Source of the DNA: Actinospica robiniae DSM 44927
GTDB taxonomy: Bacteria; Actinomycetota; Actinomycetes; Streptomycetales; Catenulisporaceae
Assembly: GCF_000504285.1 (NCBI RefSeq)
Contig: NZ_KI632511.1
Span: forward strand, 8,662,154 to 8,726,153
Length of the DNA: 64,000 nt
Reading direction: 5' to 3'
In this document: positions 1 through 64,000 of the stretch, one piece after another
How positions within the stretch are numbered: the first letter of the stretch is position 1
Layout of the letters: each line of letters begins with the position of its first letter
The notes under the pieces: generated by a model
What the model saw: only the letters and a program-made list of their open reading frames with translations
Told to the model about the DNA's origin: nothing
Databases searched by the model: none
Made by a program: the position numbers and the translations under genes

Positions 1-1305
1 CGGGCCCGTGCCGCCCGGTCCCGGCCCACGGGGTGCGGAGGCTCGCGGACGGTTCGGGCCGCCGCCGGGCCTGCGGCGGATCGGCAGGCCGCCGGGGCCT
101 TTCTGCATGCCGAGCACGCCGAGGGTCTTGTACGCGATCACGGCCTTGGCCATCGACCAGATCCGCGACCCGCCGCCGCCCATCATCGTGCGCGAGACCC
201 AGAACGGGATCTTGATCAGGATCCAGCACACCGCGATGAACACGAGCGGGTCGACCCAGGCGTTGTTGTTCGGCAGCCCGAGCAGGCTCACGTTCGCGTT
301 CGGGTCGAGCATCACCTGAAGCGCGACGATGAACGCCAACGTCTGCCCGAGCTGGATCAGCAGGCACCCGGTCATCGCCCGCCACCACATCCGCGCGAAC
401 CCGTCCGCGCCCGGTACGGCGTGCATCGAGAGGGCGAGGGGAGCTGAGACGGCGAGGACCACGGTGAGCGCGACCCGCACGATGTAGGTCAGCAGGATCG
501 CGGCCAGCATCACCACCCCGCCGAGCAACAGCAGCACCAGGAAGATCCCGCCGCCCCCGACCGCCTCGGTCGACAGCTGATGCCCGAGCGCCGCCCCGGC
601 GCTCGCCGGACTGACCGTGCTCCCCAGGATCGCGCCCGCGACCGCGTTCGCCAGGCGGATCATCAACGCGATAAGCCCCAGCGAGGCGTTACCCGCGATC
701 ATCCCGACGGCCAGGCGCGGGATGACCTCCTTCGCGGAGAAGCGGGACTGCACCGTGCCGTGCGTGGTCACGATGACCGCGCCGGCCAGCACGAGCAGGA
801 TGTAGAGCGCGTTGGCCAACAGCGCCATCTGCGTCCAGATCCGGGTGACCCCCGACATCACGGTGACGTCCGGGGTGCCGAGCAGGGTCGCGCCGAGTAG
901 GTTCAGCATCGGGGTCAGGGCGCTGGTGACCATGGAGGCGAACCAGTCGTTGATCGCCTTGTTGATCTGCCCCGGGATGTCGTACCAGGACGGGTCGCTC
1001 CCACCCCCGGTGGTCGGGTCGGAGGTGGTGACCGGGGTCGGTGCGGTCGGTGCGTTAGTGGGCGCTCCGGGCCCCAGCCCGATCCCCGGGTCCGAGGATT
1101 GTGGCGACGGGCTGGGGGCGGGGTCGGCGAGCACAACCCGGCCGTCGGCGGAGGCCGGCTGCTGCGCGCCGGCCGCGTTGGCCGCTGGCGCGGCCAGCAC
1201 GGCCGCGAGCACGGCTAGCGCGATGGCCGTAGCGATCCGGACCGGGCTCCGGGCCGTGCGCCCGCCGCGGGGCGGGCGCACGGCCGTGTCCGTGAGGGCG
1301 GCCAT
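1..1305 (-). CDS. TrbL/VirB6-like conjugation membrane protein (C-terminus cut by window edge)
   Basis: Open from an ATG at 1305 to the left edge without a stop, so the C-terminus is missing. The N-terminus has a basic stretch and then an Ala/Val/Leu-rich signal or membrane segment (about residues 20-45). A Pro/Thr/Ser-rich linker follows, then a run of hydrophobic segments typical of polytopic inner-membrane proteins of type IV secretion systems. The visible tail is Gly/Pro/Arg-rich and presumably cytoplasmic. The pilin-like gene at 1308-1652 ends 2 bp before this start, so the two are probably one operon transcribed leftward. The role as the channel component of a conjugative element is inferred from topology and the pilin neighbour; no catalytic motif is expected in this family. 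Confidence 0.65.
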   Translation of the reverse strand, partial: MAALTDTAVRPPRGGRTARSPVRIATAIALAVLAAVLAAPAANAAGAQQPASADGRVVLADPAPSPSPQSSDPGIGLGPGAPTNAPTAPTPVTTSDPTTGGGSDPSWYDIPGQINKAINDWFASMVTSALTPMLNLLGATLLGTPDVTVMSGVTRIWTQMALLANALYILLVLAGAVIVTTHGTVQSRFSAKEVIPRLAVGMIAGNASLGLIALMIRLANAVAGAILGSTVSPASAGAALGHQLSTEAVGGGGIFLVLLLLGGVVMLAAILLTYIVRVALTVVLAVSAPLALSMHAVPGADGFARMWWRAMTGCLLIQLGQTLAFIVALQVMLDPNANVSLLGLPNNNAWVDPLVFIAVCWILIKIPFWVSRTMMGGGGSRIWSMAKAVIAYKTLGVLGMQKGPGGLPIRRRPGGGPNRPRASAPRGPGPGGTGP

Positions 1306-1307
1306 GG

Positions 1308-1652
1308 TCAGCCGCCGACGATGGACTTGAGGATGGTGATCACGACGGGGGCGAGGATGGCGAGGCAGTAGCCCATGGCCGCGGACTTGAACGCGGACTT
1401 GGCCTTCTCGACCTCGCCGGGGTTGCCGCCCGAGATCACGTAGCGGACGCCGCCGATGACCAGGAACAGGGTGGCAAGCCCGGCGAGGATCCCGACCAGC
1501 CAGGTCTGCAGGTTCGAGATCACGGTGGGGATGTCGTCGGCCGCCAGCGCCGGGCTCGCGGTACCGAGGGTCGCAAGCAGCGCGGTGACGCTTGCGCCGA
1601 CCGCCGCCCGGGCCAGGGCGTGCCGGGATATCCGAGGGTTGGTGGTGCTCAA
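1308..1652 (-). CDS. VirB2/TrbC-like pilin subunit
   Basis: A short protein of about 114 aa with a signal peptide (hydrophobic core ending in an Ala-x-Ala site before ADDIPT) and then two long hydrophobic segments split by a short polar loop containing GGNPGEVEKAKS. This is the layout of VirB2/TrbC major pilins. The TTG at 1652 is chosen because it gives a normal signal peptide. An in-frame GTG at 1733 has an AAAGGAG just upstream, but the spacing is only about 3 nt, so the start is uncertain. It lies directly upstream of the TrbL-like gene, which supports a conjugation (mating-pair) role. Confidence 0.65.
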   Translation of the reverse strand: MSTTNPRISRHALARAAVGASVTALLATLGTASPALAADDIPTVISNLQTWLVGILAGLATLFLVIGGVRYVISGGNPGEVEKAKSAFKSAAMGYCLAILAPVVITILKSIVGG

Positions 1653-1859
1653 GACGGATGCTCGTTTCGGTGGTGCGGATGGGGGTGTTGCCGCGATGCG
1701 CGGCGAGGAAGCTCGGCCGGGCGCGCACGACACCTGCTCCTTTCGAAAAGGGGGCGGTGTCGGAGGTGGTGGAGGGGTCAGCGCCACGCGGCGAGCTGAC
1801 CCGGCCGGGGCCGGTCCCGGGGCCGCCCCGATTCGGGCGGGCGCGGTGCGCGGCACTAC

Positions 1860-1906
1860 AGAAATGGCCGGGAGGGCCATTGTTTCTCGGACGACTTTCT
1901 GACGCT
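1860..1906 (-). promoter_or_regulatory. Shared control motif, copy A, with hairpin
   Basis: Read on the minus strand this stretch contains GAAAGT, CGAG, an A-rich spacer, GGCCCTCC and GCCATTTCTG in order. The same series occurs on the plus strand at 3236-3278. The inner part can also fold (TGGCC/GGCCA arms around GGGAG). It lies between the HTH gene (1933-2682) and the pilin operon, so it may be a terminator for the former, a promoter or operator for the latter, or both. No gene fits in 1653-1932 apart from the possible N-terminal extension of the pilin. Confidence 0.4.
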
Positions 1907-1932
1907 GCCTCAGGGCGGCAGTCCGCCGCCGG

Positions 1933-2682
1933 TCACATCGCGTCGAGGTCGCCGTCGGCGATGGCCGCGGCGAGCTTGTGCCCGGCCGCGAGCCGACGCC
2001 GGTAGAAGGTCGAAAGCCCCATGCCGTACTCGCGCGCCACGACGCTCGCGCTCTCGGCATCCAGGCACGTGCGGCTGATCCAGTCCGCCTCGTCCCGATC
2101 GATCACCCCGGCGGCCACGGCACGGGCGAGAACCAGATCCGGGTGGCCCTCGGTGAACAGCGGCATCGCGGCCCCGGACTCGGCCGGGTCCGGGCGGCGG
2201 CGGGCCGCGGCCACCTCGCGTCGCCGGAACGCCCGAGTGCCGTAGAACGCGCGCCAGGTCAGGTGCCCGGCGACGTCGGTGACCCGCGGGTCATCCACGT
2301 CCAGCTCGCGCAGCGCCGCAAGGAACTCCACGAGCACCTCGGCCTGGATCTCGTGGACGTCGACCTGGCTGCGCCGGCACATCCGCAGCACGTTCCCGGC
2401 CAGCCCCGGGTAGGCCAAGCCGGCCGCCGCCAGTGTCCACGAGGCGTCCCCGGCCTGGGCGCGACGCACCACCGCGCACCACAGGGCGCGCTTGACCGCC
2501 GGGCGCGTGCCGGGCGCCATCAGCAGCCGCCTGATCTCCGGCAGGGCCAGCGCCCGCGCGGGGGAGATGAACCCGGACAGTTCCTCGGCCGGCACCGCCA
2601 TCGGGCACGGCTGGGCGATCAGCGCATCGAAGGACACGCGCAGGGTGTCGAACGGGGTGGCCTCGAGCGAGGTGTCGAACAT
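1933..2682 (-). CDS. HTH DNA-binding protein, probable element regulator
   Basis: 249 aa from the ATG at 2682, which has GGGAG about 7 nt upstream; an in-frame start further upstream has no such site. The protein is largely helical. Near the C-terminus (about residues 205-235) is a helix-turn-helix of the sigma-region-4/RWP type, with SVVAREYGMGLSTFYRRRL reading as recognition helix and flanks. I do not recognise a named family. Its place between the conjugation genes and a repeat-rich control region suggests that it regulates transfer or replication of the element, but that is inference. Confidence 0.5.
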   Translation of the reverse strand: MFDTSLEATPFDTLRVSFDALIAQPCPMAVPAEELSGFISPARALALPEIRRLLMAPGTRPAVKRALWCAVVRRAQAGDASWTLAAAGLAYPGLAGNVLRMCRRSQVDVHEIQAEVLVEFLAALRELDVDDPRVTDVAGHLTWRAFYGTRAFRRREVAAARRRPDPAESGAAMPLFTEGHPDLVLARAVAAGVIDRDEADWISRTCLDAESASVVAREYGMGLSTFYRRRLAAGHKLAAAIADGDLDAM

Positions 2683-2753
2683 GGTGGTGCTCCCTTGAAG
2701 ATTTCCGTGATGGACGGGGAGCGCCATCGAAAAGCCGACCGGTCGCAGTTCCG

Positions 2754-3146
2754 GCTCAGTCAAGTCGCGCAAAAGTCGCACTCCGGTCCGCAACCGGGCC
2801 GCTCAGCGCGCGACCAAACTGCGACTTCTCCCGCTGACCACGGGCTTTAGCCGCGGGCGGGGCCGAGCGCACGGGGCGGCGAAGATTTCCGAAGTTCCTT
2901 CCGCCAAGCCCTTGCGTGCCGAACACCGCAGCGCCTCGGACCGAGGGCGCCTTCGCGTGCGAGGTGAGCCGGTCGGGGGTCCACCGGCGTGCGACCAAAC
3001 TGCGACTTTTTGCCTTGACCTGCACGAATGGCATCCACGCTCGGCACTCGGGCCCCTTTCGGCCGCCGCGAATGCCGGCTCCTCGCATGTCGGGGGCGTT
3101 TCCACGGCCGGCGCGCGCGACCAAACTGCGACTTTTCGCGCTGACC
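2754..3146 (+). repeat. Three direct repeats (18-bp identical core) in a non-coding control region
   Basis: GCGACCAAACTGCGACTT occurs identically at 2810-2827, 2991-3008 and 3117-3134, each followed by a T/C-rich stretch and TGACC (units of about 30 bp). A partial inverted copy (TGCGACTTTTGCGCGACTT on the minus strand) lies at about 2754-2781. The copies fall in a 640-bp gene-free interval between divergent genes (minus start 2682, plus start 3323). Such spaced iterons suit a repressor-binding region, an origin of replication or an origin of transfer. Open frames across it are only repeat translations and look non-coding. Confidence 0.6.
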
Positions 3147-3235
3147 AGCCAGAACGCGTTCAATCGGCCCTGAGAGGCCTCATAGACGGGCTCATGGATA
3201 TCGAGAAATCACGGCACGGGCGAGAAAAAAGATCC

Positions 3236-3278
3236 CGAAAGTGCCGCGAGGAAAAACGGCCCTCCGCGCCATTTCTGG
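3236..3278 (+). promoter_or_regulatory. Shared control motif, copy B
   Basis: Plus-strand counterpart of the motif at 1860-1906: CCCGAAAGTGCCGCGAG, an A-rich run, GGCCCTCC and GCCATTTCTG. It ends about 45 bp upstream of the 3323 start, where a promoter would be expected, which argues for a common promoter/operator controlling two transcription units of the element. Confidence 0.4.
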
Positions 3279-3322
3279 GATAGGTCAGCACCACCGGCGG
3301 CCCGCACGATGCCGCCACCCCC

Positions 3323-4054
3323 ATGCACAACACCGCCCACCAACACCCCACCGACTCCCGCCCGCCCGCCGCCCGCCGCCGACCGGACCGCTCCGGACGC
3401 GGCATCGGCGTCCCGACCACCCTCTGGCTTCCCCCCGCCGGCACAGCACCCCACGACCCCCGCGCCGCGACCGAGGTCCTGCCACCCTGGGCGCTGCGCC
3501 GCGTGGTCACCGAGTACGCGGCACCGCACCACAGCGTCGTGGCCGTCGACTCCCGCGGCTTCGGCAACGAAAACCGCATCTTCGCCTACCAGCCCCTGCC
3601 CGCCTGCCACGACCCGCACGCCGCGACCCGCCCCCGACCCCGCCGCGGCCACGTCGACCTGGCCGTCCTCGAGATCCACACCAGCCCCACCGCCCCGGCC
3701 GATCCCGACCTGCCCGAACTGCTCCACGACTTCGTCAGCCCCGCCCTGCGCGCGGCCGCCTGCCACCTCGCCCCCGGCGCGATCCTCGCGATCGCGCTAT
3801 CCGCACCCGAGCCGGGCCGCCCCGCCTCATACGCCTCCCGCGTACTGACGATGGCCGGCGAACACGGCTTCGCCTTCCAACAGCACGTGGTCATCGTCAC
3901 CGCCGAAATCGCCGGCGACTGGCTCGTCCCGCGCTTCACCGACGCCCAGGCAACGGCCGTGAACACGGCCCGTCTGCACGGCATTCCCGCCCCCGCACCC
4001 GCCCACCTCGACCTCGTCATCGCCACCCTCACCGCCAAGGAACCCCATGCCTGA
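3323..4054 (+). CDS. Uncharacterised protein coupled to DNA methyltransferase
   Basis: 243 aa; an in-frame alternative start would be nearby, and no strong ribosome site is visible at 3323. The first 40 residues are basic and Pro-rich. The rest looks like an alpha/beta domain with the sequence LAPGAILAIAL in a position reminiscent of motif IV-V surroundings in methyltransferase-like folds, but no catalytic signature is visible. Its 3' end overlaps the start of the methyltransferase at 4047 by 8 bp, so the two are translationally coupled and likely work together. I do not recognise the family. Confidence 0.55.
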   Translation: MHNTAHQHPTDSRPPAARRRPDRSGRGIGVPTTLWLPPAGTAPHDPRAATEVLPPWALRRVVTEYAAPHHSVVAVDSRGFGNENRIFAYQPLPACHDPHAATRPRPRRGHVDLAVLEIHTSPTAPADPDLPELLHDFVSPALRAAACHLAPGAILAIALSAPEPGRPASYASRVLTMAGEHGFAFQQHVVIVTAEIAGDWLVPRFTDAQATAVNTARLHGIPAPAPAHLDLVIATLTAKEPHA

Positions 4055-5048
4055 AACCGCCGCGAGCCATGCCGTCCAACGGCCCGGAACCGACCGCCTC
4101 GGCACCACCGTGTGGCTCACCGCCCAACGCAACTCCCGCGCCCAACGCACCAGCCGCTACCTGCCCGAGTCCGTCGCCCACCCCGCGAAAATGCTCCCCG
4201 CCATCGCCCGCGAAGCTATCGAACGCTACACCGAACCCGGCGATCTCGTGATCGATCCGATGTGCGGCATCGGCACCACCCTGGTCGAAGCGAGCCACCT
4301 GGACCGACGCAGTTTCGGCGTCGAATACGAGCCGCGCTGGGCGAAGATTGCCGAAAAAAACCTCGCCCACGCCCGCACCCAAGGCGCTGTCGGCGACGCC
4401 CGCATCGCGGCCGGAGACGCACGCAACATCGCTGAGATCACGCCGAAGGAACTGCACGGAACAGCCGCCCTGATCATCACCTCCCCGCCCTACGGAGCAT
4501 CCCTACACGGACAGGTGCGCTCAAGCACCGAGACCGGAAAGCGCGGAGTCAAGAAGTTCAACTACACCTACTCGCACGACCGCAGAAACCTCGCGCACCT
4601 CCCCGTGGCCGACCTCATCGAAGGCTTCGCGCGCATCCTCGAAGGCTGCATGGCACTGCTACGCGAGGGCGGAATCGTCGCCGTCACCGCCCGGCCGTGG
4701 CGCGAACACGGCGCCCTGGTCGACCTGCCCGGCGAGGTCATCACCGCCGCCGAGATCGCCGGACTCGAACCCGTCGCCCGCTGCGTCGCCCTGCTCGCCG
4801 GCATCCACGACGGACAGCAGATCGCGCGCCCCTCCTTCTTCCAACTCAACAACGTCCGCAAGGCCCGCGACGCCGGCGAACCCCAGTCCGTCATCACCCA
4901 CGAGGACCTGATCCTGCTTCGCAAGGGTCAAAGTTCCAGAAGTTCACGTCAACTGAAGGGTTCTCAGGTCGAACTTCAGGATACTTCCGGGGCTGCGGCG
5001 GGGTCGAGTGCTGAGGTTCGCGGGGATGAACCGGGGAGGGACTCGTGA
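4047..5048 (+). CDS. DNA N4-cytosine/N6-adenine methyltransferase
   Basis: 333 aa. Residues 70-78 read DPMCGIGTT, the S-adenosylmethionine-binding motif I, and residues 145-150 read TSPPYG, the amino-methyltransferase catalytic motif IV. SVAHPAKM at about 42-49 resembles motif X. This order (X-I-IV) fits the N4/N6 methylase family. No restriction endonuclease is seen beside it, so it may be an orphan enzyme that protects or regulates the mobile element. The C-terminal 40 residues are low-complexity and the 3' end overlaps the convergent recombinase gene by 73 bp; the original stop may have been altered at this junction. Confidence 0.85.
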   Translation: MPETAASHAVQRPGTDRLGTTVWLTAQRNSRAQRTSRYLPESVAHPAKMLPAIAREAIERYTEPGDLVIDPMCGIGTTLVEASHLDRRSFGVEYEPRWAKIAEKNLAHARTQGAVGDARIAAGDARNIAEITPKELHGTAALIITSPPYGASLHGQVRSSTETGKRGVKKFNYTYSHDRRNLAHLPVADLIEGFARILEGCMALLREGGIVAVTARPWREHGALVDLPGEVITAAEIAGLEPVARCVALLAGIHDGQQIARPSFFQLNNVRKARDAGEPQSVITHEDLILLRKGQSSRSSRQLKGSQVELQDTSGAAAGSSAEVRGDEPGRDS

Positions 5049-6652
5049 TCGGATGCCAGCAGGAGTCGGGCGTTGGTCGCGTAGCGCACTGCGGTGCTCT
5101 CGGATCCGCCGAACACGGCGAGCAGGTGGGTGGGGTCGGCGCCGGAGGCGAGGGCTTCTTCCAGGCGCCGGTCTATCCGCAGTCGTTCGAGGTTCGTGTC
5201 GGTCGCGCGCAGGTCGATGACGTAGGTCTGGCTGACGGGCCCGAGCCCGAGCGCGCTTTGCTTGCTCACCAGCAGGTGCGGGTTGGCGGTGCCGGGGTGG
5301 CGTCGGTGGCGGTGCTCGAGGTAGTCGAGCAGCACCTGGTGGGTCAGCGCGTCGAGGGGGCGCTCGATGCCGCCGATCGTGATGCGCCGGGCGGGAAGGT
5401 CGAGGTCGTTAAGGCGCAGCGCCCGGGTCTGTCCGGGGCGTGCGCCGTGGATCGCGGCGAGTGCGAGAAAGAGGCGGGCCTGTGGGCTCGTGCAGGCGGC
5501 GATCGCCTGGTCGAGTGTGGCTTGGTCCAGGGGTTGCCAGATGGGGCGGTTCTCGCTCGGGCCGCGCAGGGCGCGGGTGGGGTTCGCGAAGATGCTGCGG
5601 GTGGCCTTCGCCCAGCGAAACAGCGCGCGGAGGCTGGAAAGGAGCATGCTGCGCTGCTGCCCGGTGGCCCGGTTGTAGACGGCGGTGACATCGGCGGGGG
5701 TCACCTCGCGCAGGTGGTGGTAGCGGGCGGACCATGCGGTCAGGGCGGGCAGGATCGCGGTGAGGTAGGTGTAGGCGGTGTGGGGGTGGCGTGCGGGGCT
5801 GCGCGGTGTGCCGTAGCGCAGGGTGCGTGCCCAGGCGGTGATGTCCGCGCCGATCGCGGGGGCGAGGGTGGCGGCCTTGGCCGCGAGCCACATGTCGAAG
5901 GTGGTGGGCAGATCGTCGTCGAGTACGTCCATCTGCTCGAGCAGTTCGAGCACGTGCTCGAGGCCGATGCAGTGCGCTCGTGCAACGGGGCGTGCGGCGC
6001 TGGCGCGTACCGTCTCCCCGGCCTGGTGGGTGGCGAGCAGCTCGGTCAGGGTGCGCTGCATCGCGCGCTGGGAGGCCGGGTTCCATCCCCGGGCTTGGGC
6101 GGTGGTGTGGGCCAGGTGCAGGGCCCAGGCGAGGAACGGGTTCTCCGGTGCCGGGGCGCTGCGCAGGTCGAGGCGCTGGGCGCGGTAGTTGCGCCGGTCG
6201 AGCTCGAAGAGTGCGGTCTGGATCCAGCGGGCGGCGGGGCGCGCGGCCACGGGTGGCGGCGGTTTGCGCGGTCGGCCTTTCTCGCCTCGGCGGCGCGGCG
6301 CGGTGCGCGGGCGGGCTGTGCGTTTGGTCATTCCGGCGAGGAAGAGCTGTTGGTGGCGCACGAGGGGAAGGTGCGGGGCGATCATGACTTTGGCGCGCGC
6401 GTCCAGGTGCTGCGCGCCGTCGCGTTCGTGCCGGGCCTGGCACCAGCACAAGCGGCAGTAGCCGTTCTTGAGCGGCTGCTCGCGCCGGCAGGCACCGCAG
6501 CGGCCGATGGGGTGTCGTCGGGCGGGTGCGGTGAAGTTGTAGCAGCCCAGGCATACCCCGGTGCTGTGGATCAGCCCCCAGGCGTAGCAGGAGACGCAGC
6601 TGTCCAAGGTGCCCGAGGGCGGGCCCGGGGTCCCGGGAAGGCCGCGTGGCAT
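4976..6652 (-). CDS. Zinc-ribbon-containing tyrosine-recombinase-like protein, degenerate catalytic site
   Basis: 558 aa from the ATG at 6652, 5 bp after the XRE gene stop. The N-terminus (about residues 15-75) has paired cysteines (CVSC, CLGC, CGAC, CRLC) forming a zinc ribbon. A phage-integrase-like core follows, including IHGARPGQTRALRL near the arginine box and FGGSESTAVRYA near the C-terminus. In ordinary tyrosine recombinases the last segment reads LGH...Y; here the His is Gly, and the upstream HxxR box reads LERLR. The nucleophile-position Tyr is kept. It may be a cofactor or a divergent recombinase that works with the full integrase at 7003-8076. Confidence 0.7.
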   Translation of the reverse strand: MPRGLPGTPGPPSGTLDSCVSCYAWGLIHSTGVCLGCYNFTAPARRHPIGRCGACRREQPLKNGYCRLCWCQARHERDGAQHLDARAKVMIAPHLPLVRHQQLFLAGMTKRTARPRTAPRRRGEKGRPRKPPPPVAARPAARWIQTALFELDRRNYRAQRLDLRSAPAPENPFLAWALHLAHTTAQARGWNPASQRAMQRTLTELLATHQAGETVRASAARPVARAHCIGLEHVLELLEQMDVLDDDLPTTFDMWLAAKAATLAPAIGADITAWARTLRYGTPRSPARHPHTAYTYLTAILPALTAWSARYHHLREVTPADVTAVYNRATGQQRSMLLSSLRALFRWAKATRSIFANPTRALRGPSENRPIWQPLDQATLDQAIAACTSPQARLFLALAAIHGARPGQTRALRLNDLDLPARRITIGGIERPLDALTHQVLLDYLEHRHRRHPGTANPHLLVSKQSALGLGPVSQTYVIDLRATDTNLERLRIDRRLEEALASGADPTHLLAVFGGSESTAVRYATNARLLLASDHESLPGSSPRTSALDPAAAPEVS

Positions 6653-6657
6653 CCGGG

Positions 6658-7002
6658 TCAGGCGATCGGTGGGGGCAGCGAGCGCCCGCCGGTGCGGCGC
6701 GGGACGATCGCGAGCGGGGTCGTGCCAGGGCCGCCCATCCCGGCGGCTGGTGCGAGGTTCGCGGCCTCGGGCCCGGGGGCGACCTTCTCGGGCTCGGGGA
6801 TGAGCAGTTCGCCGATCTCGCAGCCGAGTACGGCGCAGATCACGTCGAGTTCCTCGAGTTTGAGGGAGGCGGGCTGGCCGGACCACAGGCCCGACATCTT
6901 CCCGGCCGACAGGACCAGGCCGCGCTCGGCGAGGGCGCGCTGGAGGACCGAGGCCTTCCAGATCTCGCGTTTGGCCGCGGCCATCCGCAGGTTCCACTTC
7001 AT
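6658..7002 (-). CDS. XRE-family HTH regulator
   Basis: 114 aa. Residues about 20-75 form a Cro/C1-type helix-turn-helix domain (VLQRALAERGLVLSAGKMSGLW, then KLEELDVICAVLGCEIGELL). The C-terminal 40 residues are Gly/Pro-rich. The ATG at 7002 abuts the stop of the integrase at 7003, and the zinc-ribbon recombinase begins 5 bp after its own stop. It therefore belongs to a three-gene recombination operon and probably controls it or acts as a directionality factor. Confidence 0.8.
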   Translation of the reverse strand: MKWNLRMAAAKREIWKASVLQRALAERGLVLSAGKMSGLWSGQPASLKLEELDVICAVLGCEIGELLIPEPEKVAPGPEAANLAPAAGMGGPGTTPLAIVPRRTGGRSLPPPIA

Positions 7003-8076
7003 CTACGCCAGCCCCTTGAGTCTCTCGGCCGCGCGTGACTGGCCGGCCAGCCACGCGTCCTCGATCCGGGTGCGGTGCACGTGAACGTACCGCATGGTCG
7101 TGGCCACCCACGAATGCCCGAGAAGTTCCTGTATGGATATCAGATCCATGTTGTTGAGGTAGAGCTGGGAGGCGCAGTAGTGCCGCAGCACGTGCGGGGT
7201 CAGCCGGCCCGCCCACCCCGGCAGGTACGACGCCGCGGCCTCGGCCAGGCCCGCGCGCAGCGTCTCGTAGCCCACCCGGCGCGCACTGCCGTCGATATCC
7301 CGGCGCTCGGCGGCGAACAACGGCGCACCGGGCCGGGCGTGGTCACGGTCCAACTGGCCCCACACGTCCTGGATGTACCAGCGCAGCAGCTCGGCGGCAC
7401 CGCCGAGCAGCGGGACCATCCGCTCGCGCGGACCGGAGCCGTAGGAGCCCTTGCCGTAGCGCACGTGCAGCTTGCCGAACCGGCCCAGCTCCCAGCGCAC
7501 ATCGGCGAGATCGAGCCGACAAGTCTCGTTCGCGCGCAGCCCGGTATCGGCCATCAGCCTCGCCGCGGCATAGGTACGGGCCGCCGGGGCGAACTTGCGG
7601 GCCGAGCCGAGCGCCTGGCCCCACCCGGTGAACAACCCCGTCATCTCCGCCTCGCTCGGCGGGATGCGCAACCGGGCGTCCTTGCGCCCGCGCGGCCGGT
7701 TGAGCTCATCGAGCGGACAGACGGCGACGATGCCGGTCAGCGCGTGCAACTCGGCCTGATGGCGTAGCTCGAGGAACTCGAAGTACACCGAGAGCGCGGC
7801 GGCACGAGCCAGTCGCGTGCCCCCCGCCGCACCGCGCAGCACCTTCCCGAAGTACACGTCGGCATCCGCCGGCGCCATCTCCCACAACGGCCGGCCGAAC
7901 CACTCACGCATCAGATCCAGGTGACTGACATCGCCACGGATCGTCGAGTCGCTCAGGCCCGCCGACGCCCGCGCGAGCACGAACCCGGCCATCAGGTCGA
8001 CCTCGAACTCCGCCACGGCTTCCGCGGTCGCCACCGGCCGAACGTCGCGCAGGTCGCGCACGAGCGCAAGCGCCAA
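7003..8076 (-). CDS. Tyrosine recombinase/integrase
   Basis: 357 aa from a TTG with GGGAG about 7 nt upstream. An N-terminal SAM-like core-binding domain (about residues 20-120) precedes the catalytic domain. The arginine of box I lies in ADTGLRANE, box II is TPHVLRHYCAS (HxxR), and the last His and nucleophilic Tyr lie in LGHSWVATTMRYVH. All five expected catalytic positions appear intact, so it should be active. It heads the integrase/XRE/zinc-ribbon-recombinase operon transcribed leftward. Confidence 0.9.
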   Translation of the reverse strand: MALALVRDLRDVRPVATAEAVAEFEVDLMAGFVLARASAGLSDSTIRGDVSHLDLMREWFGRPLWEMAPADADVYFGKVLRGAAGGTRLARAAALSVYFEFLELRHQAELHALTGIVAVCPLDELNRPRGRKDARLRIPPSEAEMTGLFTGWGQALGSARKFAPAARTYAAARLMADTGLRANETCRLDLADVRWELGRFGKLHVRYGKGSYGSGPRERMVPLLGGAAELLRWYIQDVWGQLDRDHARPGAPLFAAERRDIDGSARRVGYETLRAGLAEAAASYLPGWAGRLTPHVLRHYCASQLYLNNMDLISIQELLGHSWVATTMRYVHVHRTRIEDAWLAGQSRAAERLKGLA

Positions 8077-8334
8077 CTCCGGCTCCCAACCTTCACGCCG
8101 AGCACGGAAAGTTCATGAAACATGAGAACTGTGCATCAGTCCCGAGATTCTGTCAATGCTCTGCAAAGGGAAGGCCCGACCCCCGAAGCCCAGGCCAGCG
8201 GCACCAATCCGCACCACACCCAGGAGGAACACCAGTGTTGTCGGACTGTCGTCCGAGAGTTCGACCGCCCAAGTCGGCGAGAACGCCGCCCTTCCTCTGC
8301 TTAATGCCAGCGTCGGAAGCGACGACGCGGAGGC

Positions 8335-8646
8335 GTGGGCGGGCGCGTGCTGCACCTCGGGGCCTGCGTGAGTGGAACGGGCGAGCCCCACACGGTCTGC
8401 GCCGGCCTACCGCCGCTGTGCCCGCATTGCCAGGTTCCCCTTGTCGCCGATCCCACCGGCCCGTGGTGTCGGCGATGCCGCCGCGCGTGGTCCGGAACAC
8501 GCGCCCACACCCGCTGCACGAACGCGGCGATCGCCACCGGAAACACTCCGCGCACACGTGGCCTGCGCCTGTGCCGCTCCCACGCCCGGCTACTCGTCGA
8601 CGCCGCCGGGGCCGGCGCAGCGATCCCCGATACCCCGCCTTACTGA
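8335..8646 (+). CDS. Small cysteine-rich (zinc-ribbon-like) protein
   Basis: About 100 aa; an in-frame GTG at 8347 is an alternative start. Cys pairs CPHC and CRRC, spaced about 18 residues apart, form a zinc-ribbon-like knuckle, followed by a further Cys and CRSHA. The ordered cysteines suggest a real small zinc protein rather than a chance frame. Function unknown. It follows the integrase on the opposite strand. No gene is seen in 8077-8334. Confidence 0.4.
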   Translation: MGGRVLHLGACVSGTGEPHTVCAGLPPLCPHCQVPLVADPTGPWCRRCRRAWSGTRAHTRCTNAAIATGNTPRTRGLRLCRSHARLLVDAAGAGAAIPDTPPY

Positions 8647-8679
8647 ACGACACCCGGACACACCTTCTAGGGGATATCC

Positions 8680-8811
8680 ATGCCTGAACACCATGACACC
8701 GCCGCGCCCCAATGGACCGCCGCGCCGCCCGCACATGACGACACCGAATCGCAGAAGTCGGTAGCCGTCGCTCTCGGGGTCAGCGCAGCCCTGACGGCCG
8801 GTGGGGCTTGA
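8680..8811 (+). CDS. Short ORF coupled to downstream membrane protein
   Basis: 43 aa with a good ribosome site (AGGGGAT) 5 nt before ATG 8680. It ends at a TGA that overlaps the TTG start at 8808 (TTGA). The end of this peptide is hydrophobic (VAVALGVSAALTAGGA) and would form the natural first membrane segment of the next protein. The two may be one gene broken by a frameshift, or a coupled leader and membrane protein. Confidence 0.35.
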   Translation: MPEHHDTAAPQWTAAPPAHDDTESQKSVAVALGVSAALTAGGA

Positions 8812-9143
8812 TCTCCGGTCTGACGCAGACGCAGCGGCATTTCGCCATCCTCCTGCCCGTCATCGGCGCTGTGATCGCGCTCGCGCTCACCTCCACCACG
8901 GCCCGTCGGCGGTGGTTCCCGGCGCTCGCCGCATGCCTCGGATTCGCGGTCGGATATCTCGGTGACATCGCCGCAGTCGCGCTCCTGCTGTGGCGCGACG
9001 GGTTGAGTCGCAGCGTCGTCGACGTCCACGCTTCGACGCTGATCCGCGAGGTCAACGTCGGCCACACCGCGTCCGACTGGGCCTACTTCCTCGGCTCGGC
9101 AGCCCTCGCCTTCGCCGCCACCGCCGCCCGGCAAAGGGCATAG
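8808..9143 (+). CDS. Small integral membrane protein
   Basis: 111 aa with three hydrophobic segments (about residues 12-30, 37-62 and 93-108). TTG start overlapping the stop of the 8680 ORF. No conserved motif recognised. Its small size, position in the element and topology fit the accessory membrane proteins common on actinobacterial integrative elements; no function is proposed. Confidence 0.4.
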   Translation: MISGLTQTQRHFAILLPVIGAVIALALTSTTARRRWFPALAACLGFAVGYLGDIAAVALLLWRDGLSRSVVDVHASTLIREVNVGHTASDWAYFLGSAALAFAATAARQRA

Positions 9144-9267
9144 CCTTCGGGCACCGAGCACACCAGTCCGCGCTAGCCGGCCCCGGCTGGTGCGCGACGA
9201 GCCCGCCGCCGTCGCGCACCAACGCTCACCCGGCCGACCGCTTCAACAACAGGATTCGCTCTTGCTC

Positions 9268-10243
9268 TTGCCTCGCTCAGCTTCCTCGCTTGCTCCCACA
9301 CCGCAGTTCCAGGCCCTTTCGCTAGGGGCCGGCATCCAGTCAAGTACTCTGCTGCTCCTGTCCGCCCACGGCGTTCTGCCGAAACTCGACTACGCCGCCT
9401 TCGCCGACCTGGGATGGGAACGGCCCGAGACCTACGCCGCGCTTGACCGCCTCGAGCGCGAGGTCGCGACGCCCGCTGGCATCCCGATCGTGCGGCTATC
9501 GGGCGGAGACATCAGAAACGACGCCCTGGACCTCGACTCGCGGTTTAGCACCATGCCACATGCCGATATAGACGCCGACACGGTTTTCATAACTGGATAC
9601 GAACGTGATCCGGTCCCGTCGGGACCCATGGCGCCGCTCCCAGTACTTACGGGACTTGATCCAGGCAAAGCCTTCCGAACCCAGCTGCGGCGATCCAGTG
9701 TCCCGCCGCCTGAAACACCTCAGGCGATCCATGCGCCTCAACCACGAGCTCGTCGACCGCATCCGCCGCGACCCCCGTTCGATCAACCACGCCCACAACA
9801 TGCCCCACCCACCCGAAGGAGCGAAAGCACTGTCTACCTGCACCACCACACCGAACGCCCGCGATCGTTACCGAACATTGTCAATAACGTGCCCGTACAC
9901 CAGTGACAAAGGTTGGAGATCTCTGCGCGACGAACACCCCGAGCAGTGCAACGAGGCCGTCGCATTCGACAGGGCCATCCGCGCCGGCTCCGCCCGCGCA
10001 AATGCCAAGGGAATCCCGCTCCGCGGACAGGCCTACCTCCATCCCTCCCTCAAACCGCTCGATGAAGCACCCATCGACCTGGCTCACGTCGACCGGAAAT
10101 TCCGGCACCTGCGCCTGGTCGACGTCGCCGAGAGGTGGGAGGGCGACCCCGACGGCTGCTCACCCTGGGCATGTCGATCCGGGTCAGCTGTCGCTTCAGC
10201 CGCCGCAGACGAGCATGGCGATCAGGGGCGGCGGGCTGCGTGA
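9268..10243 (+). pseudogene. PAPS reductase-like (PP-loop) gene, broken
   Basis: Two ends of one family can be recognised in different frames. The N-terminal part (about 9290-9560) reads ALSLGAGIQSSTLLLLSAHG, the PP-loop nucleotide-binding motif, then FADLGWERPETYAALDRLE. The C-terminal part (about 9880-10243) reads CPYTSDKGWRSLRDEHP, AVAFDRAIR, LRGQAYLH and GDPDGCSPWACRSG. About 320 bp between them matches neither and the frame changes, so the central phosphosulfate-reductase-like core is lost or replaced. Intact relatives are common on actinobacterial phages and mobile elements. Confidence 0.6.
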
Positions 10244-10737
10244 TCGCTCAGACACGAGCGCGAAGTGCCCTAGCGAACGCGCCTCTCACCCTCCGCCCGT
10301 TGACCTTCCGAGAGGCTTGCGATCTGGTGCACGCTCTCCACCGACGCCCCAAGAGGCCCACGGGACACAAGTGCTCAATCGGGGTCGTCAACGGCGCAGG
10401 CCAACTCGTTGCAGCGATGGTGGGGCGACCTGCCGCGCGTCACTTCGACGACGGCTTGATCCTCGACACAATCCGGCTCGTCACGGATGGAACGCGCGAT
10501 TGCGCCTCGAAGCTACTCGGCGCGGTCTGTCGTGCGGCCGGGGCCGTCGGCCACCAGCGATTGATCACCTACACCCATGCCACCGAGAGCGGAGCGAGCC
10601 TGCGCGGCGCCGGATGGGTCAAGGTACTCGGCCCGTCACCGCGTCGCGGATGGGACACCCTCACCCGCCCACGTCCGAACCGGAGCAGCGACCACATCGC
10701 TCGGTTCCTGTGGCAGGTCCCCGGGAGCAGCGCATGA
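10240..10737 (+). CDS. XF1762-family putative N-acetyltransferase-like protein
   Basis: 165 aa from GTG 10240, overlapping the upstream stop. Recognisable segments in order are LTLRPLTFREACDLVHALH, GHKCSIGVV, GRPAARHFDDG, VTDGTRDCASKLLGA and RLITYTHATESGASLRGAGW. They match the phage/element-associated family called XF1762, which has a GNAT-like fold. Substrate unknown. It sits between the broken PP-loop gene and a very small ORF, and the overlapping stops and starts suggest one transcript. Confidence 0.65.
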   Translation: MIAQTRARSALANAPLTLRPLTFREACDLVHALHRRPKRPTGHKCSIGVVNGAGQLVAAMVGRPAARHFDDGLILDTIRLVTDGTRDCASKLLGAVCRAAGAVGHQRLITYTHATESGASLRGAGWVKVLGPSPRRGWDTLTRPRPNRSSDHIARFLWQVPGSSA

Positions 10738-10895
10738 CCGATCGCATCGCCAAACGCGGCACCCCGAACGCGCGACCGCCGTCCGCACCACCGCTCATTC
10801 TCCTGCCTGACCAACCTCCGCCGCTGACACCCGGTGCTGCGCGCGCACTGCTACGCATTCTGCAGACGGCGAGTGAAAGAACCGCCCATCGATAG
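10734..10895 (+). CDS. Very small hypothetical protein
   Basis: 53 aa, ATG overlapping the XF1762-like gene's stop (ATGA). Basic and Pro-rich, with a short helix at the C-terminus (GAARALLRILQTASERTAH). The overlap is the only support for expression. Confidence 0.35.
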   Translation: MTDRIAKRGTPNARPPSAPPLILLPDQPPPLTPGAARALLRILQTASERTAHR

Positions 10896-10912
10896 AGACC
10901 AGCGCAAATCAA

Positions 10913-10978
10913 AGACTGGATCTTCGGGGCGCACGGAGCTATCAATGGACGACCCATTGATCCGCGTTCGTCCAGTCT
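10913..10978. terminator. Nested inverted repeat (terminator or recombination site)
   Basis: Outer arms AGACTGGA (10913-10920) and TCCAGTCT (10971-10978) are perfect. Inside them ATCAATGG (10941-10948) and CCATTGAT (10954-10961) form an 8-bp hairpin with a 5-nt loop. It lies just after the 10240-10895 genes, so a bidirectional terminator is the simplest reading; no T-tract follows. Confidence 0.4.
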
Positions 10979-11075
10979 CTGCCTACGGGCGGCGCGCAGA
11001 TGAAGGCGGTCGGGACGAGCGCGTGCAGGGACATGTACGCGCTCGCTCGGACCGCGGGAAAGGCTCGAACAATTC

Positions 11076-11603
11076 ATGTCCAGAGAAGACCGCGAACCGA
11101 CGTGCCCGTCCTACCAGCGACTACGCAGCGGGTTCGAACACGAGCGGGACAGCAGCGCGGCAGCACGGGCCGGACGGACGCTCGCGCCTGCCAAGCGCAG
11201 CGCATCGAGTGCCGCGAACGTGCCAGTTCCTTGCCGCTTCGCCACATACTCGCGCGTCGCATCCGCCATATCCCCGCGCGAGGCGCGGCTCGCCCACGAT
11301 GCACAACGCCTCCTGTGTCGGGCCGCGGTGTTGAGCTTTGCCGGGCGGATGACCGCCACTTTTCACGACACGGGCGTCGCATTCACCTTGCCGCTAAGGG
11401 AACGAGCCGGCGGAAGTGCTCTACTGGCCGCCAGCGGCTTCGACGCCGTTATCACCGCGAGCCTCTCCCGCCTCGGCCACGGCTACCTCGCCCTGGCCGA
11501 GGCCGGATATCCGGTCCTCCTCGCCGATTTGAAAATCCAGATTGACCCGGGCGGCTGGGATGACCCGATGGTGCGCATGCTGTCTGGACTGGCCGACAAG
11601 TGA
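11076..11603 (+). CDS. Hypothetical protein
   Basis: 175 aa. The first half is basic and Ala/Ser-rich without clear structure. The second half (VAFTLPLRERAGGSALLAAS, then a hydrophobic helix-strand pattern) looks like a small folded domain. No family recognised and no strong ribosome site is visible. It is kept because codon use in its second half resembles that of neighbouring real genes. Confidence 0.35.
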   Translation: MSREDREPTCPSYQRLRSGFEHERDSSAAARAGRTLAPAKRSASSAANVPVPCRFATYSRVASAISPREARLAHDAQRLLCRAAVLSFAGRMTATFHDTGVAFTLPLRERAGGSALLAASGFDAVITASLSRLGHGYLALAEAGYPVLLADLKIQIDPGGWDDPMVRMLSGLADK

Positions 11604-12031
11604 TGAGCGCGCATGACGAGCGGCTGTGTTTCAGCACCTGTGGGAACAGCGGCTCCACCATTGGCGCCAGTCGCTGGCCGGGCCTGATCGAGGCCGGATC
11701 TGGTGAGTTGCTCGCGCAGTTCACCAGCCATAGGGCGATTCAGGGCCCCTTCCACCAGTGCCTCGCAGGCCACGACCTCCTAGACGCCTTCGCTCTCTCG
11801 GCCGAGGCGGGCCGGAGTGACATGGCGATGATCGTCGGCGCTGGCACTTCTCAAAGCAAGGACAACAGCATCACAGTCCCAATGATCAGTTTGCGCTACC
11901 GCATTCCACCAGGGATGACGGCGATCTCGGGCCCTCGCGACCTAGGTAACCCCCGTCCGGAACTGGCCTCGCGCCCTCAAACCCGGCCACACACACCTCG
12001 GTCACAGCGCCGTATTTGCAAGGGAGACTGA
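11603..12031 (+). CDS. Doubtful hypothetical protein
   Basis: 142 aa, ATG overlapping the previous stop (TGATG), which would suit translational coupling. The composition is not clearly coding, and the 3' end reaches the serine recombinase start. If it is not a gene, 11604-12033 is empty apart from the recombinase ribosome site. Confidence 0.2.
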   Translation: MSAHDERLCFSTCGNSGSTIGASRWPGLIEAGSGELLAQFTSHRAIQGPFHQCLAGHDLLDAFALSAEAGRSDMAMIVGAGTSQSKDNSITVPMISLRYRIPPGMTAISGPRDLGNPRPELASRPQTRPHTPRSQRRICKGD

Positions 12032-12033
12032 CC

Positions 12034-13812
12034 GTGGCAGTCCGCACCACCCCGACCTGTTTCGCGTTCTATGGCCGTGTCTCGACCGAGGACCAGCAAG
12101 ACCCCGAGGCCTCACGCAACTGGCAGCGCGCCCGAGCCACCGGGCTGATAGAACCGGTCGGCGGAACGATCGTGGCCGAGTACTTCGACATCGGCATGTC
12201 TCGCTCGATCCCATGGAAGCGCCGTTCTCACGCCAACGCCCTGCTGGATGCGCTGGCCGACCCGGACCGCGGCTTCGACGCCGTTGTCATCGGCGAGCCG
12301 CAGCGCGCCTTCTATGACAACCAGTATGGCCTGACCATGCCGCTCTTCAGCCACTTCGGAGTGCAACTCTGGGTACCGGAAGTCGGCGGTGCGATTGACC
12401 CCTCCTCCGAGGCCCACGACCTGATCATGGGTGTATTCGGCGGCATGTCCAAGGGCGAGCGCAATCGCATAAAGATTCGAGTGCGCGCGGCTATGGCGGC
12501 CCAGGCCAAGATCGAGGGGCGGTTCCTCGGCGGTCGCCCACCCTACGGCTACATGCTCGTCGACGCCGGCCCACATCCCAATCCCGGTAAGGCCGCGGAC
12601 GGCAAACGTCTACACAAGCTCGTCCCGCACCCCGAGTATGCAGCGGCGGTCAAGTGGATCTACCAGATGTATCTGGCCGGACGAGGCCTCTACGCGATCG
12701 CCGAGGCGTTGAACGCCGCCGGATTTCTCTCTCCGTCACAAGCTGACCCAGCGCGCAATGCGCATCGCACCGGCGAGGGATGGTCGAAGAGCGCGGTACG
12801 GGTGATCTTGATGAATCCGCGCTACACCGGACGCCAGGTGTGGAACAAGCAGCGCAAGCAGGAGGTCTTGCTGGACCTCGAGAACGTTGCAGCCGGGTAC
12901 GAGACCAAACTGAAGTGGAACGAGCCCGGATCCTGGGTCTGGTCCGACGAGATCGCGCACGAGGCACTCGTCAGCGTCGAGGACTTCGAGCGTGCCCATG
13001 TGGTCCGCACCTCCAGCGGACGCGGTGCAACTAAGGAGCGCTCGAAGGTCAAACGCGTCTACCAGCTTCGCGGTCTCTTCAGTTGTTCGATCTGCGGTCG
13101 CAAAATGCAGGGGCAGTACAACCACGACAAGGCTCACTACCGCTGTCATTACCCGCGCGAGTACGCGCTGGCCAACCACGTCAGTCACCCGCTCAACGTC
13201 TACGTGCGCGAGTGCGACGTGCTTCCCGCCCTCGACGACTGGCTGGTCAAGCTCTTCGCCCCCCACCGCATTCACGAGACGATCGAGCAGTTGAGCGCCC
13301 ACCAGGAATCATCCGCCACCACCCCGGCAGCAGTCACCGCCGGCGGCGGTGAGCAGGACACATCCGCGCTGTTGGCCGAGTGCGACGCAAAACTGGAGAA
13401 GTACCGCGCCGCACTTGAAGCTGGCGTCGATGCCGAGACTGTCGGGGAGTGGATCCGCGGCGTCAAGGCTCAACGCGCCACAATCGTTGCCCGCGCCCGC
13501 CCCACTCGCGCGGCGGCTCAACCCGATCGCAAGCTGAGCCAAGAAGAGATCAGGAGCCTCATCAAAGCTCTGGCAGATATACGTACAGTCATTCAGTACG
13601 CCGACCCTGCCGACAAGGCCCGGGTCTACAAGGAACTGGGCCTCGCGCTCACCTACGATCCCGGAAAACACGTGGTCAGGGCAGAAATAAAACTGGACCC
13701 GAACATCCACCGTGGGGATGCCCGGGTCCAGAAAAGTAGCCAAGAAGCTACCATGAGCAACCAGATGCCAAGATCTGGTGGTGCTATGGTTCGTGTCCGA
13801 GGGGGGACTTGA
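12034..13812 (+). CDS. Large serine recombinase (integrase)
   Basis: 592 aa from GTG 12034 with AGGGAG 7 nt upstream. The N-terminal resolvase domain carries the nucleophile in FYGRVSTEDQQD (Ser17). RILMNPRYTG-type sequence (VILMNPRYTGRQVWNKQ) marks the recombinase domain, CSICGRKMQG with downstream CHYP the zinc ribbon, and a Glu/Ala-rich coiled coil follows. This is the usual plan of large serine integrases. The last 40 or so codons run through the terminator and into the 3' end of tRNA-Leu on the opposite strand, so the gene lies at the element-chromosome junction. It is the likeliest integrase for the whole 1-13.8 kb element. Confidence 0.9.
   Translation: MAVRTTPTCFAFYGRVSTEDQQDPEASRNWQRARATGLIEPVGGTIVAEYFDIGMSRSIPWKRRSHANALLDALADPDRGFDAVVIGEPQRAFYDNQYGLTMPLFSHFGVQLWVPEVGGAIDPSSEAHDLIMGVFGGMSKGERNRIKIRVRAAMAAQAKIEGRFLGGRPPYGYMLVDAGPHPNPGKAADGKRLHKLVPHPEYAAAVKWIYQMYLAGRGLYAIAEALNAAGFLSPSQADPARNAHRTGEGWSKSAVRVILMNPRYTGRQVWNKQRKQEVLLDLENVAAGYETKLKWNEPGSWVWSDEIAHEALVSVEDFERAHVVRTSSGRGATKERSKVKRVYQLRGLFSCSICGRKMQGQYNHDKAHYRCHYPREYALANHVSHPLNVYVRECDVLPALDDWLVKLFAPHRIHETIEQLSAHQESSATTPAAVTAGGGEQDTSALLAECDAKLEKYRAALEAGVDAETVGEWIRGVKAQRATIVARARPTRAAAQPDRKLSQEEIRSLIKALADIRTVIQYADPADKARVYKELGLALTYDPGKHVVRAEIKLDPNIHRGDARVQKSSQEATMSNQMPRSGGAMVRVRGGT
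13681..13731 (-). terminator. Rho-independent terminator of tRNA-Leu
   Basis: CTGGACCCG (13693-13701) pairs with CGGGTCCAG (13723-13731), with an inner CATCC/GGATG pair and a short loop. On the minus strand the hairpin is followed by TTTTATTT. It lies 63 bp downstream of the tRNA 3' end and inside the coding 3' end of the serine recombinase on the other strand. Confidence 0.7.
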
Positions 13813-13877
13813 ACCCCCACGCCCTTAACGGGCACTAGCACCTCAAGCTAGCGCGTCTGCCATTCCGCCACCCGGAC
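13794..13877 (-). tRNA. tRNA-Leu (GAG)
   Basis: 84 nt. The acceptor stem pairs GTCCGGG (5') with CTCGGAC (3'), one G-U pair, discriminator A. The anticodon loop is CTTGAGG with anticodon GAG at 13842-13844, the variable arm is long (class II, as expected for Leu) and the T-arm contains GTTCAAGTC. CCA is not encoded. The recombinase gene overlaps its 3' end by 19 nt, the usual position of an attachment site. Confidence 0.95.
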
Positions 13878-14199
13878 TGGGTCATCGGCCGCGGGATCTG
13901 CCGGGCTTGCCGGCCGCCCCTTGGCGACGTGAGAACAATACCAAAGATCAGGCGCGGTTCGCACCACGCTTGATGGTGGCGGCGGCGGTGGGGTGGGGCG
14001 GTTGGTTTGCGCAGGTCAGGGGCGGCTTGGCGGGCGGCGGGTGGTGGCGGGGGAGTGGGGCGGGGCGGAAGCGGGGGTGACGCCGGGGTGAACCGGGGTC
14101 GGCGTGGGCGAGGTGAAAACGGAACGATCAGGGAAAGCGATCGGAAAGCAACGCGTTCGGGGGGTTCGACGGGCGGCGGGGAGGCTTAGTGTTTTCCAT
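13878..14199. other. Intergenic, G-rich, no gene seen
   Basis: About 320 bp between tRNA-Leu and the GrpB-like gene. It must hold the tRNA promoter (a possible minus-strand -10 TATTGT lies at 13935-13940, without a convincing -35). The rest is a purine-rich, GGCGG-rich stretch without a credible reading frame. Confidence 0.4.
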
Positions 14200-14736
14200 A
14201 TGAGCATTCTGATTGCGGAGTACGATCCCGGCTGGCCGGGGTGGGCGGCGGGGGTTGCGGAGGAGCTCTTCGCGGCTTTGCCGGGCGTGTTCACGCGGAT
14301 CGAGCACGTCGGGTCGACGTCGGTGCCGGGGCTGGCGGCGAAGCCGGTCATCGACTTGATGGCGGGGGTGACGTCGCTGGATGAGGCGGGGGTGGCGCTC
14401 GGCGAACGGCTGCCTGCGCTTTCCTTCCAGGTCTTCGATACCGGGATGCCGGGGCGGTTGTTCTATTTCCGGGAGCGGGACGGGGTGCGGGTCTGTCACC
14501 TGCACGTTGTTCCCGAGTCCACGTTCGCCACGCGCAACGAGGTGCTGCTGCGGGACTTGCTGCGGCGGACGCCGGAAGACGTGGCGCGGTATGGGGCGCT
14601 GAAGCGGGAGCTGGCGGTGGTCCACGACGGGGATTCGCTCGGCTACACCCGCGGCAAGACGGCGCTGATCCAGGAGCTGGTGGACCGGGCGCGGGCGGAG
14701 GCGGGGCTGGAGCGGGTGGACGTGTGGGAGGAGTGA
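14200..14736 (+). CDS. GrpB/UPF0157 family protein
   Basis: 178 aa from ATG 14200. YDPGWPGW near the N-terminus, IEHVGSTSVPGLAAKPVIDLM (about residues 37-57) and the late HLHVVP and RDLLRRTPEDVARYGALK segments are the signature of the GrpB family, a nucleotidyltransferase-like fold. The biochemical role is not established for most members. It stands alone, with the DUF4097-like gene convergent 90 bp downstream. Confidence 0.85.
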   Translation: MSILIAEYDPGWPGWAAGVAEELFAALPGVFTRIEHVGSTSVPGLAAKPVIDLMAGVTSLDEAGVALGERLPALSFQVFDTGMPGRLFYFRERDGVRVCHLHVVPESTFATRNEVLLRDLLRRTPEDVARYGALKRELAVVHDGDSLGYTRGKTALIQELVDRARAEAGLERVDVWEE

Positions 14737-14825
14737 GGTGAAGGCGAGGGAGGGCGGAAGTGCGTCAGCGGCGCGCACGGCCAGGCGAGGGCACGCCGGC
14801 GGTGGACGCGCGGCGCGACCGCGTC

Positions 14826-15587
14826 CTAGTTCGCCAGCAGGCTGATCTCGCCCGAGTTCGCGTTGGCCTGGACGCTGTGCGTCGCGGTGGCGGCTTGCGG
14901 GATGGAGACCTGGACGTACGCGGAGGTCGTCTGCTGCTGGACGTTGTACGTGACGGTGCCGGGTAGGTGCAGGGCCGCTTGGGCGGAGTTGACCGTGACG
15001 GCGACGCGGGTGGGGGCCGTGGCGAAGGTCGCGTTGAGGGTGCCGCTGGTGATGTCGGCGGTGAAGTCGGAGGTCTTGAGGTTCTGCGCGAGCGCGTAGG
15101 CGGACGACGCGGTGATCGAGACCGGGCCGGACAGGTCGCTCAGCGTGGCCTGGCCGTTGAGCAGCTGCAGCTTCACGCCCATGCCTGCCGGCACCGACAC
15201 CTTGTATTCGGTGGCGGGGCAGGCGATCGGGCCCTTGCCGGTGTGCTCGTCGTAGCAGGCGAGGGTCAGCACGTGGGTCGTGGCGTCCAGGTGGAACTCG
15301 AGGCCCGGGGCCACGTCGCCGTTCACCGGCTGCGCGGTGGCGGCGATCTGCGAGCCGTCGACGCCCACGGTCACCTTGCCGTTGAAGCCGTCGAGCTCGA
15401 CCGTCTGCACGCCGTCGGCGCCGTGGGTCGTGCTGACCGCGCCGGGCGCGGAGTGGCTGTTCGCGTGCCAGATCATCGCCGCCACGCCGAGCGCGAGCAC
15501 GATGGCCGCGCTGGCGAGCAGCGGTTTGGCCCTCGTGCGGGTGACCGCCGGAGCTTCGGGCGTACTGGTTGCGTGGTCTGTCGCCAT
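14826..15587 (-). CDS. Membrane-anchored DUF4097-like protein
   Basis: 253 aa. A cytoplasmic N-terminus of about 20 residues and one membrane helix (about 22-42) are followed by an extracellular beta-rich domain. That domain has repeated short strands (LDGFNGKVTVGVDG, ADITSGTLNATFATAP, VNSAQAALHLPGTVTYNVQ, NANSGEISLLAN), the repetitive beta-helix/adhesin pattern of DUF4097. The two-component pair begins 54 bp beyond its start on the same strand, so it may be a target or partner of that system. Confidence 0.7.
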   Translation of the reverse strand: MATDHATSTPEAPAVTRTRAKPLLASAAIVLALGVAAMIWHANSHSAPGAVSTTHGADGVQTVELDGFNGKVTVGVDGSQIAATAQPVNGDVAPGLEFHLDATTHVLTLACYDEHTGKGPIACPATEYKVSVPAGMGVKLQLLNGQATLSDLSGPVSITASSAYALAQNLKTSDFTADITSGTLNATFATAPTRVAVTVNSAQAALHLPGTVTYNVQQQTTSAYVQVSIPQAATATHSVQANANSGEISLLAN

Positions 15588-15641
15588 ATGGCCGCGTACC
15601 CCGGCTTCCTCGTCGCACGCAGAGACTGTCGCACGCAGAGA

Positions 15642-16370
15642 CTACGGCATCGTACGTTCGGCTTTCACCGGCTCCGGCGTCACCAGACCCGCTTCGTACG
15701 CGGCGATCACGGCTTGCACCCGGTCGCGCACGCGCAGCTTCGTCAGGATCCTGGCGACGTGGGTCTTGATCGTGGCCTGACTCACCTGAAAGCGTTCGGC
15801 CAGCTCGGTATTGCTCAGTCCGCGGGCCATCTGTTCGAGTACTTCGATCTCCCGGCTCGTCAGCGCGCTGAGATCGCGGCGGCCGGGGCTGCCGTGCTCC
15901 TGCGGCGCGCCGCGGGTGAAGCGTTCGACGAGGCGGCGGGTGATCGTCGGGGCGAGCAGCGCGTCGCCGGTGCGCACCAGGCGCACGGACGCGGCGAGGT
16001 GCTCGGGGGTGACGTTCTTGAGCAGGAAGCCGGCGGCGCCGCTGGTCAGCGCCTCGTAGACGTACCGGTCGAGGTCGAAGGTGGTCAGGATGATGACGCG
16101 CGGGGGCTGCGGGCCGTCCTCGCCCGCGGCGTAGGCCGGGTCGGCGAGGATGCGCCGGGTCGCCTCCAGGCCGTCCAGCCGGGGCATGCGGATGTCCATG
16201 AGCACGACGTCCGGCCGGGTCCGCGCGACCTGCTCGACCGCCTCGAGGCCGTCCGCGGCCTCGCCGACCACGTCGATGTCGTCGGCGGCCAGGATCATCC
16301 GGAAGCCCGCGCGCACCAGCGCCTGGTCGTCCGCGATGACCACCCGCGGGGCCGTCGAAGCCTGATTCAC
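15642..16370 (-). CDS. NarL/LuxR-family response regulator
   Basis: 242 aa from GTG 16370 (GGAGG upstream), overlapping the kinase stop as GTGA. Receiver domain residues 9-130: acidic pair in IADDQ, phosphoacceptor Asp in VLMDIRMP, Thr in ILTTFD, Lys in LLKNV. GerE-type HTH at about 168-230 (LTSREIEVLEQMARGLSNTELAE, then TIKTHVARILTKL). It should be phosphorylated by the adjacent DesK-like kinase. Confidence 0.95.
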   Translation of the reverse strand: MNQASTAPRVVIADDQALVRAGFRMILAADDIDVVGEAADGLEAVEQVARTRPDVVLMDIRMPRLDGLEATRRILADPAYAAGEDGPQPPRVIILTTFDLDRYVYEALTSGAAGFLLKNVTPEHLAASVRLVRTGDALLAPTITRRLVERFTRGAPQEHGSPGRRDLSALTSREIEVLEQMARGLSNTELAERFQVSQATIKTHVARILTKLRVRDRVQAVIAAYEAGLVTPEPVKAERTMP

Positions 16371-17629
16371 GCCGCCTCCACCAGGTCGTGCAGCGGTATC
16401 ACCGCGCGCACCTCGAATCCGCCGTCCTCGCGCGCCGCGGCCGCGAGTTCGCCGCCGCAGGCCGCCACCCGTTCGCGCAGGCCCATCAGGCCGCGCCCGT
16501 TGCCCTCGTCCGCCGCGGTGGATCTGCGCCCGGCGCTGTTGCCGACCGCGACCACGAGATCTCGCGGAGTATAGGTGATGTGCACGTGGGAGGGTGCGCC
16601 CGCGGCGTGCTTCGCCGCGTTGGTCAACGCCTCCTGCACCACGCGATAGGCGGCGAGGTCCGAGCCGGCGGCCAGCGGGCGCGGCGTCCCGGTCTCGGTG
16701 AGTTCGACCCGCATGCCGGTCGCGCGCACCCGGCCGATCAGCTGGTCCAGTTCGGCCAGGCCGGGCTGCGGCGCGAGCTGTGCCTCCCCGTCGGGGGCGA
16801 GCAGTCCCATCGCGTGCTGCAGTTCGGTCATGGCGGCGCGGCCGGCCGACTCCACCGCGAGCAGTGCCCCGGTGGCCTGCTCGGGCGAGCGGCTCATGAT
16901 CTTGCGCGCGGCGCCGGCCTGCACCACCATCACGCTGACGTTGTGGGTGATCACATCGTGCAGCTCGCGGGCGATCCGGGCCCGCTCCTGTTCCGTGGCC
17001 AGCTGGGTGGCCTGCACTTTGTCCCGCTCCAGCGCGCGCTCGCGCTCCTGTGCGGCGGCGATGCGTTCGCGTAGGTTGCGCAGGCTGGCGCCGGCGGCCA
17101 CGATCGGCACGAAGACCAGGAAGACGCCGAAGGTCCTGGGGATGTTCGGGATCGCGTTGCCGTAGCTGCCGGCGATCGCGGCCAGCGCGGCGATCAGGCT
17201 GACCATCGCGGCCGGCCGGTAGGGGCTGTGCGCCGCCGCGCTGTAGGCCACGATCGTGCAGGCGACCAGTTTGGACGAGGCGTCGCCGAACTCCGGCTTG
17301 ACCGCGCACATGACGATCACGAACCAGAACACGGCCAGCGGATACCGCCGCCTCAGCGCCAGCGGCAGGGTCGTGAGCAGGGCGACGAGGAAATCGGGGT
17401 ACCTCGGGCCCTCCGCCGTCCTGATCTTGTCGGCGATGACGCCGACGGGATTCGGCCGGACGACGATCGTCTTCGCCAGGGCGTCGTCGCCGTGGTGGCG
17501 CACGGCGATGATCGCGTAGCAGGCGAGCAGCAGCGCGAGCAGCACGTCGACGAGCAGGGTGCGGCGCGAAGGGGTCGGCCACGGCCCGGTCGCCTGCCGC
17601 AGCCGAGCCGCCACGCTCTGTACTGTCAC
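16367..17629 (-). CDS. Sensor histidine kinase, DesK/NarX-like (HisKA_3)
   Basis: 420 aa from GTG 17629 with AGGAG 6 nt upstream. The N-terminal half has about five membrane helices and little extracellular sequence. A coiled region leads to the HisKA_3 box ARELHDVITHNVSVM (His at about residue 235). The ATP-binding domain includes RVVQEALTNAAKHA (N box) and GNGRGLMGLRERV (G box). It forms an operon with the response regulator. Confidence 0.95.
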   Translation of the reverse strand: MTVQSVAARLRQATGPWPTPSRRTLLVDVLLALLLACYAIIAVRHHGDDALAKTIVVRPNPVGVIADKIRTAEGPRYPDFLVALLTTLPLALRRRYPLAVFWFVIVMCAVKPEFGDASSKLVACTIVAYSAAAHSPYRPAAMVSLIAALAAIAGSYGNAIPNIPRTFGVFLVFVPIVAAGASLRNLRERIAAAQERERALERDKVQATQLATEQERARIARELHDVITHNVSVMVVQAGAARKIMSRSPEQATGALLAVESAGRAAMTELQHAMGLLAPDGEAQLAPQPGLAELDQLIGRVRATGMRVELTETGTPRPLAAGSDLAAYRVVQEALTNAAKHAAGAPSHVHITYTPRDLVVAVGNSAGRRSTAADEGNGRGLMGLRERVAACGGELAAAAREDGGFEVRAVIPLHDLVEAA

Positions 17630-17878
17630 GCTGGGCTCCTTCCCTGGTCACCCTGATCCCGCTTGCTCGGGCGCTCATCGTCGCAGATCGAGGCCCGGAG
17701 GCGCGTCCGACCTGGAACGGACGGCGACGGCCGGCGGGCGTACGCCTGCGGGATGACGCGGCGCGCGTCGGCCCGGCGTCTGACGCGGATTTCGCCCACT
17801 GGTCCGACGACCGGGACGGGGCGCCCAGCCTACGGTGGCGCCGTTTCCCTTCCCACTGTTCCGGACCCGGAGGCCCGT

Positions 17879-18580
17879 GTGAACGATCCAGTCGTGCAGT
17901 TGCAAGAGGTGTCCCGCAGATTCGACGGCGGACCGCCCGCGCTGGACCAGGTGAGTCTGACCGTCGCCGAGGGCGAGGCCGTCGCCGTGCTCGGGCCGTC
18001 CGGCAGCGGCAAGTCCACTCTGCTCAATCTCGTCGCCGGGCTGGACAAGCCCACCGCCGGGACGGTCACCGTCGCCGGTTGCCGGGTGGACGAGCTCGGC
18101 GAGGCGCGCTCGGCCCGGTTCCGGCGGGACCGGATCGGGCTGGTGTTCCAGTTCTTCCACCTGCTCGACGAGCTTACGGTGCTGGAGAACACCGCGCTCC
18201 CGGCCCGGCTGGCGGGCGTCGCACGCGGTGACGCGCTGGCCCGGGCCGAGGCGCTGCTGGACCGGCTCGGGGTGGGCCGGCACGCCCGGGCGTACCCGTC
18301 CCGGCTGTCCGGTGGCGAGCGGCAGCGGATCGCGGTGGCCCGCGCCCTGGTGAACCGGCCGGCGCTGCTGCTGGCGGACGAGCCGACCGGCGCGCTGGAC
18401 ACCGCTTCCGGGCAGGAAGTCAGGGATCTGCTACTGGAACTTCACCGCGAGGAGGGGCAGACGATCATCATGGTGACGCACGATCTGGCCCTCGCGCGCA
18501 GCTGCGCGAGCCGCGTGGTGCGCCTGGTCGACGGCCGGGTGGCGGAGGACGCGCCAGTGGTGGCGGAGGTGGAGTCGTGA
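17879..18580 (+). CDS. ABC transporter ATP-binding protein, LolD/MacB type
   Basis: 233 aa from GTG 17879. Walker A GPSGSGKST (about residue 41), Q-loop VFQFFHLLDELTVLEN, signature LSGGERQR, Walker B LLLADEPTGALD and the switch His in VTHD are all intact. Family context: these ATPases drive FtsX-type permeases, and the adjacent gene is one. The divergent two-component system (HK start 17629) is a plausible regulator. Confidence 0.95.
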   Translation: MNDPVVQLQEVSRRFDGGPPALDQVSLTVAEGEAVAVLGPSGSGKSTLLNLVAGLDKPTAGTVTVAGCRVDELGEARSARFRRDRIGLVFQFFHLLDELTVLENTALPARLAGVARGDALARAEALLDRLGVGRHARAYPSRLSGGERQRIAVARALVNRPALLLADEPTGALDTASGQEVRDLLLELHREEGQTIIMVTHDLALARSCASRVVRLVDGRVAEDAPVVAEVES

Positions 18581-18657
18581 GCGAGCTTGCGAGCGAACCA
18601 TTCGGCACAGTGTCTGCGCGAGCGCGCCTACTGAGCGCTAGCGAGGTGGAGTCGTGA
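18567..18657 (+). repeat. 17-bp direct repeat flanking a palindromic insert
   Basis: GAGGTGGAGTCGTGAGC occurs at 18567-18583 (end of the ATPase gene) and again at 18641-18657 (start of the permease gene). The 57 bp between are rich in GCGAGC/GCTCGC-type palindromes (GCGAGCTTGCGAGCG). It looks like a small repeat element that inserted at the original stop/start junction and duplicated it, moving the genes apart. Confidence 0.45.
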
Positions 18658-21026
18658 GCGGTCTGGGACGCGTAGTCCGCGCGGGCGTGGCCCGCCGCCG
18701 GGCGGCCGCGGTGGTCACCTGCCTGTCGACGCTCGCGGCCACGGCCGCCGCTGTCGCCGCGGCGGCGATGATGATCGCCTCGGCTCAGCCGTTCGAGCAC
18801 GCGTTCTCCACACAGAACGGCGCGCACCTGACCGCCACGTTCGACGGCACGACGGCTGCGGCCGCCCAGTTGGCTGCCACCGCGCACGCCCACGGCGTCA
18901 CCGCCAGCGCTGGGCCGTTTGCCGAGACCACCGCGACCATGAAGGTGCAGACGCCGGACAACCTGACGGCGAATCTGCCCGACGTGGCGATTGTCGGCCG
19001 GGCACAGGCGGGCGGAGCGGTCGATGACGTGACTCTGATTTCAGGGCACTGGGTCACTGGTGCCGGACAGATCGTGCTGTCTTCGGACATCGTTTCGGTG
19101 CCGCTCGGCACCACGGTCCAGTTTCCCGGCGCTCCCGGCGAGCCGAATCTGACAGTGGTCGGATACGCGCAGTCGGTGACTAAGACGGCTGATGCCTGGG
19201 TGGAGCCGAGCCAGGCCTTCGCGCTGGCGGCCAAGGGCACGCCGCCGACCTACCAGATGCTTTATCGCTTCGCTCAGGCCGGCACCGACGCGCAGATTCT
19301 GGCCGACCGGGCCGCCGTCACCGGCATGCTGCCGAAGAACGCACTGATCGGCTCCGTTTCGTACCTGTCGACGCAGATCCAGGCCCAGCGCAGCATCGGT
19401 CCTTTCGTGCCCTTCATCGTGGCGTTCGGCGTGCTCGCACTGGCCACGGCGGTGCTGATCATCACGAACGTGGTGGGTGGCGCGGTGGGCGCGGCGCTGT
19501 TCAAGATCGGCGTGCTCAAGGCGATCGGCGCCACGCCGGGGCAGGTCGTGCGTGCATACGCGCTGATCGCCTTGCTGCCCGCAGCCGTCGGCGTGGTGCT
19601 GGGGGCGGTGCTGGGCAACGTGATCGCCAGTCCGCTGCTGCACAACGCCGAGGTGGCCTACAACACCGGCGCTCTGGGCGTGCCGTTCTGGGTCGATCTC
19701 GCTGTGCCGGTCGCCGCGCTCGCGCTGGTGGGCCTGTGCGCGCTGGTTCCGGCGCTGCGGGCGGGTCGCATGTCCTCGACGGCGGCCCTCGCCGTCGGGC
19801 GTGCACCGCGTTCCGGGCGAGGTCGGTTCGCGCGACGGCTGCTGGCCGGGTTGCCTGTCCCGCAGCCGGTCGGCCTCGGTCTGGGCGCTCCGCCGACCCG
19901 TCCAGCCCGGTACCTGTCCATCACCGCGGCGCTCGTCTTCGGCACCATGGCGCTGACGTTCGCCGTCGGGCTGCGCGACTCGCTCAGCGGCGTCGACACG
20001 GGCCTGCATCAGGCGCGTCGTGCGGATGTCAATGTTCTGCTCGGCGGAGGGGAATCGAGCGGCCCGGCCAAAGCCGGGGTGGTGAAGGCCGGTGGCGGCG
20101 GGAGTGCGGGCGCGGCGGACATCACGGCGGTCGAGGCGGCCATTGCGAAGGCCGACGGCACCGCGAGCTACTACGGCATGACAGAGGACGATGTCACCGT
20201 GATCGGATCGAGCACCTCGGTCAACGCGAAGCTCTACGACCATGATGCCGGCGGCCTGTATCAGATGATCGCAGGGAGCTGGTATACCGGGCCGGATCAG
20301 GTGGTGGTGCCGACGCGCTTCCTCAGCTCCACCGGCACGCACATCGGTGATCAGATCACCCTGGCCTACGACGGCCGGCGAGTGCGGGTGCGCATCGTCG
20401 GCGAGGCGCTCGACGCCTTGTCCGGCGACGGTCTGGAGGTGATCGCCGACGCGAACACGTTCATCGGCACCGAGCCGAGCCAGTTCGGCATCACGCTCAA
20501 GCCCGGCACGAATGCGAACACGTACATGCAGTCGCTCAATGACGCGATCGGCAGCCACAACGCGTACGCCAGCGGCAATGCGCAACGCGAGGACGATCCG
20601 ACCATCCTCGCCATGGACGCCCTCGCCGCGGCGCTGACCCTGCTCGTGGTCGGCACGGCCGGGCTCGGGGTGTTCAACACGGTGATGCTCGAGCTGCGCG
20701 ATCGGGTACGGGAACTCGGCATCTACAAGGCCATCGGCATGACGCCGAAACAGACGGTTGCGATGGTGCTCAGCTCGACGGTGTCCGTGGGGATCATCGC
20801 CGGGGTGCTGGGCGTGCCGGCCGGGATCGCGTTGCACCACTTCGTGATCCCGGTCATGGGCCACGCGGCCGGGACCGACCTGCCGCCGGTCGACCTCAAC
20901 GTGTTCGGCGGTCTCGAAGACGTCTTGCTCGTCCTCGGCGGCGTGGCGATCGCGGTTCTGGCGGCCATGATCCCGGCCGGCTGGGCCGCGCGGCTGCGGA
21001 CGGCGACGGCGCTGCGCACCGAATAG
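18654..21026 (+). CDS. ABC transporter permease, FtsX/MacB type
   Basis: 790 aa, GTG start with GGTGGAG upstream. One N-terminal membrane helix is followed by a large extracytoplasmic domain (about 45-230). Three helices with the FtsX signature follow (GVLKAIGATPGQVVRAY, about 290-310), then a second extracytoplasmic domain containing a Gly/Ala-rich loop, and a final three-helix FtsX unit (ELGIYKAIGMTPKQTV, about 690). The duplicated FtsX layout fits a full-length exporter of lipoproteins, peptides or antimicrobials. Substrate unknown. Confidence 0.9.
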   Translation: MSGLGRVVRAGVARRRAAAVVTCLSTLAATAAAVAAAAMMIASAQPFEHAFSTQNGAHLTATFDGTTAAAAQLAATAHAHGVTASAGPFAETTATMKVQTPDNLTANLPDVAIVGRAQAGGAVDDVTLISGHWVTGAGQIVLSSDIVSVPLGTTVQFPGAPGEPNLTVVGYAQSVTKTADAWVEPSQAFALAAKGTPPTYQMLYRFAQAGTDAQILADRAAVTGMLPKNALIGSVSYLSTQIQAQRSIGPFVPFIVAFGVLALATAVLIITNVVGGAVGAALFKIGVLKAIGATPGQVVRAYALIALLPAAVGVVLGAVLGNVIASPLLHNAEVAYNTGALGVPFWVDLAVPVAALALVGLCALVPALRAGRMSSTAALAVGRAPRSGRGRFARRLLAGLPVPQPVGLGLGAPPTRPARYLSITAALVFGTMALTFAVGLRDSLSGVDTGLHQARRADVNVLLGGGESSGPAKAGVVKAGGGGSAGAADITAVEAAIAKADGTASYYGMTEDDVTVIGSSTSVNAKLYDHDAGGLYQMIAGSWYTGPDQVVVPTRFLSSTGTHIGDQITLAYDGRRVRVRIVGEALDALSGDGLEVIADANTFIGTEPSQFGITLKPGTNANTYMQSLNDAIGSHNAYASGNAQREDDPTILAMDALAAALTLLVVGTAGLGVFNTVMLELRDRVRELGIYKAIGMTPKQTVAMVLSSTVSVGIIAGVLGVPAGIALHHFVIPVMGHAAGTDLPPVDLNVFGGLEDVLLVLGGVAIAVLAAMIPAGWAARLRTATALRTE

Positions 21027-21074
21027 GCCCGGTCGCTCTTCAGCGGCGGCGAGATCGTCGGGTGCCCCCTCGGC

Positions 21075-21536
21075 TTACACCGTCTCGGCAAGCCTGGGCA
21101 GGAAGTACTCCCAGCCCTCGAGGTGCCCTTCGATCTCGCCTTCGCGCGGCGTCACCGCGGCTCCCGGACGAGGCCCGTGCCGCAGCGCGAGCGTCGTCCC
21201 CCCGGAGCCGGGTGGCGCGGAAACCGTGACCGTCACCAGGAATCGGCCGGCCAGGTCCAACTCGTGCGCCCAGCCCCAGGTGAAGGCGAGGCGTTCACCG
21301 GGCTGGTAGGACTCGACGACGCCGTTCATGGTCTGCCCGAGCGGGGCGAAGTGCACCCGGTAGACGCCGCCCGGCTGCAAGTCGGTGCTCAGCTCGCCGG
21401 GCCACCACTTCCTGAGCGTGGCCGGCTCGGTGAAGGCGGAGAGCGCCGCTTCCGGTGTCCGGCCCGGCAACGCGAGCACGGCCACCACCTCGGCGCCGTC
21501 CCGGGTGATCGTGAGCTCCGTGGTGTCCGAGGACAT
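21075..21536 (-). CDS. SRPBCC/AHSA1-family protein
   Basis: 153 aa from ATG 21536 with AGGAGGG 5 nt upstream. Family markers: TEPATLRKWWPGE, GGVYRVHF, YQPGERLAFTWGW and the C-terminal EGWEYFLPRLAE. The START-like helix-grip fold binds hydrophobic ligands; members include Aha1-like and stress proteins. No partner gene is evident; the ABC permease ends convergently 49 bp away. Confidence 0.85.
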   Translation of the reverse strand: MSSDTTELTITRDGAEVVAVLALPGRTPEAALSAFTEPATLRKWWPGELSTDLQPGGVYRVHFAPLGQTMNGVVESYQPGERLAFTWGWAHELDLAGRFLVTVTVSAPPGSGGTTLALRHGPRPGAAVTPREGEIEGHLEGWEYFLPRLAETV

Positions 21537-21676
21537 CCCGACCCTCCTGCCCCTGGTGGACGTTCGATGCCCAGCATGCTATCCGCCACCGTACGCGACC
21601 GCTGGCGAAACACGCGCGGATCGCGCCACTCCGTGCGCGTCTTGCGCTCCGGTCGGAGCGGGACAGACTGGGCACT

Positions 21677-22671
21677 GTGACGGCTGCGGCTCACGATCTT
21701 CGGGAGGGCGGGTCCATGGCGGTGGGCGAGACGGGCGGCGCCTGGCCGCTGCTCGGGCATGGTCCGGCGCTCTACCGGCGGCCGCTCGGATTCCTCGAAT
21801 CCCTGCCTGCGCACGGGAAACTCGTGCGCATCCGGATGGGGCCGCGACCGGTCGTCGTGGTCTGCGATCCCGAGCTGACCGATCGGATGCTGCGCGAGGA
21901 CCAGGTCTACGACAAGGGTGGCCCGCTGTTCGAGAAGGCCGCGAGAGCATGGGCAACGGGCTGGTCACGTGTCCCCACGCGGACCACCGCCGCCAGCGCC
22001 GACTGTGCCAGCCGGCCTTCCATCCGGCCCGGCTCGACGGCTACGCACCGGTCATGGCCGACCAGCTGGCCACGCTGACCGACGCCTGGCGGGACGGCGA
22101 GCCGGTCGACGTGATGGCCGCGCTCTACGGCCTGACCGGGCGCATCGCCGGGCACGCGGATGTCGAAGCGCGGCTGCACAAGGAGATCGACAGCGTCCTG
22201 GGCGGACGCGCGCCGGTCGTCGCGGACGTGCCGGACCTGCCGTACACGGCCCGGATCATCACCGAGACGCTCAGGCTCTACCCGCCGGGCTGGTTCTTCA
22301 CCCGGAGCACCGCAGTGGACTGCGAACTCGTCGGCGCGCACCTGCCGGCGGGAACGATCGTGGCCTACAGCCCGTACCCGATCCACCGGCTGCCCGGGCT
22401 CGATCCCGACCCCGGCCGCTTCGATCCGGACCGGTGGCAGGGCCCTGACGGCGCTGCGGCCGAGCCCGCCGCCCGGGGCGCCTTCATCCCGTTCGCGGCC
22501 GGGCGGCGTAAGTGCATCGGCGAGGATTTCGCCTCGGCCGAAGCGGTCCTCGCCCTCGCCACCCTCGCGAACCGCTGGGTGCTGTGCCCGGCGCCGGGCG
22601 CGCGCGTGCGGCCCAGCGTCGGCGCGACCATGGCGCCGCGCGATCTGCGGATGATCCCGAGCGCGAGGTGA
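21677..22671 (+). pseudogene. Cytochrome P450, decayed
   Basis: The N-terminal P450 part (LLGHGPALYRRPLGFLESL, residues 24-42) breaks at about 21940: reading continues in another frame as ESMGNGLVTCPHADHRRQRR, which needs one extra C in the run GCCGCGAG. Further on, GLTGRIA joins directly to GHADVEARLHKEID, so the region between the D helix and the middle of the I helix (roughly 120 residues) is absent. The C-terminal half keeps ETLRLYPP (ExxR), FIPFAAGRRKCIGEDFA (heme Cys) and the final strand. A frameshift plus an internal deletion make it non-functional. Confidence 0.8.
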
Positions 22672-22686
22672 CCGGCCGGACAGGGC

Positions 22687-23253
22687 CTAACCGAGGCTCG
22701 GGTTCCAGGTGAACTGGGCGTTCGGGATCAAGCCGCGGTTGTCCGGCGGCGGCGTGGCGCCGACGGGGTAGAGCGCGAAGTCCACGTCGTCCGGCGGGAT
22801 GGAGGCGCTGGCCCCGGGCGCGACGACGACGTCGAGGCCTTCGCCCGCGTTCCAGTAGACGGCGTCCTGGTCGGTCGAGTTGTTCACCACGCTGGCCGCG
22901 GTCAGGTTCGCGATCCGGAAGTCGGTGCCCTCGGGCCGGCTGTCACCGGTCACCACGACGATGCCGGCGCCGGTCTCCTTGGCGCCGGTGAAGAAGGCGG
23001 TGTTGCCCAGGTGGCTCGCGGCCAGTTTGGCCGCGGTGGCCCTGACCGCGGCCGCCGGGCCGGTGGCGGCGTAGTAGCCGTTGCTCTCCTGCACGGTCAG
23101 GCCGCCGAACTCGAACGAGCCGGGCGACGGCGCGCGGGTGGACGCAGCCGGTGTCGCGGACGTGGCCGAGGCCGCCGTGGACGTGCCGAGCACGGCGGCG
23201 GCCGCGGTGGCCGCGGCGGTGCCGAGACCGAGAGCGAGGCGAAGTGCATGCAT
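22687..23253 (-). CDS. Secreted protein of unknown function
   Basis: 188 aa from ATG 23253 (GAAAGAG upstream). A classical signal peptide with Ala-rich core is cleaved near ASATS. The mature protein is a small beta-rich domain with no cysteines and no recognised motif. It includes repeated hydrophobic/Asp-Asn strands (FRIANLTAASVVNNSTDQD, YWNAGEGLDVVVAPGASAS). Confidence 0.6.
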   Translation of the reverse strand: MHALRLALGLGTAAATAAAAVLGTSTAASATSATPAASTRAPSPGSFEFGGLTVQESNGYYAATGPAAAVRATAAKLAASHLGNTAFFTGAKETGAGIVVVTGDSRPEGTDFRIANLTAASVVNNSTDQDAVYWNAGEGLDVVVAPGASASIPPDDVDFALYPVGATPPPDNRGLIPNAQFTWNPSLG

Positions 23254-23386
23254 GGGCTGACACTCTTTCCGAAGGGTACGCGCGGCCCGTGGGTGCCGGG
23301 GCCCCTCGACTCTGTCAACGCATTGACCGGCGCGCAAGCTCGCCGGGCCCCGTTCACCCGATCGGCCGGGACTGCGCCAGGCCGTG

Positions 23387-24625
23387 TCAGGACTCTGCGG
23401 CTCCGGGCGTGGTCTGCCGGATCTGGCGCAGGAATTCCGCGTTGTCGCGGGTGTGGCGCATCCGCTCGATCAGCAGCTCGGTCTGCCCGCCCGGCTGCGC
23501 GGCGAGCACGCGGCGCAGCCGTCGCGCGGCGTCGAGCTCCTCGGCCGGCAGCAGCAGCTCCTCCCGGCGGGTGCCGGAGCCGGGCAGGTCGATGGCCGGG
23601 AACACGCGGCGGTCGGCGAGCGCGCGGTCGAGGCGCAGCTCCATGTTGCCGGTGCTCTTGAGCTCTTCGAAGTAGTAGTCGTCCGCGCGCGAGCCGGTGT
23701 CGATCAGCGCGGTGGCGAGGATGGTGACGGAGCCGGCCTCCTCGAGGTTGCGGGCCGCGCCGAACAGCTGCTTGGGCCGGCCCACGGAGGCCGCGTCGAC
23801 GCCGCCGGACAGCGTGCGCCCGCCGGGCTTGGCGTTGGTGTTGTGCGCCCGGCACAGCCGGGTGAGCGAGTCGAGCAGGATGACCACGTCGGTGCCGAGC
23901 TCGGCGAGCCGTTTGGCCCGCTCGACGGCGAGGTCGGCGATCGCGGTGTGCTCGTGCGCGGGCCGGTCGAAGGTCGAGGCGATGACCTCGCCGCCGACCG
24001 TGCGGCGCATGTCGGTGACCTCTTCGGGGCGCTCGTCGAGCAGCACGACCATGAGGTGGCATTCGGGGTGGTTGCGCTCGATCGCCTGGGCGATCGACTT
24101 GAGCAGCTGGGTCTTGCCGGTCTTCGGCTGGGCCACGATCAGGCCGCGCTGGCCTTTGCCGATCGGGGCGAGCAGGTCGATCATCCGGTTGCCCGGGGCG
24201 CCGGGGCCGGTCTCCAGCCGCAGCCGCTCGCGCGGGTGCAGCGGGGTGAGGTCGGCGAAGCGCGGCCGGTCGGCGAGCGCGTCGACGGGGCAGCCGTTGA
24301 CGAAGTCGATCCGGGCGAGCGGGCTGGCCTTGGCCTGCGCGCCGCTGCGGCCGGGTCCGGTGGCCGGCGCGGCGGCGCCGTCGACGAGGTCGCCGGTGCG
24401 CAGCCGGTGCCGGCGGATCAGGTCGGCCGGCAGGTAGTGGTCGTGCGGGCCGGGCAGGTAGCCGCCGACCCGCAGGAAGCCGTGCTGGTCCTGGAGTTCG
24501 ACCAGGCCGCTGACCGGCTGGAGGGCCGGCTGCGCGGACGCGGTCTCGGGCGGGGTGTTCGGCGTGGCGGCGCGTCGGCGTCTCGGCGTCTGCGCGGCCA
24601 CAGGGTGCTCGAGGGTGGTGGTCAT
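23387..24625 (-). CDS. Second (short) transcription terminator Rho
   Basis: 412 aa. The RNA-binding N-terminal fold is reduced to a cold-shock-like segment (GLVELQDQHGFLRVGGYLPGP). The ATPase core is complete: GKGQRGLIVAQPKTGKT (Walker A), VVLLDERPEEVTDM, VILLDSLTRLCRAHNT (Walker B and bicyclomycin-contact region), LSGGVDAASVGRPKQLFGAARN (Q loop) and GTGNMELRLDR-like STGNMELRLDR (R loop). Housekeeping actinobacterial Rho proteins carry a long charged N-terminal insertion that this one lacks, so this is likely a paralogue. It stands alone between a secreted protein and a LuxR-type regulator. Confidence 0.85.
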   Translation of the reverse strand: MTTTLEHPVAAQTPRRRRAATPNTPPETASAQPALQPVSGLVELQDQHGFLRVGGYLPGPHDHYLPADLIRRHRLRTGDLVDGAAAPATGPGRSGAQAKASPLARIDFVNGCPVDALADRPRFADLTPLHPRERLRLETGPGAPGNRMIDLLAPIGKGQRGLIVAQPKTGKTQLLKSIAQAIERNHPECHLMVVLLDERPEEVTDMRRTVGGEVIASTFDRPAHEHTAIADLAVERAKRLAELGTDVVILLDSLTRLCRAHNTNAKPGGRTLSGGVDAASVGRPKQLFGAARNLEEAGSVTILATALIDTGSRADDYYFEELKSTGNMELRLDRALADRRVFPAIDLPGSGTRREELLLPAEELDAARRLRRVLAAQPGGQTELLIERMRHTRDNAEFLRQIRQTTPGAAES

Positions 24626-24906
24626 GGTGGTGTCCTTCGTGTCTTGGGTCGGCGGAGACGTGCCGAGAGGGTGGGGGTGCGACGCGGCCGCCGGCGGACG
24701 AGAGGGTCCAGGGCGGGTCGGCCGGTGTCGCGGATGCCGCTTCGAATCCGCGGCGCGCGGGTCACTTGCGTGATCGTGGAGGATCGCGGTGCGATCAGGT
24801 GATCGGCCGGAGCGGACGATCATGGGAGCTTCGTTCACCGGAATGGAACATCGGTGAGAATCACGCCCCCCGCGCTTATCGAAGTATACCACCGTCGCGG
24901 CAGGTG
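24626..24906. other. Intergenic upstream of the short rho
   Basis: 281 bp with no convincing gene. The stretch next to the regulator (24845-24900) is AT-richer (CTTATCGAAGTATACCACC) and probably holds the promoter for the leftward rho transcript. Confidence 0.35.
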
Positions 24907-25416
24907 CTAAACCGAGGGCTCGTCGACCGGCCTGAGTCGTGCCGCGGGAGCCTGCATCGGCACCCGCGGACGCTCGGTCGGCCCGCCGCGGACGCTGTGC
25001 TCGGCCATGAACCGGTAGACCTTCGCGATGAGCTGGGTGCGGTCCCTCGTGTCGAGCTTGACGAAGATGGCGTGCAGATGGTTCTTCACCGTCGACTCCG
25101 AGATGTGCAGGCTGCGCGAGATCCGCCGGTTGGAGTGGCCCTCGAGCAGGTGCCGCAGCACTTCGGCCTCCCGCCCGGTCAGGTTGGACTCGCGGGCGAA
25201 GAGCTCGAACTCGCCCTGCTCGTCCCGGGCGTCGGCCGGCGGGCCGGCGGCGTCGGCGGCCTCGTCCAGGGCGCTCGAGGACGGCAGCTCGACCAGGCGC
25301 TCGAGCTCCCGGATGGTCCGGGCCAGTTCGGCCACCCGGGCGGCGACCTCGGCGATCAGGATGCCGGCGGCCGGCGTGATGCGGGGACGGCCCTCGGCGG
25401 GCTCGACGCTCTCCAA
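24907..25416 (-). CDS. LuxR/GerE-type transcriptional regulator without receiver domain
   Basis: 169 aa from a TTG. The N-terminal half is a predicted helical coiled region (AEVAARVAELARTIRELERLVEL). The GerE HTH spans about residues 78-140 (LTGREAEVLRHLLEGHSNRRISRSLHISESTVKNHL in pieces). There is no phosphoacceptor Asp. It lies about 560 bp upstream of the PUFA-synthase operon on the opposite strand and is the nearest candidate regulator of it. Confidence 0.75.
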   Translation of the reverse strand: MESVEPAEGRPRITPAAGILIAEVAARVAELARTIRELERLVELPSSSALDEAADAAGPPADARDEQGEFELFARESNLTGREAEVLRHLLEGHSNRRISRSLHISESTVKNHLHAIFVKLDTRDRTQLIAKVYRFMAEHSVRGGPTERPRVPMQAPAARLRPVDEPSV

Positions 25417-25558
25417 TGGTTTCCGATTCCTCGACTCGACCCACGCTCATCGCGCCAGAGCGATCAGCTCAGCACAGAGCGTAACGGCGCCGTGGAAGCG
25501 ACCGCAATCGCCCGAAGGTGCGACATCCGCCCGCGTCAGGGGCGGGTCGCGGACCGAC

Positions 25559-25837
25559 TTAGTCAGAGTTCGACTGGACGTCCGGACCCCGGCGCCCCCG
25601 ATCCGCGGCGGGCCCGGCGGACTCGGCGGGCCCTGACTTGAACAGCGCGGCAGCGGTGCGCAGATCGGCTGACGCGACCTCGCAGCGCCGCGCCAACGCG
25701 GCCAGGACGGTGCCGAAGTCCGTCACCGCGCCCGCGGGCAGCTCCCCGGCCAGCGCCTCGAGCCGGGCGGCGCATGCGCGCAGGGTCTGTTCGTCGGCGG
25801 TCAGGGCGGCGCGGTCGTGCTGCGGCGGGGTCCTCAT
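25559..25837 (-). CDS. Small helical hypothetical protein
   Basis: 92 aa from ATG 25837 (CAGGAG upstream). Two amphipathic helices (LTADEQTLRACAARLEAL and VLAALARRCEVASADLRTA) suggest a small helical bundle of the WXG/DUF kind; the C-terminus is disordered and charged. It is divergent from the PUFA-synthase operon, and the 141 bp between must contain the operon's promoter. Confidence 0.5.
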   Translation of the reverse strand: MRTPPQHDRAALTADEQTLRACAARLEALAGELPAGAVTDFGTVLAALARRCEVASADLRTAAALFKSGPAESAGPAADRGRRGPDVQSNSD

Positions 25838-25978
25838 CTCACGCTCCTGGCGCACGGGCGGCCGGGCCGGCCCACCGACGGGTTCGCCACTCACTATCAC
25901 AGCAGCTGAGGGGCTTCATCATGGTCCTTTCGCACTAGGCGGATCCCTTCATGGCCGACGGCGTGCGCCGGAGCTAGC

Positions 25979-28900
25979 GTGCTTCTCGTGTCACCGACCG
26001 AAGCCGGCGGGCCGCTGTCCGTCGCCGTGGTCGGTGTCGCCTCGCTGCTCCCCGGCTCCTCCGACGTGCGCGGATTCTGGCGCGACGTGGTGGCCGGCCG
26101 GGATCTGCTGAGCGAGGTGCCGCCGAGCCATTGGCTGATCTCCGACTATCACGACCCTGATCCCTCCGCCCCCGACCGGACCTACGCGCGCCGCGGGGCG
26201 TTCCTCTCCCCGGTCCGCTACGACCCCATCCGCTACGGCACGTCGCCCGCGGTGTTGTCGGCCACTGACACGGCGCAACTGCTCGCCCTGCCCGTCGCCG
26301 AGAGCGCGCTGCGCGACGCCACCGGGGGCGACCTCGGCCGCGTCGACGGCGAGCGGGCCGGCGTGGTCGTGGGCACCGGCGCGCTGGAGCTCCTGCTGCA
26401 GATGGCCTGCCGGATGCAGCGCCCGGTCTGGCTGAACGCGCTGCGGGAGTGCGGCGTGCCCGAGCCGGAGGCGCAGCGGATCTGCGCGAGGATCGCAGAG
26501 CATTACGTCCCGTGGCAGGAGGCGACGTTCCCGGGCCTGCTGGCCAACGTGATCGCGGGCCGAATCGCCAACCGGCTCGACCTGCACGGCGCCAACTTCG
26601 CCGTGGACGCGGCCTGCGCAAGCTCGCTGGCGGCACTCTCCTGCGCCGTGAACGAACTCGAACTCGGACGTGCGGACCTGATGCTGGCCGGCGGCGTCGA
26701 CACGTTCAACGACATCACCATGTTCACCTGTTTCTCCAAGACCCCCGCGCTCTCCCCGACCGGCGACTGCCGTCCGTTCTCCGACCACGCGGACGGCACG
26801 ATGCTGGGCGAGGGACTGGTGTTCTTCGCGCTCAAGCGCTTGGCGGACGCCGAGCGCGACGGCGACCGGGTCTACGCCGTGTTGCGCGGGCTCGGCGCGT
26901 CCTCGGACGGCTCGGGCAACGCGGTCTACGCGCCGGCTCCGGCGGGGCAGGCCAGAGCCCTGCGACGGGCGTACGCGCAGGCCGACTACGCGCCGCGGAC
27001 GGTGGAACTGGTGGAGGGCCACGGCACCGGCACGCCCGCCGGGGACGCGGCCGAGGTCGCCGCCCTCGCCGAGGTGTTCGGCCCGGCCGAGCGGCCCTGG
27101 TGCGCCCTCGGCTCGGCGAAATCCCAGTTCGGGCACACGAAATCCGCCGCGGGCGCGGTCGGACTGCTCAAGGCGGTCCTCGCCCTGCATCATCGAGTCC
27201 TGCCACCGACGATCAAGGTGGACCGGCCCAGCGCGGCGCTGACAGCGTCATCCAGCCCTTTATACATCAACACCAAGGCGCGGCCGTGGGTGCGCGGCAC
27301 GGACCATCCGCGACGGGCCGCCGTCTCCAGCTTCGGCTTCGGTGGCAGCAATTTCCATGTCACGCTCGAGGAGTACCTGCCGGGCACGAACGGCCGACAT
27401 CACCCGCGGCTGAAAACCGACGCGACCGAGTCCACTCTCACCGCTGTGGACGACGGCCGCGGCGCGCCCGGCAAGGTCGCCTTCCTGTTCTGCGGCCAGG
27501 GAGCTCAGTACCCGGATATGGGCGCCGACTTGGCCATGGCGTTCCCGGCGGCGCTCAGTGCGTGGGACGAGCTCGCGACGGACCGCTACGACGGCATCGC
27601 TTTGCACGAGGTCGTGCTGCCGAGGCCGGCGTTCTCAGACCACGAACGAGCGAGTCAACGGGAGCTGCTGACCGCGACCGAGTGGGCGCAGCCGGCGCTC
27701 GCCGTCACGTGTGCGGCACAGCTGCGGCTGGTCGCGCAACTCGGCCTGCGGCCCGATTGCGTGGCTGGGCACAGCCTCGGCGAACTGGTGGCCTTGGCCG
27801 CGGCCGGATGCCTCGACGAGCGATCCCTGGTCGCACTCGCGCGACGCCGCGGCGAGCTGATGCGCGACGCTGCGGACCAGCCCGGCGCCATGCTCGCCGT
27901 CTTCGCGGACGCCAAGGAGGCCGCCGAACTCGCTGCCGACCGCGACGACGTCTGGGTCGCGAACCTCAACTCCCCGACCCAGACAGTGCTTTCGGGCACG
28001 GCGGCGGGTATCGACGAGGTCGAACGACGCGCCGAAGCCGGAGGCGTGGCGGTGCACCGATTGGCGACCGCCACGGCCTTTCACAGCCCTCTGGTATCAG
28101 CGGCGAGCGCGCCATTGCGGGAGTTCCTCGGCGCCATCGACGTGTCCGCGCCCCGCCTTCCCGTCTACGGGACCAGCGATGCGAGCCAGTACTCGAATGA
28201 TCCGGACGCGGTACGTGCCCGCGTCGCCGAGCAGGTCGGCGAACCGGTGCGGTTCGTCGACCAGATCGAGGCGATGTATGCCGACGGCGTCCGCACGTTC
28301 ATCGAGTTCGGCGCGGGTTCGGCGCTCACCGGCATGGTCGGTCAGATCCTCGACGGCCGGGATCACCTCGCTGTCGCGCTCGATCAGCGCGGCCTCCCCG
28401 GCGTGGCCGCGTTCCAGGAGGCGTTGGGGCGGCTCGCGGCTCGCGGCGTGCCCTTCGACGCCGGGGCACTGACACCCGCGGAGGAGCCCGCCCCGCCCGA
28501 CGAGCGACCGAGCTCGGGGATGACCGTCGAACTCGTCGGCAGCAACTACGCAAGGCCCTATCCGCCGCCCGGCGGTGAAACGGAGCGTGCGATGCCCAAC
28601 AACCCGCCCGAGCAGCTTCCCGCGCCGATGACGCCCGTGAGCACGGTGGTGGCCGCGCCCGTGCCGGTACCCGCGCCCGCGCCCGCCGCGGGGTCGGACT
28701 CCTGGATCGGCGCGCTGCAGGAGATCCAGCGCCAGACCAGCGAGGCCCACGCCGCGTACCAGCACGCCTTGGCCGACGGACACGCCGCCTACCTGCGTAC
28801 CAGCGAGGCGACGCTGTCCGGCATGATCGCAGCCCTCGACGGCGCGGTCCGCGTCCCGGTGAGCTCCCGCCCCCTGCTGCCGACGCTCGCCCCGCCGTCC

Positions 28901-29335
28901 GCGCCGTCCCTGCCCGCGGCGCGCGTGCTCCCACGGCAGCCGTCGCCCCCTGCGCCGGCCCCGCAGCCGATCGCCCCGCCTCCGCCGCGTCCGGCCCCGG
29001 CTCCGGCACCCTCGCCCGCGCCGGTGATCCCGGCCGCGCCGAGCGGGCCCGACCTCGAGGGCGTCGTCATCTCCATCATCGCCGACCTCACCGGCTACCC
29101 GGCCGACATCCTGCAGCCCGACATGGAGCTCGGCCACGACCTCGGCATCGACTCGATCAAGCGCGTCCAGATCCTCGCCCGGATGCGCGAGCGGGTGCCC
29201 GACCTGCCGAACATCGATCCGGCCCAGCTGGCCGGCATCGCCACGATCGGCGAGACCATCACCTTCCTGCGGCGGCACGGCTCCGACCGCGAGCCGAGCC
29301 AGTCCGCCGATGCGGAGGGCGAACCGAATCAGTAG
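25979..29335 (+). CDS. PUFA synthase subunit A, part 1: KS-MAT-ACP
   Basis: 1118 aa from GTG 25979 with GGAG 6 nt upstream. Ketosynthase at about 13-470: active-site Cys213 in DAACASSL, His348 in HGTGT, His386 in GHTKSAAG. Malonyl acyltransferase at about 498-835: Ser599 in GHSLGE. A helical linker (EIQRQTSEAHAAYQHAL) and a long Pro/Ala linker lead to a single ACP at about 1025-1105 with phosphopantetheine Ser1059 in GIDSIKRVQ. This matches the first part of PfaA-type synthases, which normally continue with several ACPs and a KR in one chain. Here only one ACP is present and the KR is in the next gene. Confidence 0.93.
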   Translation: MLLVSPTEAGGPLSVAVVGVASLLPGSSDVRGFWRDVVAGRDLLSEVPPSHWLISDYHDPDPSAPDRTYARRGAFLSPVRYDPIRYGTSPAVLSATDTAQLLALPVAESALRDATGGDLGRVDGERAGVVVGTGALELLLQMACRMQRPVWLNALRECGVPEPEAQRICARIAEHYVPWQEATFPGLLANVIAGRIANRLDLHGANFAVDAACASSLAALSCAVNELELGRADLMLAGGVDTFNDITMFTCFSKTPALSPTGDCRPFSDHADGTMLGEGLVFFALKRLADAERDGDRVYAVLRGLGASSDGSGNAVYAPAPAGQARALRRAYAQADYAPRTVELVEGHGTGTPAGDAAEVAALAEVFGPAERPWCALGSAKSQFGHTKSAAGAVGLLKAVLALHHRVLPPTIKVDRPSAALTASSSPLYINTKARPWVRGTDHPRRAAVSSFGFGGSNFHVTLEEYLPGTNGRHHPRLKTDATESTLTAVDDGRGAPGKVAFLFCGQGAQYPDMGADLAMAFPAALSAWDELATDRYDGIALHEVVLPRPAFSDHERASQRELLTATEWAQPALAVTCAAQLRLVAQLGLRPDCVAGHSLGELVALAAAGCLDERSLVALARRRGELMRDAADQPGAMLAVFADAKEAAELAADRDDVWVANLNSPTQTVLSGTAAGIDEVERRAEAGGVAVHRLATATAFHSPLVSAASAPLREFLGAIDVSAPRLPVYGTSDASQYSNDPDAVRARVAEQVGEPVRFVDQIEAMYADGVRTFIEFGAGSALTGMVGQILDGRDHLAVALDQRGLPGVAAFQEALGRLAARGVPFDAGALTPAEEPAPPDERPSSGMTVELVGSNYARPYPPPGGETERAMPNNPPEQLPAPMTPVSTVVAAPVPVPAPAPAAGSDSWIGALQEIQRQTSEAHAAYQHALADGHAAYLRTSEATLSGMIAALDGAVRVPVSSRPLLPTLAPPSAPSLPAARVLPRQPSPPAPAPQPIAPPPPRPAPAPAPSPAPVIPAAPSGPDLEGVVISIIADLTGYPADILQPDMELGHDLGIDSIKRVQILARMRERVPDLPNIDPAQLAGIATIGETITFLRRHGSDREPSQSADAEGEPNQ

Positions 29336-29421
29336 TCGAATTCACCCTGTGCCGCTTCGTCCCCGCACTGCTGCCGAAGCCGGCTTCCGGACTCGCGCTG
29401 CCGGGTCTTTTCCGCGGCACA

Positions 29422-31482
29422 GTGGCCGTTTCCGACGACGGGCTCGGCATCGCGGCGGACGTCATCGCGCTGCTCAACGAAGCCGGCGCGAGCGCGGTCG
29501 ATGCCGAGGAGGTGGCGAGCGATGTCAGCGCGACCATCTTCCTCGGCGGCCTGCGACCGGCCGCGAATGACGTCGCTATCGCCCGGGAGGCCTTCCACAC
29601 CGCGCAGACCGTCGCCGGCCGCGGCGCGTTCGTCACCGTCGGCCGCCTCGGCCGAGGCGGACTGGGCGGGCTGGCCCGCACCTGCGCGCGGGAGTGGCCG
29701 GACGTCGCGGTGAAGTCCATCGAGCTCGATCGTTCCGGCCCTGATACAGATGGCGTCGCTGCCGCCATCGTCGCCGAACTGCTGGCCGGTGACGCCGAAC
29801 CGGACGTGGTCCTGAGGATCGGAGGTGCCCGGGCCGTCTGGACCATGTGCCCAGCGCCCGACATCGAGGCGTCCGGCGACGTGCTCGGTCCGGAATCCGT
29901 GGTCGTCATCACCGGCGGCGCGCGCGGCGTCACTGCGGCCTGCGCTCGCGCTCTGGCTCGCGCGTTCCGGCCGCGAATCGCCCTGATCGGGCGTACACCG
30001 CTGGTCGACGATCCTCCCGAACTGCGCGAGGCGGCGACGGAGACGGACATCCGCTCGGCCCTCGTCACGCAGGCGGTGCGCGCTGGGGATCGTCCACGTC
30101 CCGCCGCCATCGAAACGGAGCTTCGGCGCGTGCTCGCCGTGCGCGAGATCCGCGCGACACTAGCCGACATCGAGGCGGCCGGCTCGTCTGTGCGCTACCT
30201 GCGCGCTGACGTCGGCGATATCGAGTCGCTGCGCGGCGCGCTGGAGGAAGTGCGTGCCGAGTGGGGGCCGATCACGGGAATCGTGCACGGCGCAGGCGTG
30301 CTGGCGGACCGGCTCGTCGTCGACAAGACGGACGAGCAGTTCGACCGGGTGCTGCGGGCCAAGGCGCAGGGCCTTGAGAACCTGCTCGAACTCGTCGATG
30401 GGGCCGATAAGCCTGCGCTGGTTTGCGTCTTCTCGTCAGTGGCGGTCTCGGCGGGCAACTCCGGGCAGTGCGACTACGCGGCCGCCAATGAGATCGCTGA
30501 GCGACTGGCGGAACAGTGGCGGCTGCGCCACCCGGCGTGCCTGGTCAAGGCGATCGCGTGGGGTCCGTGGAGTGGCGGCATGGTGAGCCAGGAGCTGGCC
30601 GAGGTGTTCGCCGAGCGGAATGTGCCGCTGATCCCGCTCGCGGCCGGTGCGGAGGCGTTCGTCGCAGAACTCGGCGACGCGCGGGAAGTGCGCTGCCTGA
30701 TCACGGCCGGGGACGGGTTTGGCGCACCACCATCTCGGGGCGGTGAGGTCGCGGTCAGCGAGGTCGCGCAGGTCTGGCTTGCGGATCACCGAATCGGCGA
30801 TCGCGCGGTCGTGCCGCTCGCAGTGGTCTGCGACTGGATGCTGCGCCTTGTCGACGAGCCGGGGCCCGGCACCCTCCGCGACGTCGACGTGCGACGCGGC
30901 ATCACGGCTCCAGCCGTTGTCACCATCCGTCGCGAAGGTACCGAGTTCACCGTGGATACGGCTGACCGGCCCGCCTGCTACCGGGGTCGGTTTGGTGGAG
31001 CAGATGAGAATCCCTTCGGGGATTGGTCGGAGGCGCAACTGGCGTTGCCGGCGCTCGAAGACGGCGCGATCGAAGACATCTACGACGGCGAGACGCTGTT
31101 CCAGGGTACGAGTCTTCGAACCCTTGCTGAGGTGCACGGCCTCGGCCCGGCCGGGGCTGCCGGCTCGGTTGTCGGTGCCACGGACATGGGGTGGCCGGAA
31201 GAACCCTGGCGGATGGATCCGGCGGCGCTCGACGGAGCGATCCAACTCGCGGTGCTTTGGGCGAAGTCGCAGATAGGCGCTGCGACGCTGCCGATGTCGC
31301 TCCGCGCCGGGCGCTTCCACGCCTCCGGGCCGTTGTCGGGGCCACTGCGCTGCCTCGTGCGAGCCGTGCGTGTCGGCGCGCAGAACGCGGTCTGCGACGT
31401 GCGGCTCGCTCGCCCCGCCGGCGGTCCCTCCGTAGCAGAACTCTGCGGTCTCGAACTGGTCGCGCGTCCGCGTCCGGCCTGA
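29422..31482 (+). CDS. PUFA synthase subunit A, part 2: KR-DH
   Basis: 686 aa from GTG 29422. Ketoreductase with TGGARGVT (164-171) for NADPH, Ser in FSSVAVSAG, Tyr352 and Asn356 in YAAAN. A polyketide-type double-hotdog dehydratase follows, with His456 in WLADHRIGDRAVVP and Asp604 in DPAALDGAIQ. Family-like sequence continues upstream of the GTG in the same frame (CRFVPALLPKPASGL) back to the stop of the previous gene, but no ATG, GTG or TTG lies there. The true start, or a frameshift joining both genes, is therefore unresolved. Confidence 0.9.
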   Translation: MAVSDDGLGIAADVIALLNEAGASAVDAEEVASDVSATIFLGGLRPAANDVAIAREAFHTAQTVAGRGAFVTVGRLGRGGLGGLARTCAREWPDVAVKSIELDRSGPDTDGVAAAIVAELLAGDAEPDVVLRIGGARAVWTMCPAPDIEASGDVLGPESVVVITGGARGVTAACARALARAFRPRIALIGRTPLVDDPPELREAATETDIRSALVTQAVRAGDRPRPAAIETELRRVLAVREIRATLADIEAAGSSVRYLRADVGDIESLRGALEEVRAEWGPITGIVHGAGVLADRLVVDKTDEQFDRVLRAKAQGLENLLELVDGADKPALVCVFSSVAVSAGNSGQCDYAAANEIAERLAEQWRLRHPACLVKAIAWGPWSGGMVSQELAEVFAERNVPLIPLAAGAEAFVAELGDAREVRCLITAGDGFGAPPSRGGEVAVSEVAQVWLADHRIGDRAVVPLAVVCDWMLRLVDEPGPGTLRDVDVRRGITAPAVVTIRREGTEFTVDTADRPACYRGRFGGADENPFGDWSEAQLALPALEDGAIEDIYDGETLFQGTSLRTLAEVHGLGPAGAAGSVVGATDMGWPEEPWRMDPAALDGAIQLAVLWAKSQIGAATLPMSLRAGRFHASGPLSGPLRCLVRAVRVGAQNAVCDVRLARPAGGPSVAELCGLELVARPRPA

Positions 31483-31497
31483 ACACAGGAGCCAGCT

Positions 31498-34400
31498 TTG
31501 CGGTTTGTGCCCATCGCGATCGTCGGTCGCGGCTGCGTTCTGCCCGGTGCCGAGAGCCCGTCGGCGCTTTGGGATCTCGTCGCGTCCGGCGGGTGCGCGC
31601 TGACGCATCTGGCCGACGGCCGGTGGCGCATGCCGCTCGACGCCGTGGTGCCGCGACACGCGCCGCACGACATCGGCGGATACGTGGCCTCTCCCGGAGA
31701 CGCGGAGCAGTGGACTCTCGAAGCTGCCACGCAGGCACTGGACGAGGCGGGTCCTGATCGGCCCGAGCCGGGCAGATCAGGCCTCGCACTCGGGTGGCTC
31801 ACGCTGCCCGGAGAGGCCGGCGTTCCCGGTGCATCACCGGCGAGCAACTGCGCGCAGGCACTCGGTTTCGGCGCGGGCTCGATTGCTCTCGACGCTGCCT
31901 GCGCCTCGTCGCTCTACGCGCTGAAGATCGCCTGCGACCGCTTGCACGACGGCGCGGCGGACCTGATGCTGGCGGGCGGAGTGAGCGCCGCCGACCCGCT
32001 GCTCATCCAAGCCGGGTTCACCGCGCTCTCCGCCCTCAGCCCCACCGGCCGGTCACGTCCGCTGCATCGTGATGCGGACGGCCTCGTCCCGGCTGAAGGA
32101 GCCGCACTCGTTGCGTTGATGCGCCTGGCCGACGCCCAGGCGCGTGGCATTCCGGTCCTCGGCATCGTCCGAGGCGTCGGTCTGAGCAACGACGGCCGGT
32201 CCGAGGGCGGCCTGCTCGTGCCCTCCGAGGCGGGCCAGAAGCGCGCGATGTATGCCGCGTACGCGGCTGCCGGTGTGGCGCCGGAGAGCGTCACGCTGCT
32301 CGAGTGCCACGCCACGGGCACGGCCAGGGGCGACGCTGCCGAAGTCCGCTCGTCCGCGTACGTCTTCTCAGAAGCATCAGACCTCGTCATCGGGGCGGTG
32401 AAGGCGAACATCGGTCATGCCATGACAGCGGCCGGGGCCGTTGGAATCCTGAAGGTGCTCGGCGCGATCGAGCACGGCATCCGGCCTGCGATGGCAGGCC
32501 GGCAGGACGAGCGGATCAATGACCTGCAGGGCTCTCGGCTGCGCTCGCCGGAACGCAACGAGCCGTGGAACGGCGTCCGGCGTGCGGCCGTGAGCGCGTT
32601 CGGCTTCGGCGGCAACAACGCGCACGTCATCATCGACGCGCCCGAACTGGCCCCCATTCCGGCACCACGGCGGCGGTGCGAGCCGCGCGAGGTCGCCGTC
32701 GTCGCGAAGCAGACGGCATCAGGGCTCGGCGAACCTGCCACCTTCGAGCTCGAAGGCCTCCGCATTCCGCCGTCAGATCTCAAGGCCGCGCTCGCCCGCC
32801 ACGTCCTCATCTTCGAGACTGCTCGTGCGGCCGCACAGGGGATCGATCTTCTAGCGGAGCGCACGCAGGTCCTCGTCACAACAGGCTGCGATCCAGCGAT
32901 CCGACGCTACACCGAGGGCCTGCGTCGGCCGGATGCGACCGTGATGACCAGCGCGCAGGTCGTCGGGTTTCTGACGAACATGACGGCCAATCGGATCAGC
33001 TCGCAGCTTGGTCTGTCCGGCGCGAGCTTCGCCACCGACGCCGACGTGCTCGCGCTGGCCGCACGCGCGATCTCCACCGGCGAGGCCGACGCGGCACTGG
33101 TGGGCAGCGTCGACGACGCGGCTGCCGTGCTGGTGCTCAAGCGCCTCGATCACGCGCGCCGCGACGGCGATCCGATCCTGGCCGTCCTCCATGAACCGTC
33201 GATCTGGCACGTGTTCTCGGGCGAGGATCGGGCCGGAGTGCTCGCAGCACTCGACAACGGACAGGAGTCGCGCGGCGGCCCGGCCCGGCTCGTCATCGTC
33301 GCCGCGGACGGACAACTGCCGGAGCGCGCGCGGCAGGCACGACGCTGGCTGCTCGGCCAGGCACCGAAGCCGCGCTGGGCGGCGTACCGGGACGAGCCTC
33401 TGCCGGGCCGGATCGCGGCCGTCTATCCCGGTGGTGCCGCGGCATACGTCGGCATGGGTGCGCAGCTCGGGCTCGTCTTCCCGGAGCACGTCGCAGACCT
33501 CGTACGTCGCTGCCCGCAGATCGTCGACGTGGCCGGCTGGGTGAACGAAGGGGGGCAGCGGCCGAGCGACACCATCAGCTGCGTCTGGGGCGCGGCATAC
33601 TTCGCCCACCTTCACACGGCGATCACCCGTGATGTCCTCGGCATCGGGTTTGAAGCGGCGCTCGGCTACTCCTCCGGCGAGAGCACCGCGCTGACCGCTC
33701 TCGGCGCGTGGCAAGATCTTGACGGACTCGTCAGGGACCTGCGAGCCTCGCCGCTCTTCACGCGTGATCTCGCCGGCTCGTACGACGCGGTACCCGGCCG
33801 AGCTTGGAAGACCTATCTCGTGACGCTGCCCGCGGAGGCCCTGACCGAGGCCGCGCGCGGCGAGGCCGGCGTCTACTTGATGGCCGTCAACTCTCCGGGC
33901 TCCTGCACTTTCGGTGGTGATCCCTCTGCCTGCGAAAGAGTTTCTGCTCGCCTCGGCGCGGGCCATGTCTTCCCCCTCGACTACGACCTCGCCATCCATG
34001 CCCCCGTGGTGGAGGCAGTGCGCGACCAGTGGTACCGGCTTCACCTGCGTCCGACCACTCCCGTGCCCGGCATCAGCTTCTACGGCTGTGCTGCGGCCAG
34101 CATGTACGAGCTCGATGACGCCGGCGCTGCGACAGCGAATACGGCGCAGGCCGTCGGCACGCTCGACTTCCGCGGCACCGTCGAGAATGCATGGGCGGAT
34201 GGCGTCCGGATCTTCATCGAGCACGGGCCGTCCGGAGGCTGCACGGAGTGGATCGCCCAGACGCTCGGCGACCGGGAGTTCCTGGCCGTGTCGCTGGACG
34301 GCCCCGGTACGTCAGACATCGACAACCTCGGCAACGCCGTCGCCGCGCTGATCGCGGCCGGCGTCGACGTGGATGACGCTCGGCTCGAGACCCGACTGCG

Positions 34401-37400
34401 AGAGGCGAGAACGCAGAAGGCCATCGAACCCGTACGCGGCCTCAACCCGCTGCACGAGCACCACGAGCTGGTCACCGGCCGACATCGCGACTTCATCCGC
34501 CTCCTGATCGAGCGCCATGCCGGCTTCCTCGCCCAACGCGAGAAGATCAGCGCCCTGCTGAGTCCGACAGTGCTCTTCGATCGAGCCGATCTGGAGTACC
34601 TCGCCGTGGGAGCCGTCTCGAAGCTCTTCGGGCCCACCTTCGCAGCTCAGGACGGGTACGCGCGGCAGACCCGGATGCCCGCGCCGCCGATGCTGCTGGC
34701 CGACCGCGTACTGCGTATCGACGCCGTGCCCGCGTCGATAGGGGCTGGCACGATCCAGACCCAGACCGACGTGCGGGCGGACAGTTGGTACCTCGATCCG
34801 TGTGGCCGCATGCCCGCCGGGCTGCTGGTCGAGGCCGGGCAGGCAGACCTGCTCCTGATCAGCTGGCTCGGCGCGGATCTGCTCAACCGAGGCGAACGCG
34901 TCTACCGGCTGCTCGGCTGTGAGATCACCTACCACGCAAGCCCGCCGCACCCCGGCGAAACGCTGACGTTCGACATCTCCATCGACGACCACGCCGAGCA
35001 CGGCGGCGTACGGCTGTTCCTCTTCCACTACGACTGCCACGTGGACGGCGACCCGCGGCTGAGCGTGCGCAACGGCCAGGCCGGCTTCTTCACCGACGCC
35101 GAACTGCGAGAGACACGCGGTGTGGTCTGGGACCGCCCGGCCCTCCCGGAGCCCACCGCGCTGCGCCGCTTCGACCGCGAGCAGATCCGCGCGTTCGCGG
35201 AGGGCCGCTTGGGCGACGAGGTTGGCGCGCACGTGCGGACGCCGCGTCCGGCCGGGCCGGAGTTCCTGCTCTTCGACGAAGTCGAAGCCTTCGACGTGGA
35301 CGGCGCATACGTGCGCGCAACGCTTGCCATCCGCCCGGACAGCTGGTTCTTCGAGGGCCACTTCGTCGGTGATCCGTGCATGCCGGGCACGCTCATGCTG
35401 GACGGCGCCTTCCAGCTGATGGCCTTCCACCTCAGCGCTTCCGGCTGCACGGCCGGTCGCGACGGCTGGCGCTTCGAACCCGTCCCCGAGCACACGTGCC
35501 GGATCTCCTGCCGTGCTCAGGTGATTCCAGAAAGCAAGACTCTGACGTATGAACTCTTCGTCAAGGGCTTCGAACAGGGTGAGCAGAATTACCCGACCCT
35601 CGTCGCCGACGTGCTGTGCTCGGTCGACGGGGTCAAAGCCTTCCTCGCCGAAGGACTGGCCGTGCGCCTCGTGCCGGACTGGCCGCTCGACCAATGGCGC
35701 TGGCTGGGGGGCTTGGCCGACCACGTCGAGCCCAAGCCGGCCGTCTTCGGCCTCGAGTCCCTGCTCGCCTGCGCGTGGGGACGGCCGAGCGAGATGATGG
35801 GGTCTGTCCTGGCGCCGATGGATGACGGGCGCCGCGTCGCGCGACTGCCCGGGCCGCCGTACCACTTCATGAGCCGGATCGTGGAACTCGGCGCAGGCAC
35901 GCTCGTCGCAGAGTACGACGTCCCTGCGGCCGCATGGTTCTGGGACGAGGGCGGCGGCACGACCATGCCGCTGTGCGTGCTGCTCGAAGTGGCCCTTCAG
36001 CCCTGCGGCTGGCTGGCGCTGTACACCGGCGACATCCCGAACGCCCCGTCCGAGCTGCTGTTCCGCAACCTCGGCGGGCAGGGCACCTTCGGCGACGTCC
36101 GCCGGGACACGCGGGTGCTGCGCACCGAGATCCGGCTGCTCGAGATCTCGAAGACAGGAGCCATGATCATCGACGCGTTCGACGTTCGCGTCTGGGCGGA
36201 CGAGCGTCTCGTGGCCGACCTGCGCAGCGACTTCGGCTTCTTCCCGCCGGCGGCGTTCGCCGACCAGCCTGGTCTGCCCGGGCCGATCTGGGGCGATACG
36301 CAGGCCCCTGCGATCGCCGTCCGCGAGAACCTCGGGCCCATGCTCTCGCTGATCGACCGGATCACCGGGTACTGGCCGAACGAGCGCAGGATCCGCGCCG
36401 AGAAGGACATCGCGCCCGAGGACTGGTACTTCCGCTCGCACTTCTTCCAGGATCCGGTGCAGCCGGGTTCGCTCGGCATCGAGGCGATGCTGCAGCTCCT
36501 CCAATGCTTCATGATGCACAGTGGCCTCGCCGCGCCGGATGCCGTCTTCGAGCCCTCCCTCGCGCCGCAGACGGTGACGTGGAAGTACCGCGGCCAGGTC
36601 GTGCCGCACGATCGGGTCACCGTCATCGAGGTCGAAGTCACGCAGGCCCGGCCGGGCTACGCGGTGGCCGACGCGTGGCTGTCGGTCGGCGGCCGGACCA
36701 TCTACCACGCCACCGGGCTGGGTTTGCGCGCCGACGCGTCGGGCGCCTTCGATGAACTACTCGACCCGGCCATCGAGCCCTGGGTCGCGGACCACCGGCC
36801 CACCTGGACGTTGCCGGCGCTGCCGATGATGAGCGTCGTCGACCGGCTCGCCGCGGCCGCGGGCCATTCGATCGCAGGGTTGCGCGATATCCGCCTCACG
36901 CGCTGGATCATGCTCGACAAGCCGGTCCAGCTGCGAGGACGCGCGTCGGCGGGCATCGTCGAGCTCGAACACGACGGCGAGGTGGTCGCCTCCGCGGTCA
37001 TCGCCGACGTCGTCCAGCCGCCCGACCGACCCGCCCGGCTCGCGGACCCCGTACCAACCGAACTGCCCTATCCGCGCGGAGCCGTCTTCCACGGCTCGGC
37101 CTTCCACTACCTCACTGCTCTCACGGTCGGCTCGAACGGCGCTTCAGGCACCCTGGACGCCGCGCGCGGCTCCGTCCCGCGCGGGCGGCTGCATCAGGGG
37201 TTGCTCGACGCGACTCTCCACGCGATCCCGCACGACGAGCTGTGGCGCTGGTCGGACCGCATCCGGCCGGGACACGTCGGATATCCGTACCGACTGCCGC
37301 GAATGGACTTCTTCGGCGACCTGCCCTCGACCGGCGAGTTGAGGGTGGAAGCCCGCTTCGCAGGCTTCGATGCCGATCTGGAGATCCTGCCGACCTTTGA

Positions 37401-37857
37401 CGTCCAGGTGTTCGACGGCGAGCGACTGTTGCTCGCCTACCGCCTCGTCGAGGTGCTCGTGCCCCTCGGCCCGCTGGCCGGGCTCGGTTCCCGGGAACGC
37501 GCGGCGTTCCTTCGCGACCGGGAGTACGTGCCCGGCGCCGGCTTGTCCACGTGCGAAGACGGCGTGACGCGGCTGCGCCTCGAGGACGTCGAAGCCCTCG
37601 AATGGTTCCCCGGCACCGTCGCAGCTCTCTACAACCTCCCCTCCGGCACCGACCGGCTCGCCGAGGTGGCCGTGCGCGACCACATCGCCCGCCTCGCCGA
37701 AGTGCACCCGAGCGGGTTGCTCGTGACGATGACGGTAGACCTCGCCACGGTCACGGCCGTCGGCCGCCCGGGCGAGGTCTACCGCGTCGTGCTCGTGCGC
37801 ACGGAAGGTGCGATCGAGGTGCGCGAGGCCGTCACTTCCGCCGCGTCATCGAGATGA
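31498..37857 (+). CDS. PUFA synthase subunit C: KS-CLF-AT-DH-DH-DH
   Basis: 2119 aa from TTG 31498 (AGGAG upstream). Ketosynthase: Cys135 in DAACASSL, His271 in HATGT, His307 in GHAMTAAG. Chain-length-factor-like KS at about 400-620 with GASFATDAD where the Cys would be. Acyltransferase with Ser726 in GYSSGES. FabA-like double hotdogs with GHFVGDPCMPGTLMLDG (about 1287) and RSHFFQDPVQPGSLGIEAM (about 1647). A third, polyketide-type dehydratase begins at VADHRPTWTLPALP (about 1763) and reaches HQGLLDATLH. The last 95 residues are conserved-looking but unassigned. The plan resembles myxobacterial Pfa3 without its C-terminal acyltransferase. The 3' end overlaps the COX-like gene by 26 bp. Confidence 0.93.
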   Translation: MRFVPIAIVGRGCVLPGAESPSALWDLVASGGCALTHLADGRWRMPLDAVVPRHAPHDIGGYVASPGDAEQWTLEAATQALDEAGPDRPEPGRSGLALGWLTLPGEAGVPGASPASNCAQALGFGAGSIALDAACASSLYALKIACDRLHDGAADLMLAGGVSAADPLLIQAGFTALSALSPTGRSRPLHRDADGLVPAEGAALVALMRLADAQARGIPVLGIVRGVGLSNDGRSEGGLLVPSEAGQKRAMYAAYAAAGVAPESVTLLECHATGTARGDAAEVRSSAYVFSEASDLVIGAVKANIGHAMTAAGAVGILKVLGAIEHGIRPAMAGRQDERINDLQGSRLRSPERNEPWNGVRRAAVSAFGFGGNNAHVIIDAPELAPIPAPRRRCEPREVAVVAKQTASGLGEPATFELEGLRIPPSDLKAALARHVLIFETARAAAQGIDLLAERTQVLVTTGCDPAIRRYTEGLRRPDATVMTSAQVVGFLTNMTANRISSQLGLSGASFATDADVLALAARAISTGEADAALVGSVDDAAAVLVLKRLDHARRDGDPILAVLHEPSIWHVFSGEDRAGVLAALDNGQESRGGPARLVIVAADGQLPERARQARRWLLGQAPKPRWAAYRDEPLPGRIAAVYPGGAAAYVGMGAQLGLVFPEHVADLVRRCPQIVDVAGWVNEGGQRPSDTISCVWGAAYFAHLHTAITRDVLGIGFEAALGYSSGESTALTALGAWQDLDGLVRDLRASPLFTRDLAGSYDAVPGRAWKTYLVTLPAEALTEAARGEAGVYLMAVNSPGSCTFGGDPSACERVSARLGAGHVFPLDYDLAIHAPVVEAVRDQWYRLHLRPTTPVPGISFYGCAAASMYELDDAGAATANTAQAVGTLDFRGTVENAWADGVRIFIEHGPSGGCTEWIAQTLGDREFLAVSLDGPGTSDIDNLGNAVAALIAAGVDVDDARLETRLREARTQKAIEPVRGLNPLHEHHELVTGRHRDFIRLLIERHAGFLAQREKISALLSPTVLFDRADLEYLAVGAVSKLFGPTFAAQDGYARQTRMPAPPMLLADRVLRIDAVPASIGAGTIQTQTDVRADSWYLDPCGRMPAGLLVEAGQADLLLISWLGADLLNRGERVYRLLGCEITYHASPPHPGETLTFDISIDDHAEHGGVRLFLFHYDCHVDGDPRLSVRNGQAGFFTDAELRETRGVVWDRPALPEPTALRRFDREQIRAFAEGRLGDEVGAHVRTPRPAGPEFLLFDEVEAFDVDGAYVRATLAIRPDSWFFEGHFVGDPCMPGTLMLDGAFQLMAFHLSASGCTAGRDGWRFEPVPEHTCRISCRAQVIPESKTLTYELFVKGFEQGEQNYPTLVADVLCSVDGVKAFLAEGLAVRLVPDWPLDQWRWLGGLADHVEPKPAVFGLESLLACAWGRPSEMMGSVLAPMDDGRRVARLPGPPYHFMSRIVELGAGTLVAEYDVPAAAWFWDEGGGTTMPLCVLLEVALQPCGWLALYTGDIPNAPSELLFRNLGGQGTFGDVRRDTRVLRTEIRLLEISKTGAMIIDAFDVRVWADERLVADLRSDFGFFPPAAFADQPGLPGPIWGDTQAPAIAVRENLGPMLSLIDRITGYWPNERRIRAEKDIAPEDWYFRSHFFQDPVQPGSLGIEAMLQLLQCFMMHSGLAAPDAVFEPSLAPQTVTWKYRGQVVPHDRVTVIEVEVTQARPGYAVADAWLSVGGRTIYHATGLGLRADASGAFDELLDPAIEPWVADHRPTWTLPALPMMSVVDRLAAAAGHSIAGLRDIRLTRWIMLDKPVQLRGRASAGIVELEHDGEVVASAVIADVVQPPDRPARLADPVPTELPYPRGAVFHGSAFHYLTALTVGSNGASGTLDAARGSVPRGRLHQGLLDATLHAIPHDELWRWSDRIRPGHVGYPYRLPRMDFFGDLPSTGELRVEARFAGFDADLEILPTFDVQVFDGERLLLAYRLVEVLVPLGPLAGLGSRERAAFLRDREYVPGAGLSTCEDGVTRLRLEDVEALEWFPGTVAALYNLPSGTDRLAEVAVRDHIARLAEVHPSGLLVTMTVDLATVTAVGRPGEVYRVVLVRTEGAIEVREAVTSAASSR

Positions 37858-39400
37858 ACCGCGGACGCGGGTCCTCCGGCGAGTTGCGGTGCAGGATGTC
37901 CGAGAGCGTCCTGGTCCGCTGCACGGTCAGCAGGCCGAGCGGGGTGAAGGTCTTCATGTTGAGCACCCGCGGCGCGAGCAGCGGGTTGGTCAGCGCCTGG
38001 GAGAACGCGTCGATCGCGATGATCTTCGTCAGCAGCGGGCCGAGGATGGTGTCCGGCGAGCCGGGCTGTTCGGCGAAGATGCCGACGTACAGATCGATGT
38101 CGTCGACGCTGTGATAGCGGGCCCGCAGGCCGTCGCGCACCTTCGGGTCGTCAGAGATCTGATTGAAACTTCGGACCGGTGGGAACTTCAGGTGCCTGCG
38201 GTAGTCGTTGTACGAGGCGATCTGCAGCGCCCGGGAGTCGTTGACGCTGTCGACGTCCACATACAGCAGTTCCGGCTCGGTGTTGAACAGCCCGATCCGG
38301 CCGGCCGTCTGCCGCGAGGCGTCCTCCATCAGCTGGCCGAGCCCGTACTCGGCCAGCAGCGGGCCGTTGACCATGGTCTCGGCCAGGGACAACTCGGTGC
38401 TCCCCGCCTTCAGTGTCGGCGGGATCAGGCTGTGCCAGCGGTAGACCAGGCTGAACTCGAACGACGCCCAGTTCTCCCGGTGCCACGGCGCCCGGGCCAG
38501 CCGGGTGCTGAGCGAGGGGTCGAGGGTGAAGTGGAAGTGGTACGGCGTGATGTGGTTGATGTACTCCTCGAGCACGATCCGGCACACCATCAGCGTCAGG
38601 ATGTTGCGAGCGGTCTGGAACAGCCGCTCGTCGTCCCAGTCCGGGTACTCCCGGGCCAGCTCCCCGGCCAGCCGGTTGTGCTCGCGCAGGAACAGCACCG
38701 TCAGCATCGTGAACCCCACCTGCAGGTTCGATCGGTCCCCGCCGAGCGCGAACAGCCGCGTGCGCCACTGCAGCGGCATCTGCTCGAACCGCACCACGGC
38801 GAGCTCGGCGAACTCGGGCTTCTTCTGTCCGTTCTCGTCGCACAGGTACGGCGGGAACTCGCCGCCGTTGAGCTGCTGGCTCTTGAGCCGGCCGCCCTCG
38901 TGCGCGCGCAGGATGCCGGCGGTCCGCTCGTCCACGCCGTAGAGCTGGTTGAGGTCGATCTGGTGGTTGGAGGTGTTGCGGCGCGGGTCGCGCGGCGTGC
39001 CGGTGTCCCCGCGCAGGAACCCGTCGGTGAACCACTGGGCGAAGTAGGCGAACAGCACGGTGGATCGCCGGCACGGGATCATGTCGGGGCCGCGGCGGAA
39101 CAGCTCCGCCGCCTCCTCGGCCGAGGGCAGCCGGTCCGGGTCCACCCGGCTCGGGGGCAGGTGCCGGCCGTTGTAGCTGCGGTCGGTCAGCGAGTGCCAC
39201 GACGTGTACGGGGCCATCGTGGAGAGCGGCTCGGGCCGCGCGGGCATCTCCCGCACGGCGTGGTCGATCAGCGCCGCGTTGAGCCAGTGCCGCAGCGGCG
39301 GGACCATCTGCACGGCGTCCCAGATCGGGCCGCCGTTGGTGAGCGCGAGGAAGCGCAGCCGGTTGTTCGCTCCGTCGGTGGCGATCGATCGAGCCCTCAT
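37832..39400 (-). CDS. Cyclooxygenase-like animal heme peroxidase (fatty acid dioxygenase candidate)
   Basis: 522 aa from ATG 39400 with AGGAGGG upstream, 7 nt after the P450 stop. Segments line up with prostaglandin H synthase by eye: SWHSLTDRSYNGRHLP, FAYFAQWFTDGF, FLREHNRLAGEL, WDDERLFQTARNILT, VYRWHSLIP, ASRQTAGRIG and NDYRRHLKFPPVRSF. Equivalents of cyclooxygenase residues (ovine numbering) are Tyr320 = Tyr385 (radical), His323 = His388 (proximal heme ligand), Tyr280 = Tyr348, Tyr287 = Tyr355 and probably Arg50 = Arg120 and Ser467 = Ser530. The distal His207 position is Asp126, while Gln122 = Gln203 is kept. There is no EGF or signal region, so it is probably cytosolic or peripheral to membrane. 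It likely oxygenates a polyunsaturated acyl chain; product unknown. Confidence 0.9.
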   Translation of the reverse strand: MRARSIATDGANNRLRFLALTNGGPIWDAVQMVPPLRHWLNAALIDHAVREMPARPEPLSTMAPYTSWHSLTDRSYNGRHLPPSRVDPDRLPSAEEAAELFRRGPDMIPCRRSTVLFAYFAQWFTDGFLRGDTGTPRDPRRNTSNHQIDLNQLYGVDERTAGILRAHEGGRLKSQQLNGGEFPPYLCDENGQKKPEFAELAVVRFEQMPLQWRTRLFALGGDRSNLQVGFTMLTVLFLREHNRLAGELAREYPDWDDERLFQTARNILTLMVCRIVLEEYINHITPYHFHFTLDPSLSTRLARAPWHRENWASFEFSLVYRWHSLIPPTLKAGSTELSLAETMVNGPLLAEYGLGQLMEDASRQTAGRIGLFNTEPELLYVDVDSVNDSRALQIASYNDYRRHLKFPPVRSFNQISDDPKVRDGLRARYHSVDDIDLYVGIFAEQPGSPDTILGPLLTKIIAIDAFSQALTNPLLAPRVLNMKTFTPLGLLTVQRTRTLSDILHRNSPEDPRPRFISMTRRK

Positions 39401-39407
39401 GGCCCTC

Positions 39408-40700
39408 CTACCCAAGCTGCAGCCGGTAACGGTCGGGGAAGATGGCGTCGAAGACGATGTCCTCGTCCGGGATCGGCGCCGCGCCGCGCCGCAGCAGCCG
39501 GCGCACCGCCTCCGGGATGATCACCTGGGCGAGGTGCACGCCGAGGCAGTCATGGTGGTGGCCGGTGCCGAAGTGCAGGTGGTGGTACTGCGGGCGGTTG
39601 AGCCGGAACTGCTCTGGTTCGGGCACCGCCTCCTCGTCGTTCATCGCGGAGGCGAGCGCGCACAACACCACGCTACCCGCCGTGACGACGGTCGCGTGGG
39701 AGGTTCCCGCAGCCAGTAGGTAATCGTGTTCGCACAGCCGCGGGGGCATGAGCCGGAAGAAGGTGTCCAGACGCAGCGCCTCCCAGACGTACGGGTCGAA
39801 CTCCGCCGCGTCCGCCTCACGAGCCGCCCTGGTCGCGGCCGCGTGCTGTTCGGGCCGCAGCATCAGCTGTCGGGTCGCCAGCGCCATGGCGGCCGGGGCG
39901 CTTTCGACGAAGCCGAGGGAGAGGCCGGCCGCGTTCACGGCGATCCGCTCGTCGTCGAAGCCGTGAGCGGGTATCGGCGCGCTGGCGAGGCGGCCGAAGA
40001 CGTCGTCGTGGCCTTCGGCCTCCGGGCCGCTTTCCGTCGGCCCCGCGCGCCGGCGGCCGGGACCGGCAGGCAGCAGCGCGCGACGCCGGGCCAGCTCCGC
40101 CCGCAGGTAGTCCATCAGCTCCGCGCCGGACGCCACCGCAGCGGCGTGCAACGCCTGGTCGGCCAGCGGATTCGCGTAGCAGTCCTTGATGATGTCGCGC
40201 ACCCAGTGGGCCAGGGTCGCCGACTCCAGGCCGCGATAGCCGAAGTAGTCCTCGCATACGCGCAGCGCCACCGGCTGGAACAGGTCGCCGACGACGTCGA
40301 GCGGCGACGATGCGGCGTCCAGGCACTCGTCCGCGTAACGGCCGGCCAGGGCCCGCACGACCGGGACGTCGCGCCGGTCGAGCATCACCTGCATCAGGCC
40401 ACGCTCACGCCAGTTGAGCGCCGTCGCGTCCCGGGAGAGCATGAAACCGCTGCCCAGCGCCGCGTCGAGCTGCGGGCTGGTCGGCCGGACGGTGAAGACC
40501 TTCTCGCGTCCGAGCACCTCGTGGACGTCGGCGAACTTGGTGACGAGCGTGTAGGCGGGGGTGACGAAGATCGGGCAGTCGGCCCGGAGCTCGGCGAACA
40601 GGCCGCGCCAGTCGCCGCGGATCCAGCCCGCCACCATCGCGGCCGCCTTCATCGGATCGTGTGAAGCGACGCGCTGGTACTTCGTCAGGTATTCGCTCAC
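39408..40700 (-). CDS. Unusual cytochrome P450 paired with the COX-like enzyme
   Basis: About 430 aa from GTG 40700; the frame is open upstream to 40850, so the start is uncertain. ExxR is E307-A-L-R310. The heme loop reads FGTGHHHDCLG with Cys385, one residue longer than the usual FGxGxHxCxG. The I helix (NAAGLSLGFVESAPAAMA) lacks the acid/alcohol pair used for O2 activation. That loss is typical of P450s that rearrange hydroperoxides or endoperoxides (prostacyclin and thromboxane synthases, CYP74) rather than hydroxylate. It is translationally coupled to the COX-like gene (TAG then ATG 7 nt later), which suggests it acts on that enzyme's product. Confidence 0.85.
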   Translation of the reverse strand: MSEYLTKYQRVASHDPMKAAAMVAGWIRGDWRGLFAELRADCPIFVTPAYTLVTKFADVHEVLGREKVFTVRPTSPQLDAALGSGFMLSRDATALNWRERGLMQVMLDRRDVPVVRALAGRYADECLDAASSPLDVVGDLFQPVALRVCEDYFGYRGLESATLAHWVRDIIKDCYANPLADQALHAAAVASGAELMDYLRAELARRRALLPAGPGRRRAGPTESGPEAEGHDDVFGRLASAPIPAHGFDDERIAVNAAGLSLGFVESAPAAMALATRQLMLRPEQHAAATRAAREADAAEFDPYVWEALRLDTFFRLMPPRLCEHDYLLAAGTSHATVVTAGSVVLCALASAMNDEEAVPEPEQFRLNRPQYHHLHFGTGHHHDCLGVHLAQVIIPEAVRRLLRRGAAPIPDEDIVFDAIFPDRYRLQLG

Positions 40701-40788
40701 GGATTCATTCAAGTCCGGCAGGTCTGCCGATGAAATCGTCCTTTGGATCTGTGCAATTCGGCCTAGGCCAGGTTTCCTATGGGCTGGG
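40701..40788. promoter_or_regulatory. Divergent promoter region between P450/COX and pfaD operons
   Basis: About 90 bp, noticeably AT-richer than its surroundings (ATCGTCCTTTGGATCTGTGCAATTC region), between the likely P450 start at 40700 and the PfaD start at 40789. It must contain promoters for both directions. No exact -35/-10 pair is convincing. Confidence 0.45.
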
Positions 40789-42432
40789 GTGATCGCACCG
40801 CCCGACAATGTCGCCGTGAGCGCCGAACTGTTGGCAGCGGTGAGTTCCACGGACCGGACGTCGGAGGATCAGGGACCTGTTTTCGAAGGGGCGCGGATGC
40901 TCGGCCTGATCGGCCGGATCCGCGAGCCCTTGTTCGTCGTGCGCGTGCCGACCCGGAGCCGGCCGGGCCTGGCCGCGACGCCCGGCGCGGGGGAGTGCCG
41001 CATGGTGGCGCAGCTGCCGCCGCTGCGCCCGGAGTCGCTGGGGGACGAGTCGTTCTGCGCCGCGCACGGGACCCGTTTTCCGTACGTGGCCGGCGAGATG
41101 GCCAACGGCATCGCCACGGTCGAGCTCGTCGCCGCCATGGCCCGGGCCGAGATGCTCGGATTCTTCGGCGCCGCCGGGCTTTCCGTCTCCCGGGTGGAGC
41201 AGGAGATCACGCGGCTCGCCGCGTCGCTCGGAGGCCGGCGCAACTGGGGCGTCAACCTCATCCATTCGCCCGCGGAGCCGCGCACCGAGGCCGACGTGGC
41301 CGATCTGCTGGCCGACCGGCGCGTGCCAGCGGTCTCGGCGTCCGCGTTCATGGAACTGACGCCGCCGATCGTGCACGTCGCCGCGCACGGGTTGACCCAG
41401 GGCTCTGATGGCCGGGTGCGTCGGGCCGCCCGGATCTTCGCCAAGGTCTCGCGGCCCGAGGTGGCCGCCGCGTTCATGGCGCCGCCGCCTGCCGCGATCC
41501 TGCGCGAGCTGGTCGACCAGGGCCGGCTGACCGTGCAGGAGGCGGCCCTGGCGGCGCGGGTGCCCGTGGCCGAGGACGTCACGGTCGAGGCCGACAGCGG
41601 CGGCCACACCGACAATCGGCCGTTGGTCGCGCTCGTGCCGGAGATGCTCGCGCTCGCCGAAGCGGCGCGGCTGCGGCACGGCTTCGACCGCCCGATCAGG
41701 ATCGGCGCGGCCGGCGGACTCGGCACCCCGGCCGGGGTGGCCGCCGCGTTCGCGCTCGGCGCGGCCTACGTCGTGACCGGCTCGATCAACCAGGCCGCTC
41801 GCGAATCAGGGCTCTCGCCGGACGGCAGACGTATGCTCGCCGAGGCCGGGCCGGCCGACGTCGTGATGGCGCCGGCCGCAGACATGTTCGAGCTCGGAGT
41901 GCGTCTCCAAGTCCTGCGACGCGGCAGCATGTTCGCCTTTCGGGGCGAGCGGCTGTATCAGATCTATGTCACTCACTCCGCGTGGAGCGAAGTGCCGGAG
42001 GCGACGCGGGGCAAGATCGAGCGCGAGATCCTGCGCGCGGGCTTCGACGAGGTCTGGCAGGAGACGCGGCGCTTCTGGCTCTCGCGCGACTCCGAACAGG
42101 CAGCCCGCGCCGAACGCGACGAGAAGCACCGGATGGCGCTGGTCTTCCGCTGGTACCTGGGCATGGCGAGCCGCTGGGCGATCCAGGGCGCGACCGACCG
42201 GCGGACGGACTACCAGATCTGGTGCGGACCGGCCATGGGCGCGTTCAACCGGTGGGTGGCGGGCGGATTCCTCGCCGACCCGACCGAGCGGTCCGTGGTG
42301 CAGATCGCCCGCAACCTGCTGGAAGGCGCCGCCGTCGTGACGCGCGCGCAGCAGGTGCGCAGCTTCGGCGTCGCGGTGCCCGCAGCCGCGTTCGCGTTCA
42401 CGCCGCGTCCGTTCGGCGAACGGGAGGCGTGA
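40789..42432 (+). CDS. pfaD: PfaD-type trans enoyl reductase
   Basis: 547 aa from GTG 40789 (GTG 40816 is an alternative). The PfaD hallmarks are GEMANGIATVELVAAMARA, GFFGAAGLS, GVNLIHSP, VEADSGGHTDNRPL (FMN/active-site loop), IGAAGGLGTPAGVAAAFALGA (phosphate-binding glycine loop) and KIEREILRAGF and IWCGPAMGAFNRW near the C-terminus. It is an FMN TIM-barrel enzyme of the nitronate-monooxygenase type that reduces selected double bonds during PUFA synthesis. Its stop overlaps the lipase start (TGATG), placing both in one operon. Confidence 0.93.
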   Translation: MIAPPDNVAVSAELLAAVSSTDRTSEDQGPVFEGARMLGLIGRIREPLFVVRVPTRSRPGLAATPGAGECRMVAQLPPLRPESLGDESFCAAHGTRFPYVAGEMANGIATVELVAAMARAEMLGFFGAAGLSVSRVEQEITRLAASLGGRRNWGVNLIHSPAEPRTEADVADLLADRRVPAVSASAFMELTPPIVHVAAHGLTQGSDGRVRRAARIFAKVSRPEVAAAFMAPPPAAILRELVDQGRLTVQEAALAARVPVAEDVTVEADSGGHTDNRPLVALVPEMLALAEAARLRHGFDRPIRIGAAGGLGTPAGVAAAFALGAAYVVTGSINQAARESGLSPDGRRMLAEAGPADVVMAPAADMFELGVRLQVLRRGSMFAFRGERLYQIYVTHSAWSEVPEATRGKIEREILRAGFDEVWQETRRFWLSRDSEQAARAERDEKHRMALVFRWYLGMASRWAIQGATDRRTDYQIWCGPAMGAFNRWVAGGFLADPTERSVVQIARNLLEGAAVVTRAQQVRSFGVAVPAAAFAFTPRPFGEREA

Positions 42433-44618
42433 TGGCGGTGGAACCCGCCCGCCCGCTGCCGCCCCGCTTCGTCTCGCCGCATGAACGCTCCCACCACGAG
42501 GAGATCGAGCAGTACAAGAACGTGGCGCGGGAGCTGTCCGCCATCGCGCAGACGGTCCACGAGATCTCCCAGCGTACGACCGCCCTGTTCGCCGCTACCG
42601 CGCCGCCGCATACGCCGCGCGAGGCCGGCGGCGACTACGCACGCAAGGCCACGTTGCTTAGGACACTGACGCGCGAATCAGGTCTCGGGTTCGCCTTTGC
42701 CGGCGGCCGGCTCGGCACGGCCGGCGCTTTCGTCGGCGATCTGCTCGGGCGCTCGAGCCTGGCCACGTCGCTGCTCGTGCTCTCGTTGCGGCTGCGGCTG
42801 AGCGCATTGCAGCTGGTGCACCCGGAGATGACCGAGGACCCGAAGCTCGCCCACTTCATCGAGGCCGTACACGCCCACCACGAGCTCGAGATCCTGCGCG
42901 CGCTGCGCACCCTTTTCGACGACGAGGGCGCGGTGCGGGCGCTCAGCTCACTCGCGCCGATGTTCGCCGAGATCCTCAGCCTCAAGGCGTTGCTGGACCG
43001 CAACCCCTTCAACGACGCGACCGCCTGGCGCATCGCGACCGGCGCGGCCGGGCCGTCGGCGGACCCGTTCTTCGGCTTCAGCGTCAAGATGATGACATCG
43101 CAGGACCGCGGCCCCGGCTCCGCCCGGCCGGTCCCCACCGCGCCGCACGAACGCAAGCTGCTGGCCCGGCGCGGATCGCTGCTCGGCTTCCTGCGCAACA
43201 TCGCATTGCTGGGCAACGACGGACGCATCGTCATCCAGACCGTGCGCGGACCCGACGGCGAGGAGCGCTACGTGGTGCAGGTGCCGGGGATGCGGCCGTC
43301 GTTCCGCGGCCACGGATCGCCCGCCTCGCTCGTCGGCGCCTTCCGCTCCTCGCTGGACGCGGCATCGTCCTACACCGGGGCGTTGCGTTCGGCCATCGCC
43401 CAATACGGCATCCCCGACGGCGCCGAGCTCGCCCTGATCGGGCACAGCGCGGGCGGACCGGCCGCGCTGAATCTGGCACAGGACTCTGACTTCTGCGCGC
43501 GCTACACCGTGACGCACGCGATCGCCGTCGGCGCGCCGGTGGACCAGAAGCGCGCCGCGGATCCGCGCACCTTCGTCGCGACCATCACCAACCAGCACGA
43601 CATCGTCCCCACACTCGACGGCATCGACGCAGGGAGCTGCTTCGACCTGCACCCCGACTGGTACGTCGTCGACTACACCGAAGTCACCCACCAGTTCCCG
43701 GAATGCCACGGCATCGAGCACTACCTGCGCGACCTCGCGTACCTGCTCACCGAGGCACGCGAATACATCGAGGAGCAACTCGGCCCCTATGGCGGCGACG
43801 TCCTGCGCACGCAGCTCTATCAGACCTATGAGCGTGAGCCCAAGCCCGCGGGCTACCCCTTCCTGCCGGTGCCCACCAGCCGCGCCGCGCTCGGCTCGGG
43901 CAGCATCGAGCTCCCGCTCACGTGTGCCTACGGCAGCGGACTGCTGGCGTTCTACCCGGTGGACCGCTCGCTGGCCGGCTGCCTCGCCGAGGACGGCTCG
44001 CGGACCGTGCCGCTCGGGCTGGCCGGCCGGGCGCTGATGGCGGTGTTCGCGGCCGAACAGCGCGAAGGCATCCTGCGGCCGCACCGCATGCTCGCCTTCG
44101 GCGTCCTCGTCGACAGCCCCTGGCGCACCGGCCGGCTCGCCTGGATCCATCTGTTGCGGCGCGCCGACCAACGCGGCGTCGGGATACGCCTGCTCGGCCT
44201 GGCCGTCTCCACCGACCAGGCCGTGGACGCGTACCGCGACCTGTGGGGCCTGCCCGCGTTCCGCGCCCGGGTCAGCCTCTCCGTGGGGATGCTCGGCGCG
44301 CGCGCCCTCGCCGACGCCGACGACGGCACCCACATCGGCTTCGGCGGACTGCTCGGCCCCGGCGCCCCGGCCCCGTCCCAGGACGTCGTCGTCTACTCCC
44401 GCCGGGGCCGGGAGACCCTGCGTTCCCAGCTCGACTTCGCCGGGCGCATGCAGCTGCACTCCGGCGCCCTCGTCCGGCTCGCCCTACGGACCCCCAACTC
44501 GGCCCCGGCCGAGCGGCTGCGCGAACTCGGCCTCGACCGGACCCGGCCGCTGCTGTGCCTCAGCGCCCGCGGCCTGCGCGCCCGGATCGGCGCGGGCGCC
44601 GCGCTGCCGGGCGAATGA
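42432..44618 (+). CDS. Serine lipase/esterase with C-terminal acetoacetate-decarboxylase-like domain
   Basis: 728 aa from ATG 42432. A helical N-terminal region (about 1-230) precedes an alpha/beta-hydrolase unit of the class 3 lipase type: Ser339 in LIGHSAGGPAALNLA, Asp in NQHDIVPTLDG and His in FPECHGIEHYL are the likely triad. From about residue 490 a beta-rich domain follows (LTCAYGSGLLAFYPVDRSLAGCL, PHRMLAFGVLVDSP) that recalls the acetoacetate decarboxylase fold, a tentative match. No signal peptide. Because it is coupled to pfaD and adjacent to the oxygenase genes, it may release polyunsaturated acyl chains from glycerolipid, or the finished product from its carrier. Confidence 0.75.
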   Translation: MAVEPARPLPPRFVSPHERSHHEEIEQYKNVARELSAIAQTVHEISQRTTALFAATAPPHTPREAGGDYARKATLLRTLTRESGLGFAFAGGRLGTAGAFVGDLLGRSSLATSLLVLSLRLRLSALQLVHPEMTEDPKLAHFIEAVHAHHELEILRALRTLFDDEGAVRALSSLAPMFAEILSLKALLDRNPFNDATAWRIATGAAGPSADPFFGFSVKMMTSQDRGPGSARPVPTAPHERKLLARRGSLLGFLRNIALLGNDGRIVIQTVRGPDGEERYVVQVPGMRPSFRGHGSPASLVGAFRSSLDAASSYTGALRSAIAQYGIPDGAELALIGHSAGGPAALNLAQDSDFCARYTVTHAIAVGAPVDQKRAADPRTFVATITNQHDIVPTLDGIDAGSCFDLHPDWYVVDYTEVTHQFPECHGIEHYLRDLAYLLTEAREYIEEQLGPYGGDVLRTQLYQTYEREPKPAGYPFLPVPTSRAALGSGSIELPLTCAYGSGLLAFYPVDRSLAGCLAEDGSRTVPLGLAGRALMAVFAAEQREGILRPHRMLAFGVLVDSPWRTGRLAWIHLLRRADQRGVGIRLLGLAVSTDQAVDAYRDLWGLPAFRARVSLSVGMLGARALADADDGTHIGFGGLLGPGAPAPSQDVVVYSRRGRETLRSQLDFAGRMQLHSGALVRLALRTPNSAPAERLRELGLDRTRPLLCLSARGLRARIGAGAALPGE

Positions 44619-44643
44619 ACCCGCTGAAAGGTGGCTTGGACCC

Positions 44644-46407
44644 TTGACCGCGACCGGCATCCTCGACCTTTTCGCCGCCAACCTCGAGCGCGACCCCGAC
44701 CGCGCGCTGTTCACCTTCGTGGACGCGCGCGGCCAGGACACGGCCGCGTACTCGGCCGACGCGCTGGCCCGCCGGGCCGAAGGCGTGCGCGCCCTGCTCG
44801 ACGACCTCGGCTGGGTCGCCGGCGATCGCGCGATCCTGGTCTACCCGCCCGGGCCCGACTTCGTCGTGGCGCTGGTCGCCTGCCTGATGGCGGGCGTGGT
44901 CCCGGCCGCGGTGCTGCCGCCCGGGCCGGCCGGCGGGCGCGGCGGCGAGAAGGCCTTCGGCGCCGCGGTCCAGGACTGCCGGGCGCGCGGGATCCTCACC
45001 TCGACCGACTTCGACCAGCTGCGCCGGCTCGCCGTCGACTCCGGCGCGTTCCCCGGCTTCGTATGGCCGGACGTGGCCTGGCACTGCACCGATACGGCCG
45101 GCGAGCGCGCCGTGTCCCTGCGCCGCTGGCACCGGCCCGCCGTTCCGGGCGAGGCGGCCGTGCTCCAGTACACCTCCGGCTCCACCGCGACCCCGCGCGG
45201 CGTGATCATGACGCACGGGAACCTGCTGGCCGAGATGAGCAGCAACGCCGTGGACTTCCGCCTCGGCCGGGACACCGTCGGGGTCTCCTGGCTGCCTCAG
45301 TACCATGATTTCGGGCTCGTCAACGCGATCCTCAGTGCTCTGAGCGGCAACATGCGGCTGTACTCGTTGTCCCCGTTGGACTTCGTGCGCCGCCCGGCGC
45401 TCTGGTTCGAGACGATGTCGCGGGTCGGCGCCACGCTCACCGCGTCGCCCAACTTCGGCCTCGACCTCGCGGTGCGCAAGACCACCCCGGAGCAGCGCGC
45501 CGCCTGGGACCTCGGTCCGCTCGCGACGCTCGTGTGCGCGGCCGAGCCGATCCGGGCCGCGACAGTGGACCGCTTCCTCGGCGACTTCGCCGGCTCGGGT
45601 CTGCGCCCGGAGTGCTTCTGCCCGACCTACGGGCTGGCCGAGGCGACCGTCAGCGTCAGCTCGTGGGGCCGCAGCCGGGTCGCCGTCGACGCCGAGGCGG
45701 TCGCCCAGGGCCGGGTCGTGCGCGTGCCCGAGCAGCGCGCCGACGGCGCCCGGGCCAACGTCTACATCGGCTGCGGCGGGATCACCAAGCCCGGCTCGCG
45801 CGTGCGCATCATCGACCCGGAGACGCGTCTGCCCTGCCCGGTGGACCGGATCGGCGAGATCTGGGTGGACTCGGCCACCAAGGCCGCGGGCTACTTCGAC
45901 CGGCCCGAGGAGAGCCGCGACGCCCTGTACGCCCGGGTCGACGGCGAATCCGACCCCCGCCGCTACCTGCGCACCGGAGACCTCGGCTTCTTCGCCGAAG
46001 GAGAGCTCTTCGTCACCGGCCGGCGTAAGGACGTGATCATCCTGCGGGGGCGCAACCACTACGCCGAGGACCTCGAGGAGAGCGTGCGCCGCTGCCATCC
46101 GGCGATCCGGCCCGGCGGCGTCGCCGCGTTCGCGCTGGAGACGGCCGGGGAGGAGAGCACGGCCGTGATGGTGGAGGTCGCCCTCTTCGAGGGCTGCGAC
46201 GCCGTGGCGGCGGACGGCGTGGCCGCCGCCGTCCGCCGCCGGCTGGCGCTCGATCACCAGATCGGCGCCGCCACGGTCGTGCTGGTGCCGCCCGGCACCG
46301 TGCCCAAGACCACCAGCGGCAAGGTGCGCCGGCACGCCTGCCGCGCGCTGTACGAGGCCGGGGAGCTCGAGACCGCGATCACCGTGCCGTCGGGTGTCCG
46401 GCGGTGA
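44644..46407 (+). CDS. Fatty acyl-AMP ligase (FAAL)
   Basis: 587 aa from TTG 44644. AMP-binding motif LQYTSGSTATPRGVIMTH, SWLPQYHDFGLV, CAAEPIRAATVDRF, PTYGLAEATV, YLRTGDLGFF and KDVIILRGRNHYAEDLE are FAAL-type, as is the C-terminal TSGKVRRHACR. FAALs activate fatty acids as adenylates and pass them to an ACP instead of CoA. The free ACP gene at 46379-46633 overlaps its 3' end on the opposite strand and is the obvious acceptor. It could prime the synthase or recycle a released acid. Confidence 0.93.
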   Translation: MTATGILDLFAANLERDPDRALFTFVDARGQDTAAYSADALARRAEGVRALLDDLGWVAGDRAILVYPPGPDFVVALVACLMAGVVPAAVLPPGPAGGRGGEKAFGAAVQDCRARGILTSTDFDQLRRLAVDSGAFPGFVWPDVAWHCTDTAGERAVSLRRWHRPAVPGEAAVLQYTSGSTATPRGVIMTHGNLLAEMSSNAVDFRLGRDTVGVSWLPQYHDFGLVNAILSALSGNMRLYSLSPLDFVRRPALWFETMSRVGATLTASPNFGLDLAVRKTTPEQRAAWDLGPLATLVCAAEPIRAATVDRFLGDFAGSGLRPECFCPTYGLAEATVSVSSWGRSRVAVDAEAVAQGRVVRVPEQRADGARANVYIGCGGITKPGSRVRIIDPETRLPCPVDRIGEIWVDSATKAAGYFDRPEESRDALYARVDGESDPRRYLRTGDLGFFAEGELFVTGRRKDVIILRGRNHYAEDLEESVRRCHPAIRPGGVAAFALETAGEESTAVMVEVALFEGCDAVAADGVAAAVRRRLALDHQIGAATVVLVPPGTVPKTTSGKVRRHACRALYEAGELETAITVPSGVRR

Positions 46408-46633
46408 GCCGGGTCACCAGGTCTCCGAGGCGGTCCTGCATGGTGATGGCCGTGTGCCCGGTGGTGAGGTCCACATCGAACCGCTCCTCGAGCGCCACCG
46501 CCAGCTCCACCAGGCCGACCGAGTCCAGGTCGAGGTCGGCGAGCCGGGTGTCCGGCCCGAGCCCGTCGGCGGGCACGGCGAACTCGGTCGTCAGCAAGGT
46601 GGTGAGGGAGTCGAATGCGAAGTTCTCGTTCAT
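46379..46633 (-). CDS. Free acyl carrier protein
   Basis: 84 aa from ATG 46633. The phosphopantetheine Ser lies in LDLDSVGLVELAVALEE (about residue 38) and the fold length is normal for a single ACP. The gene converges on the FAAL gene with a 29-bp overlap and diverges from the PlsB-like gene. It is a likely carrier for the FAAL-activated acyl group. Confidence 0.9.
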   Translation of the reverse strand: MNENFAFDSLTTLLTTEFAVPADGLGPDTRLADLDLDSVGLVELAVALEERFDVDLTTGHTAITMQDRLGDLVTRLTAGHPTAR

Positions 46634-46719
46634 GTTCTGATGGTTCTTCAGGCGAACGACGGCGGCCAGCGGGAACAAGGGACTGGAACGGAAGGACCAT
46701 TGCCCGCCGGGCCCGGCCC
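46634..46719. promoter_or_regulatory. Divergent promoter region, ACP/acyltransferase operon
   Basis: 86 bp between the ACP start (46633, minus) and the GTG at 46720. It begins with an AT-richer tract (TTCTGATGGTTCTTCAGGCG) and contains GGAACGGAAGGACC just upstream of the acyltransferase. No consensus promoter is clear. Confidence 0.35.
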
Positions 46720-48162
46720 GTGCGTCTCGCGGTGCGCCGGCGGCCCTGGGCGGAGGCGCTGCTCGCCGCGCTGACCCGGCCCCTGCTGCGCCACCTGCGC
46801 GAGGTGCAGGTGGACGACTCGGCGCTGCGGGCGCTGCGCGAGCTCGCCGAGCGCGACCCGATCGTGTTCCTGCCGGCGCATCGCAGCTACCTGGACTCGC
46901 TGGTGCTGGCGCGGGCGCTGGGCAAGGCGGGGTTCGCCCTGCCGTGGCGGCTGGCCGGAGCGAACTTGGCGTTCTGGCCGCTCGGCGCGATCGGGCGGCG
47001 CAGCGGCATGATCTTCATCCGGCGCGAGTTCGGCACCGATCCGGCCTATCACGCGGCCGTACGCAGCTGCCTGGCCGATCTGCTCGTTCGCGGACACAGC
47101 ATCGAGTGGTACCCGGAGGCCGGACGTAGCCGCACCGGGCGGCTACGCAAGCTGCGTCCCGGGATGCCGCGCCTGCTCGTGGCCGCCTACGAGGAATCAG
47201 GCATCGAGGATGTACAGGTGGTGCCGGTCTCGGTGGTCTACGACTCGTTGCCGGACATGGAGGCGGTCACCGCAGAGGACGCCGGGGCGATCAAGCGGCC
47301 CGAGGGATTGCGAGCCCTGATCGCGTATCTGCTTGCCACACGGACGCTCGGGCCGCGTCGGGCGTGGATGACGTTCGGTGCGGCCGTCTCTCTGCGCGAG
47401 GTGACGCGCGACGCGGCCGGGGAGTGGGGCGCCGCCAGAGTCCTGACCAGGCGCGTCGCCGCCGGCCTGCGCGATGCGACGCAGGTGACGGCGGAATCGT
47501 TGCTGGCACTCGTCTTCTCGGCGAGTGACGGTGAACCGATCGGCGCCGCTGACCTCCTCATGCAGTCCGGTGTGCTGGTCGAGTACGCCCGTCAGCGGCG
47601 GATTCCGCTTTGCCGGCGCTGTCCCATCGAATCAGCGCTCGATGGCCTGGTGCGGACGAGGGTGCTGACTCGCCAGGCCGACGGATACCGCGTCACGCCG
47701 GGTTGCGAGCGCATCCTGGCCTACCATCGCAACGTCGCGGAGCACTGGTTCCTGCCCCGTGCGGCCGCCGAGCTCGTGGCCGATGGAGTCATCACCGCGA
47801 AGCGGATCAGGACTCTGCTCGCCCAGGCGGATGGCTTCGAGCTGCGCGTGGAAGCGGAAACGTCGGCGCTCGACGGAGGCTGGGAACGTCAGCCGTTCCT
47901 GCTCGCCCCGCGCCTGCTCGGCCCGATCCTCGCGGCGTACTACGACGTCGCGGTGAGCCCGGCCACGCGCGCCGCGCCTTCCGCCGAGCTGCGGGACGCG
48001 GCGCTCGCGCTGCTCGGAGCCGAAGGTCTGCTGGGCCGCGGCGTCGATGCGGCGGCTCGTGACGACCTCATCCGCGAGCTCGCCTGTCTGGTGCTGAGAC
48101 TCCGCGCGATGGCGGCACACGATGCCGGGCAGCACGCCGGGACCGCCGATGTCCGACGCTGA
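46720..48162 (+). CDS. PlsB-type glycerol-3-phosphate acyltransferase homologue
   Basis: 480 aa from GTG 46720; ATT or an upstream ATG at 46615 are alternatives, but the ATG would overlap the ACP gene. Acyltransferase motif I is HRSYLD (His and Asp catalytic), followed by FIRREFG (motif II), EAGRSRTGRL (motif III, usual form EGGRSRTG) and VPVSVVYD (motif IV). These are PlsB/DHAPAT-type rather than PlsC. The C-terminal half is helical, as in the family. It overlaps the next gene by 14 bp. It probably puts the first acyl chain on glycerol-3-phosphate. Confidence 0.85.
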   Translation: MRLAVRRRPWAEALLAALTRPLLRHLREVQVDDSALRALRELAERDPIVFLPAHRSYLDSLVLARALGKAGFALPWRLAGANLAFWPLGAIGRRSGMIFIRREFGTDPAYHAAVRSCLADLLVRGHSIEWYPEAGRSRTGRLRKLRPGMPRLLVAAYEESGIEDVQVVPVSVVYDSLPDMEAVTAEDAGAIKRPEGLRALIAYLLATRTLGPRRAWMTFGAAVSLREVTRDAAGEWGAARVLTRRVAAGLRDATQVTAESLLALVFSASDGEPIGAADLLMQSGVLVEYARQRRIPLCRRCPIESALDGLVRTRVLTRQADGYRVTPGCERILAYHRNVAEHWFLPRAAAELVADGVITAKRIRTLLAQADGFELRVEAETSALDGGWERQPFLLAPRLLGPILAAYYDVAVSPATRAAPSAELRDAALALLGAEGLLGRGVDAAARDDLIRELACLVLRLRAMAAHDAGQHAGTADVRR

Positions 48163-49570
48163 CGAGCGTGTCGCGGCGATCCTGCGCGGTCCGGAAGGGC
48201 CGCAGGTCGCGGCGTTCTTCGACCTCGACGGCACGCTGATCGACGGCTTCTCGGCCACGTCCTTTCTGCGCGGCGCCGGGATCCCGCTGCCGCGTCTGGC
48301 CCGGGCGGCCTTCGGACGCGGCCCGCTTCCCCCGCTGCGGCTGCTCGCCGGAAGCGTCGTCGGCGAGCCGAGCGACCGGGACATCCACTTCGCGCACGAG
48401 GCTGCGCTGCGAGCCGGCGAGGGCATCCCAGAGCACGAACGGGCGGCGCTGGCAGAGCGCGTATTCGCCGGGCACCTCGCAGCCCGCCTACGTCCGGAGA
48501 TGTGGGCGCTGGTACAGGCTCACCGGCGCATGGGCCACCGCGTCGCCATCGTCACGGCCGCCAGTCGCTGGCAAGCCGAGCCACTCGCGACGAGCCTCGG
48601 CGTCGAAACCGTCCTGTGCACGGAGGTGGCGTCGTCTCCGTTGCGTGGTGAAGACAAAGCGGTCGCAGTGCTCGGATTCGCTTTGCGTCACGACATCGAC
48701 CTCGTCGCCAGCCATGCCTACGGCGACTCGGGCGACGACGTGCCCTTTCTGCTGGCCTGCGGCAATCCTTGCGCCGTCTGCCCCCGCAACGCCCTGGCCC
48801 GCGCCGCACAGGAGCGCGGCTGGAGCATCCTGCGCGCCGAGTCCCGGCCGGCGCTCGGGCCGGTGGCCGCCGCGCGGTCGATCGCTGCGTGGAGCGGGGC
48901 GCTAGCCGGTATCGGCGCGGGACTCGGGCTGGCCACAGCCGGACTCGACCGCCGCGACGCCGCCGAACTCGGCATGGCGTTGGCGAGCCGCAGCTGCCTC
49001 GAACTCGCCGGCGTCCGTGTCAGCGTGCAAGGTGGCGAGCACCTCGGCGGCCGGCCCGCGATGTTCCTGTTCAACCACCAGAGCTGGCTCGACGTCGCGG
49101 TCATGGCCCGGCTGCTGCGCCGGGACTACAGCAGCCTCGCCAAACAGGAACTCAGCCGCGTCCCCGGCCTTGGCGGCTTCGGTCGCAACTTCGAGATCGT
49201 CTTCATCGACCGCGACGCCACGGCCGCGTCCTCGGACTATTTCCGCCCCGTGCTCGACCTGCTGCGGCGCGGCGTCTCGGTGGCCGTCGCGCCCGAAGGG
49301 ACCCGCTCGTCCACGCCCATGCCAGGCCCCTTCCACAAGGGCGCCTTCCTCGCCGCCAGGAAGGCACGCGTCCCGCTGGTGCCGGTCGTCATCCGCAACT
49401 CGGGCCGGCTGATGCCGCGCGGCAGTAAAGCCGTGCGCCCGGGCCGCATCGACGTCGTCGTACACCGGCCGATCGACCCGACGCGCTGGGCGATCGGCCG
49501 ATTCGGCGCCCACATCGACGAGCTGAGGGACCTGTACATCCAGACCCTCACCACCGGAGCCGCCCGATGA
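48149..49570 (+). CDS. HAD phosphatase-PlsC acyltransferase fusion
   Basis: 473 aa from ATG 48149. The N-terminal HAD domain has FFDLDGTLIDG (nucleophile Asp), VTAAS (motif II), Lys in GEDKAV and GDSGDDVPFL (motif IV). After a helical segment the PlsC domain has NHQSWLD (HxxxxD), FIDRD and PEGTRSS. Fusions of this type carry a 1-acyl-glycerol-3-phosphate acyltransferase plus a phosphatase, so one protein could make phosphatidate and dephosphorylate it to diacylglycerol. Its stop overlaps the WS/DGAT start (ATGA). Confidence 0.9.
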   Translation: MSDADERVAAILRGPEGPQVAAFFDLDGTLIDGFSATSFLRGAGIPLPRLARAAFGRGPLPPLRLLAGSVVGEPSDRDIHFAHEAALRAGEGIPEHERAALAERVFAGHLAARLRPEMWALVQAHRRMGHRVAIVTAASRWQAEPLATSLGVETVLCTEVASSPLRGEDKAVAVLGFALRHDIDLVASHAYGDSGDDVPFLLACGNPCAVCPRNALARAAQERGWSILRAESRPALGPVAAARSIAAWSGALAGIGAGLGLATAGLDRRDAAELGMALASRSCLELAGVRVSVQGGEHLGGRPAMFLFNHQSWLDVAVMARLLRRDYSSLAKQELSRVPGLGGFGRNFEIVFIDRDATAASSDYFRPVLDLLRRGVSVAVAPEGTRSSTPMPGPFHKGAFLAARKARVPLVPVVIRNSGRLMPRGSKAVRPGRIDVVVHRPIDPTRWAIGRFGAHIDELRDLYIQTLTTGAAR

Positions 49571-51003
49571 GGCCGTCCGAGTACTTCGGCGAGAAGGCCT
49601 GGGCTCTGCCGCGGCGGCCCGACCCGCTCAGTACCCTGATGTGGCGCTGCGAGGAGGACCCGGCGCTGCGGCCGGCGCTGGTCGGCGTGATGCTGTTGGA
49701 CCGCCCGCCCGACCCGCGGCGCTTCCTCGCCGGGCACGAGTGGGCCACCCGGATGATCCCGCGCCTCCGAGACCGGCTCGTCGCACCGCTGCTGACGCCC
49801 ACGATGCCGATCTGGAGCCCCGACCCGGATTTCGACGTCACCCGGCACCTGCACCGGGCCGCGCTGCCGCAGCCCGCCGACCGGCGCGCGGTGTTCGACC
49901 TCGCCGGCCGGCTCGCCGCCGCGCCCTTCGACCTTGGCCGCCCGTTGTGGGAGAGCGTCCTGGTCGAGGACGTCCGCGACGAAGCCGAGCCGTATCACGC
50001 CGCATGGCTGGTGAAGATCCACCACTGCCTCGCCGACGGGCCCCTCATCGGGTTCTGGCTCAACACGCTCCTGAGCCGCACCCGCAGTCCACGTCCCGAC
50101 AAGCCTCAGCCGCCAGCTCCGCCGCGCTGGCTCGACACTCCGCTGACCGAGCACCTGATCGGCCCGCTCGCCGACGAAGCCGCGCCGGCCGCGAAACGAC
50201 TCGCCCACGACGCGTTCGCGGCAGCACGATCCCCGATCCGCAAGACGATCGAGCTCGCCACCGTGGCCGCCAAGCTCCTGGAGGTGACGACGCGCCCGGC
50301 CGGCAAACCGTCCCCGCTGCTCCGGCCGCGCGGCTCGACCCGGCGTTTCGCAGGCGTCCCGATCGACCTGTACCGCCTGCGCGCGACCGCGCGCTCCTTC
50401 GGCGTGCCCGTCAACGCGGCGTACTGCGCCGGGCTGTTCGCCGGAATCCGGCTCTACCACGAGGCCCACCGGGTGACCGTCCCCAGCGTCCCGGCGGCGA
50501 TCACGATGCCCGCCGTCCACACCGGTCCGCGCGGCGGAAACCGTTTCAACGGCGGCAAATTCTCCGGCCCCCTCGACGATCAGGACCCGAAGTCGCTCTG
50601 CCGCACCATCGCCCAGCGCCTCGCCCGCGCCGCCCCGCCCTTCCCGCCCGCCGCCCTCGATCTCGTGCTCGGCTGCGTGAACCAGCTCCCGAACACGGCC
50701 TTGCTGCCGATGGCCCGCAGCCTGGGCCGCAGCAGCGACATCCAGATCAGCCACGTGGTCACCCTCGGCCGCGAAGCCTACGTCTCCGGTGCCCGCGTCG
50801 AGCAGATCTGGGGCTTCGCCCCCGCCCCCGGCTGCGCCGCCATGGCCCTGCTGCTGACCAGGAGAAGCCAAGGCACCCTCGGCCTCACCCTCGACACCGC
50901 CGCCATCCCCGACCCCGCGACCTTCGCCTCCTGCATCGTGGTCGGCTTCGCCGAGGTACTCGGCTGTGGTGCCGGACTCGGCGAACCATCGGCCTTGAGA
51001 TGA
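49567..51003 (+). CDS. Wax ester synthase/diacylglycerol acyltransferase (WS/DGAT)
   Basis: 478 aa from ATG 49567. The active-site motif is HHCLADG (HHxxxDG) at about residue 155, preceded by FDLGRPLWESVLVED. The family's C-terminal segments ITMPAVHTGPRGGNRFNGG and VTLGREAYVSGARVEQIWGFAP are present. The enzyme esterifies diacylglycerol or an alcohol with an acyl group. It ends the acyltransferase operon and would store the synthase's acyl chains as neutral lipid. Confidence 0.9.
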   Translation: MRPSEYFGEKAWALPRRPDPLSTLMWRCEEDPALRPALVGVMLLDRPPDPRRFLAGHEWATRMIPRLRDRLVAPLLTPTMPIWSPDPDFDVTRHLHRAALPQPADRRAVFDLAGRLAAAPFDLGRPLWESVLVEDVRDEAEPYHAAWLVKIHHCLADGPLIGFWLNTLLSRTRSPRPDKPQPPAPPRWLDTPLTEHLIGPLADEAAPAAKRLAHDAFAAARSPIRKTIELATVAAKLLEVTTRPAGKPSPLLRPRGSTRRFAGVPIDLYRLRATARSFGVPVNAAYCAGLFAGIRLYHEAHRVTVPSVPAAITMPAVHTGPRGGNRFNGGKFSGPLDDQDPKSLCRTIAQRLARAAPPFPPAALDLVLGCVNQLPNTALLPMARSLGRSSDIQISHVVTLGREAYVSGARVEQIWGFAPAPGCAAMALLLTRRSQGTLGLTLDTAAIPDPATFASCIVVGFAEVLGCGAGLGEPSALR

Positions 51004-51019
51004 CAGATCTGTAATTTTG

Positions 51020-51283
51020 ATGTACAGAAGTGGCATCGCTGAAGAGGTGTCCATCACCGACGCGCGTCCCCGCATCGGCGAGCTGGCCAAACGAGTCGCC
51101 CGAACTCGCGATCACATCCTGCTGACCAGCAATGACATTCCCGCGGCCGTCTTGGTCAACCCCGAAGAGCTCGCTGAGCTCCAAGAGCGCGTGGTCGTCG
51201 CCGAGCTTCGCGCGGCTCGTGCTGAAGGCGCGATTCTGCCCGGCGTACCGTCGGCCGAGGTGCGGGCGAGGCTTGGGCTGTGA
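51020..51283 (+). CDS. Phd/YefM-type antitoxin
   Basis: 87 aa from ATG 51020. SITDARPRIGELAKRVA and HILLTSNDIPAAVLVNPEELAELQE are the Phd/YefM DNA-binding fold, and the C-terminal helix should wrap the toxin. It overlaps the toxin start (GTGA). Presumably self-regulating; the short palindromic AT-rich stretch before the start (GATCTGTAATTTTGATGTAC) may be its operator. Confidence 0.85.
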   Translation: MYRSGIAEEVSITDARPRIGELAKRVARTRDHILLTSNDIPAAVLVNPEELAELQERVVVAELRAARAEGAILPGVPSAEVRARLGL

Positions 51284-51531
51284 CCCACCGGGTGGAGTTC
51301 CGTTCTGACGCGATCGACCAGGTCGCCGAGTTCGCCAAGGCGGATCCCGACGGGATCCGGGCCTTGCTCGATCGGCTCGATCTGCTTGCCGGCGAGCCGC
51401 GCCCGGCCGGGGCTTTCGCCTACAGGCCCGATCACCTGCGCATCCACGTGGGGTTTTACCGTGTGCTGATCCAGGTCGAAGATGAGATCTCACGGGTTCT
51501 CGTCGCTCATGTGGGCCGGGCCGGGTCTTAA
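51280..51531 (+). CDS. RelE/ParE-type toxin
   Basis: 83 aa from GTG 51280, coupled to the antitoxin. FRSDAIDQVAEFAKADPDG, LDLLAGEPRPAGAFAY, RIHVGFYRVLIQVEDE and VLVAHVGRAG fit the RelE/ParE fold (ribosome-dependent mRNA cleavage or gyrase poisoning). It lies just after the lipid cluster and could help keep it in the genome. Confidence 0.85.
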   Translation: MTHRVEFRSDAIDQVAEFAKADPDGIRALLDRLDLLAGEPRPAGAFAYRPDHLRIHVGFYRVLIQVEDEISRVLVAHVGRAGS

Positions 51532-51601
51532 CAGCACAAGCTGGAAGCCGAGCCGCCGGCGAGTGCCGACGGCCCGACCGCGAATCAGTGCTTACCGGGG
51601 G

Positions 51602-53617
51602 CTACAGCCCAGGCCAGGCCGGGAAGCTGCTGCAGCTCGGGATGCTGCCGGTACCGGAGATGTTGGTGACCGTGACATCCGTGCCGGAGGGGGAGATGTT
51701 CGAATTGTACATGCTGATGTTCGCGTACTGGGATGTGACCTTCGTCGCGTCGAGGCTGACGTTCTCGAGGGTCAGGCCGAGCATGTGCGAGCTGTCGTAG
51801 CCGTCCAGCGTGGACTTGCCGCTGGAGGAGTTGACGGACCTCAGGCCATTGATGGTGACGCTGTTGAAGCTCGGGGGTGAGGAGCCGTCACCGGACAGGT
51901 ACTGCGGGTCGACCAGGATCAGGTGCTCGACCCCGGTCTCGCAGGTGTTGAGGAAACTCACTCCGGTCACGGCGCCGCCGAAGCTCGAGTCGCTCTTGAC
52001 CCGCACGCCGTTGTTGCTGGACGCCTTGTCGCCGTGGATGTCGGTGCCGCCGTGGATGTAGTTGCCGGAGAAGGTGACGTTGCTGATGCCGCCGTTCGTC
52101 TGGCTGCCCACGGACATGCCGTGGATGCCCCAGAAGCTGTTGTTGCTCACGGTGATGTTGCTCGCCGGGCCGCCTGCGTCGGACTTCACCGCGATGCCGT
52201 CGTCACCAGTGTTGATAAAACTATTGGTGATCAGGACATTGCTGGCACTGTCCGGGTCGAAGCCGTCGGTGTTGCGGGAGGTGTCCGGGTCGTCGATGCG
52301 CACGCCCCAGGCGGTGAAGCCGCTACCGCCGTCGAGGAGCACGTTGAACATCGGCGAGTTCGTGAGGCTCACGTGGTACATCGTGTCGTTCGAGCTGCCG
52401 AAGACCGTGATCAGCTTGGGGTTCTCCTGCTGCGTGGTGGTCTTGGAGTGCGCTGATTCGGCGAGCGACCACCAGGTCGTGCTGCTGCCCAGCATGTCCT
52501 GGTCGCCGCGGCCGTCGATCAGGCCTTGGCTGCCGGAGCTGCTCTGGGTGCCCATGATGCCGGCGTTGTTGCCGCGCACCGAGATGAACGGCGCGCAGCC
52601 GCTCGCCGTTCCGAGCGTGCTGCCGTCCGAGGCGCCGATGGTGCCACAGGTCGGCTGCCCGGAGACCTGGTAGTCGGCCGGGTTGCGGGAGGCGTAGAGC
52701 GTGACGCCGGTGTCGACGAGCAGGACCTCGCCGGCGTTGACGGTGAGCGGGCCGGACAGGAACGCGGCGTTGCCGCCGCTGATCTGGAGCTCGACCGCCT
52801 TTCCGGTGCCGGTGCAGCTGTTGAGCGCCGCCTGGATCCGCGCGGTGTCCGGCGGGGCGGACTCCTGCGCGGTGGTGAACAGCTCGTTGCTCGGGTTGGC
52901 CAGCTGGGCCGCCAGCGCCGTGCACGTGCCCGGCACGCTCGGCTCACCGGCCGCCGGCGGCGTCGTCGATCCGCTCGGCGTGGGTGAGGCGCTGGGGCTG
53001 GCGGACTTGCTCGGGCTCGCCGATGCGGACGCGGAGGCGCTGGCGCCGGTGGTCGGTGCGGTGCCGCCGGTGGTCAGGCTCCAGGCCTTGGTGACGGCGG
53101 AGTCGCAGCTGTTCTGCACGATGAGCGTGCCCGCGGTGGTGCCGTTGCTGCTCGAGTTCATGCACTTCGCGCTGTTGACGTTCACCAGCCGGTAGTTGCT
53201 CGAGCTCGCGGTCAGCGTCCATTCCTGGCTGGTGGCACCGGAGCAGGCCTCCTGCTCCACGGCCTTGCCGGCGCTGGTCGAGGCCCCGGCGACACCCACA
53301 CAGAGCCCTGATGAAGCGGACTTGACGGTGTACCCGGTGCCCGCGGCCGCGAGCGTCCAGGTCTGGTTCGCCGCGCCGGAACACGACTGCAGATCGAGCT
53401 GCGTGCCGGTGGCGGTACTGGAACCGGGCAGGTCCAGACACAGCCCGCTGCCGGCGTTCGAGATGGTGTAGCTCCCGGCGCCCGCAGCCGCCGACGCCGA
53501 AGACGGCAACACGACGACCAGCGCACCGACGATCAGCGCGACCGTCGTGGCGGCCAAAGCGGCCAGACCACGCGCCGGTTTGGCGCGACGCAGGGAGAAG
53601 TACGAATGAGAGGACAC
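51602..53617 (-). CDS. Secreted GH28 polygalacturonase-like enzyme with CBM13
   Basis: 671 aa from GTG 53617 with GGAGGG upstream. Signal peptide (cleavage near SSASAAAG), ricin-B-type CBM13 with QxW repeats (about 48-175), a Ser/Ala/Pro linker, then a right-handed beta-helix GH28 domain. GH28 catalytic motifs: NTDG (about 447), TGDDG (about 470), GIHG (about 497) and RVK (about 538). It likely hydrolyses pectin or a related galacturonan outside the cell. It is the divergent twin of the gene at 54026. Confidence 0.85.
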   Translation of the reverse strand: MSSHSYFSLRRAKPARGLAALAATTVALIVGALVVVLPSSASAAAGAGSYTISNAGSGLCLDLPGSSTATGTQLDLQSCSGAANQTWTLAAAGTGYTVKSASSGLCVGVAGASTSAGKAVEQEACSGATSQEWTLTASSSNYRLVNVNSAKCMNSSSNGTTAGTLIVQNSCDSAVTKAWSLTTGGTAPTTGASASASASASPSKSASPSASPTPSGSTTPPAAGEPSVPGTCTALAAQLANPSNELFTTAQESAPPDTARIQAALNSCTGTGKAVELQISGGNAAFLSGPLTVNAGEVLLVDTGVTLYASRNPADYQVSGQPTCGTIGASDGSTLGTASGCAPFISVRGNNAGIMGTQSSSGSQGLIDGRGDQDMLGSSTTWWSLAESAHSKTTTQQENPKLITVFGSSNDTMYHVSLTNSPMFNVLLDGGSGFTAWGVRIDDPDTSRNTDGFDPDSASNVLITNSFINTGDDGIAVKSDAGGPASNITVSNNSFWGIHGMSVGSQTNGGISNVTFSGNYIHGGTDIHGDKASSNNGVRVKSDSSFGGAVTGVSFLNTCETGVEHLILVDPQYLSGDGSSPPSFNSVTINGLRSVNSSSGKSTLDGYDSSHMLGLTLENVSLDATKVTSQYANISMYNSNISPSGTDVTVTNISGTGSIPSCSSFPAWPGL
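52975..53532 (-). repeat. Inverted duplication, left arm (558 bp, CBM13 region)
   Basis: This arm and 54111-54668 have the same length and read as the same sequence in opposite orientation wherever I compared them, including the CBM13 and the start of the Ser-rich linker. Outside these limits the signal peptides and catalytic domains differ. The pattern suggests gene conversion or a recent duplication limited to the CBM13 part. Confidence 0.8.
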
Positions 53618-54025
53618 AAACCCTCCACGGCCTGTCACATAAATAAGGTGGCTTATACTGGCCGCCACCCTCATAACGGCCGTGCGGCGAGAAGTTCTCC
53701 GCGACCCGGACCATACGGCAGCCGTCCGGGCTTGGCAAGCCGTGCGCCGAAGCCGTGATCGTCGGCGATGGTAGTTACATCCGACCCGCTCTGTCCTCCG
53801 CAGCGTGCCGATCAGTGCTTTGGCCTGCATCGAAGCAGAGATCGATATCGCTCTTGATCAGAAGGCTGACGTGTCGGTGATCGCACCGCGAGAATGATCT
53901 CTTGCCAAGTCGGCACGGCTGTCGTAACGTCCCGGTCGCGAGGATTCTCGCAGCACGGCCGTTATGAGGGTGGCGGCCAGGAAAGATGCGCCCCCTTATT
54001 TCTCATGACAGGCCGTGGAGGGTTT
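53618..54025. promoter_or_regulatory. Divergent control region with two copies of a 28-bp motif
   Basis: 408 bp between the GH28 twins. A 28-bp motif containing ACGGCCGTTATGAGGG and TGGCGGCCAG is identical at 53658-53685 (minus) and 53953-53980 (plus), each about 40-70 nt upstream of its gene's start. The sequence from ACAGGCCGTGGAGGG to the start codon is also shared. A minus-strand -10-like TATAAG lies at 53652-53657. The centre (53700-53940) holds no gene. Each twin therefore keeps its own copy of the same promoter or operator. Confidence 0.6.
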
Positions 54026-56050
54026 GTGTCCTCTCATTCGTTCTTCTCCGCGCGTCGGGCCAAACCGACGCGCCTGCTCGCGGCGATGGCGGCCGCGCTG
54101 ACGGCGTTGCTCGTCGGTGCGCTGGTCGTCGTGTTGCCGTCTTCGGCGTCGGCGGCTGCGGGCGCCGGGAGCTACACCATCTCGAACGCCGGCAGCGGGC
54201 TGTGTCTGGACCTGCCCGGTTCCAGTACCGCCACCGGCACGCAGCTCGATCTGCAGTCGTGTTCCGGCGCGGCGAACCAGACCTGGACGCTCGCGGCCGC
54301 GGGCACCGGGTACACCGTCAAGTCCGCTTCATCAGGGCTCTGTGTGGGTGTCGCCGGGGCCTCGACCAGCGCCGGCAAGGCCGTGGAGCAGGAGGCCTGC
54401 TCCGGTGCCACCAGCCAGGAATGGACGCTGACCGCGAGCTCGAGCAACTACCGGCTGGTGAACGTCAACAGCGCGAAGTGCATGAACTCGAGCAGCAACG
54501 GCACCACCGCGGGCACGCTCATCGTGCAGAACAGCTGCGACTCCGCCGTCACCAAGGCCTGGAGCCTGACCACCGGCGGCACCGCACCGACCACCGGCGC
54601 CAGCGCCTCCGCGTCCGCATCGGCGAGCCCGAGCAAGTCCGCCAGCCCCAGCGCCTCACCCACGCCGACGGGCAGCTCGAGCTCCGGCCCGACCGTGGCC
54701 ACCGGCGACAGCCGCACGGTGACCCAGCCGACCGTCCCCGCGGTCTGCCAGACCCTGACCGCGACGCTGTCCACCAGCAACGAGCAGTTCAGCAGCAGCC
54801 AGGAGGCGAGCCCGCCGGACACCTCCCGGATCCAGGCCGCCCTCACCGCGTGCAAGGGGAAGAACCAAGCGGTGGAGCTCACCGGCAGCGGCAGCGCCAA
54901 CGCCTTCCTGTCCGCGCCGCTGACCATCCCCACCGGCGTCTACCTGGTGATCAACTACAACGCCACGCTGTACGCGACCACCGTCGCCTCGCAGTACCAG
55001 TCCAGCTCCTCGGACGTGTGCGGGACGATCGGCAGCAGCGACAGCGGCTGCAACCCGTTCATCAAGGTCAGCGGTGCCAACTCCGGCATCGAGGGCATCC
55101 AGAGCTCCAGCGGCGCGCAGGGCACCATCGACGGCCGCGGCAACCAGGACATGTACGGCACCTCCACCACCTGGTACCAGCTGGGCGCCACCGCCGGCAA
55201 CGAGAACAAGAAGCAGAACAACCCGCGGCTGATCGTCTACTCGGGCGCCAACAACGCCGTGCTCTACGACATCAACCTGGTCAACTCCGCCTTCTTCCAC
55301 GTCACGTATGAGAAGGGCAGCGGCTTCACCGCGTGGGGCGTGCGGATCAAGACCCCGGCCACCGCTCGCAACACCGACGGCATCGACCCGGACGCCGCGT
55401 CCAACATCACCATCGAGAACTCGTACATCATGGACGGCGACGACGGTATCGCGATCAAGGGCGGTAGCGGCGAGGCGAGCAACATCACCATCAAGAACAA
55501 CCACTTCTACGGCACCCACGGCATCTCCGTCGGCAGCGAGACCAACGACGGCGTGAACAACGTGCTGGTGGAGAACAACACCGTCCAGGGCACGGACAGC
55601 CTGGGCAATGTCAGCTCGCTCAACAACGGCATCCGGATCAAGAGCTACCCGACCAAGGGCGGCACCGTCTCGGACGTCGAATACATCAACACCTGCCTGA
55701 CCGGCATCGAGAACCTGATCGAGCTCAATCCGCGCTACTCGTCCTCGAGTAGCAGCAGCAACATCCCCGAGTTCACCAACGTCATCGTGGACGGCATCAC
55801 CTCGGTGAACTCCGTCTCCGGAGCCACCTCGACGATCGAGGGCTACGACTCCTCACACATCACCGGGCTCACCCTGCAGTATGTGAACCTGGACAACACC
55901 TCCTACACCGCCGAGTACGCGAACGTCTCGGAGTACGACTCGAACCTGCAGCCGACCTCCGGCACCAGCGTCTCGCTCACCAAGCTCTCCGCGCCGGTGA
56001 CCTCCGGCAGCGTGCCGAGCTGCTCGTTCCCCTCGTACCCTTCGCTCTAA
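54026..56050 (+). CDS. Secreted GH28 polygalacturonase-like enzyme with CBM13 (twin)
   Basis: 674 aa from GTG 54026 (GGAGGG upstream). Same plan as the divergent gene: signal peptide, CBM13, Ser/Pro linker, GH28 beta-helix with NTDG (about 448), DGDDG (about 470), GTHG (about 497) and RIK (about 537). The CBM13 part is the duplicated segment; the catalytic domains are clearly diverged, so the two enzymes may act on different pectic substrates. Confidence 0.85.
   Translation: MSSHSFFSARRAKPTRLLAAMAAALTALLVGALVVVLPSSASAAAGAGSYTISNAGSGLCLDLPGSSTATGTQLDLQSCSGAANQTWTLAAAGTGYTVKSASSGLCVGVAGASTSAGKAVEQEACSGATSQEWTLTASSSNYRLVNVNSAKCMNSSSNGTTAGTLIVQNSCDSAVTKAWSLTTGGTAPTTGASASASASASPSKSASPSASPTPTGSSSSGPTVATGDSRTVTQPTVPAVCQTLTATLSTSNEQFSSSQEASPPDTSRIQAALTACKGKNQAVELTGSGSANAFLSAPLTIPTGVYLVINYNATLYATTVASQYQSSSSDVCGTIGSSDSGCNPFIKVSGANSGIEGIQSSSGAQGTIDGRGNQDMYGTSTTWYQLGATAGNENKKQNNPRLIVYSGANNAVLYDINLVNSAFFHVTYEKGSGFTAWGVRIKTPATARNTDGIDPDAASNITIENSYIMDGDDGIAIKGGSGEASNITIKNNHFYGTHGISVGSETNDGVNNVLVENNTVQGTDSLGNVSSLNNGIRIKSYPTKGGTVSDVEYINTCLTGIENLIELNPRYSSSSSSSNIPEFTNVIVDGITSVNSVSGATSTIEGYDSSHITGLTLQYVNLDNTSYTAEYANVSEYDSNLQPTSGTSVSLTKLSAPVTSGSVPSCSFPSYPSL
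54111..54668 (+). repeat. Inverted duplication, right arm
   Basis: Partner of 52975-53532; the arms are 578 bp apart and could pair or recombine. Confidence 0.8.
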
Positions 56051-56134
56051 GCGCTCTCCTACGTCGAGCGCTTAACGCTTAGTCGCGCTCTTCTTCGGCC
56101 CTTGTCCCTACGCTTCGCTGCGGGACAAGGGCCG
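56049..56134 (+). terminator. Two tandem hairpins after the GH28 gene
   Basis: AAGCGCTC/GAGCGCTT (56049-56056 with 56066-56073), then a strong CGGCCCTTGTCCC/GGGACAAGGGCCG (56096-56108 with 56122-56134). They follow the GH28 stop directly. No long T-tract, as is common in high-GC terminators. Confidence 0.6.
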
Positions 56135-56282
56135 ATCGAGCGCACGGGGAACCCTGTGCCGATTTGGGGCACGGCCCCAAGCCCCACGCCGGGGCTCCGC
56201 CCCGGACCCCGCGCGTGGGTTGGTGGGTGGTGAGGGATGTTCGGCGGCGGACGCTGGGGCCCTTCGGATCTGACGGTGTCGG

Positions 56283-56345
56283 GTCCTTTGGTTTGCAAAG
56301 TCTTCGCCAAAAATTTCTGCTGATCGACTCAGTATTGCAGCAGTC
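56283..56345 (+). promoter_or_regulatory. AT-rich promoter/operator region of the GH87 gene
   Basis: The lowest-GC stretch of the 56135-56506 gap. It contains TTTGCAAAGTCTTCGCCAAA, an imperfect dyad similar in style to LacI-family operators upstream of secreted actinobacterial glycosidases, then CTGCTG...CAGCAG arms. The rest of the gap has no credible gene. Confidence 0.35.
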
Positions 56346-56506
56346 TGCGAGCTCGATGGGGCGCGGAGGGCTGTCGGCGGGCGCTGGGGGCGGCTTGACG
56401 GGCTTGAAGGCCGGTGCCACTTTTACCGACGCACGCAGAGCCCTGAGCTGCCGGGGTCTCTGGCTGAACCCACCCCTGTTTCCGGCCGGAGGGCTGTGAC
56501 CCGCCT

Positions 56507-59500
56507 ATGCGCATTCACTACTCGAGCACGCGCGGCCGTGTGTTCACGGCCCTGGCAGGCCTGTTCGCCGGCCTGGTGCTTCCCGTCTTCGGCGCCGCGG
56601 CGGTCGCCAGTGCGAGCTCGGCCGCCTATCAGGCGCCGGGCACGCCCGCGCCCAGCGTCGCCGGGGCGACGACGCCGTTCTCCACCTACGAGGCGCCCTT
56701 GGGCACGCTCGGCGGCGGGGCCAGTGTCATGTCCCTCACCTCCGCGCCCACCAGTCAGTACGACTCGCCGCAGGGCGAGGCTGACGGGCACGCCTACGTG
56801 CAGCTGACCGGCACGGGCCAGTCTGTGCAGTGGACGAACCAGACCGGTGCGCCGATCAACTTCCTCAATGTGCGCGCCTCGATCCCGGACACCGCCAACG
56901 GCAGCGGGCAGACCGCGACCCTCGACCTCTACGTCAACGGAACCTTCCGCCAGGCGATCGCGATGAACTCGATCCAGTCCTGGGAGTACGAGGGGAACAA
57001 CAACTACAACGGCAGCGACCAGAACCCCGGTGACGGGGATCCGCGCGACTTCTGGGACGAGTTCCACGCCTTCGTCTCCGGCGCCGCTATCCCGGCCGGG
57101 GCCACCTTCAGCCTCGAGAAGGATTCGTCGAACTCGGCCTCCTTCTACTGGATCAACTCCGTCGACGTCTGGAACGCGCCCGCCGCGGCCACCCAGCCGG
57201 CCAACTCGATCTCCATCACCAGCTGCGGCGCCGTCGGCGACAACACGCCGACCAACGGCAGTGCGGCGGCCGGCGCGACGGACAGCACCGTCGACATCCA
57301 GAACTGCGTCAACCAAGCCCAGTCCGCGAACAAGATCCTGTGGATCCCGGCAGGCACGTTCTACCTGATCGGCACGTCCAGCATCGTGGTGAACAACATC
57401 ACCGTCGAGGGCGCCGGCTACTTGTACAGCGAGATCTACCGCGACGTGCCCCTGCCCAACAACACACCGCTGGGTTCGGCCTTCCAGTGCTACTCCTGCC
57501 ACCTGCAGTCCTTCCAAATCGACTCGGACTCGACGAGCCGTGCCGAGGTCGACGGCGGGGGAGGGGCGGAGGACACCACCGGGACCAACTGGTCGCTGGA
57601 GAATCTGTGGGTCCAGCACGTGGAGTCCAGCGTGTGGGCCTCGGGCTCCGGCGGCACCGTCGAGAACGACCTGTTCACCTCGATCTGGGCTGACGGCTGC
57701 AATCTCAACAACGTCTCGCTCACCGGCACTTCCGGCAGCAACCTGACAGCCACGAACAACTTCATCCGAGGCACCGGCGACGACGGCATGGCGATCAACT
57801 CGGTCGCCTACAACGGCTCGACCACGTATACGGCGATGACCAACATCACCCTGACCCACAACACGATCATCGCGCCGTGGGGCGGCAAGGGTATCGGCGT
57901 CTACGGCGGGTCCGGGCACATCGTGGAGGACAACTTCATGTCCGACACCGCCCGCTACATCGGGCTCGGCGTCGGCCGGTTCGGCGTGAACGGCAGCGAC
58001 ATGACCGGCGCTACCGTCTCCGGGAATTACGTGGTGCGCGCCGGCGGCAACGCATACAACCAGGGGCAGCCGGCTCTGCACGTGGGCAACGGCGGCGACG
58101 GCCAGAACACCGGGGTCGTCTCGAACGCGACGGTCACCGACAACACCGTGATCAACTCTGTCTACGACGGCATCGCGTTCTCCACCTCCACCGGAACCAA
58201 CCTGTCGGACAACCAGGTGATCAGCCCGTGGCGCAACGGGATCACGATCTCGCCGCCCTTCTATCCGGCCACCTCCGGCAACGCCACCCTGACCGGGAAC
58301 TCGGTGACCGGCCTCGGCTCCGGGTACACCGCCTTCGTCAACTACTCGAACGGGGCTTTCACGGCCACGGCGTCGAACAACAGCTGGCAACAGGCCGTTA
58401 CTGAGGGCCCGTACGGTGGCACGGCCGCGGCCGTACCTGGCGCTGTGCAGGCAGCGAACTACGACACCGGCGGCCAAGGCGTCGCCTACTCCGTCGGCTC
58501 CGTCAACGGGACCGCCAACAGCTACCGTACCGACGGCGTCGACCTCGAGACCTGCACCGACACGGTCAGCGGCTGCGGCTACGACCTCGGCTGGAGTTCG
58601 TCCGGCCAGTGGTTCCGCTACACCGTCAACGTGTCCACGGCCGGGACGTACACGCTCAGCCTGCGCGTGGCCGCGCCCTCTGCGGTGACAGACGCCTTCC
58701 ACCTGACCGACGCTCAGGGCAACACGATCCTCAGCGCGCAGAACCTCCCGGCTACCGGCGGCTGGCAGACCTGGACCACGCTGACCGGCACCGTCACCCT
58801 CGCCGCCGGGCAGCAGACGCTGGTGCTCGCCGAGGACAACGGCGGCTGGAACCTGCGCTACCTGTCGTTCGCCTCGGGCTCGGGCGGCCAGCCCGCGCTG
58901 ACTGCCTCGCCCGGATCAGTGGCCTTCGGCAGCCAGAACGTCGGCTCGACCAGCGCGGCGCAGACGGTGACGGTGTCGAACCCCGGCAGCACGGCGGCCA
59001 CGGTGACCTCGGTCTCGACCAGCGGTCCGTTCGCCCAGTCGAACACCTGCGGCAGCTCGATCGCGGCAGGCGGCTCGTGTACGGTGCGGGTCACCTTCAG
59101 CCCGACCGCCGCGGGCGCGGCGTCGGGCACGCTCTCGATCGCCGGCAGCCCGCTGACGGTGGCGCTCTCCGGCACCGGAGTGTCCGCGAACACGAACCTC
59201 GCCCTGAACAAGACGGTCACGGCCAGCGGATATACGCAGACGTACACGCCGGGCAACGCCGTCGACGGGAACACGAGCTCGTACTGGGAGTCCACCGACA
59301 ACGCGTTTCCGCAGTGGCTCCAGGTCGACCTCGGCGCCTCGACCGGCATCGGCCGAATCGTGCTGGACCTGCCGCCGTCCACGTCCTGGGGCACACGCAC
59401 CCAGACCATCCTGGTCCAGGGCAGCACCGACGGTACGAACTACAGCACGCTGGTCGCGTCGCAGGGCTATACCTTCAACCCCGCCGCCGGCAACACGGTC

Positions 59501-59608
59501 AGCGTCACGTTCACGAACACGAGCGTGCGCTACCTGAAGCTCACCTTCACGGCCAACACCGGCTGGCCGGCCGGGCAGCTGTCCGAGCTGCAGGTGTACA
59601 CCAGCTGA
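56507..59608 (+). CDS. Secreted GH87-like alpha-1,3-glucanase (mycodextranase type), multimodular
   Basis: 1033 aa from ATG 56507. A signal peptide is followed by an N-terminal beta-sandwich (about 45-235) and a right-handed beta-helix with GH87-type segments: DIQNCVNQAQSANKILWIPAG, TSRAEVDGGGGAEDTTGTNW, SIWADGCNLNNVSLTGTSGS, RGTGDDGMAINSVAYNG and GGKGIGVYGGSGH. The acidic residues of DGGGGAED and TGDDG are the likely catalytic ones. Next come a CBM35/CBM6-like module (about 640-785), an Ig-like choice-of-anchor D domain (about 795-890) and a C-terminal F5/8C (CBM32-like) module. Probably degrades fungal alpha-1,3-glucan. Confidence 0.8.
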   Translation: MRIHYSSTRGRVFTALAGLFAGLVLPVFGAAAVASASSAAYQAPGTPAPSVAGATTPFSTYEAPLGTLGGGASVMSLTSAPTSQYDSPQGEADGHAYVQLTGTGQSVQWTNQTGAPINFLNVRASIPDTANGSGQTATLDLYVNGTFRQAIAMNSIQSWEYEGNNNYNGSDQNPGDGDPRDFWDEFHAFVSGAAIPAGATFSLEKDSSNSASFYWINSVDVWNAPAAATQPANSISITSCGAVGDNTPTNGSAAAGATDSTVDIQNCVNQAQSANKILWIPAGTFYLIGTSSIVVNNITVEGAGYLYSEIYRDVPLPNNTPLGSAFQCYSCHLQSFQIDSDSTSRAEVDGGGGAEDTTGTNWSLENLWVQHVESSVWASGSGGTVENDLFTSIWADGCNLNNVSLTGTSGSNLTATNNFIRGTGDDGMAINSVAYNGSTTYTAMTNITLTHNTIIAPWGGKGIGVYGGSGHIVEDNFMSDTARYIGLGVGRFGVNGSDMTGATVSGNYVVRAGGNAYNQGQPALHVGNGGDGQNTGVVSNATVTDNTVINSVYDGIAFSTSTGTNLSDNQVISPWRNGITISPPFYPATSGNATLTGNSVTGLGSGYTAFVNYSNGAFTATASNNSWQQAVTEGPYGGTAAAVPGAVQAANYDTGGQGVAYSVGSVNGTANSYRTDGVDLETCTDTVSGCGYDLGWSSSGQWFRYTVNVSTAGTYTLSLRVAAPSAVTDAFHLTDAQGNTILSAQNLPATGGWQTWTTLTGTVTLAAGQQTLVLAEDNGGWNLRYLSFASGSGGQPALTASPGSVAFGSQNVGSTSAAQTVTVSNPGSTAATVTSVSTSGPFAQSNTCGSSIAAGGSCTVRVTFSPTAAGAASGTLSIAGSPLTVALSGTGVSANTNLALNKTVTASGYTQTYTPGNAVDGNTSSYWESTDNAFPQWLQVDLGASTGIGRIVLDLPPSTSWGTRTQTILVQGSTDGTNYSTLVASQGYTFNPAAGNTVSVTFTNTSVRYLKLTFTANTGWPAGQLSELQVYTS

Positions 59609-59658
59609 GCCCTCTCGCCCTGGTAGAGCCCGGATGGCGGCTCTACCAGGGCCGCATC

Positions 59659-60432
59659 TCAGCGGAACCCCGCCGCCACCGGGTAGTCCTCGGAGTCCAG
59701 CCGGCGCACCGTCACCGCGTCCGCGCCGGCCAGCGGGTGTCCGACCACGTGGTGTCCGGACGCGCCGCCGACTGCGACGTTGTTCAGGACCGCGGGCTTG
59801 TCGTTGTTCCACAACACCACGCGGAACGACGCGCTGCCGCCCTCGTAGCCGTCGGCCGCGAGCACCAGCTGGGCGACGCCCGGAGGCACGATGAAGGCGT
59901 ACTCGCCGGGGTGGACGGAGAGCGGTTCGAGCTGCATGGTTTCCTCCGCGAGGATGGCGGCCGAGGCCGCGGGCTTCGGCGCCGGGTCCACGCCCGGCCA
60001 GTAGTCGGCCACCGACGAGGTGTCATAGGAGGCGTTCGACGCGTACTGCTTCGCCACGGCACCGGACGGGATCGTCGGGTCGCCGTCGTAGTGCGCGATC
60101 CACCAGTGCGGCTGGGCGACGCCGGCGTCCTTGAAGGCCTGGATGCCGGCGCTCCAGCTCGAGGCGTTGGTGTACACGGTCGGGTCCACCCCCGCCGCCC
60201 GGCGGCGCACCGCCCACTTCACCCATTCGGCCCAGGTGCCGTTGTCCGGCGGCCCGTCGCCGACGACGCCGTCGTTCGTGCCCGTCGAAGTGGCGATGCG
60301 CACCACGCTCTTGCCCGGGAAGCGTTCCGCGATCGCGGCGGCGTCGGGCCAGCGGCCGTCCACGTACCCGGCATACAGGTCGCCGCCGGATGGAAGGTTC
60401 GACGGGGTGATCCCGTCGTACATCGTGCGCAT
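59659..60432 (-). CDS. GH25-like (lysozyme-fold) protein of unknown activity
   Basis: 257 aa from ATG 60432 (GGGAG upstream). The N-terminal 150 residues look like a TIM-barrel glycoside-hydrolase-like domain: YDGITPSNLPSGGDLYAGYVDG, YTNASSWSAGIQAF and WWIAHYDGDPTIPSG-type strands. A beta-rich C-terminal domain of about 85 residues follows. There is no signal peptide, so the protein is either cytoplasmic or released by another route. Catalytic residues are not certain. Confidence 0.5.
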   Translation of the reverse strand: MRTMYDGITPSNLPSGGDLYAGYVDGRWPDAAAIAERFPGKSVVRIATSTGTNDGVVGDGPPDNGTWAEWVKWAVRRRAAGVDPTVYTNASSWSAGIQAFKDAGVAQPHWWIAHYDGDPTIPSGAVAKQYASNASYDTSSVADYWPGVDPAPKPAASAAILAEETMQLEPLSVHPGEYAFIVPPGVAQLVLAADGYEGGSASFRVVLWNNDKPAVLNNVAVGGASGHHVVGHPLAGADAVTVRRLDSEDYPVAAGFR

Positions 60433-60655
60433 CGCAGCTCCCTCCGCCATCCGGCGGGGGTTACCGGAAGGCGAGTCGCCTGTGCCCGCGGCGCGGAGGC
60501 GCCATGCACCTCGAAAGGGTCAAAGATTGCCCTCGCGGTGGCGAAACCGGCGCGGGACCGCCGGAATGACGCCTGCTGTGTCGCTGCGATGCGGACGGGT
60601 CCACTGCTTGAATGAGCACAGAAGCGGTGACCGTCTCGGTCGTGAGGAGAAGCCG

Positions 60656-61123
60656 ATGTCGACCGACGATCCGCCGAGGCCGGGGTCCAGGCGGGCCCGG
60701 CCCGGCTACAGCCGCCGCCTGCGCTGCGGGCTGCTGTCGGCGGAGCTGTGGCTCGAGCGCGGCCGGGTCGCCGCGCGGGTCGGCGGCGACCTCGACGTAT
60801 TCTCGGCCGGCGACCTCGGGGCCGCGCTCAGCCTGGCGCAACGCGAGGCGCCCGACGCGGCCGTGCTGTTCCTGCTGCACGAGCTCGGCTTCTCGGACAG
60901 CTCGGGCCTCGGCGTGTTCGTCGGGGCGTTCAAGCGGGCCCGGGCGGCCGGCGGCGCCGTCGCCCTGGTCGGCGTGCCCGACTACCTGGTCAAGACGCTG
61001 CGGATCACCGGGCTCACCGCGTATCTGCCGTCCTTCTCGACCTTCGAAGAGGCCTGGGACTGGATGGAACGCCGGCCGGACCCGGCCGCCTCGCGCAAAC
61101 GGCTCGAGCCGCGGCACTACTGA
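60656..61123 (+). CDS. STAS-domain anti-sigma factor antagonist
   Basis: 155 aa from ATG 60656 with GAGGAG 6 nt upstream. STAS domain at about 25-140 with GLLSAELWLERGRVAARVGGDLD, the phosphorylatable serine in FSDSSGLGVFVGAF (D81-S-S-G84) and RITGLTAYLPSF. Such proteins are phosphorylated by an anti-sigma kinase; no partner gene is present here. Confidence 0.85.
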   Translation: MSTDDPPRPGSRRARPGYSRRLRCGLLSAELWLERGRVAARVGGDLDVFSAGDLGAALSLAQREAPDAAVLFLLHELGFSDSSGLGVFVGAFKRARAAGGAVALVGVPDYLVKTLRITGLTAYLPSFSTFEEAWDWMERRPDPAASRKRLEPRHY

Positions 61124-61133
61124 GCTCGGCCGC

Positions 61134-61922
61134 TCACGCCACGGTGCGGTAGTGCGTGGTCAGCCGCCGATCCTCGTCGAGGATGTGGAAGGCGAGTGCC
61201 GGCGGCTGGTCGAGATGGACGAAGTCGTTCCCGGAGGTGGGATTCTCCCAGGGCAGCCGCAGCGTGGAGACCACGCCGGGCGCCACCAGCAGCGGGCGGT
61301 CGGCGAACATGGTGGCGGCCGCGGTGTGGGCGTGGCCGCAGAGGTAGCCGGCGATGTTCGGGTACTGCTCCCCGAGCGCGGCGAGACGTTCCGCCCCGAA
61401 CTGCCGCATGACATCCATGAACGGGATGTGCAGCGGCTGCGGCGGGTGGTGGAAGGCGACGAGCACCGGCACGTCCGGCTCGGTGCGGTGCAGCACCGTC
61501 TCGAGCCAGTCCAGGGTCTCCGCGTCGAGGTAGCCGTCGTTCTTGCCCGGCACCGAGGAGTCGCAGGCCGCGATGACGCAGCCGTCGAGGCGCAGCACCT
61601 GGTTGATCGGCGCCACGTCGGACGAGCCGGCGACCTCGGTCCGCAGGAAGTGGCGGCGGAAGGCGGCGCGCTCGTCGTGGTTGCCGGGGCAGACCAGGGT
61701 CGGGTGCCGGCTCTCCAGCAGCTCCCGGGCCGAGTCGTACTCGGCCGGCTCGCCGTGGTCCGCGATGTCACCGGTGACCACGACGGCGTCGAGGTCGTAG
61801 GGCAGGTCGTCGAGGTAGTCCAGCACCGCCCGGGCCCGCCGGATGCTGCGCACGCCCTCCGGCGTGTCCTGCCCGACGTGGTCGATGTGGACGTCGCTGA
61901 CATGCGCGATGACGATGGACAA
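61134..61922 (-). CDS. Calcineurin-like metallophosphoesterase (CpdA type)
   Basis: 262 aa from TTG 61922 (GGAAGG upstream). Metal-site motifs are all present in order: DVHIDH (10-15), GDIADHG, GNHDE, HHPP and CGHAHTA. This fits class III cyclic-nucleotide phosphodiesterases, but substrate cannot be told from sequence. Confidence 0.9.
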   Translation of the reverse strand: MSIVIAHVSDVHIDHVGQDTPEGVRSIRRARAVLDYLDDLPYDLDAVVVTGDIADHGEPAEYDSARELLESRHPTLVCPGNHDERAAFRRHFLRTEVAGSSDVAPINQVLRLDGCVIAACDSSVPGKNDGYLDAETLDWLETVLHRTEPDVPVLVAFHHPPQPLHIPFMDVMRQFGAERLAALGEQYPNIAGYLCGHAHTAAATMFADRPLLVAPGVVSTLRLPWENPTSGNDFVHLDQPPALAFHILDEDRRLTTHYRTVA

Positions 61923-62103
61923 GATCCAGGACCTTCCCGAGACGTGAAATGACCGCGTGGCCACGCTACCGGCCCGCGCGCGGGCGTGCCGAGGCTTTCC
62001 ATCGCGCCGGTGACCTGGCCCGCAAATGCCGGTGCGGGTACCCGGACCGGCTTTGTACAATGCCCTTTTCAGCGTCACGGCCGCTGCCTTCCGGGAGGGC
62101 GAT

Positions 62104-62760
62104 ATGGGCACGATCCTGGTCGCCGGGCTGCTCGCCGGGTTCGGCATCGCGGTGCAGGTCGGCGCGATCACCGTGCTCATCATGAGCCTGTCCGCGAACC
62201 ATTCGCTGCGTACCGGGTTGGCCGCGGGGATGGGCACGGCCACCGCGGACGGCCTCTACGCGCTGCTCGCGACCACGGCCGGAGCGGGGGTGGCCGCACT
62301 GCTGCGGCCGATCGCCGGGCCGATGCGGTGGATCGCGGCGGCCGTGCTCGTGCTGATCGCGGTCCGGGGCGTCACCGTCGCGCTGCGGACGCGCCGCACC
62401 GACGCGGCCACGGTCTCAGCGGACGAAACCGAGTCGGCCGGCGAGGCCACGGCGGAACCGGCCCGGCGCCCGCTCGGGGCGTACTTCCAGGTGCTCGGCC
62501 TCACCATTCTCAATCCCCTGACGATCATCTACTTCTCGGTGCTGGTGCTCGGCCTGCACAACGGCAGCTCGTGGAGTATCGCCGACGCGGCCGTCTTCGT
62601 GCTCGCCACGGTCGCCGCCTCCGCCTGCTGGCAATCGGTGCTCGCGCTGGGCGGCGCGCTGATCGGGCGCGCGCTGACCGGACCGCGCGGACGGCTCGGC
62701 TCCGCGCTCGTCGGGAACGCGGTCATCGCCGTGCTCGCCGTGCATCTTCTGGTCGGCTGA
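62104..62760 (+). CDS. LysE/RhtB-family exporter
   Basis: 218 aa from ATG 62104 with GGGAGGG 6 nt upstream. Six hydrophobic segments, with the family's N-terminal GxxxAxxxGxI pattern (AGFGIAVQVGAITVLIM), SLRTGLAAGMGTATADGLYALLA and the second-half LTILNPLTIIYF. Proton-driven efflux of amino acids or small metabolites is the usual role. Confidence 0.85.
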   Translation: MGTILVAGLLAGFGIAVQVGAITVLIMSLSANHSLRTGLAAGMGTATADGLYALLATTAGAGVAALLRPIAGPMRWIAAAVLVLIAVRGVTVALRTRRTDAATVSADETESAGEATAEPARRPLGAYFQVLGLTILNPLTIIYFSVLVLGLHNGSSWSIADAAVFVLATVAASACWQSVLALGGALIGRALTGPRGRLGSALVGNAVIAVLAVHLLVG

Positions 62761-62783
62761 CCGCTCGCACTGCACTGAATTCA

Positions 62784-62885
62784 TCGAAGCGCTTCGAATC
62801 TCGTCGATGCCCGTCGATCAGTATGTTCGTGCCGGTATTCGGTTGACAGGGCTCAGCGCGCGGTGGCAGTTTCGAAGCGCTTCGA
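62784..62885. promoter_or_regulatory. Two perfect TCGAAGCGCTTCGA operators
   Basis: The 14-bp palindrome TCGAAGCGCTTCGA occurs at 62784-62797 and 62872-62885, 88 bp apart, with TTGACA (-35-like) at 62843-62848 between them. The central CG and the arms match LacI/GalR-family operators. They sit just before the ABC exporter gene, so that gene is probably sugar-regulated. The repressor is not in the window. Confidence 0.65.
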
Positions 62886-62898
62886 TCGCTGCGGTCGA

Positions 62899-64000
62899 GT
62901 GCCCGTCGAGAGTGAGGCGCGAGTCTTGGCCCGATCCGAAGAACAGCGCGAGATGTTGCACCTACGCCGGCAGCTGCTCGGGCTGCTGCGTGACGGCGGT
63001 TGGTTCGCCACGGCGCTTTTCAGCGTGATCCAGCTGGTGCAGACCGTCCTCCCGGCCCTGACCGCGCTGGCCACTGCCGCCGTCGTCGACAGCGTCGGGC
63101 GCACTTCCTCGGGCAGCGTCTCGAGGGTCGTCGCGCCGCTGGCTCTGCTCGCCTCGACGCTGATCGCCGCGCAGGTGCTCATGGCGATCCAGATGCCCAC
63201 GATGCTGATCGTGCAGAGCCGCATCGACGTCGCCTACCGGGAACGGCTCGCCGGTCTCACTTCGCAGTCCGACACCATCACCGTGCTCGAACAGCCCGCC
63301 GTGCAGGACCTGATCGCCACCGCGAACGCCGAACCGAGCACGTGGATCGAGAAGACGCCCGGGCAGGGCGCCACCTCCCAGCTGATGCTGATGGTGCGTT
63401 ACCTCGGCCTGATCTCCTCCGCGCTGGTGCTCGTCCGCTTCTCCTGGTGGCTGGTGCCGCTGCTGGTCCTCCCGGCGTTCGCCTACCGCGCGCTCGCCCT
63501 GCGTCAATGGCTCAACCACTTCCGGATCTGGGCCGCCGGGATCAACCACCACCGGCGCTACCAGTACTGGAGCAAGCTGGCCTTCGCCCCCTCGGAGGGC
63601 AAGGAGATCCGCGTGTTCGGCCTCGACGACTGGATCTCGCGCACCGGCCAGACCCACAGCCTCACCCACATGCGGCCGGTCTGGGCGGACGACTACCGGG
63701 CCGCGCGGGCCAAATGGCTCCAGTCGGCGCTCCTGTTCGTGCCGCTGCTGATCGCGTTCCTGGCCGTGTGCGTGCAGACCGAACACGGCCGGACCAGCCT
63801 CGCCACCGAGACCGTCGTGCTCACGGCCGCGTGGGCGACCTTCCAGGGGATCGGCTACACCTTCGACTCGATCAACGTCCAGGGCGTCGTCCCCGTGATG
63901 CGCGCGTACAACAAGCTCGCCGGCGCGCTCACCGACACCCGCCGGGAACCGGCCGACGCGCCGGCCCTGACGAAGACGCCGACGCTCACTTTCGAAAAGG
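62899..64000 (+). CDS. ABC transporter transmembrane protein (cut by window edge)
   Basis: Open from GTG 62899 to the right edge (about 367 codons seen); TTG 62926 and ATG 62952 are other possible starts. The six-helix export-type membrane domain is recognisable (FSVIQLVQTVLPALTALATA, RVVAPLALLASTLIAAQVLM, ALVLVRFSWWLVPLLVLPAF) with the long coupling region KLAFAPSEGKEIRVFGLDDW. The ATPase half lies beyond 64000. Likely a fused exporter controlled by the LacI-type operators upstream. Confidence 0.8.
   Translation, partial: MPVESEARVLARSEEQREMLHLRRQLLGLLRDGGWFATALFSVIQLVQTVLPALTALATAAVVDSVGRTSSGSVSRVVAPLALLASTLIAAQVLMAIQMPTMLIVQSRIDVAYRERLAGLTSQSDTITVLEQPAVQDLIATANAEPSTWIEKTPGQGATSQLMLMVRYLGLISSALVLVRFSWWLVPLLVLPAFAYRALALRQWLNHFRIWAAGINHHRRYQYWSKLAFAPSEGKEIRVFGLDDWISRTGQTHSLTHMRPVWADDYRAARAKWLQSALLFVPLLIAFLAVCVQTEHGRTSLATETVVLTAAWATFQGIGYTFDSINVQGVVPVMRAYNKLAGALTDTRREPADAPALTKTPTLTFEK

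Follow-up and report, generated by a model that had tools for sequence, protein, structure and literature searches.

A candidate route to oxygenated unsaturated fatty acids at a Pfa-type synthase locus of Actinospica robiniae

In the vertebrate cascade from cyclooxygenase (COX) to prostacyclin or thromboxane synthase, a lipase, an oxygenase and a P450 act in that order. A COX-superfamily dioxygenase is likewise combined with a P450 in the fungal synthases of linoleate diols, epoxy alcohols and allene oxides, which are DOX-CYP fusions, as set out in the relevant part of PMC13049297. In Nostoc punctiforme the linoleate 10S-dioxygenase (10S-DOX, B2J5P4), which acts on oleate and linoleate according to the section of PMC13049297 on this enzyme, is partnered by a catalase-related hydroperoxide lyase. 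A 2015 review, in the part that concerns them, treats bacterial cyclooxygenases as putative sequences only (PMC4420034). For the synthase genes, the comparison system is the actinobacterial Pfa secondary-lipid synthases, types H, L, M and Q (Shulse and Allen 2011, excerpted from PMC3098273).

Within the window (the whole 64,000-nt stretch of A. robiniae DSM 44927 that was analysed) lies a Pfa-type synthase locus that also carries genes for a COX-like dioxygenase (DOX), a P450 and a serine hydrolase. We consider it moderately probable that the locus makes an unsaturated fatty acid and converts it into an oxygenated derivative, the Pfa synthase, the DOX and the P450 acting in turn with help from the hydrolase, a fatty acyl-AMP ligase (FAAL) and acyltransferases; both the chemistry and the product are what we infer. 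No description of the actinobacterial P450-DOX-hydrolase cassette was found among the best-ranked literature matches, of sometimes hundreds.

Layout of the locus

All gene parts named in the first-pass annotation were present where it had placed them (Table 1), including the PUFA-synthase domains (KS, MAT, ACP, KR, DH, CLF, AT, and PfaD), most with intact motifs, and the order of the lipase gene followed by FAAL, ACP, PlsB, HAD-PlsC, and WS/DGAT. Strand had been left out: the P450, the DOX and the small ACP are on the minus strand, and the Pfa-type synthase genes surround the antisense P450-DOX pair.

Table 1. Features of the locus, with positions in the window
Feature	Position	Strand	Evidence and remarks
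KS-MAT-ACP protein, Pfa-type	25979..29335	+	1118 aa; Pfam ketoacyl-synt, Acyl_transf_1, PP-binding
KR-DH protein	29422..31482	+	686 aa; Pfam KR, PS-DH, PKS_DH_N; TIGR02813 KR part
pfaBC-like KS-CLF-AT with FabA-like dehydratases (pfaC in the text)	31498..37857	+	2119 aa; Pfam ketoacyl-synt, Acyl_transf_1, FabA (3 stretches)
Cyclooxygenase-like haem dioxygenase, 10S-DOX type by residues	37832..39400	-	PF03098 7e-51; ORF open to 39415
Cytochrome P450, upstream of dioxygenase gene	39408..40850	-	PF00067 3.8e-07; true start uncertain
pfaD enoyl reductase	40897..42432	+	TIGR02814 613 bits, 2.4e-184; exceeds cut-off of 449
Serine alpha/beta hydrolase (GHSAG) fused to acetoacetate-decarboxylase-like domain	42432..44618	+	Conserved triad-like positions, AF2 model, PDB matches
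Fatty acyl-AMP ligase (FAAL)	44644..46407	+	PF00501 above cut-off; FAAL models strong but below their cut-offs
Stand-alone ACP	46379..46633	-	PF00550 7e-10; antisense, overlaps FAAL end
PlsB-like glycerol-3-phosphate acyltransferase	46615..48162	+	PF01553, PF19277; start uncertain
HAD phosphatase-PlsC acyltransferase fusion	48149..49570	+	PF12710, PF01553
WS/DGAT wax ester/triacylglycerol synthase	49567..51003	+	PF03007, PF06974; TIGR02946 193 bits, below cut-off of 310

Every part of a Pfa/PUFA synthase was detected (KS, MAT, ACP, KR, DH, KS-CLF, AT, FabA-type DH, and PfaD), and a motif scan found intact active-site motifs for KS1, MAT, ACP, KR, KS2, AT and two FabA-type dehydratases. The KS-MAT-ACP protein (DAACASS, GHSLG, LGIDSI) scored 830 bits against the TIGR02813 PfaA model, below the 1010 cut-off for full-length PfaA; motif and Pfam scans showed a single LGxDS[IL] motif and a single PP-binding stretch in it, not a tandem ACP array, which is a point against our reading. 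The pfaBC-like protein has the KS Cys, GYSSG and two HFxxDPxxPG motifs, and its AT scored 28.1 bits against Pfam Acyl_transf_1, below the cut-off. In the KR-DH protein the His motif of the DH was unmatched by pattern, although its translation shows the residues DHRIGDRAVVP. The Pfa-type genes probably make polyunsaturated fat, and FAAL, ACP and the acyltransferases may place acyl chains into glycerolipids.

The two translational couplings proposed earlier are correct: the P450 stop is followed by 7 nt with GGAGG and then by the DOX ATG, and the pfaD TGA and the hydrolase ATG share 1 nt. The 3′ ends of the DOX gene and pfaC overlap by 26 bp. In A. durhamensis the P450/DOX gap is ~50 bp, so this coupling is not tight there. 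A scan for promoters and terminators found none.

Spread of the cassette and its link to the pfa genes

DOX loci were fetched with two conserved peptide patterns, and the best 80 of 234 were analyzed, a sample enriched for close relatives and for FAQWFTD; neighbors were counted as tblastn matches above 60 bits anywhere in flanks of up to 10 kb (the KS count takes in unrelated PKS). Among these best 80, a P450 was found at 72 loci (1 partial match < 200 aa), a hydrolase homologue at 67 (2 partial matches < 200 aa), a fatty-acid desaturase at 66 (1 partial match < 200 aa), and pfaD at one, that of A. durhamensis. Where the sequence reached 5 kb or more on either side of the DOX (68 loci), P450, hydrolase and desaturase were all present in 57 and all absent from six. 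Hosts include Nonomuraea, Streptosporangium, Actinomadura, and Streptomyces. The desaturase was identified by PF00487 in two representatives; eight cassette genomes (7.5-13.2 Mb) hold merely 2-5 such desaturases each, and in six Streptomyces loci two desaturases flank the DOX, as if for a diene.

Distances between rows, taken pair by pair, were correlated among the DOX, the P450, and the hydrolase (r 0.84-0.90; as high in 0 of 500 permutations), with shared species history contributing to the correlation. In a DOX tree (quick search, SH-aLRT only, midpoint root), the Actinospica DOX fell inside a 53-row clade (SH-aLRT 100) with a desaturase at 50 other rows, the Actinospica pair sitting at an unresolved fork of the clade. 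P450, DOX, and hydrolase are a co-inherited cassette rather than intrinsic pfa genes, and a pfa-specific tailoring pair was rejected because the cassette is widespread without pfaD. The desaturase beside the cassette elsewhere is an independent pointer to an unsaturated acyl substrate. Since the cassette usually occurs with a desaturase and rarely with pfaD, the source of double bonds was probably swapped in Actinospica, a desaturase-fed cassette having moved into a PUFA-synthase locus.

The co-occurrence of the COX-like gene with pfa genes, proposed earlier as a check, was borne out in A. durhamensis and failed at the level of genomes. In A. durhamensis, pfaC (part), DOX, P450, pfaD, and hydrolase are kept together at 69-88% identity; FAAL, ACP (65%), PlsB, HAD-PlsC, and WS/DGAT are kept too, the run from pfaC to WS/DGAT spanning two contigs. 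No close KR-DH copy was found genome-wide in this species (best 43% over ~146 aa); because a contig ends inside pfaC, it may be unassembled or absent. Conservation thus falls short of the whole cluster in this assembly, which counts somewhat against our reading. A further Actinospica genome lacks both DOX and pfaD. Among 394 genomes, DOX and PfaD occurred together in two beyond our own against ~1.3 expected, no more than by chance, and an association was rejected (no more than three first-look candidates were scored in each genome, with 1e-80 and 1e-60 as E cut-offs, so that counts may be low). The eight cassette genomes have a close PfaD in one only, on a separate contig (G414), and weak matches in three more.

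Co-location of DOX with pfa genes in two related genomes is a weak point of our reading, and the cassette and the Pfa synthase could be mere neighbors, DOX, P450, and hydrolase oxidizing oleate-type monoenes supplied by another desaturase of the same genome while a distinct lipid, for storage or for membranes, comes from pfa, FAAL and the acyltransferases. Such a desaturase, which could feed the DOX, lies 4.4 Mb away at G000:C1:4262081; DOX and P450 run opposite to the pfa genes, and outside Actinospica none of the best 80 of 234 loci has pfaD. Against this, the cassette hydrolase is joined to pfaD by the 1-nt overlap, the five genes stay together in A. durhamensis, and the cassette desaturase is missing where pfa is present. 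We regard independent operation as unlikely. The first-pass annotation had named an unrelated insertion of the COX/P450 pair as fatal to its proposal; the cassette does evolve apart from pfa, but its desaturase partners oppose a functionally unrelated insertion. Of the earlier claim that the cluster makes, stores, releases and oxygenates a polyunsaturated fatty acid, the parts that gained support, from A. durhamensis synteny and desaturase neighbors, are the making and oxygenating of an unsaturated one. Published fatty acids of Actinospica species, in the portion of PMC9308616 that lists them, are rich in iso-C15:0/iso-C16:0, the only unsaturated component being the summed feature anteiso-C18:0/C18:2 in one species, which speaks against our reading.

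Residues and folds of the three cassette proteins

The P450 has ExxR, a Cys loop (FGTGHHHDCLG) and an I-helix GFVESAP, and its model shows a P450 fold with residues 1-39 at pLDDT < 50. A fold search returned only bacterial P450s among the top 50 matches and gave no discrimination; a P450-derived glycosyltransferase activator was rejected (TIGR04515 43 bits, cut-off 343). Of the 72 cassette P450 rows, nine without an ExxR match (several mis-extended) and seven without a readable I-helix were removed. The usual I-helix Thr is missing in 55 of the remaining 56, and 26 have Asn at the distal axial site, a residue named for hydroperoxide-cleaving P450s (PGIS, plant/CYP74 AOS, LDS/EAS) and described as not indispensable in the same part of PMC13049297. 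The window P450 has Ser at this position rather than Asn, which makes an isomerase role for it a possibility only and speaks against our reading.

A conventional redox-partner-dependent monooxygenase, giving a hydroxy or hydroperoxy secondary lipid instead of a rearranged oxylipin, would agree with the acid-alcohol-like Glu-Ser pair, with the ordinary bacterial fold, and with the ferredoxin or ferredoxin-reductase genes near DOX in a few loci (a reductase-type gene adjoins it in some Streptomyces). A ferredoxin pattern scan matched 30 of the 80 loci, mostly frame noise, with L048, L079, L086, and L089 looking real by eye; the same kind of scan found no ferredoxin-like ORF within window positions 33001-47000. 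This absence, the Asn in place of the catalytic Thr in nearly half of the readable cassette P450s, and the Gln-Asn of six readable Streptomyces ones make the monooxygenase decidedly unlikely in our judgment.

The DOX was aligned with COX-2 by HMMER, and residues were counted over 81 rows of the family. Tyr385 (the radical residue) and the proximal His388, both in YRWH, and Tyr348 are kept in all 81. The distal His207 of COX, needed for peroxidase activity, is replaced by Asp (FAQWFTDGF) in all 81, one of the two fetching patterns itself containing this Asp; the eight pattern-free loci have Asp as well (8/8), and the remote peroxidases L005-L008 (24-28%) give no alignment at the site. Val291 is Arg in 77, Gly526 is Ile in 70, Val in 10, and Glu in one, and Ser530 is Ala in 78 and Ser in three. 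The window DOX has Ile and Ala at the last two sites and keeps Gln203. As in Nostoc 10S-DOX, the distal Asp lies in FTDxF, Y-I-x-x-I-T-P-Y is present, and a 23-residue terminal motif of equal length ends in I-x-x-D-A-F-x-Q-A, with 7 of 14 named residues identical to the motif published in the pertinent section of PMC13049297. By its residues, then, the "COX" of the window is a bacterial dioxygenase of the 10S-DOX type and no prostaglandin synthase, no prostaglandin-like cyclization is predicted, and the "arachidonate cascade" of the first-pass annotation fails in the strict sense. A true prostanoid-like cascade, with a cyclooxygenase endoperoxide from C20/C22 PUFA isomerized by the P450, is highly improbable: the best solved-structure matches are COX-2 (E 4.5e-62) and COX-1, Tyr385, His388, and Gln203 are kept and a P450 partner is present, but the substitutions at 207, 291, 526, and 530 are those of 10S-DOX or DOXs, and the usual neighbors of the family are desaturases, not pfa genes. 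According to that section of PMC13049297, the Nostoc 10S-DOX did not use 18:3n-6, so the 10S-DOX-type enzyme of the window need not accept a highly unsaturated chain.

The hydrolase matched no Pfam family at E 0.001. GHSAG, TNQHD, and CH are conserved, in agreement with a lipase or esterase (alpha/beta fold, GxSxG, Asp/His); in the AF2 model, residues 231-455 resemble hydrolase structures of many families at Z ~7-8 only, and a PKS thioesterase identity was dropped on this ground. The earlier description of the "lipase" lacked its second domain: residues 484-729 take the acetoacetate decarboxylase (ADC) fold in the AF2 model (Z 22.0 to 3c8w, rmsd 2.7, 214 aligned), and PF06314 matched the homologue of locus L094 at 9.3e-07, just below the cut-off. 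The ADC superfamily works through a Schiff-base lysine. The window protein has no Lys past residue 471, and the matching columns are Lys-free in 48 of the 58 rows carrying the ADC part; nine of 67 rows with few ADC residues had been set aside, of which four from Acrocarpospora seem truly without the part and the others are cut or badly extracted.

Proposed pathway and comparison with known systems

The P450-DOX-hydrolase set seems to be a bacterial pathway, uncharacterised to date, that yields oxygenated products of fatty acids. The Pfa synthase would supply an unsaturated or polyunsaturated acyl chain, from which the DOX Tyr equivalent to COX Tyr385 would take an allylic hydrogen; addition of O2 would give a fatty-acid hydroperoxide and no prostaglandin endoperoxide. 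Because the DOX is without the distal His of COX, the hydroperoxide would be handed intact to the P450, which may turn it into a diol, an epoxy alcohol or an allene oxide, cleave the chain, or else hydroxylate it. The serine hydrolase may release the substrate from lipid or move the product into lipid, the lysine-free ADC barrel may bind or process oxylipins, and FAAL, ACP, PlsB, HAD-PlsC, and WS/DGAT would re-activate acyl chains and store them as phospholipid or triacylglycerol. In the Actinospica lineage, the feed of the cassette would have changed from a fatty-acid desaturase to a PUFA synthase.

More tentatively, and with somewhat less than even odds, a dedicated, modular actinobacterial oxylipin pathway may exist, its modules being an acyl-desaturating source, a 10-DOX-type dioxygenase, a hydroperoxide-processing P450 and a hydrolase::ADC fusion, with the Actinospica swap giving a self-contained route from malonyl units to stored and oxygenated polyunsaturated lipid. 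Present in dozens of actinomycete genomes, the cassette would give bacterial COX-like enzymes a pathway context and opens simple tests of whether actinobacteria make signaling-type oxylipins; the swap between desaturase and PUFA synthase predicts the substrate class.

Compared with the Nostoc 10S-DOX system, the partners here are a P450 and a hydrolase::ADC protein instead of a hydroperoxide lyase, and the apparent acyl source is a desaturase or a Pfa synthase. The Pfa genes share KS-MAT-ACP, KR-DH, KS-CLF-AT-DH, and PfaD, with split pfaA and fused pfaBC, with the actinobacterial secondary-lipid synthases as presented in the excerpt of PMC3098273. In contrast to other actinobacterial Pfa loci, the antisense P450-DOX pair parts pfaD from pfaC, and pfaD is joined to the hydrolase of the cassette. 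Among 60 relatives, the nearest PfaD outside the genus (61-63%) is that of G022 and G049, where pfaD precedes pfaA. The vertebrate COX cascade draws on the same superfamilies for both enzymes and has a lipase, an oxygenase and a P450 in the same order, whereas COX-specific residues are absent here and an endoperoxide is not predicted. Fungal DOX-CYP enzymes resemble the cassette in an often present I-helix Asn and in a hydroperoxide-plus-isomerase logic (PMC13049297, in the part cited above), but here there are two genes, an ordinary bacterial-type P450 fold with Ser in the window P450, and DOX motifs closer to 10S-DOX. The cassette would be a non-fused bacterial counterpart to the COX-P450 pair of animals and the DOX-P450 pair of fungi.

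Gene layout and conservation within Actinospica

The genome of A. robiniae is a single contig of 9.92 Mb, of which the window spans 8,662,154-8,726,153. Domain searches of the window confirmed the gene list of the first-pass annotation, and domain and motif searches revealed a split Pfa-type synthase in which the majority of the active-site motifs are intact; the synthase has only one ACP, and its PfaD scored above the curated cut-off in a profile search. On the plus strand, 3′ of pfaD, the hydrolase is followed by FAAL, PlsB, HAD-PlsC, and WS/DGAT, and the minus strand carries the P450, the COX-like haem dioxygenase gene (DOX), and a small ACP. The spacing from P450 to DOX is 7 nt, with GGAGG; pfaD and the hydrolase overlap by 1 nt, and DOX and pfaC overlap tail-to-tail by 26 bp. 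Neighboring features are included in the table; the ricin-lectin/GH28 pair with its inverted repeat looks like a recent duplication.

Positions of features in the window and in the hydrolase::ADC protein
Feature	Position	Strand	Remarks
Large serine recombinase gene	12016-13812	+	in a lower-G+C stretch, ~12 kb before the cluster starts
P450-like ORF	21385-22671	+	matches only the C-terminal part of P450 (profile 288-444); outside the cassette; possibly a remnant
Rho transcription terminator gene	23387-25450	-	immediately upstream of the pfa genes
DOX	37832-39400	-
P450	39408-40850	-
Two ricin-lectin/GH28 (polygalacturonase-type) genes	51602-56050		head-to-head
Inverted repeat formed by their lectin halves	52975-53637 and 54006-54668		663 nt, 97%
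Alpha/beta hydrolase	residues 231-455		GHSAG; structure-match Z ~7-8
Acetoacetate-decarboxylase (ADC) fold, predicted	residues 484-729		structure-match Z 20-22

The layout recurs in A. durhamensis, where contig C164 (NZ_JAGSOG010000248.1, 12757 bases) carries pfaC (in part), DOX, P450, pfaD, and the hydrolase arranged as in the window (identities: DOX 88%, pfaD 78%, hydrolase 78%, pfaC 71%, P450 69%). A second contig, C325, carries FAAL, an antisense ACP, PlsB, HAD-PlsC, and WS/DGAT in the same order as in the window (65-82% identity). Because both contigs terminate at the hydrolase/FAAL junction, we infer that they join there. The other end of C164 falls inside pfaC, and a genome-wide search of the 940-contig assembly returned no close copy of KR-DH (best match 43% over ~146 residues). 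In A. durhamensis, the first part of the synthase thus either escaped assembly or is absent. G002, the remaining Actinospica genome, lacks both DOX and pfaD, and its matches to FAAL, HAD-PlsC, and KR-DH are distant only.

Desaturase and Pfa synthase as proposed partners of the cassette

A genome scan returned 234 DOX relatives, and neighbors were counted in the best 80, whose loci were fetched. Among these best 80 of 234, P450 is present in 72 loci, a homologue of the window's hydrolase in 67, a fatty-acid desaturase in 66 (PF00487 in two representatives), and pfaD in one, that of A. durhamensis. In this set, 68 loci have flanks of 5 kb or more to the left and right; desaturase, P450, and hydrolase are all present in 57 of them, and six of the 68 hold none of the three (Frankia, three Solirubrobacteraceae, Smaragdicoccus, and Gloeocapsopsis). 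In the stretches examined, a DOX relative stands without these partners at L079, L082, L087, L088, L092, L098, and L100, the hosts being Frankia, Solirubrobacteraceae, a Verrucomicrobia MAG, Smaragdicoccus, and a cyanobacterium.

Among the Streptosporangiales, most loci have a desaturase gene that points away from a P450-DOX-hydrolase series. In Streptomyces, six loci (L093, L094, L095, L096, L097, and L103) have two desaturases, one on either side of DOX; a FabF-like KS lies close to their P450. A flavin amine oxidase gene (PF01593) adjoins the cassette in 13 of the best 80 of 234 loci (L027, L029, L032, L034, L037, and eight more). By eye, a ferredoxin/ferredoxin-reductase-type gene, a possible electron source for the P450, adjoins DOX in some Streptomyces-type loci (L023:201-1859 in genome G027, L086, and L089).

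Such desaturases number only 2-5 per genome in eight cassette genomes, so their adjacency to the cassette is hardly due to chance. Pairwise distances of DOX, P450, and hydrolase are correlated (r = 0.84-0.90, to which shared species history contributes), and P450 is co-inherited with DOX. In the phylogeny of DOX, the two Actinospica sequences belong to a 53-row clade, without a firm position inside it, and 50 other rows of this clade have a desaturase; the A. robiniae genome itself carries a 52% desaturase elsewhere, away from the cassette. In Actinospica, the cassette has probably lost its desaturase, the Pfa locus taking its place; alternatively, the Actinospica cassette may never have had one. 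At the level of whole genomes, DOX occurs in 12 and PfaD in 47 of the 394 genomes of the class, and both occur in A. robiniae, G227, and G330; with two genomes besides A. robiniae vs. ~1.3 expected, the co-occurrence is at chance. The fatty acids given in the matching passages of PMC9308616 are branched saturated and C18:0 for Actinospica, and a C18:0/C18:2 summed feature for A. acidithermotolerans.

Predicted chemistry of the cassette enzymes

The window protein previously called a lipase has three parts: a helical N-terminus, an alpha/beta hydrolase with GHSAG, and the ADC fold (structure model, mean pLDDT 77.6). One homologue matches PF06314, and four Acrocarpospora homologues are without the ADC part. 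In the window protein, the ADC part contains no lysine at all, which rules out the usual lysine Schiff base at that place; lysine is likewise absent from the matching columns in 48 of the 58 rows that have an ADC part (from the best 80 of 234).

The I-helix Thr of monooxygenase-type P450s is absent in 55 of 56 readable rows, one row having Thr; the residue pairs at this site are Glu-Ser in 29 rows (window included), Glu-Asn in 20, and Gln-Asn in six. According to the passages of PMC13049297 on this site, Asn is found there in PGIS, plant AOS, and fungal LDS/EAS and is not indispensable. The missing Thr, together with Asn as in these enzymes, favors conversion of a hydroperoxide by the P450 family, less clearly by the window enzyme. 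An extra Cys-loop residue (FGTGHHHDCLG) is confined to the Actinospica pair (2 of 62 readable rows).

The solved structures closest to the window DOX are COX-2 and COX-1. In the 81 DOX sequences (from the best 80 of 234), Tyr385, His388, Tyr348, and Gln203 (COX numbering) are kept in all 81, the His207 position is Asp in all 81, the Val291 position is Arg in 77, and the Gly526 and Ser530 positions are mostly Ile and Ala, respectively. The search pattern FAQWFTD includes the Asp and may have enriched the fetched loci for it; Asp is also present in 8/8 relatives found without any pattern (five of them at 38-43% identity), and two of the eight have His at the Arg position.

The earlier observation is confirmed and its interpretation holds in outline, but we dropped the name bacterial arachidonate cascade, the enzyme residues being of the 10S-DOX type; judged from sequence, the locus is better described as a predicted actinobacterial 10-DOX-type oxylipin cassette inside a PUFA-synthase locus. 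A full-text search found no description of this actinobacterial cassette among the matches listed in the papers searched. As described in the relevant passages of PMC13049297, cyanobacterial 10S-DOX has FTDSF at the distal helix, Y-I-x-x-I-T-P-Y, and a terminal motif ending I-G-x-D-A-F-x-Q-A, and uses oleate and linoleate but not 18:3n-6; the same source gives Arg at the Val291 position in DOXs. Because of its Asp and Arg residues and the published motifs, we call the window enzyme a putative 10S-DOX-type dioxygenase, its regiochemistry being predicted only. As far as those published descriptions allow the motifs to be compared, the window DOX family has Asp at His207 in common with cyanobacterial 10S-DOX and, in most rows, Arg at Val291 in common with the DOXs.
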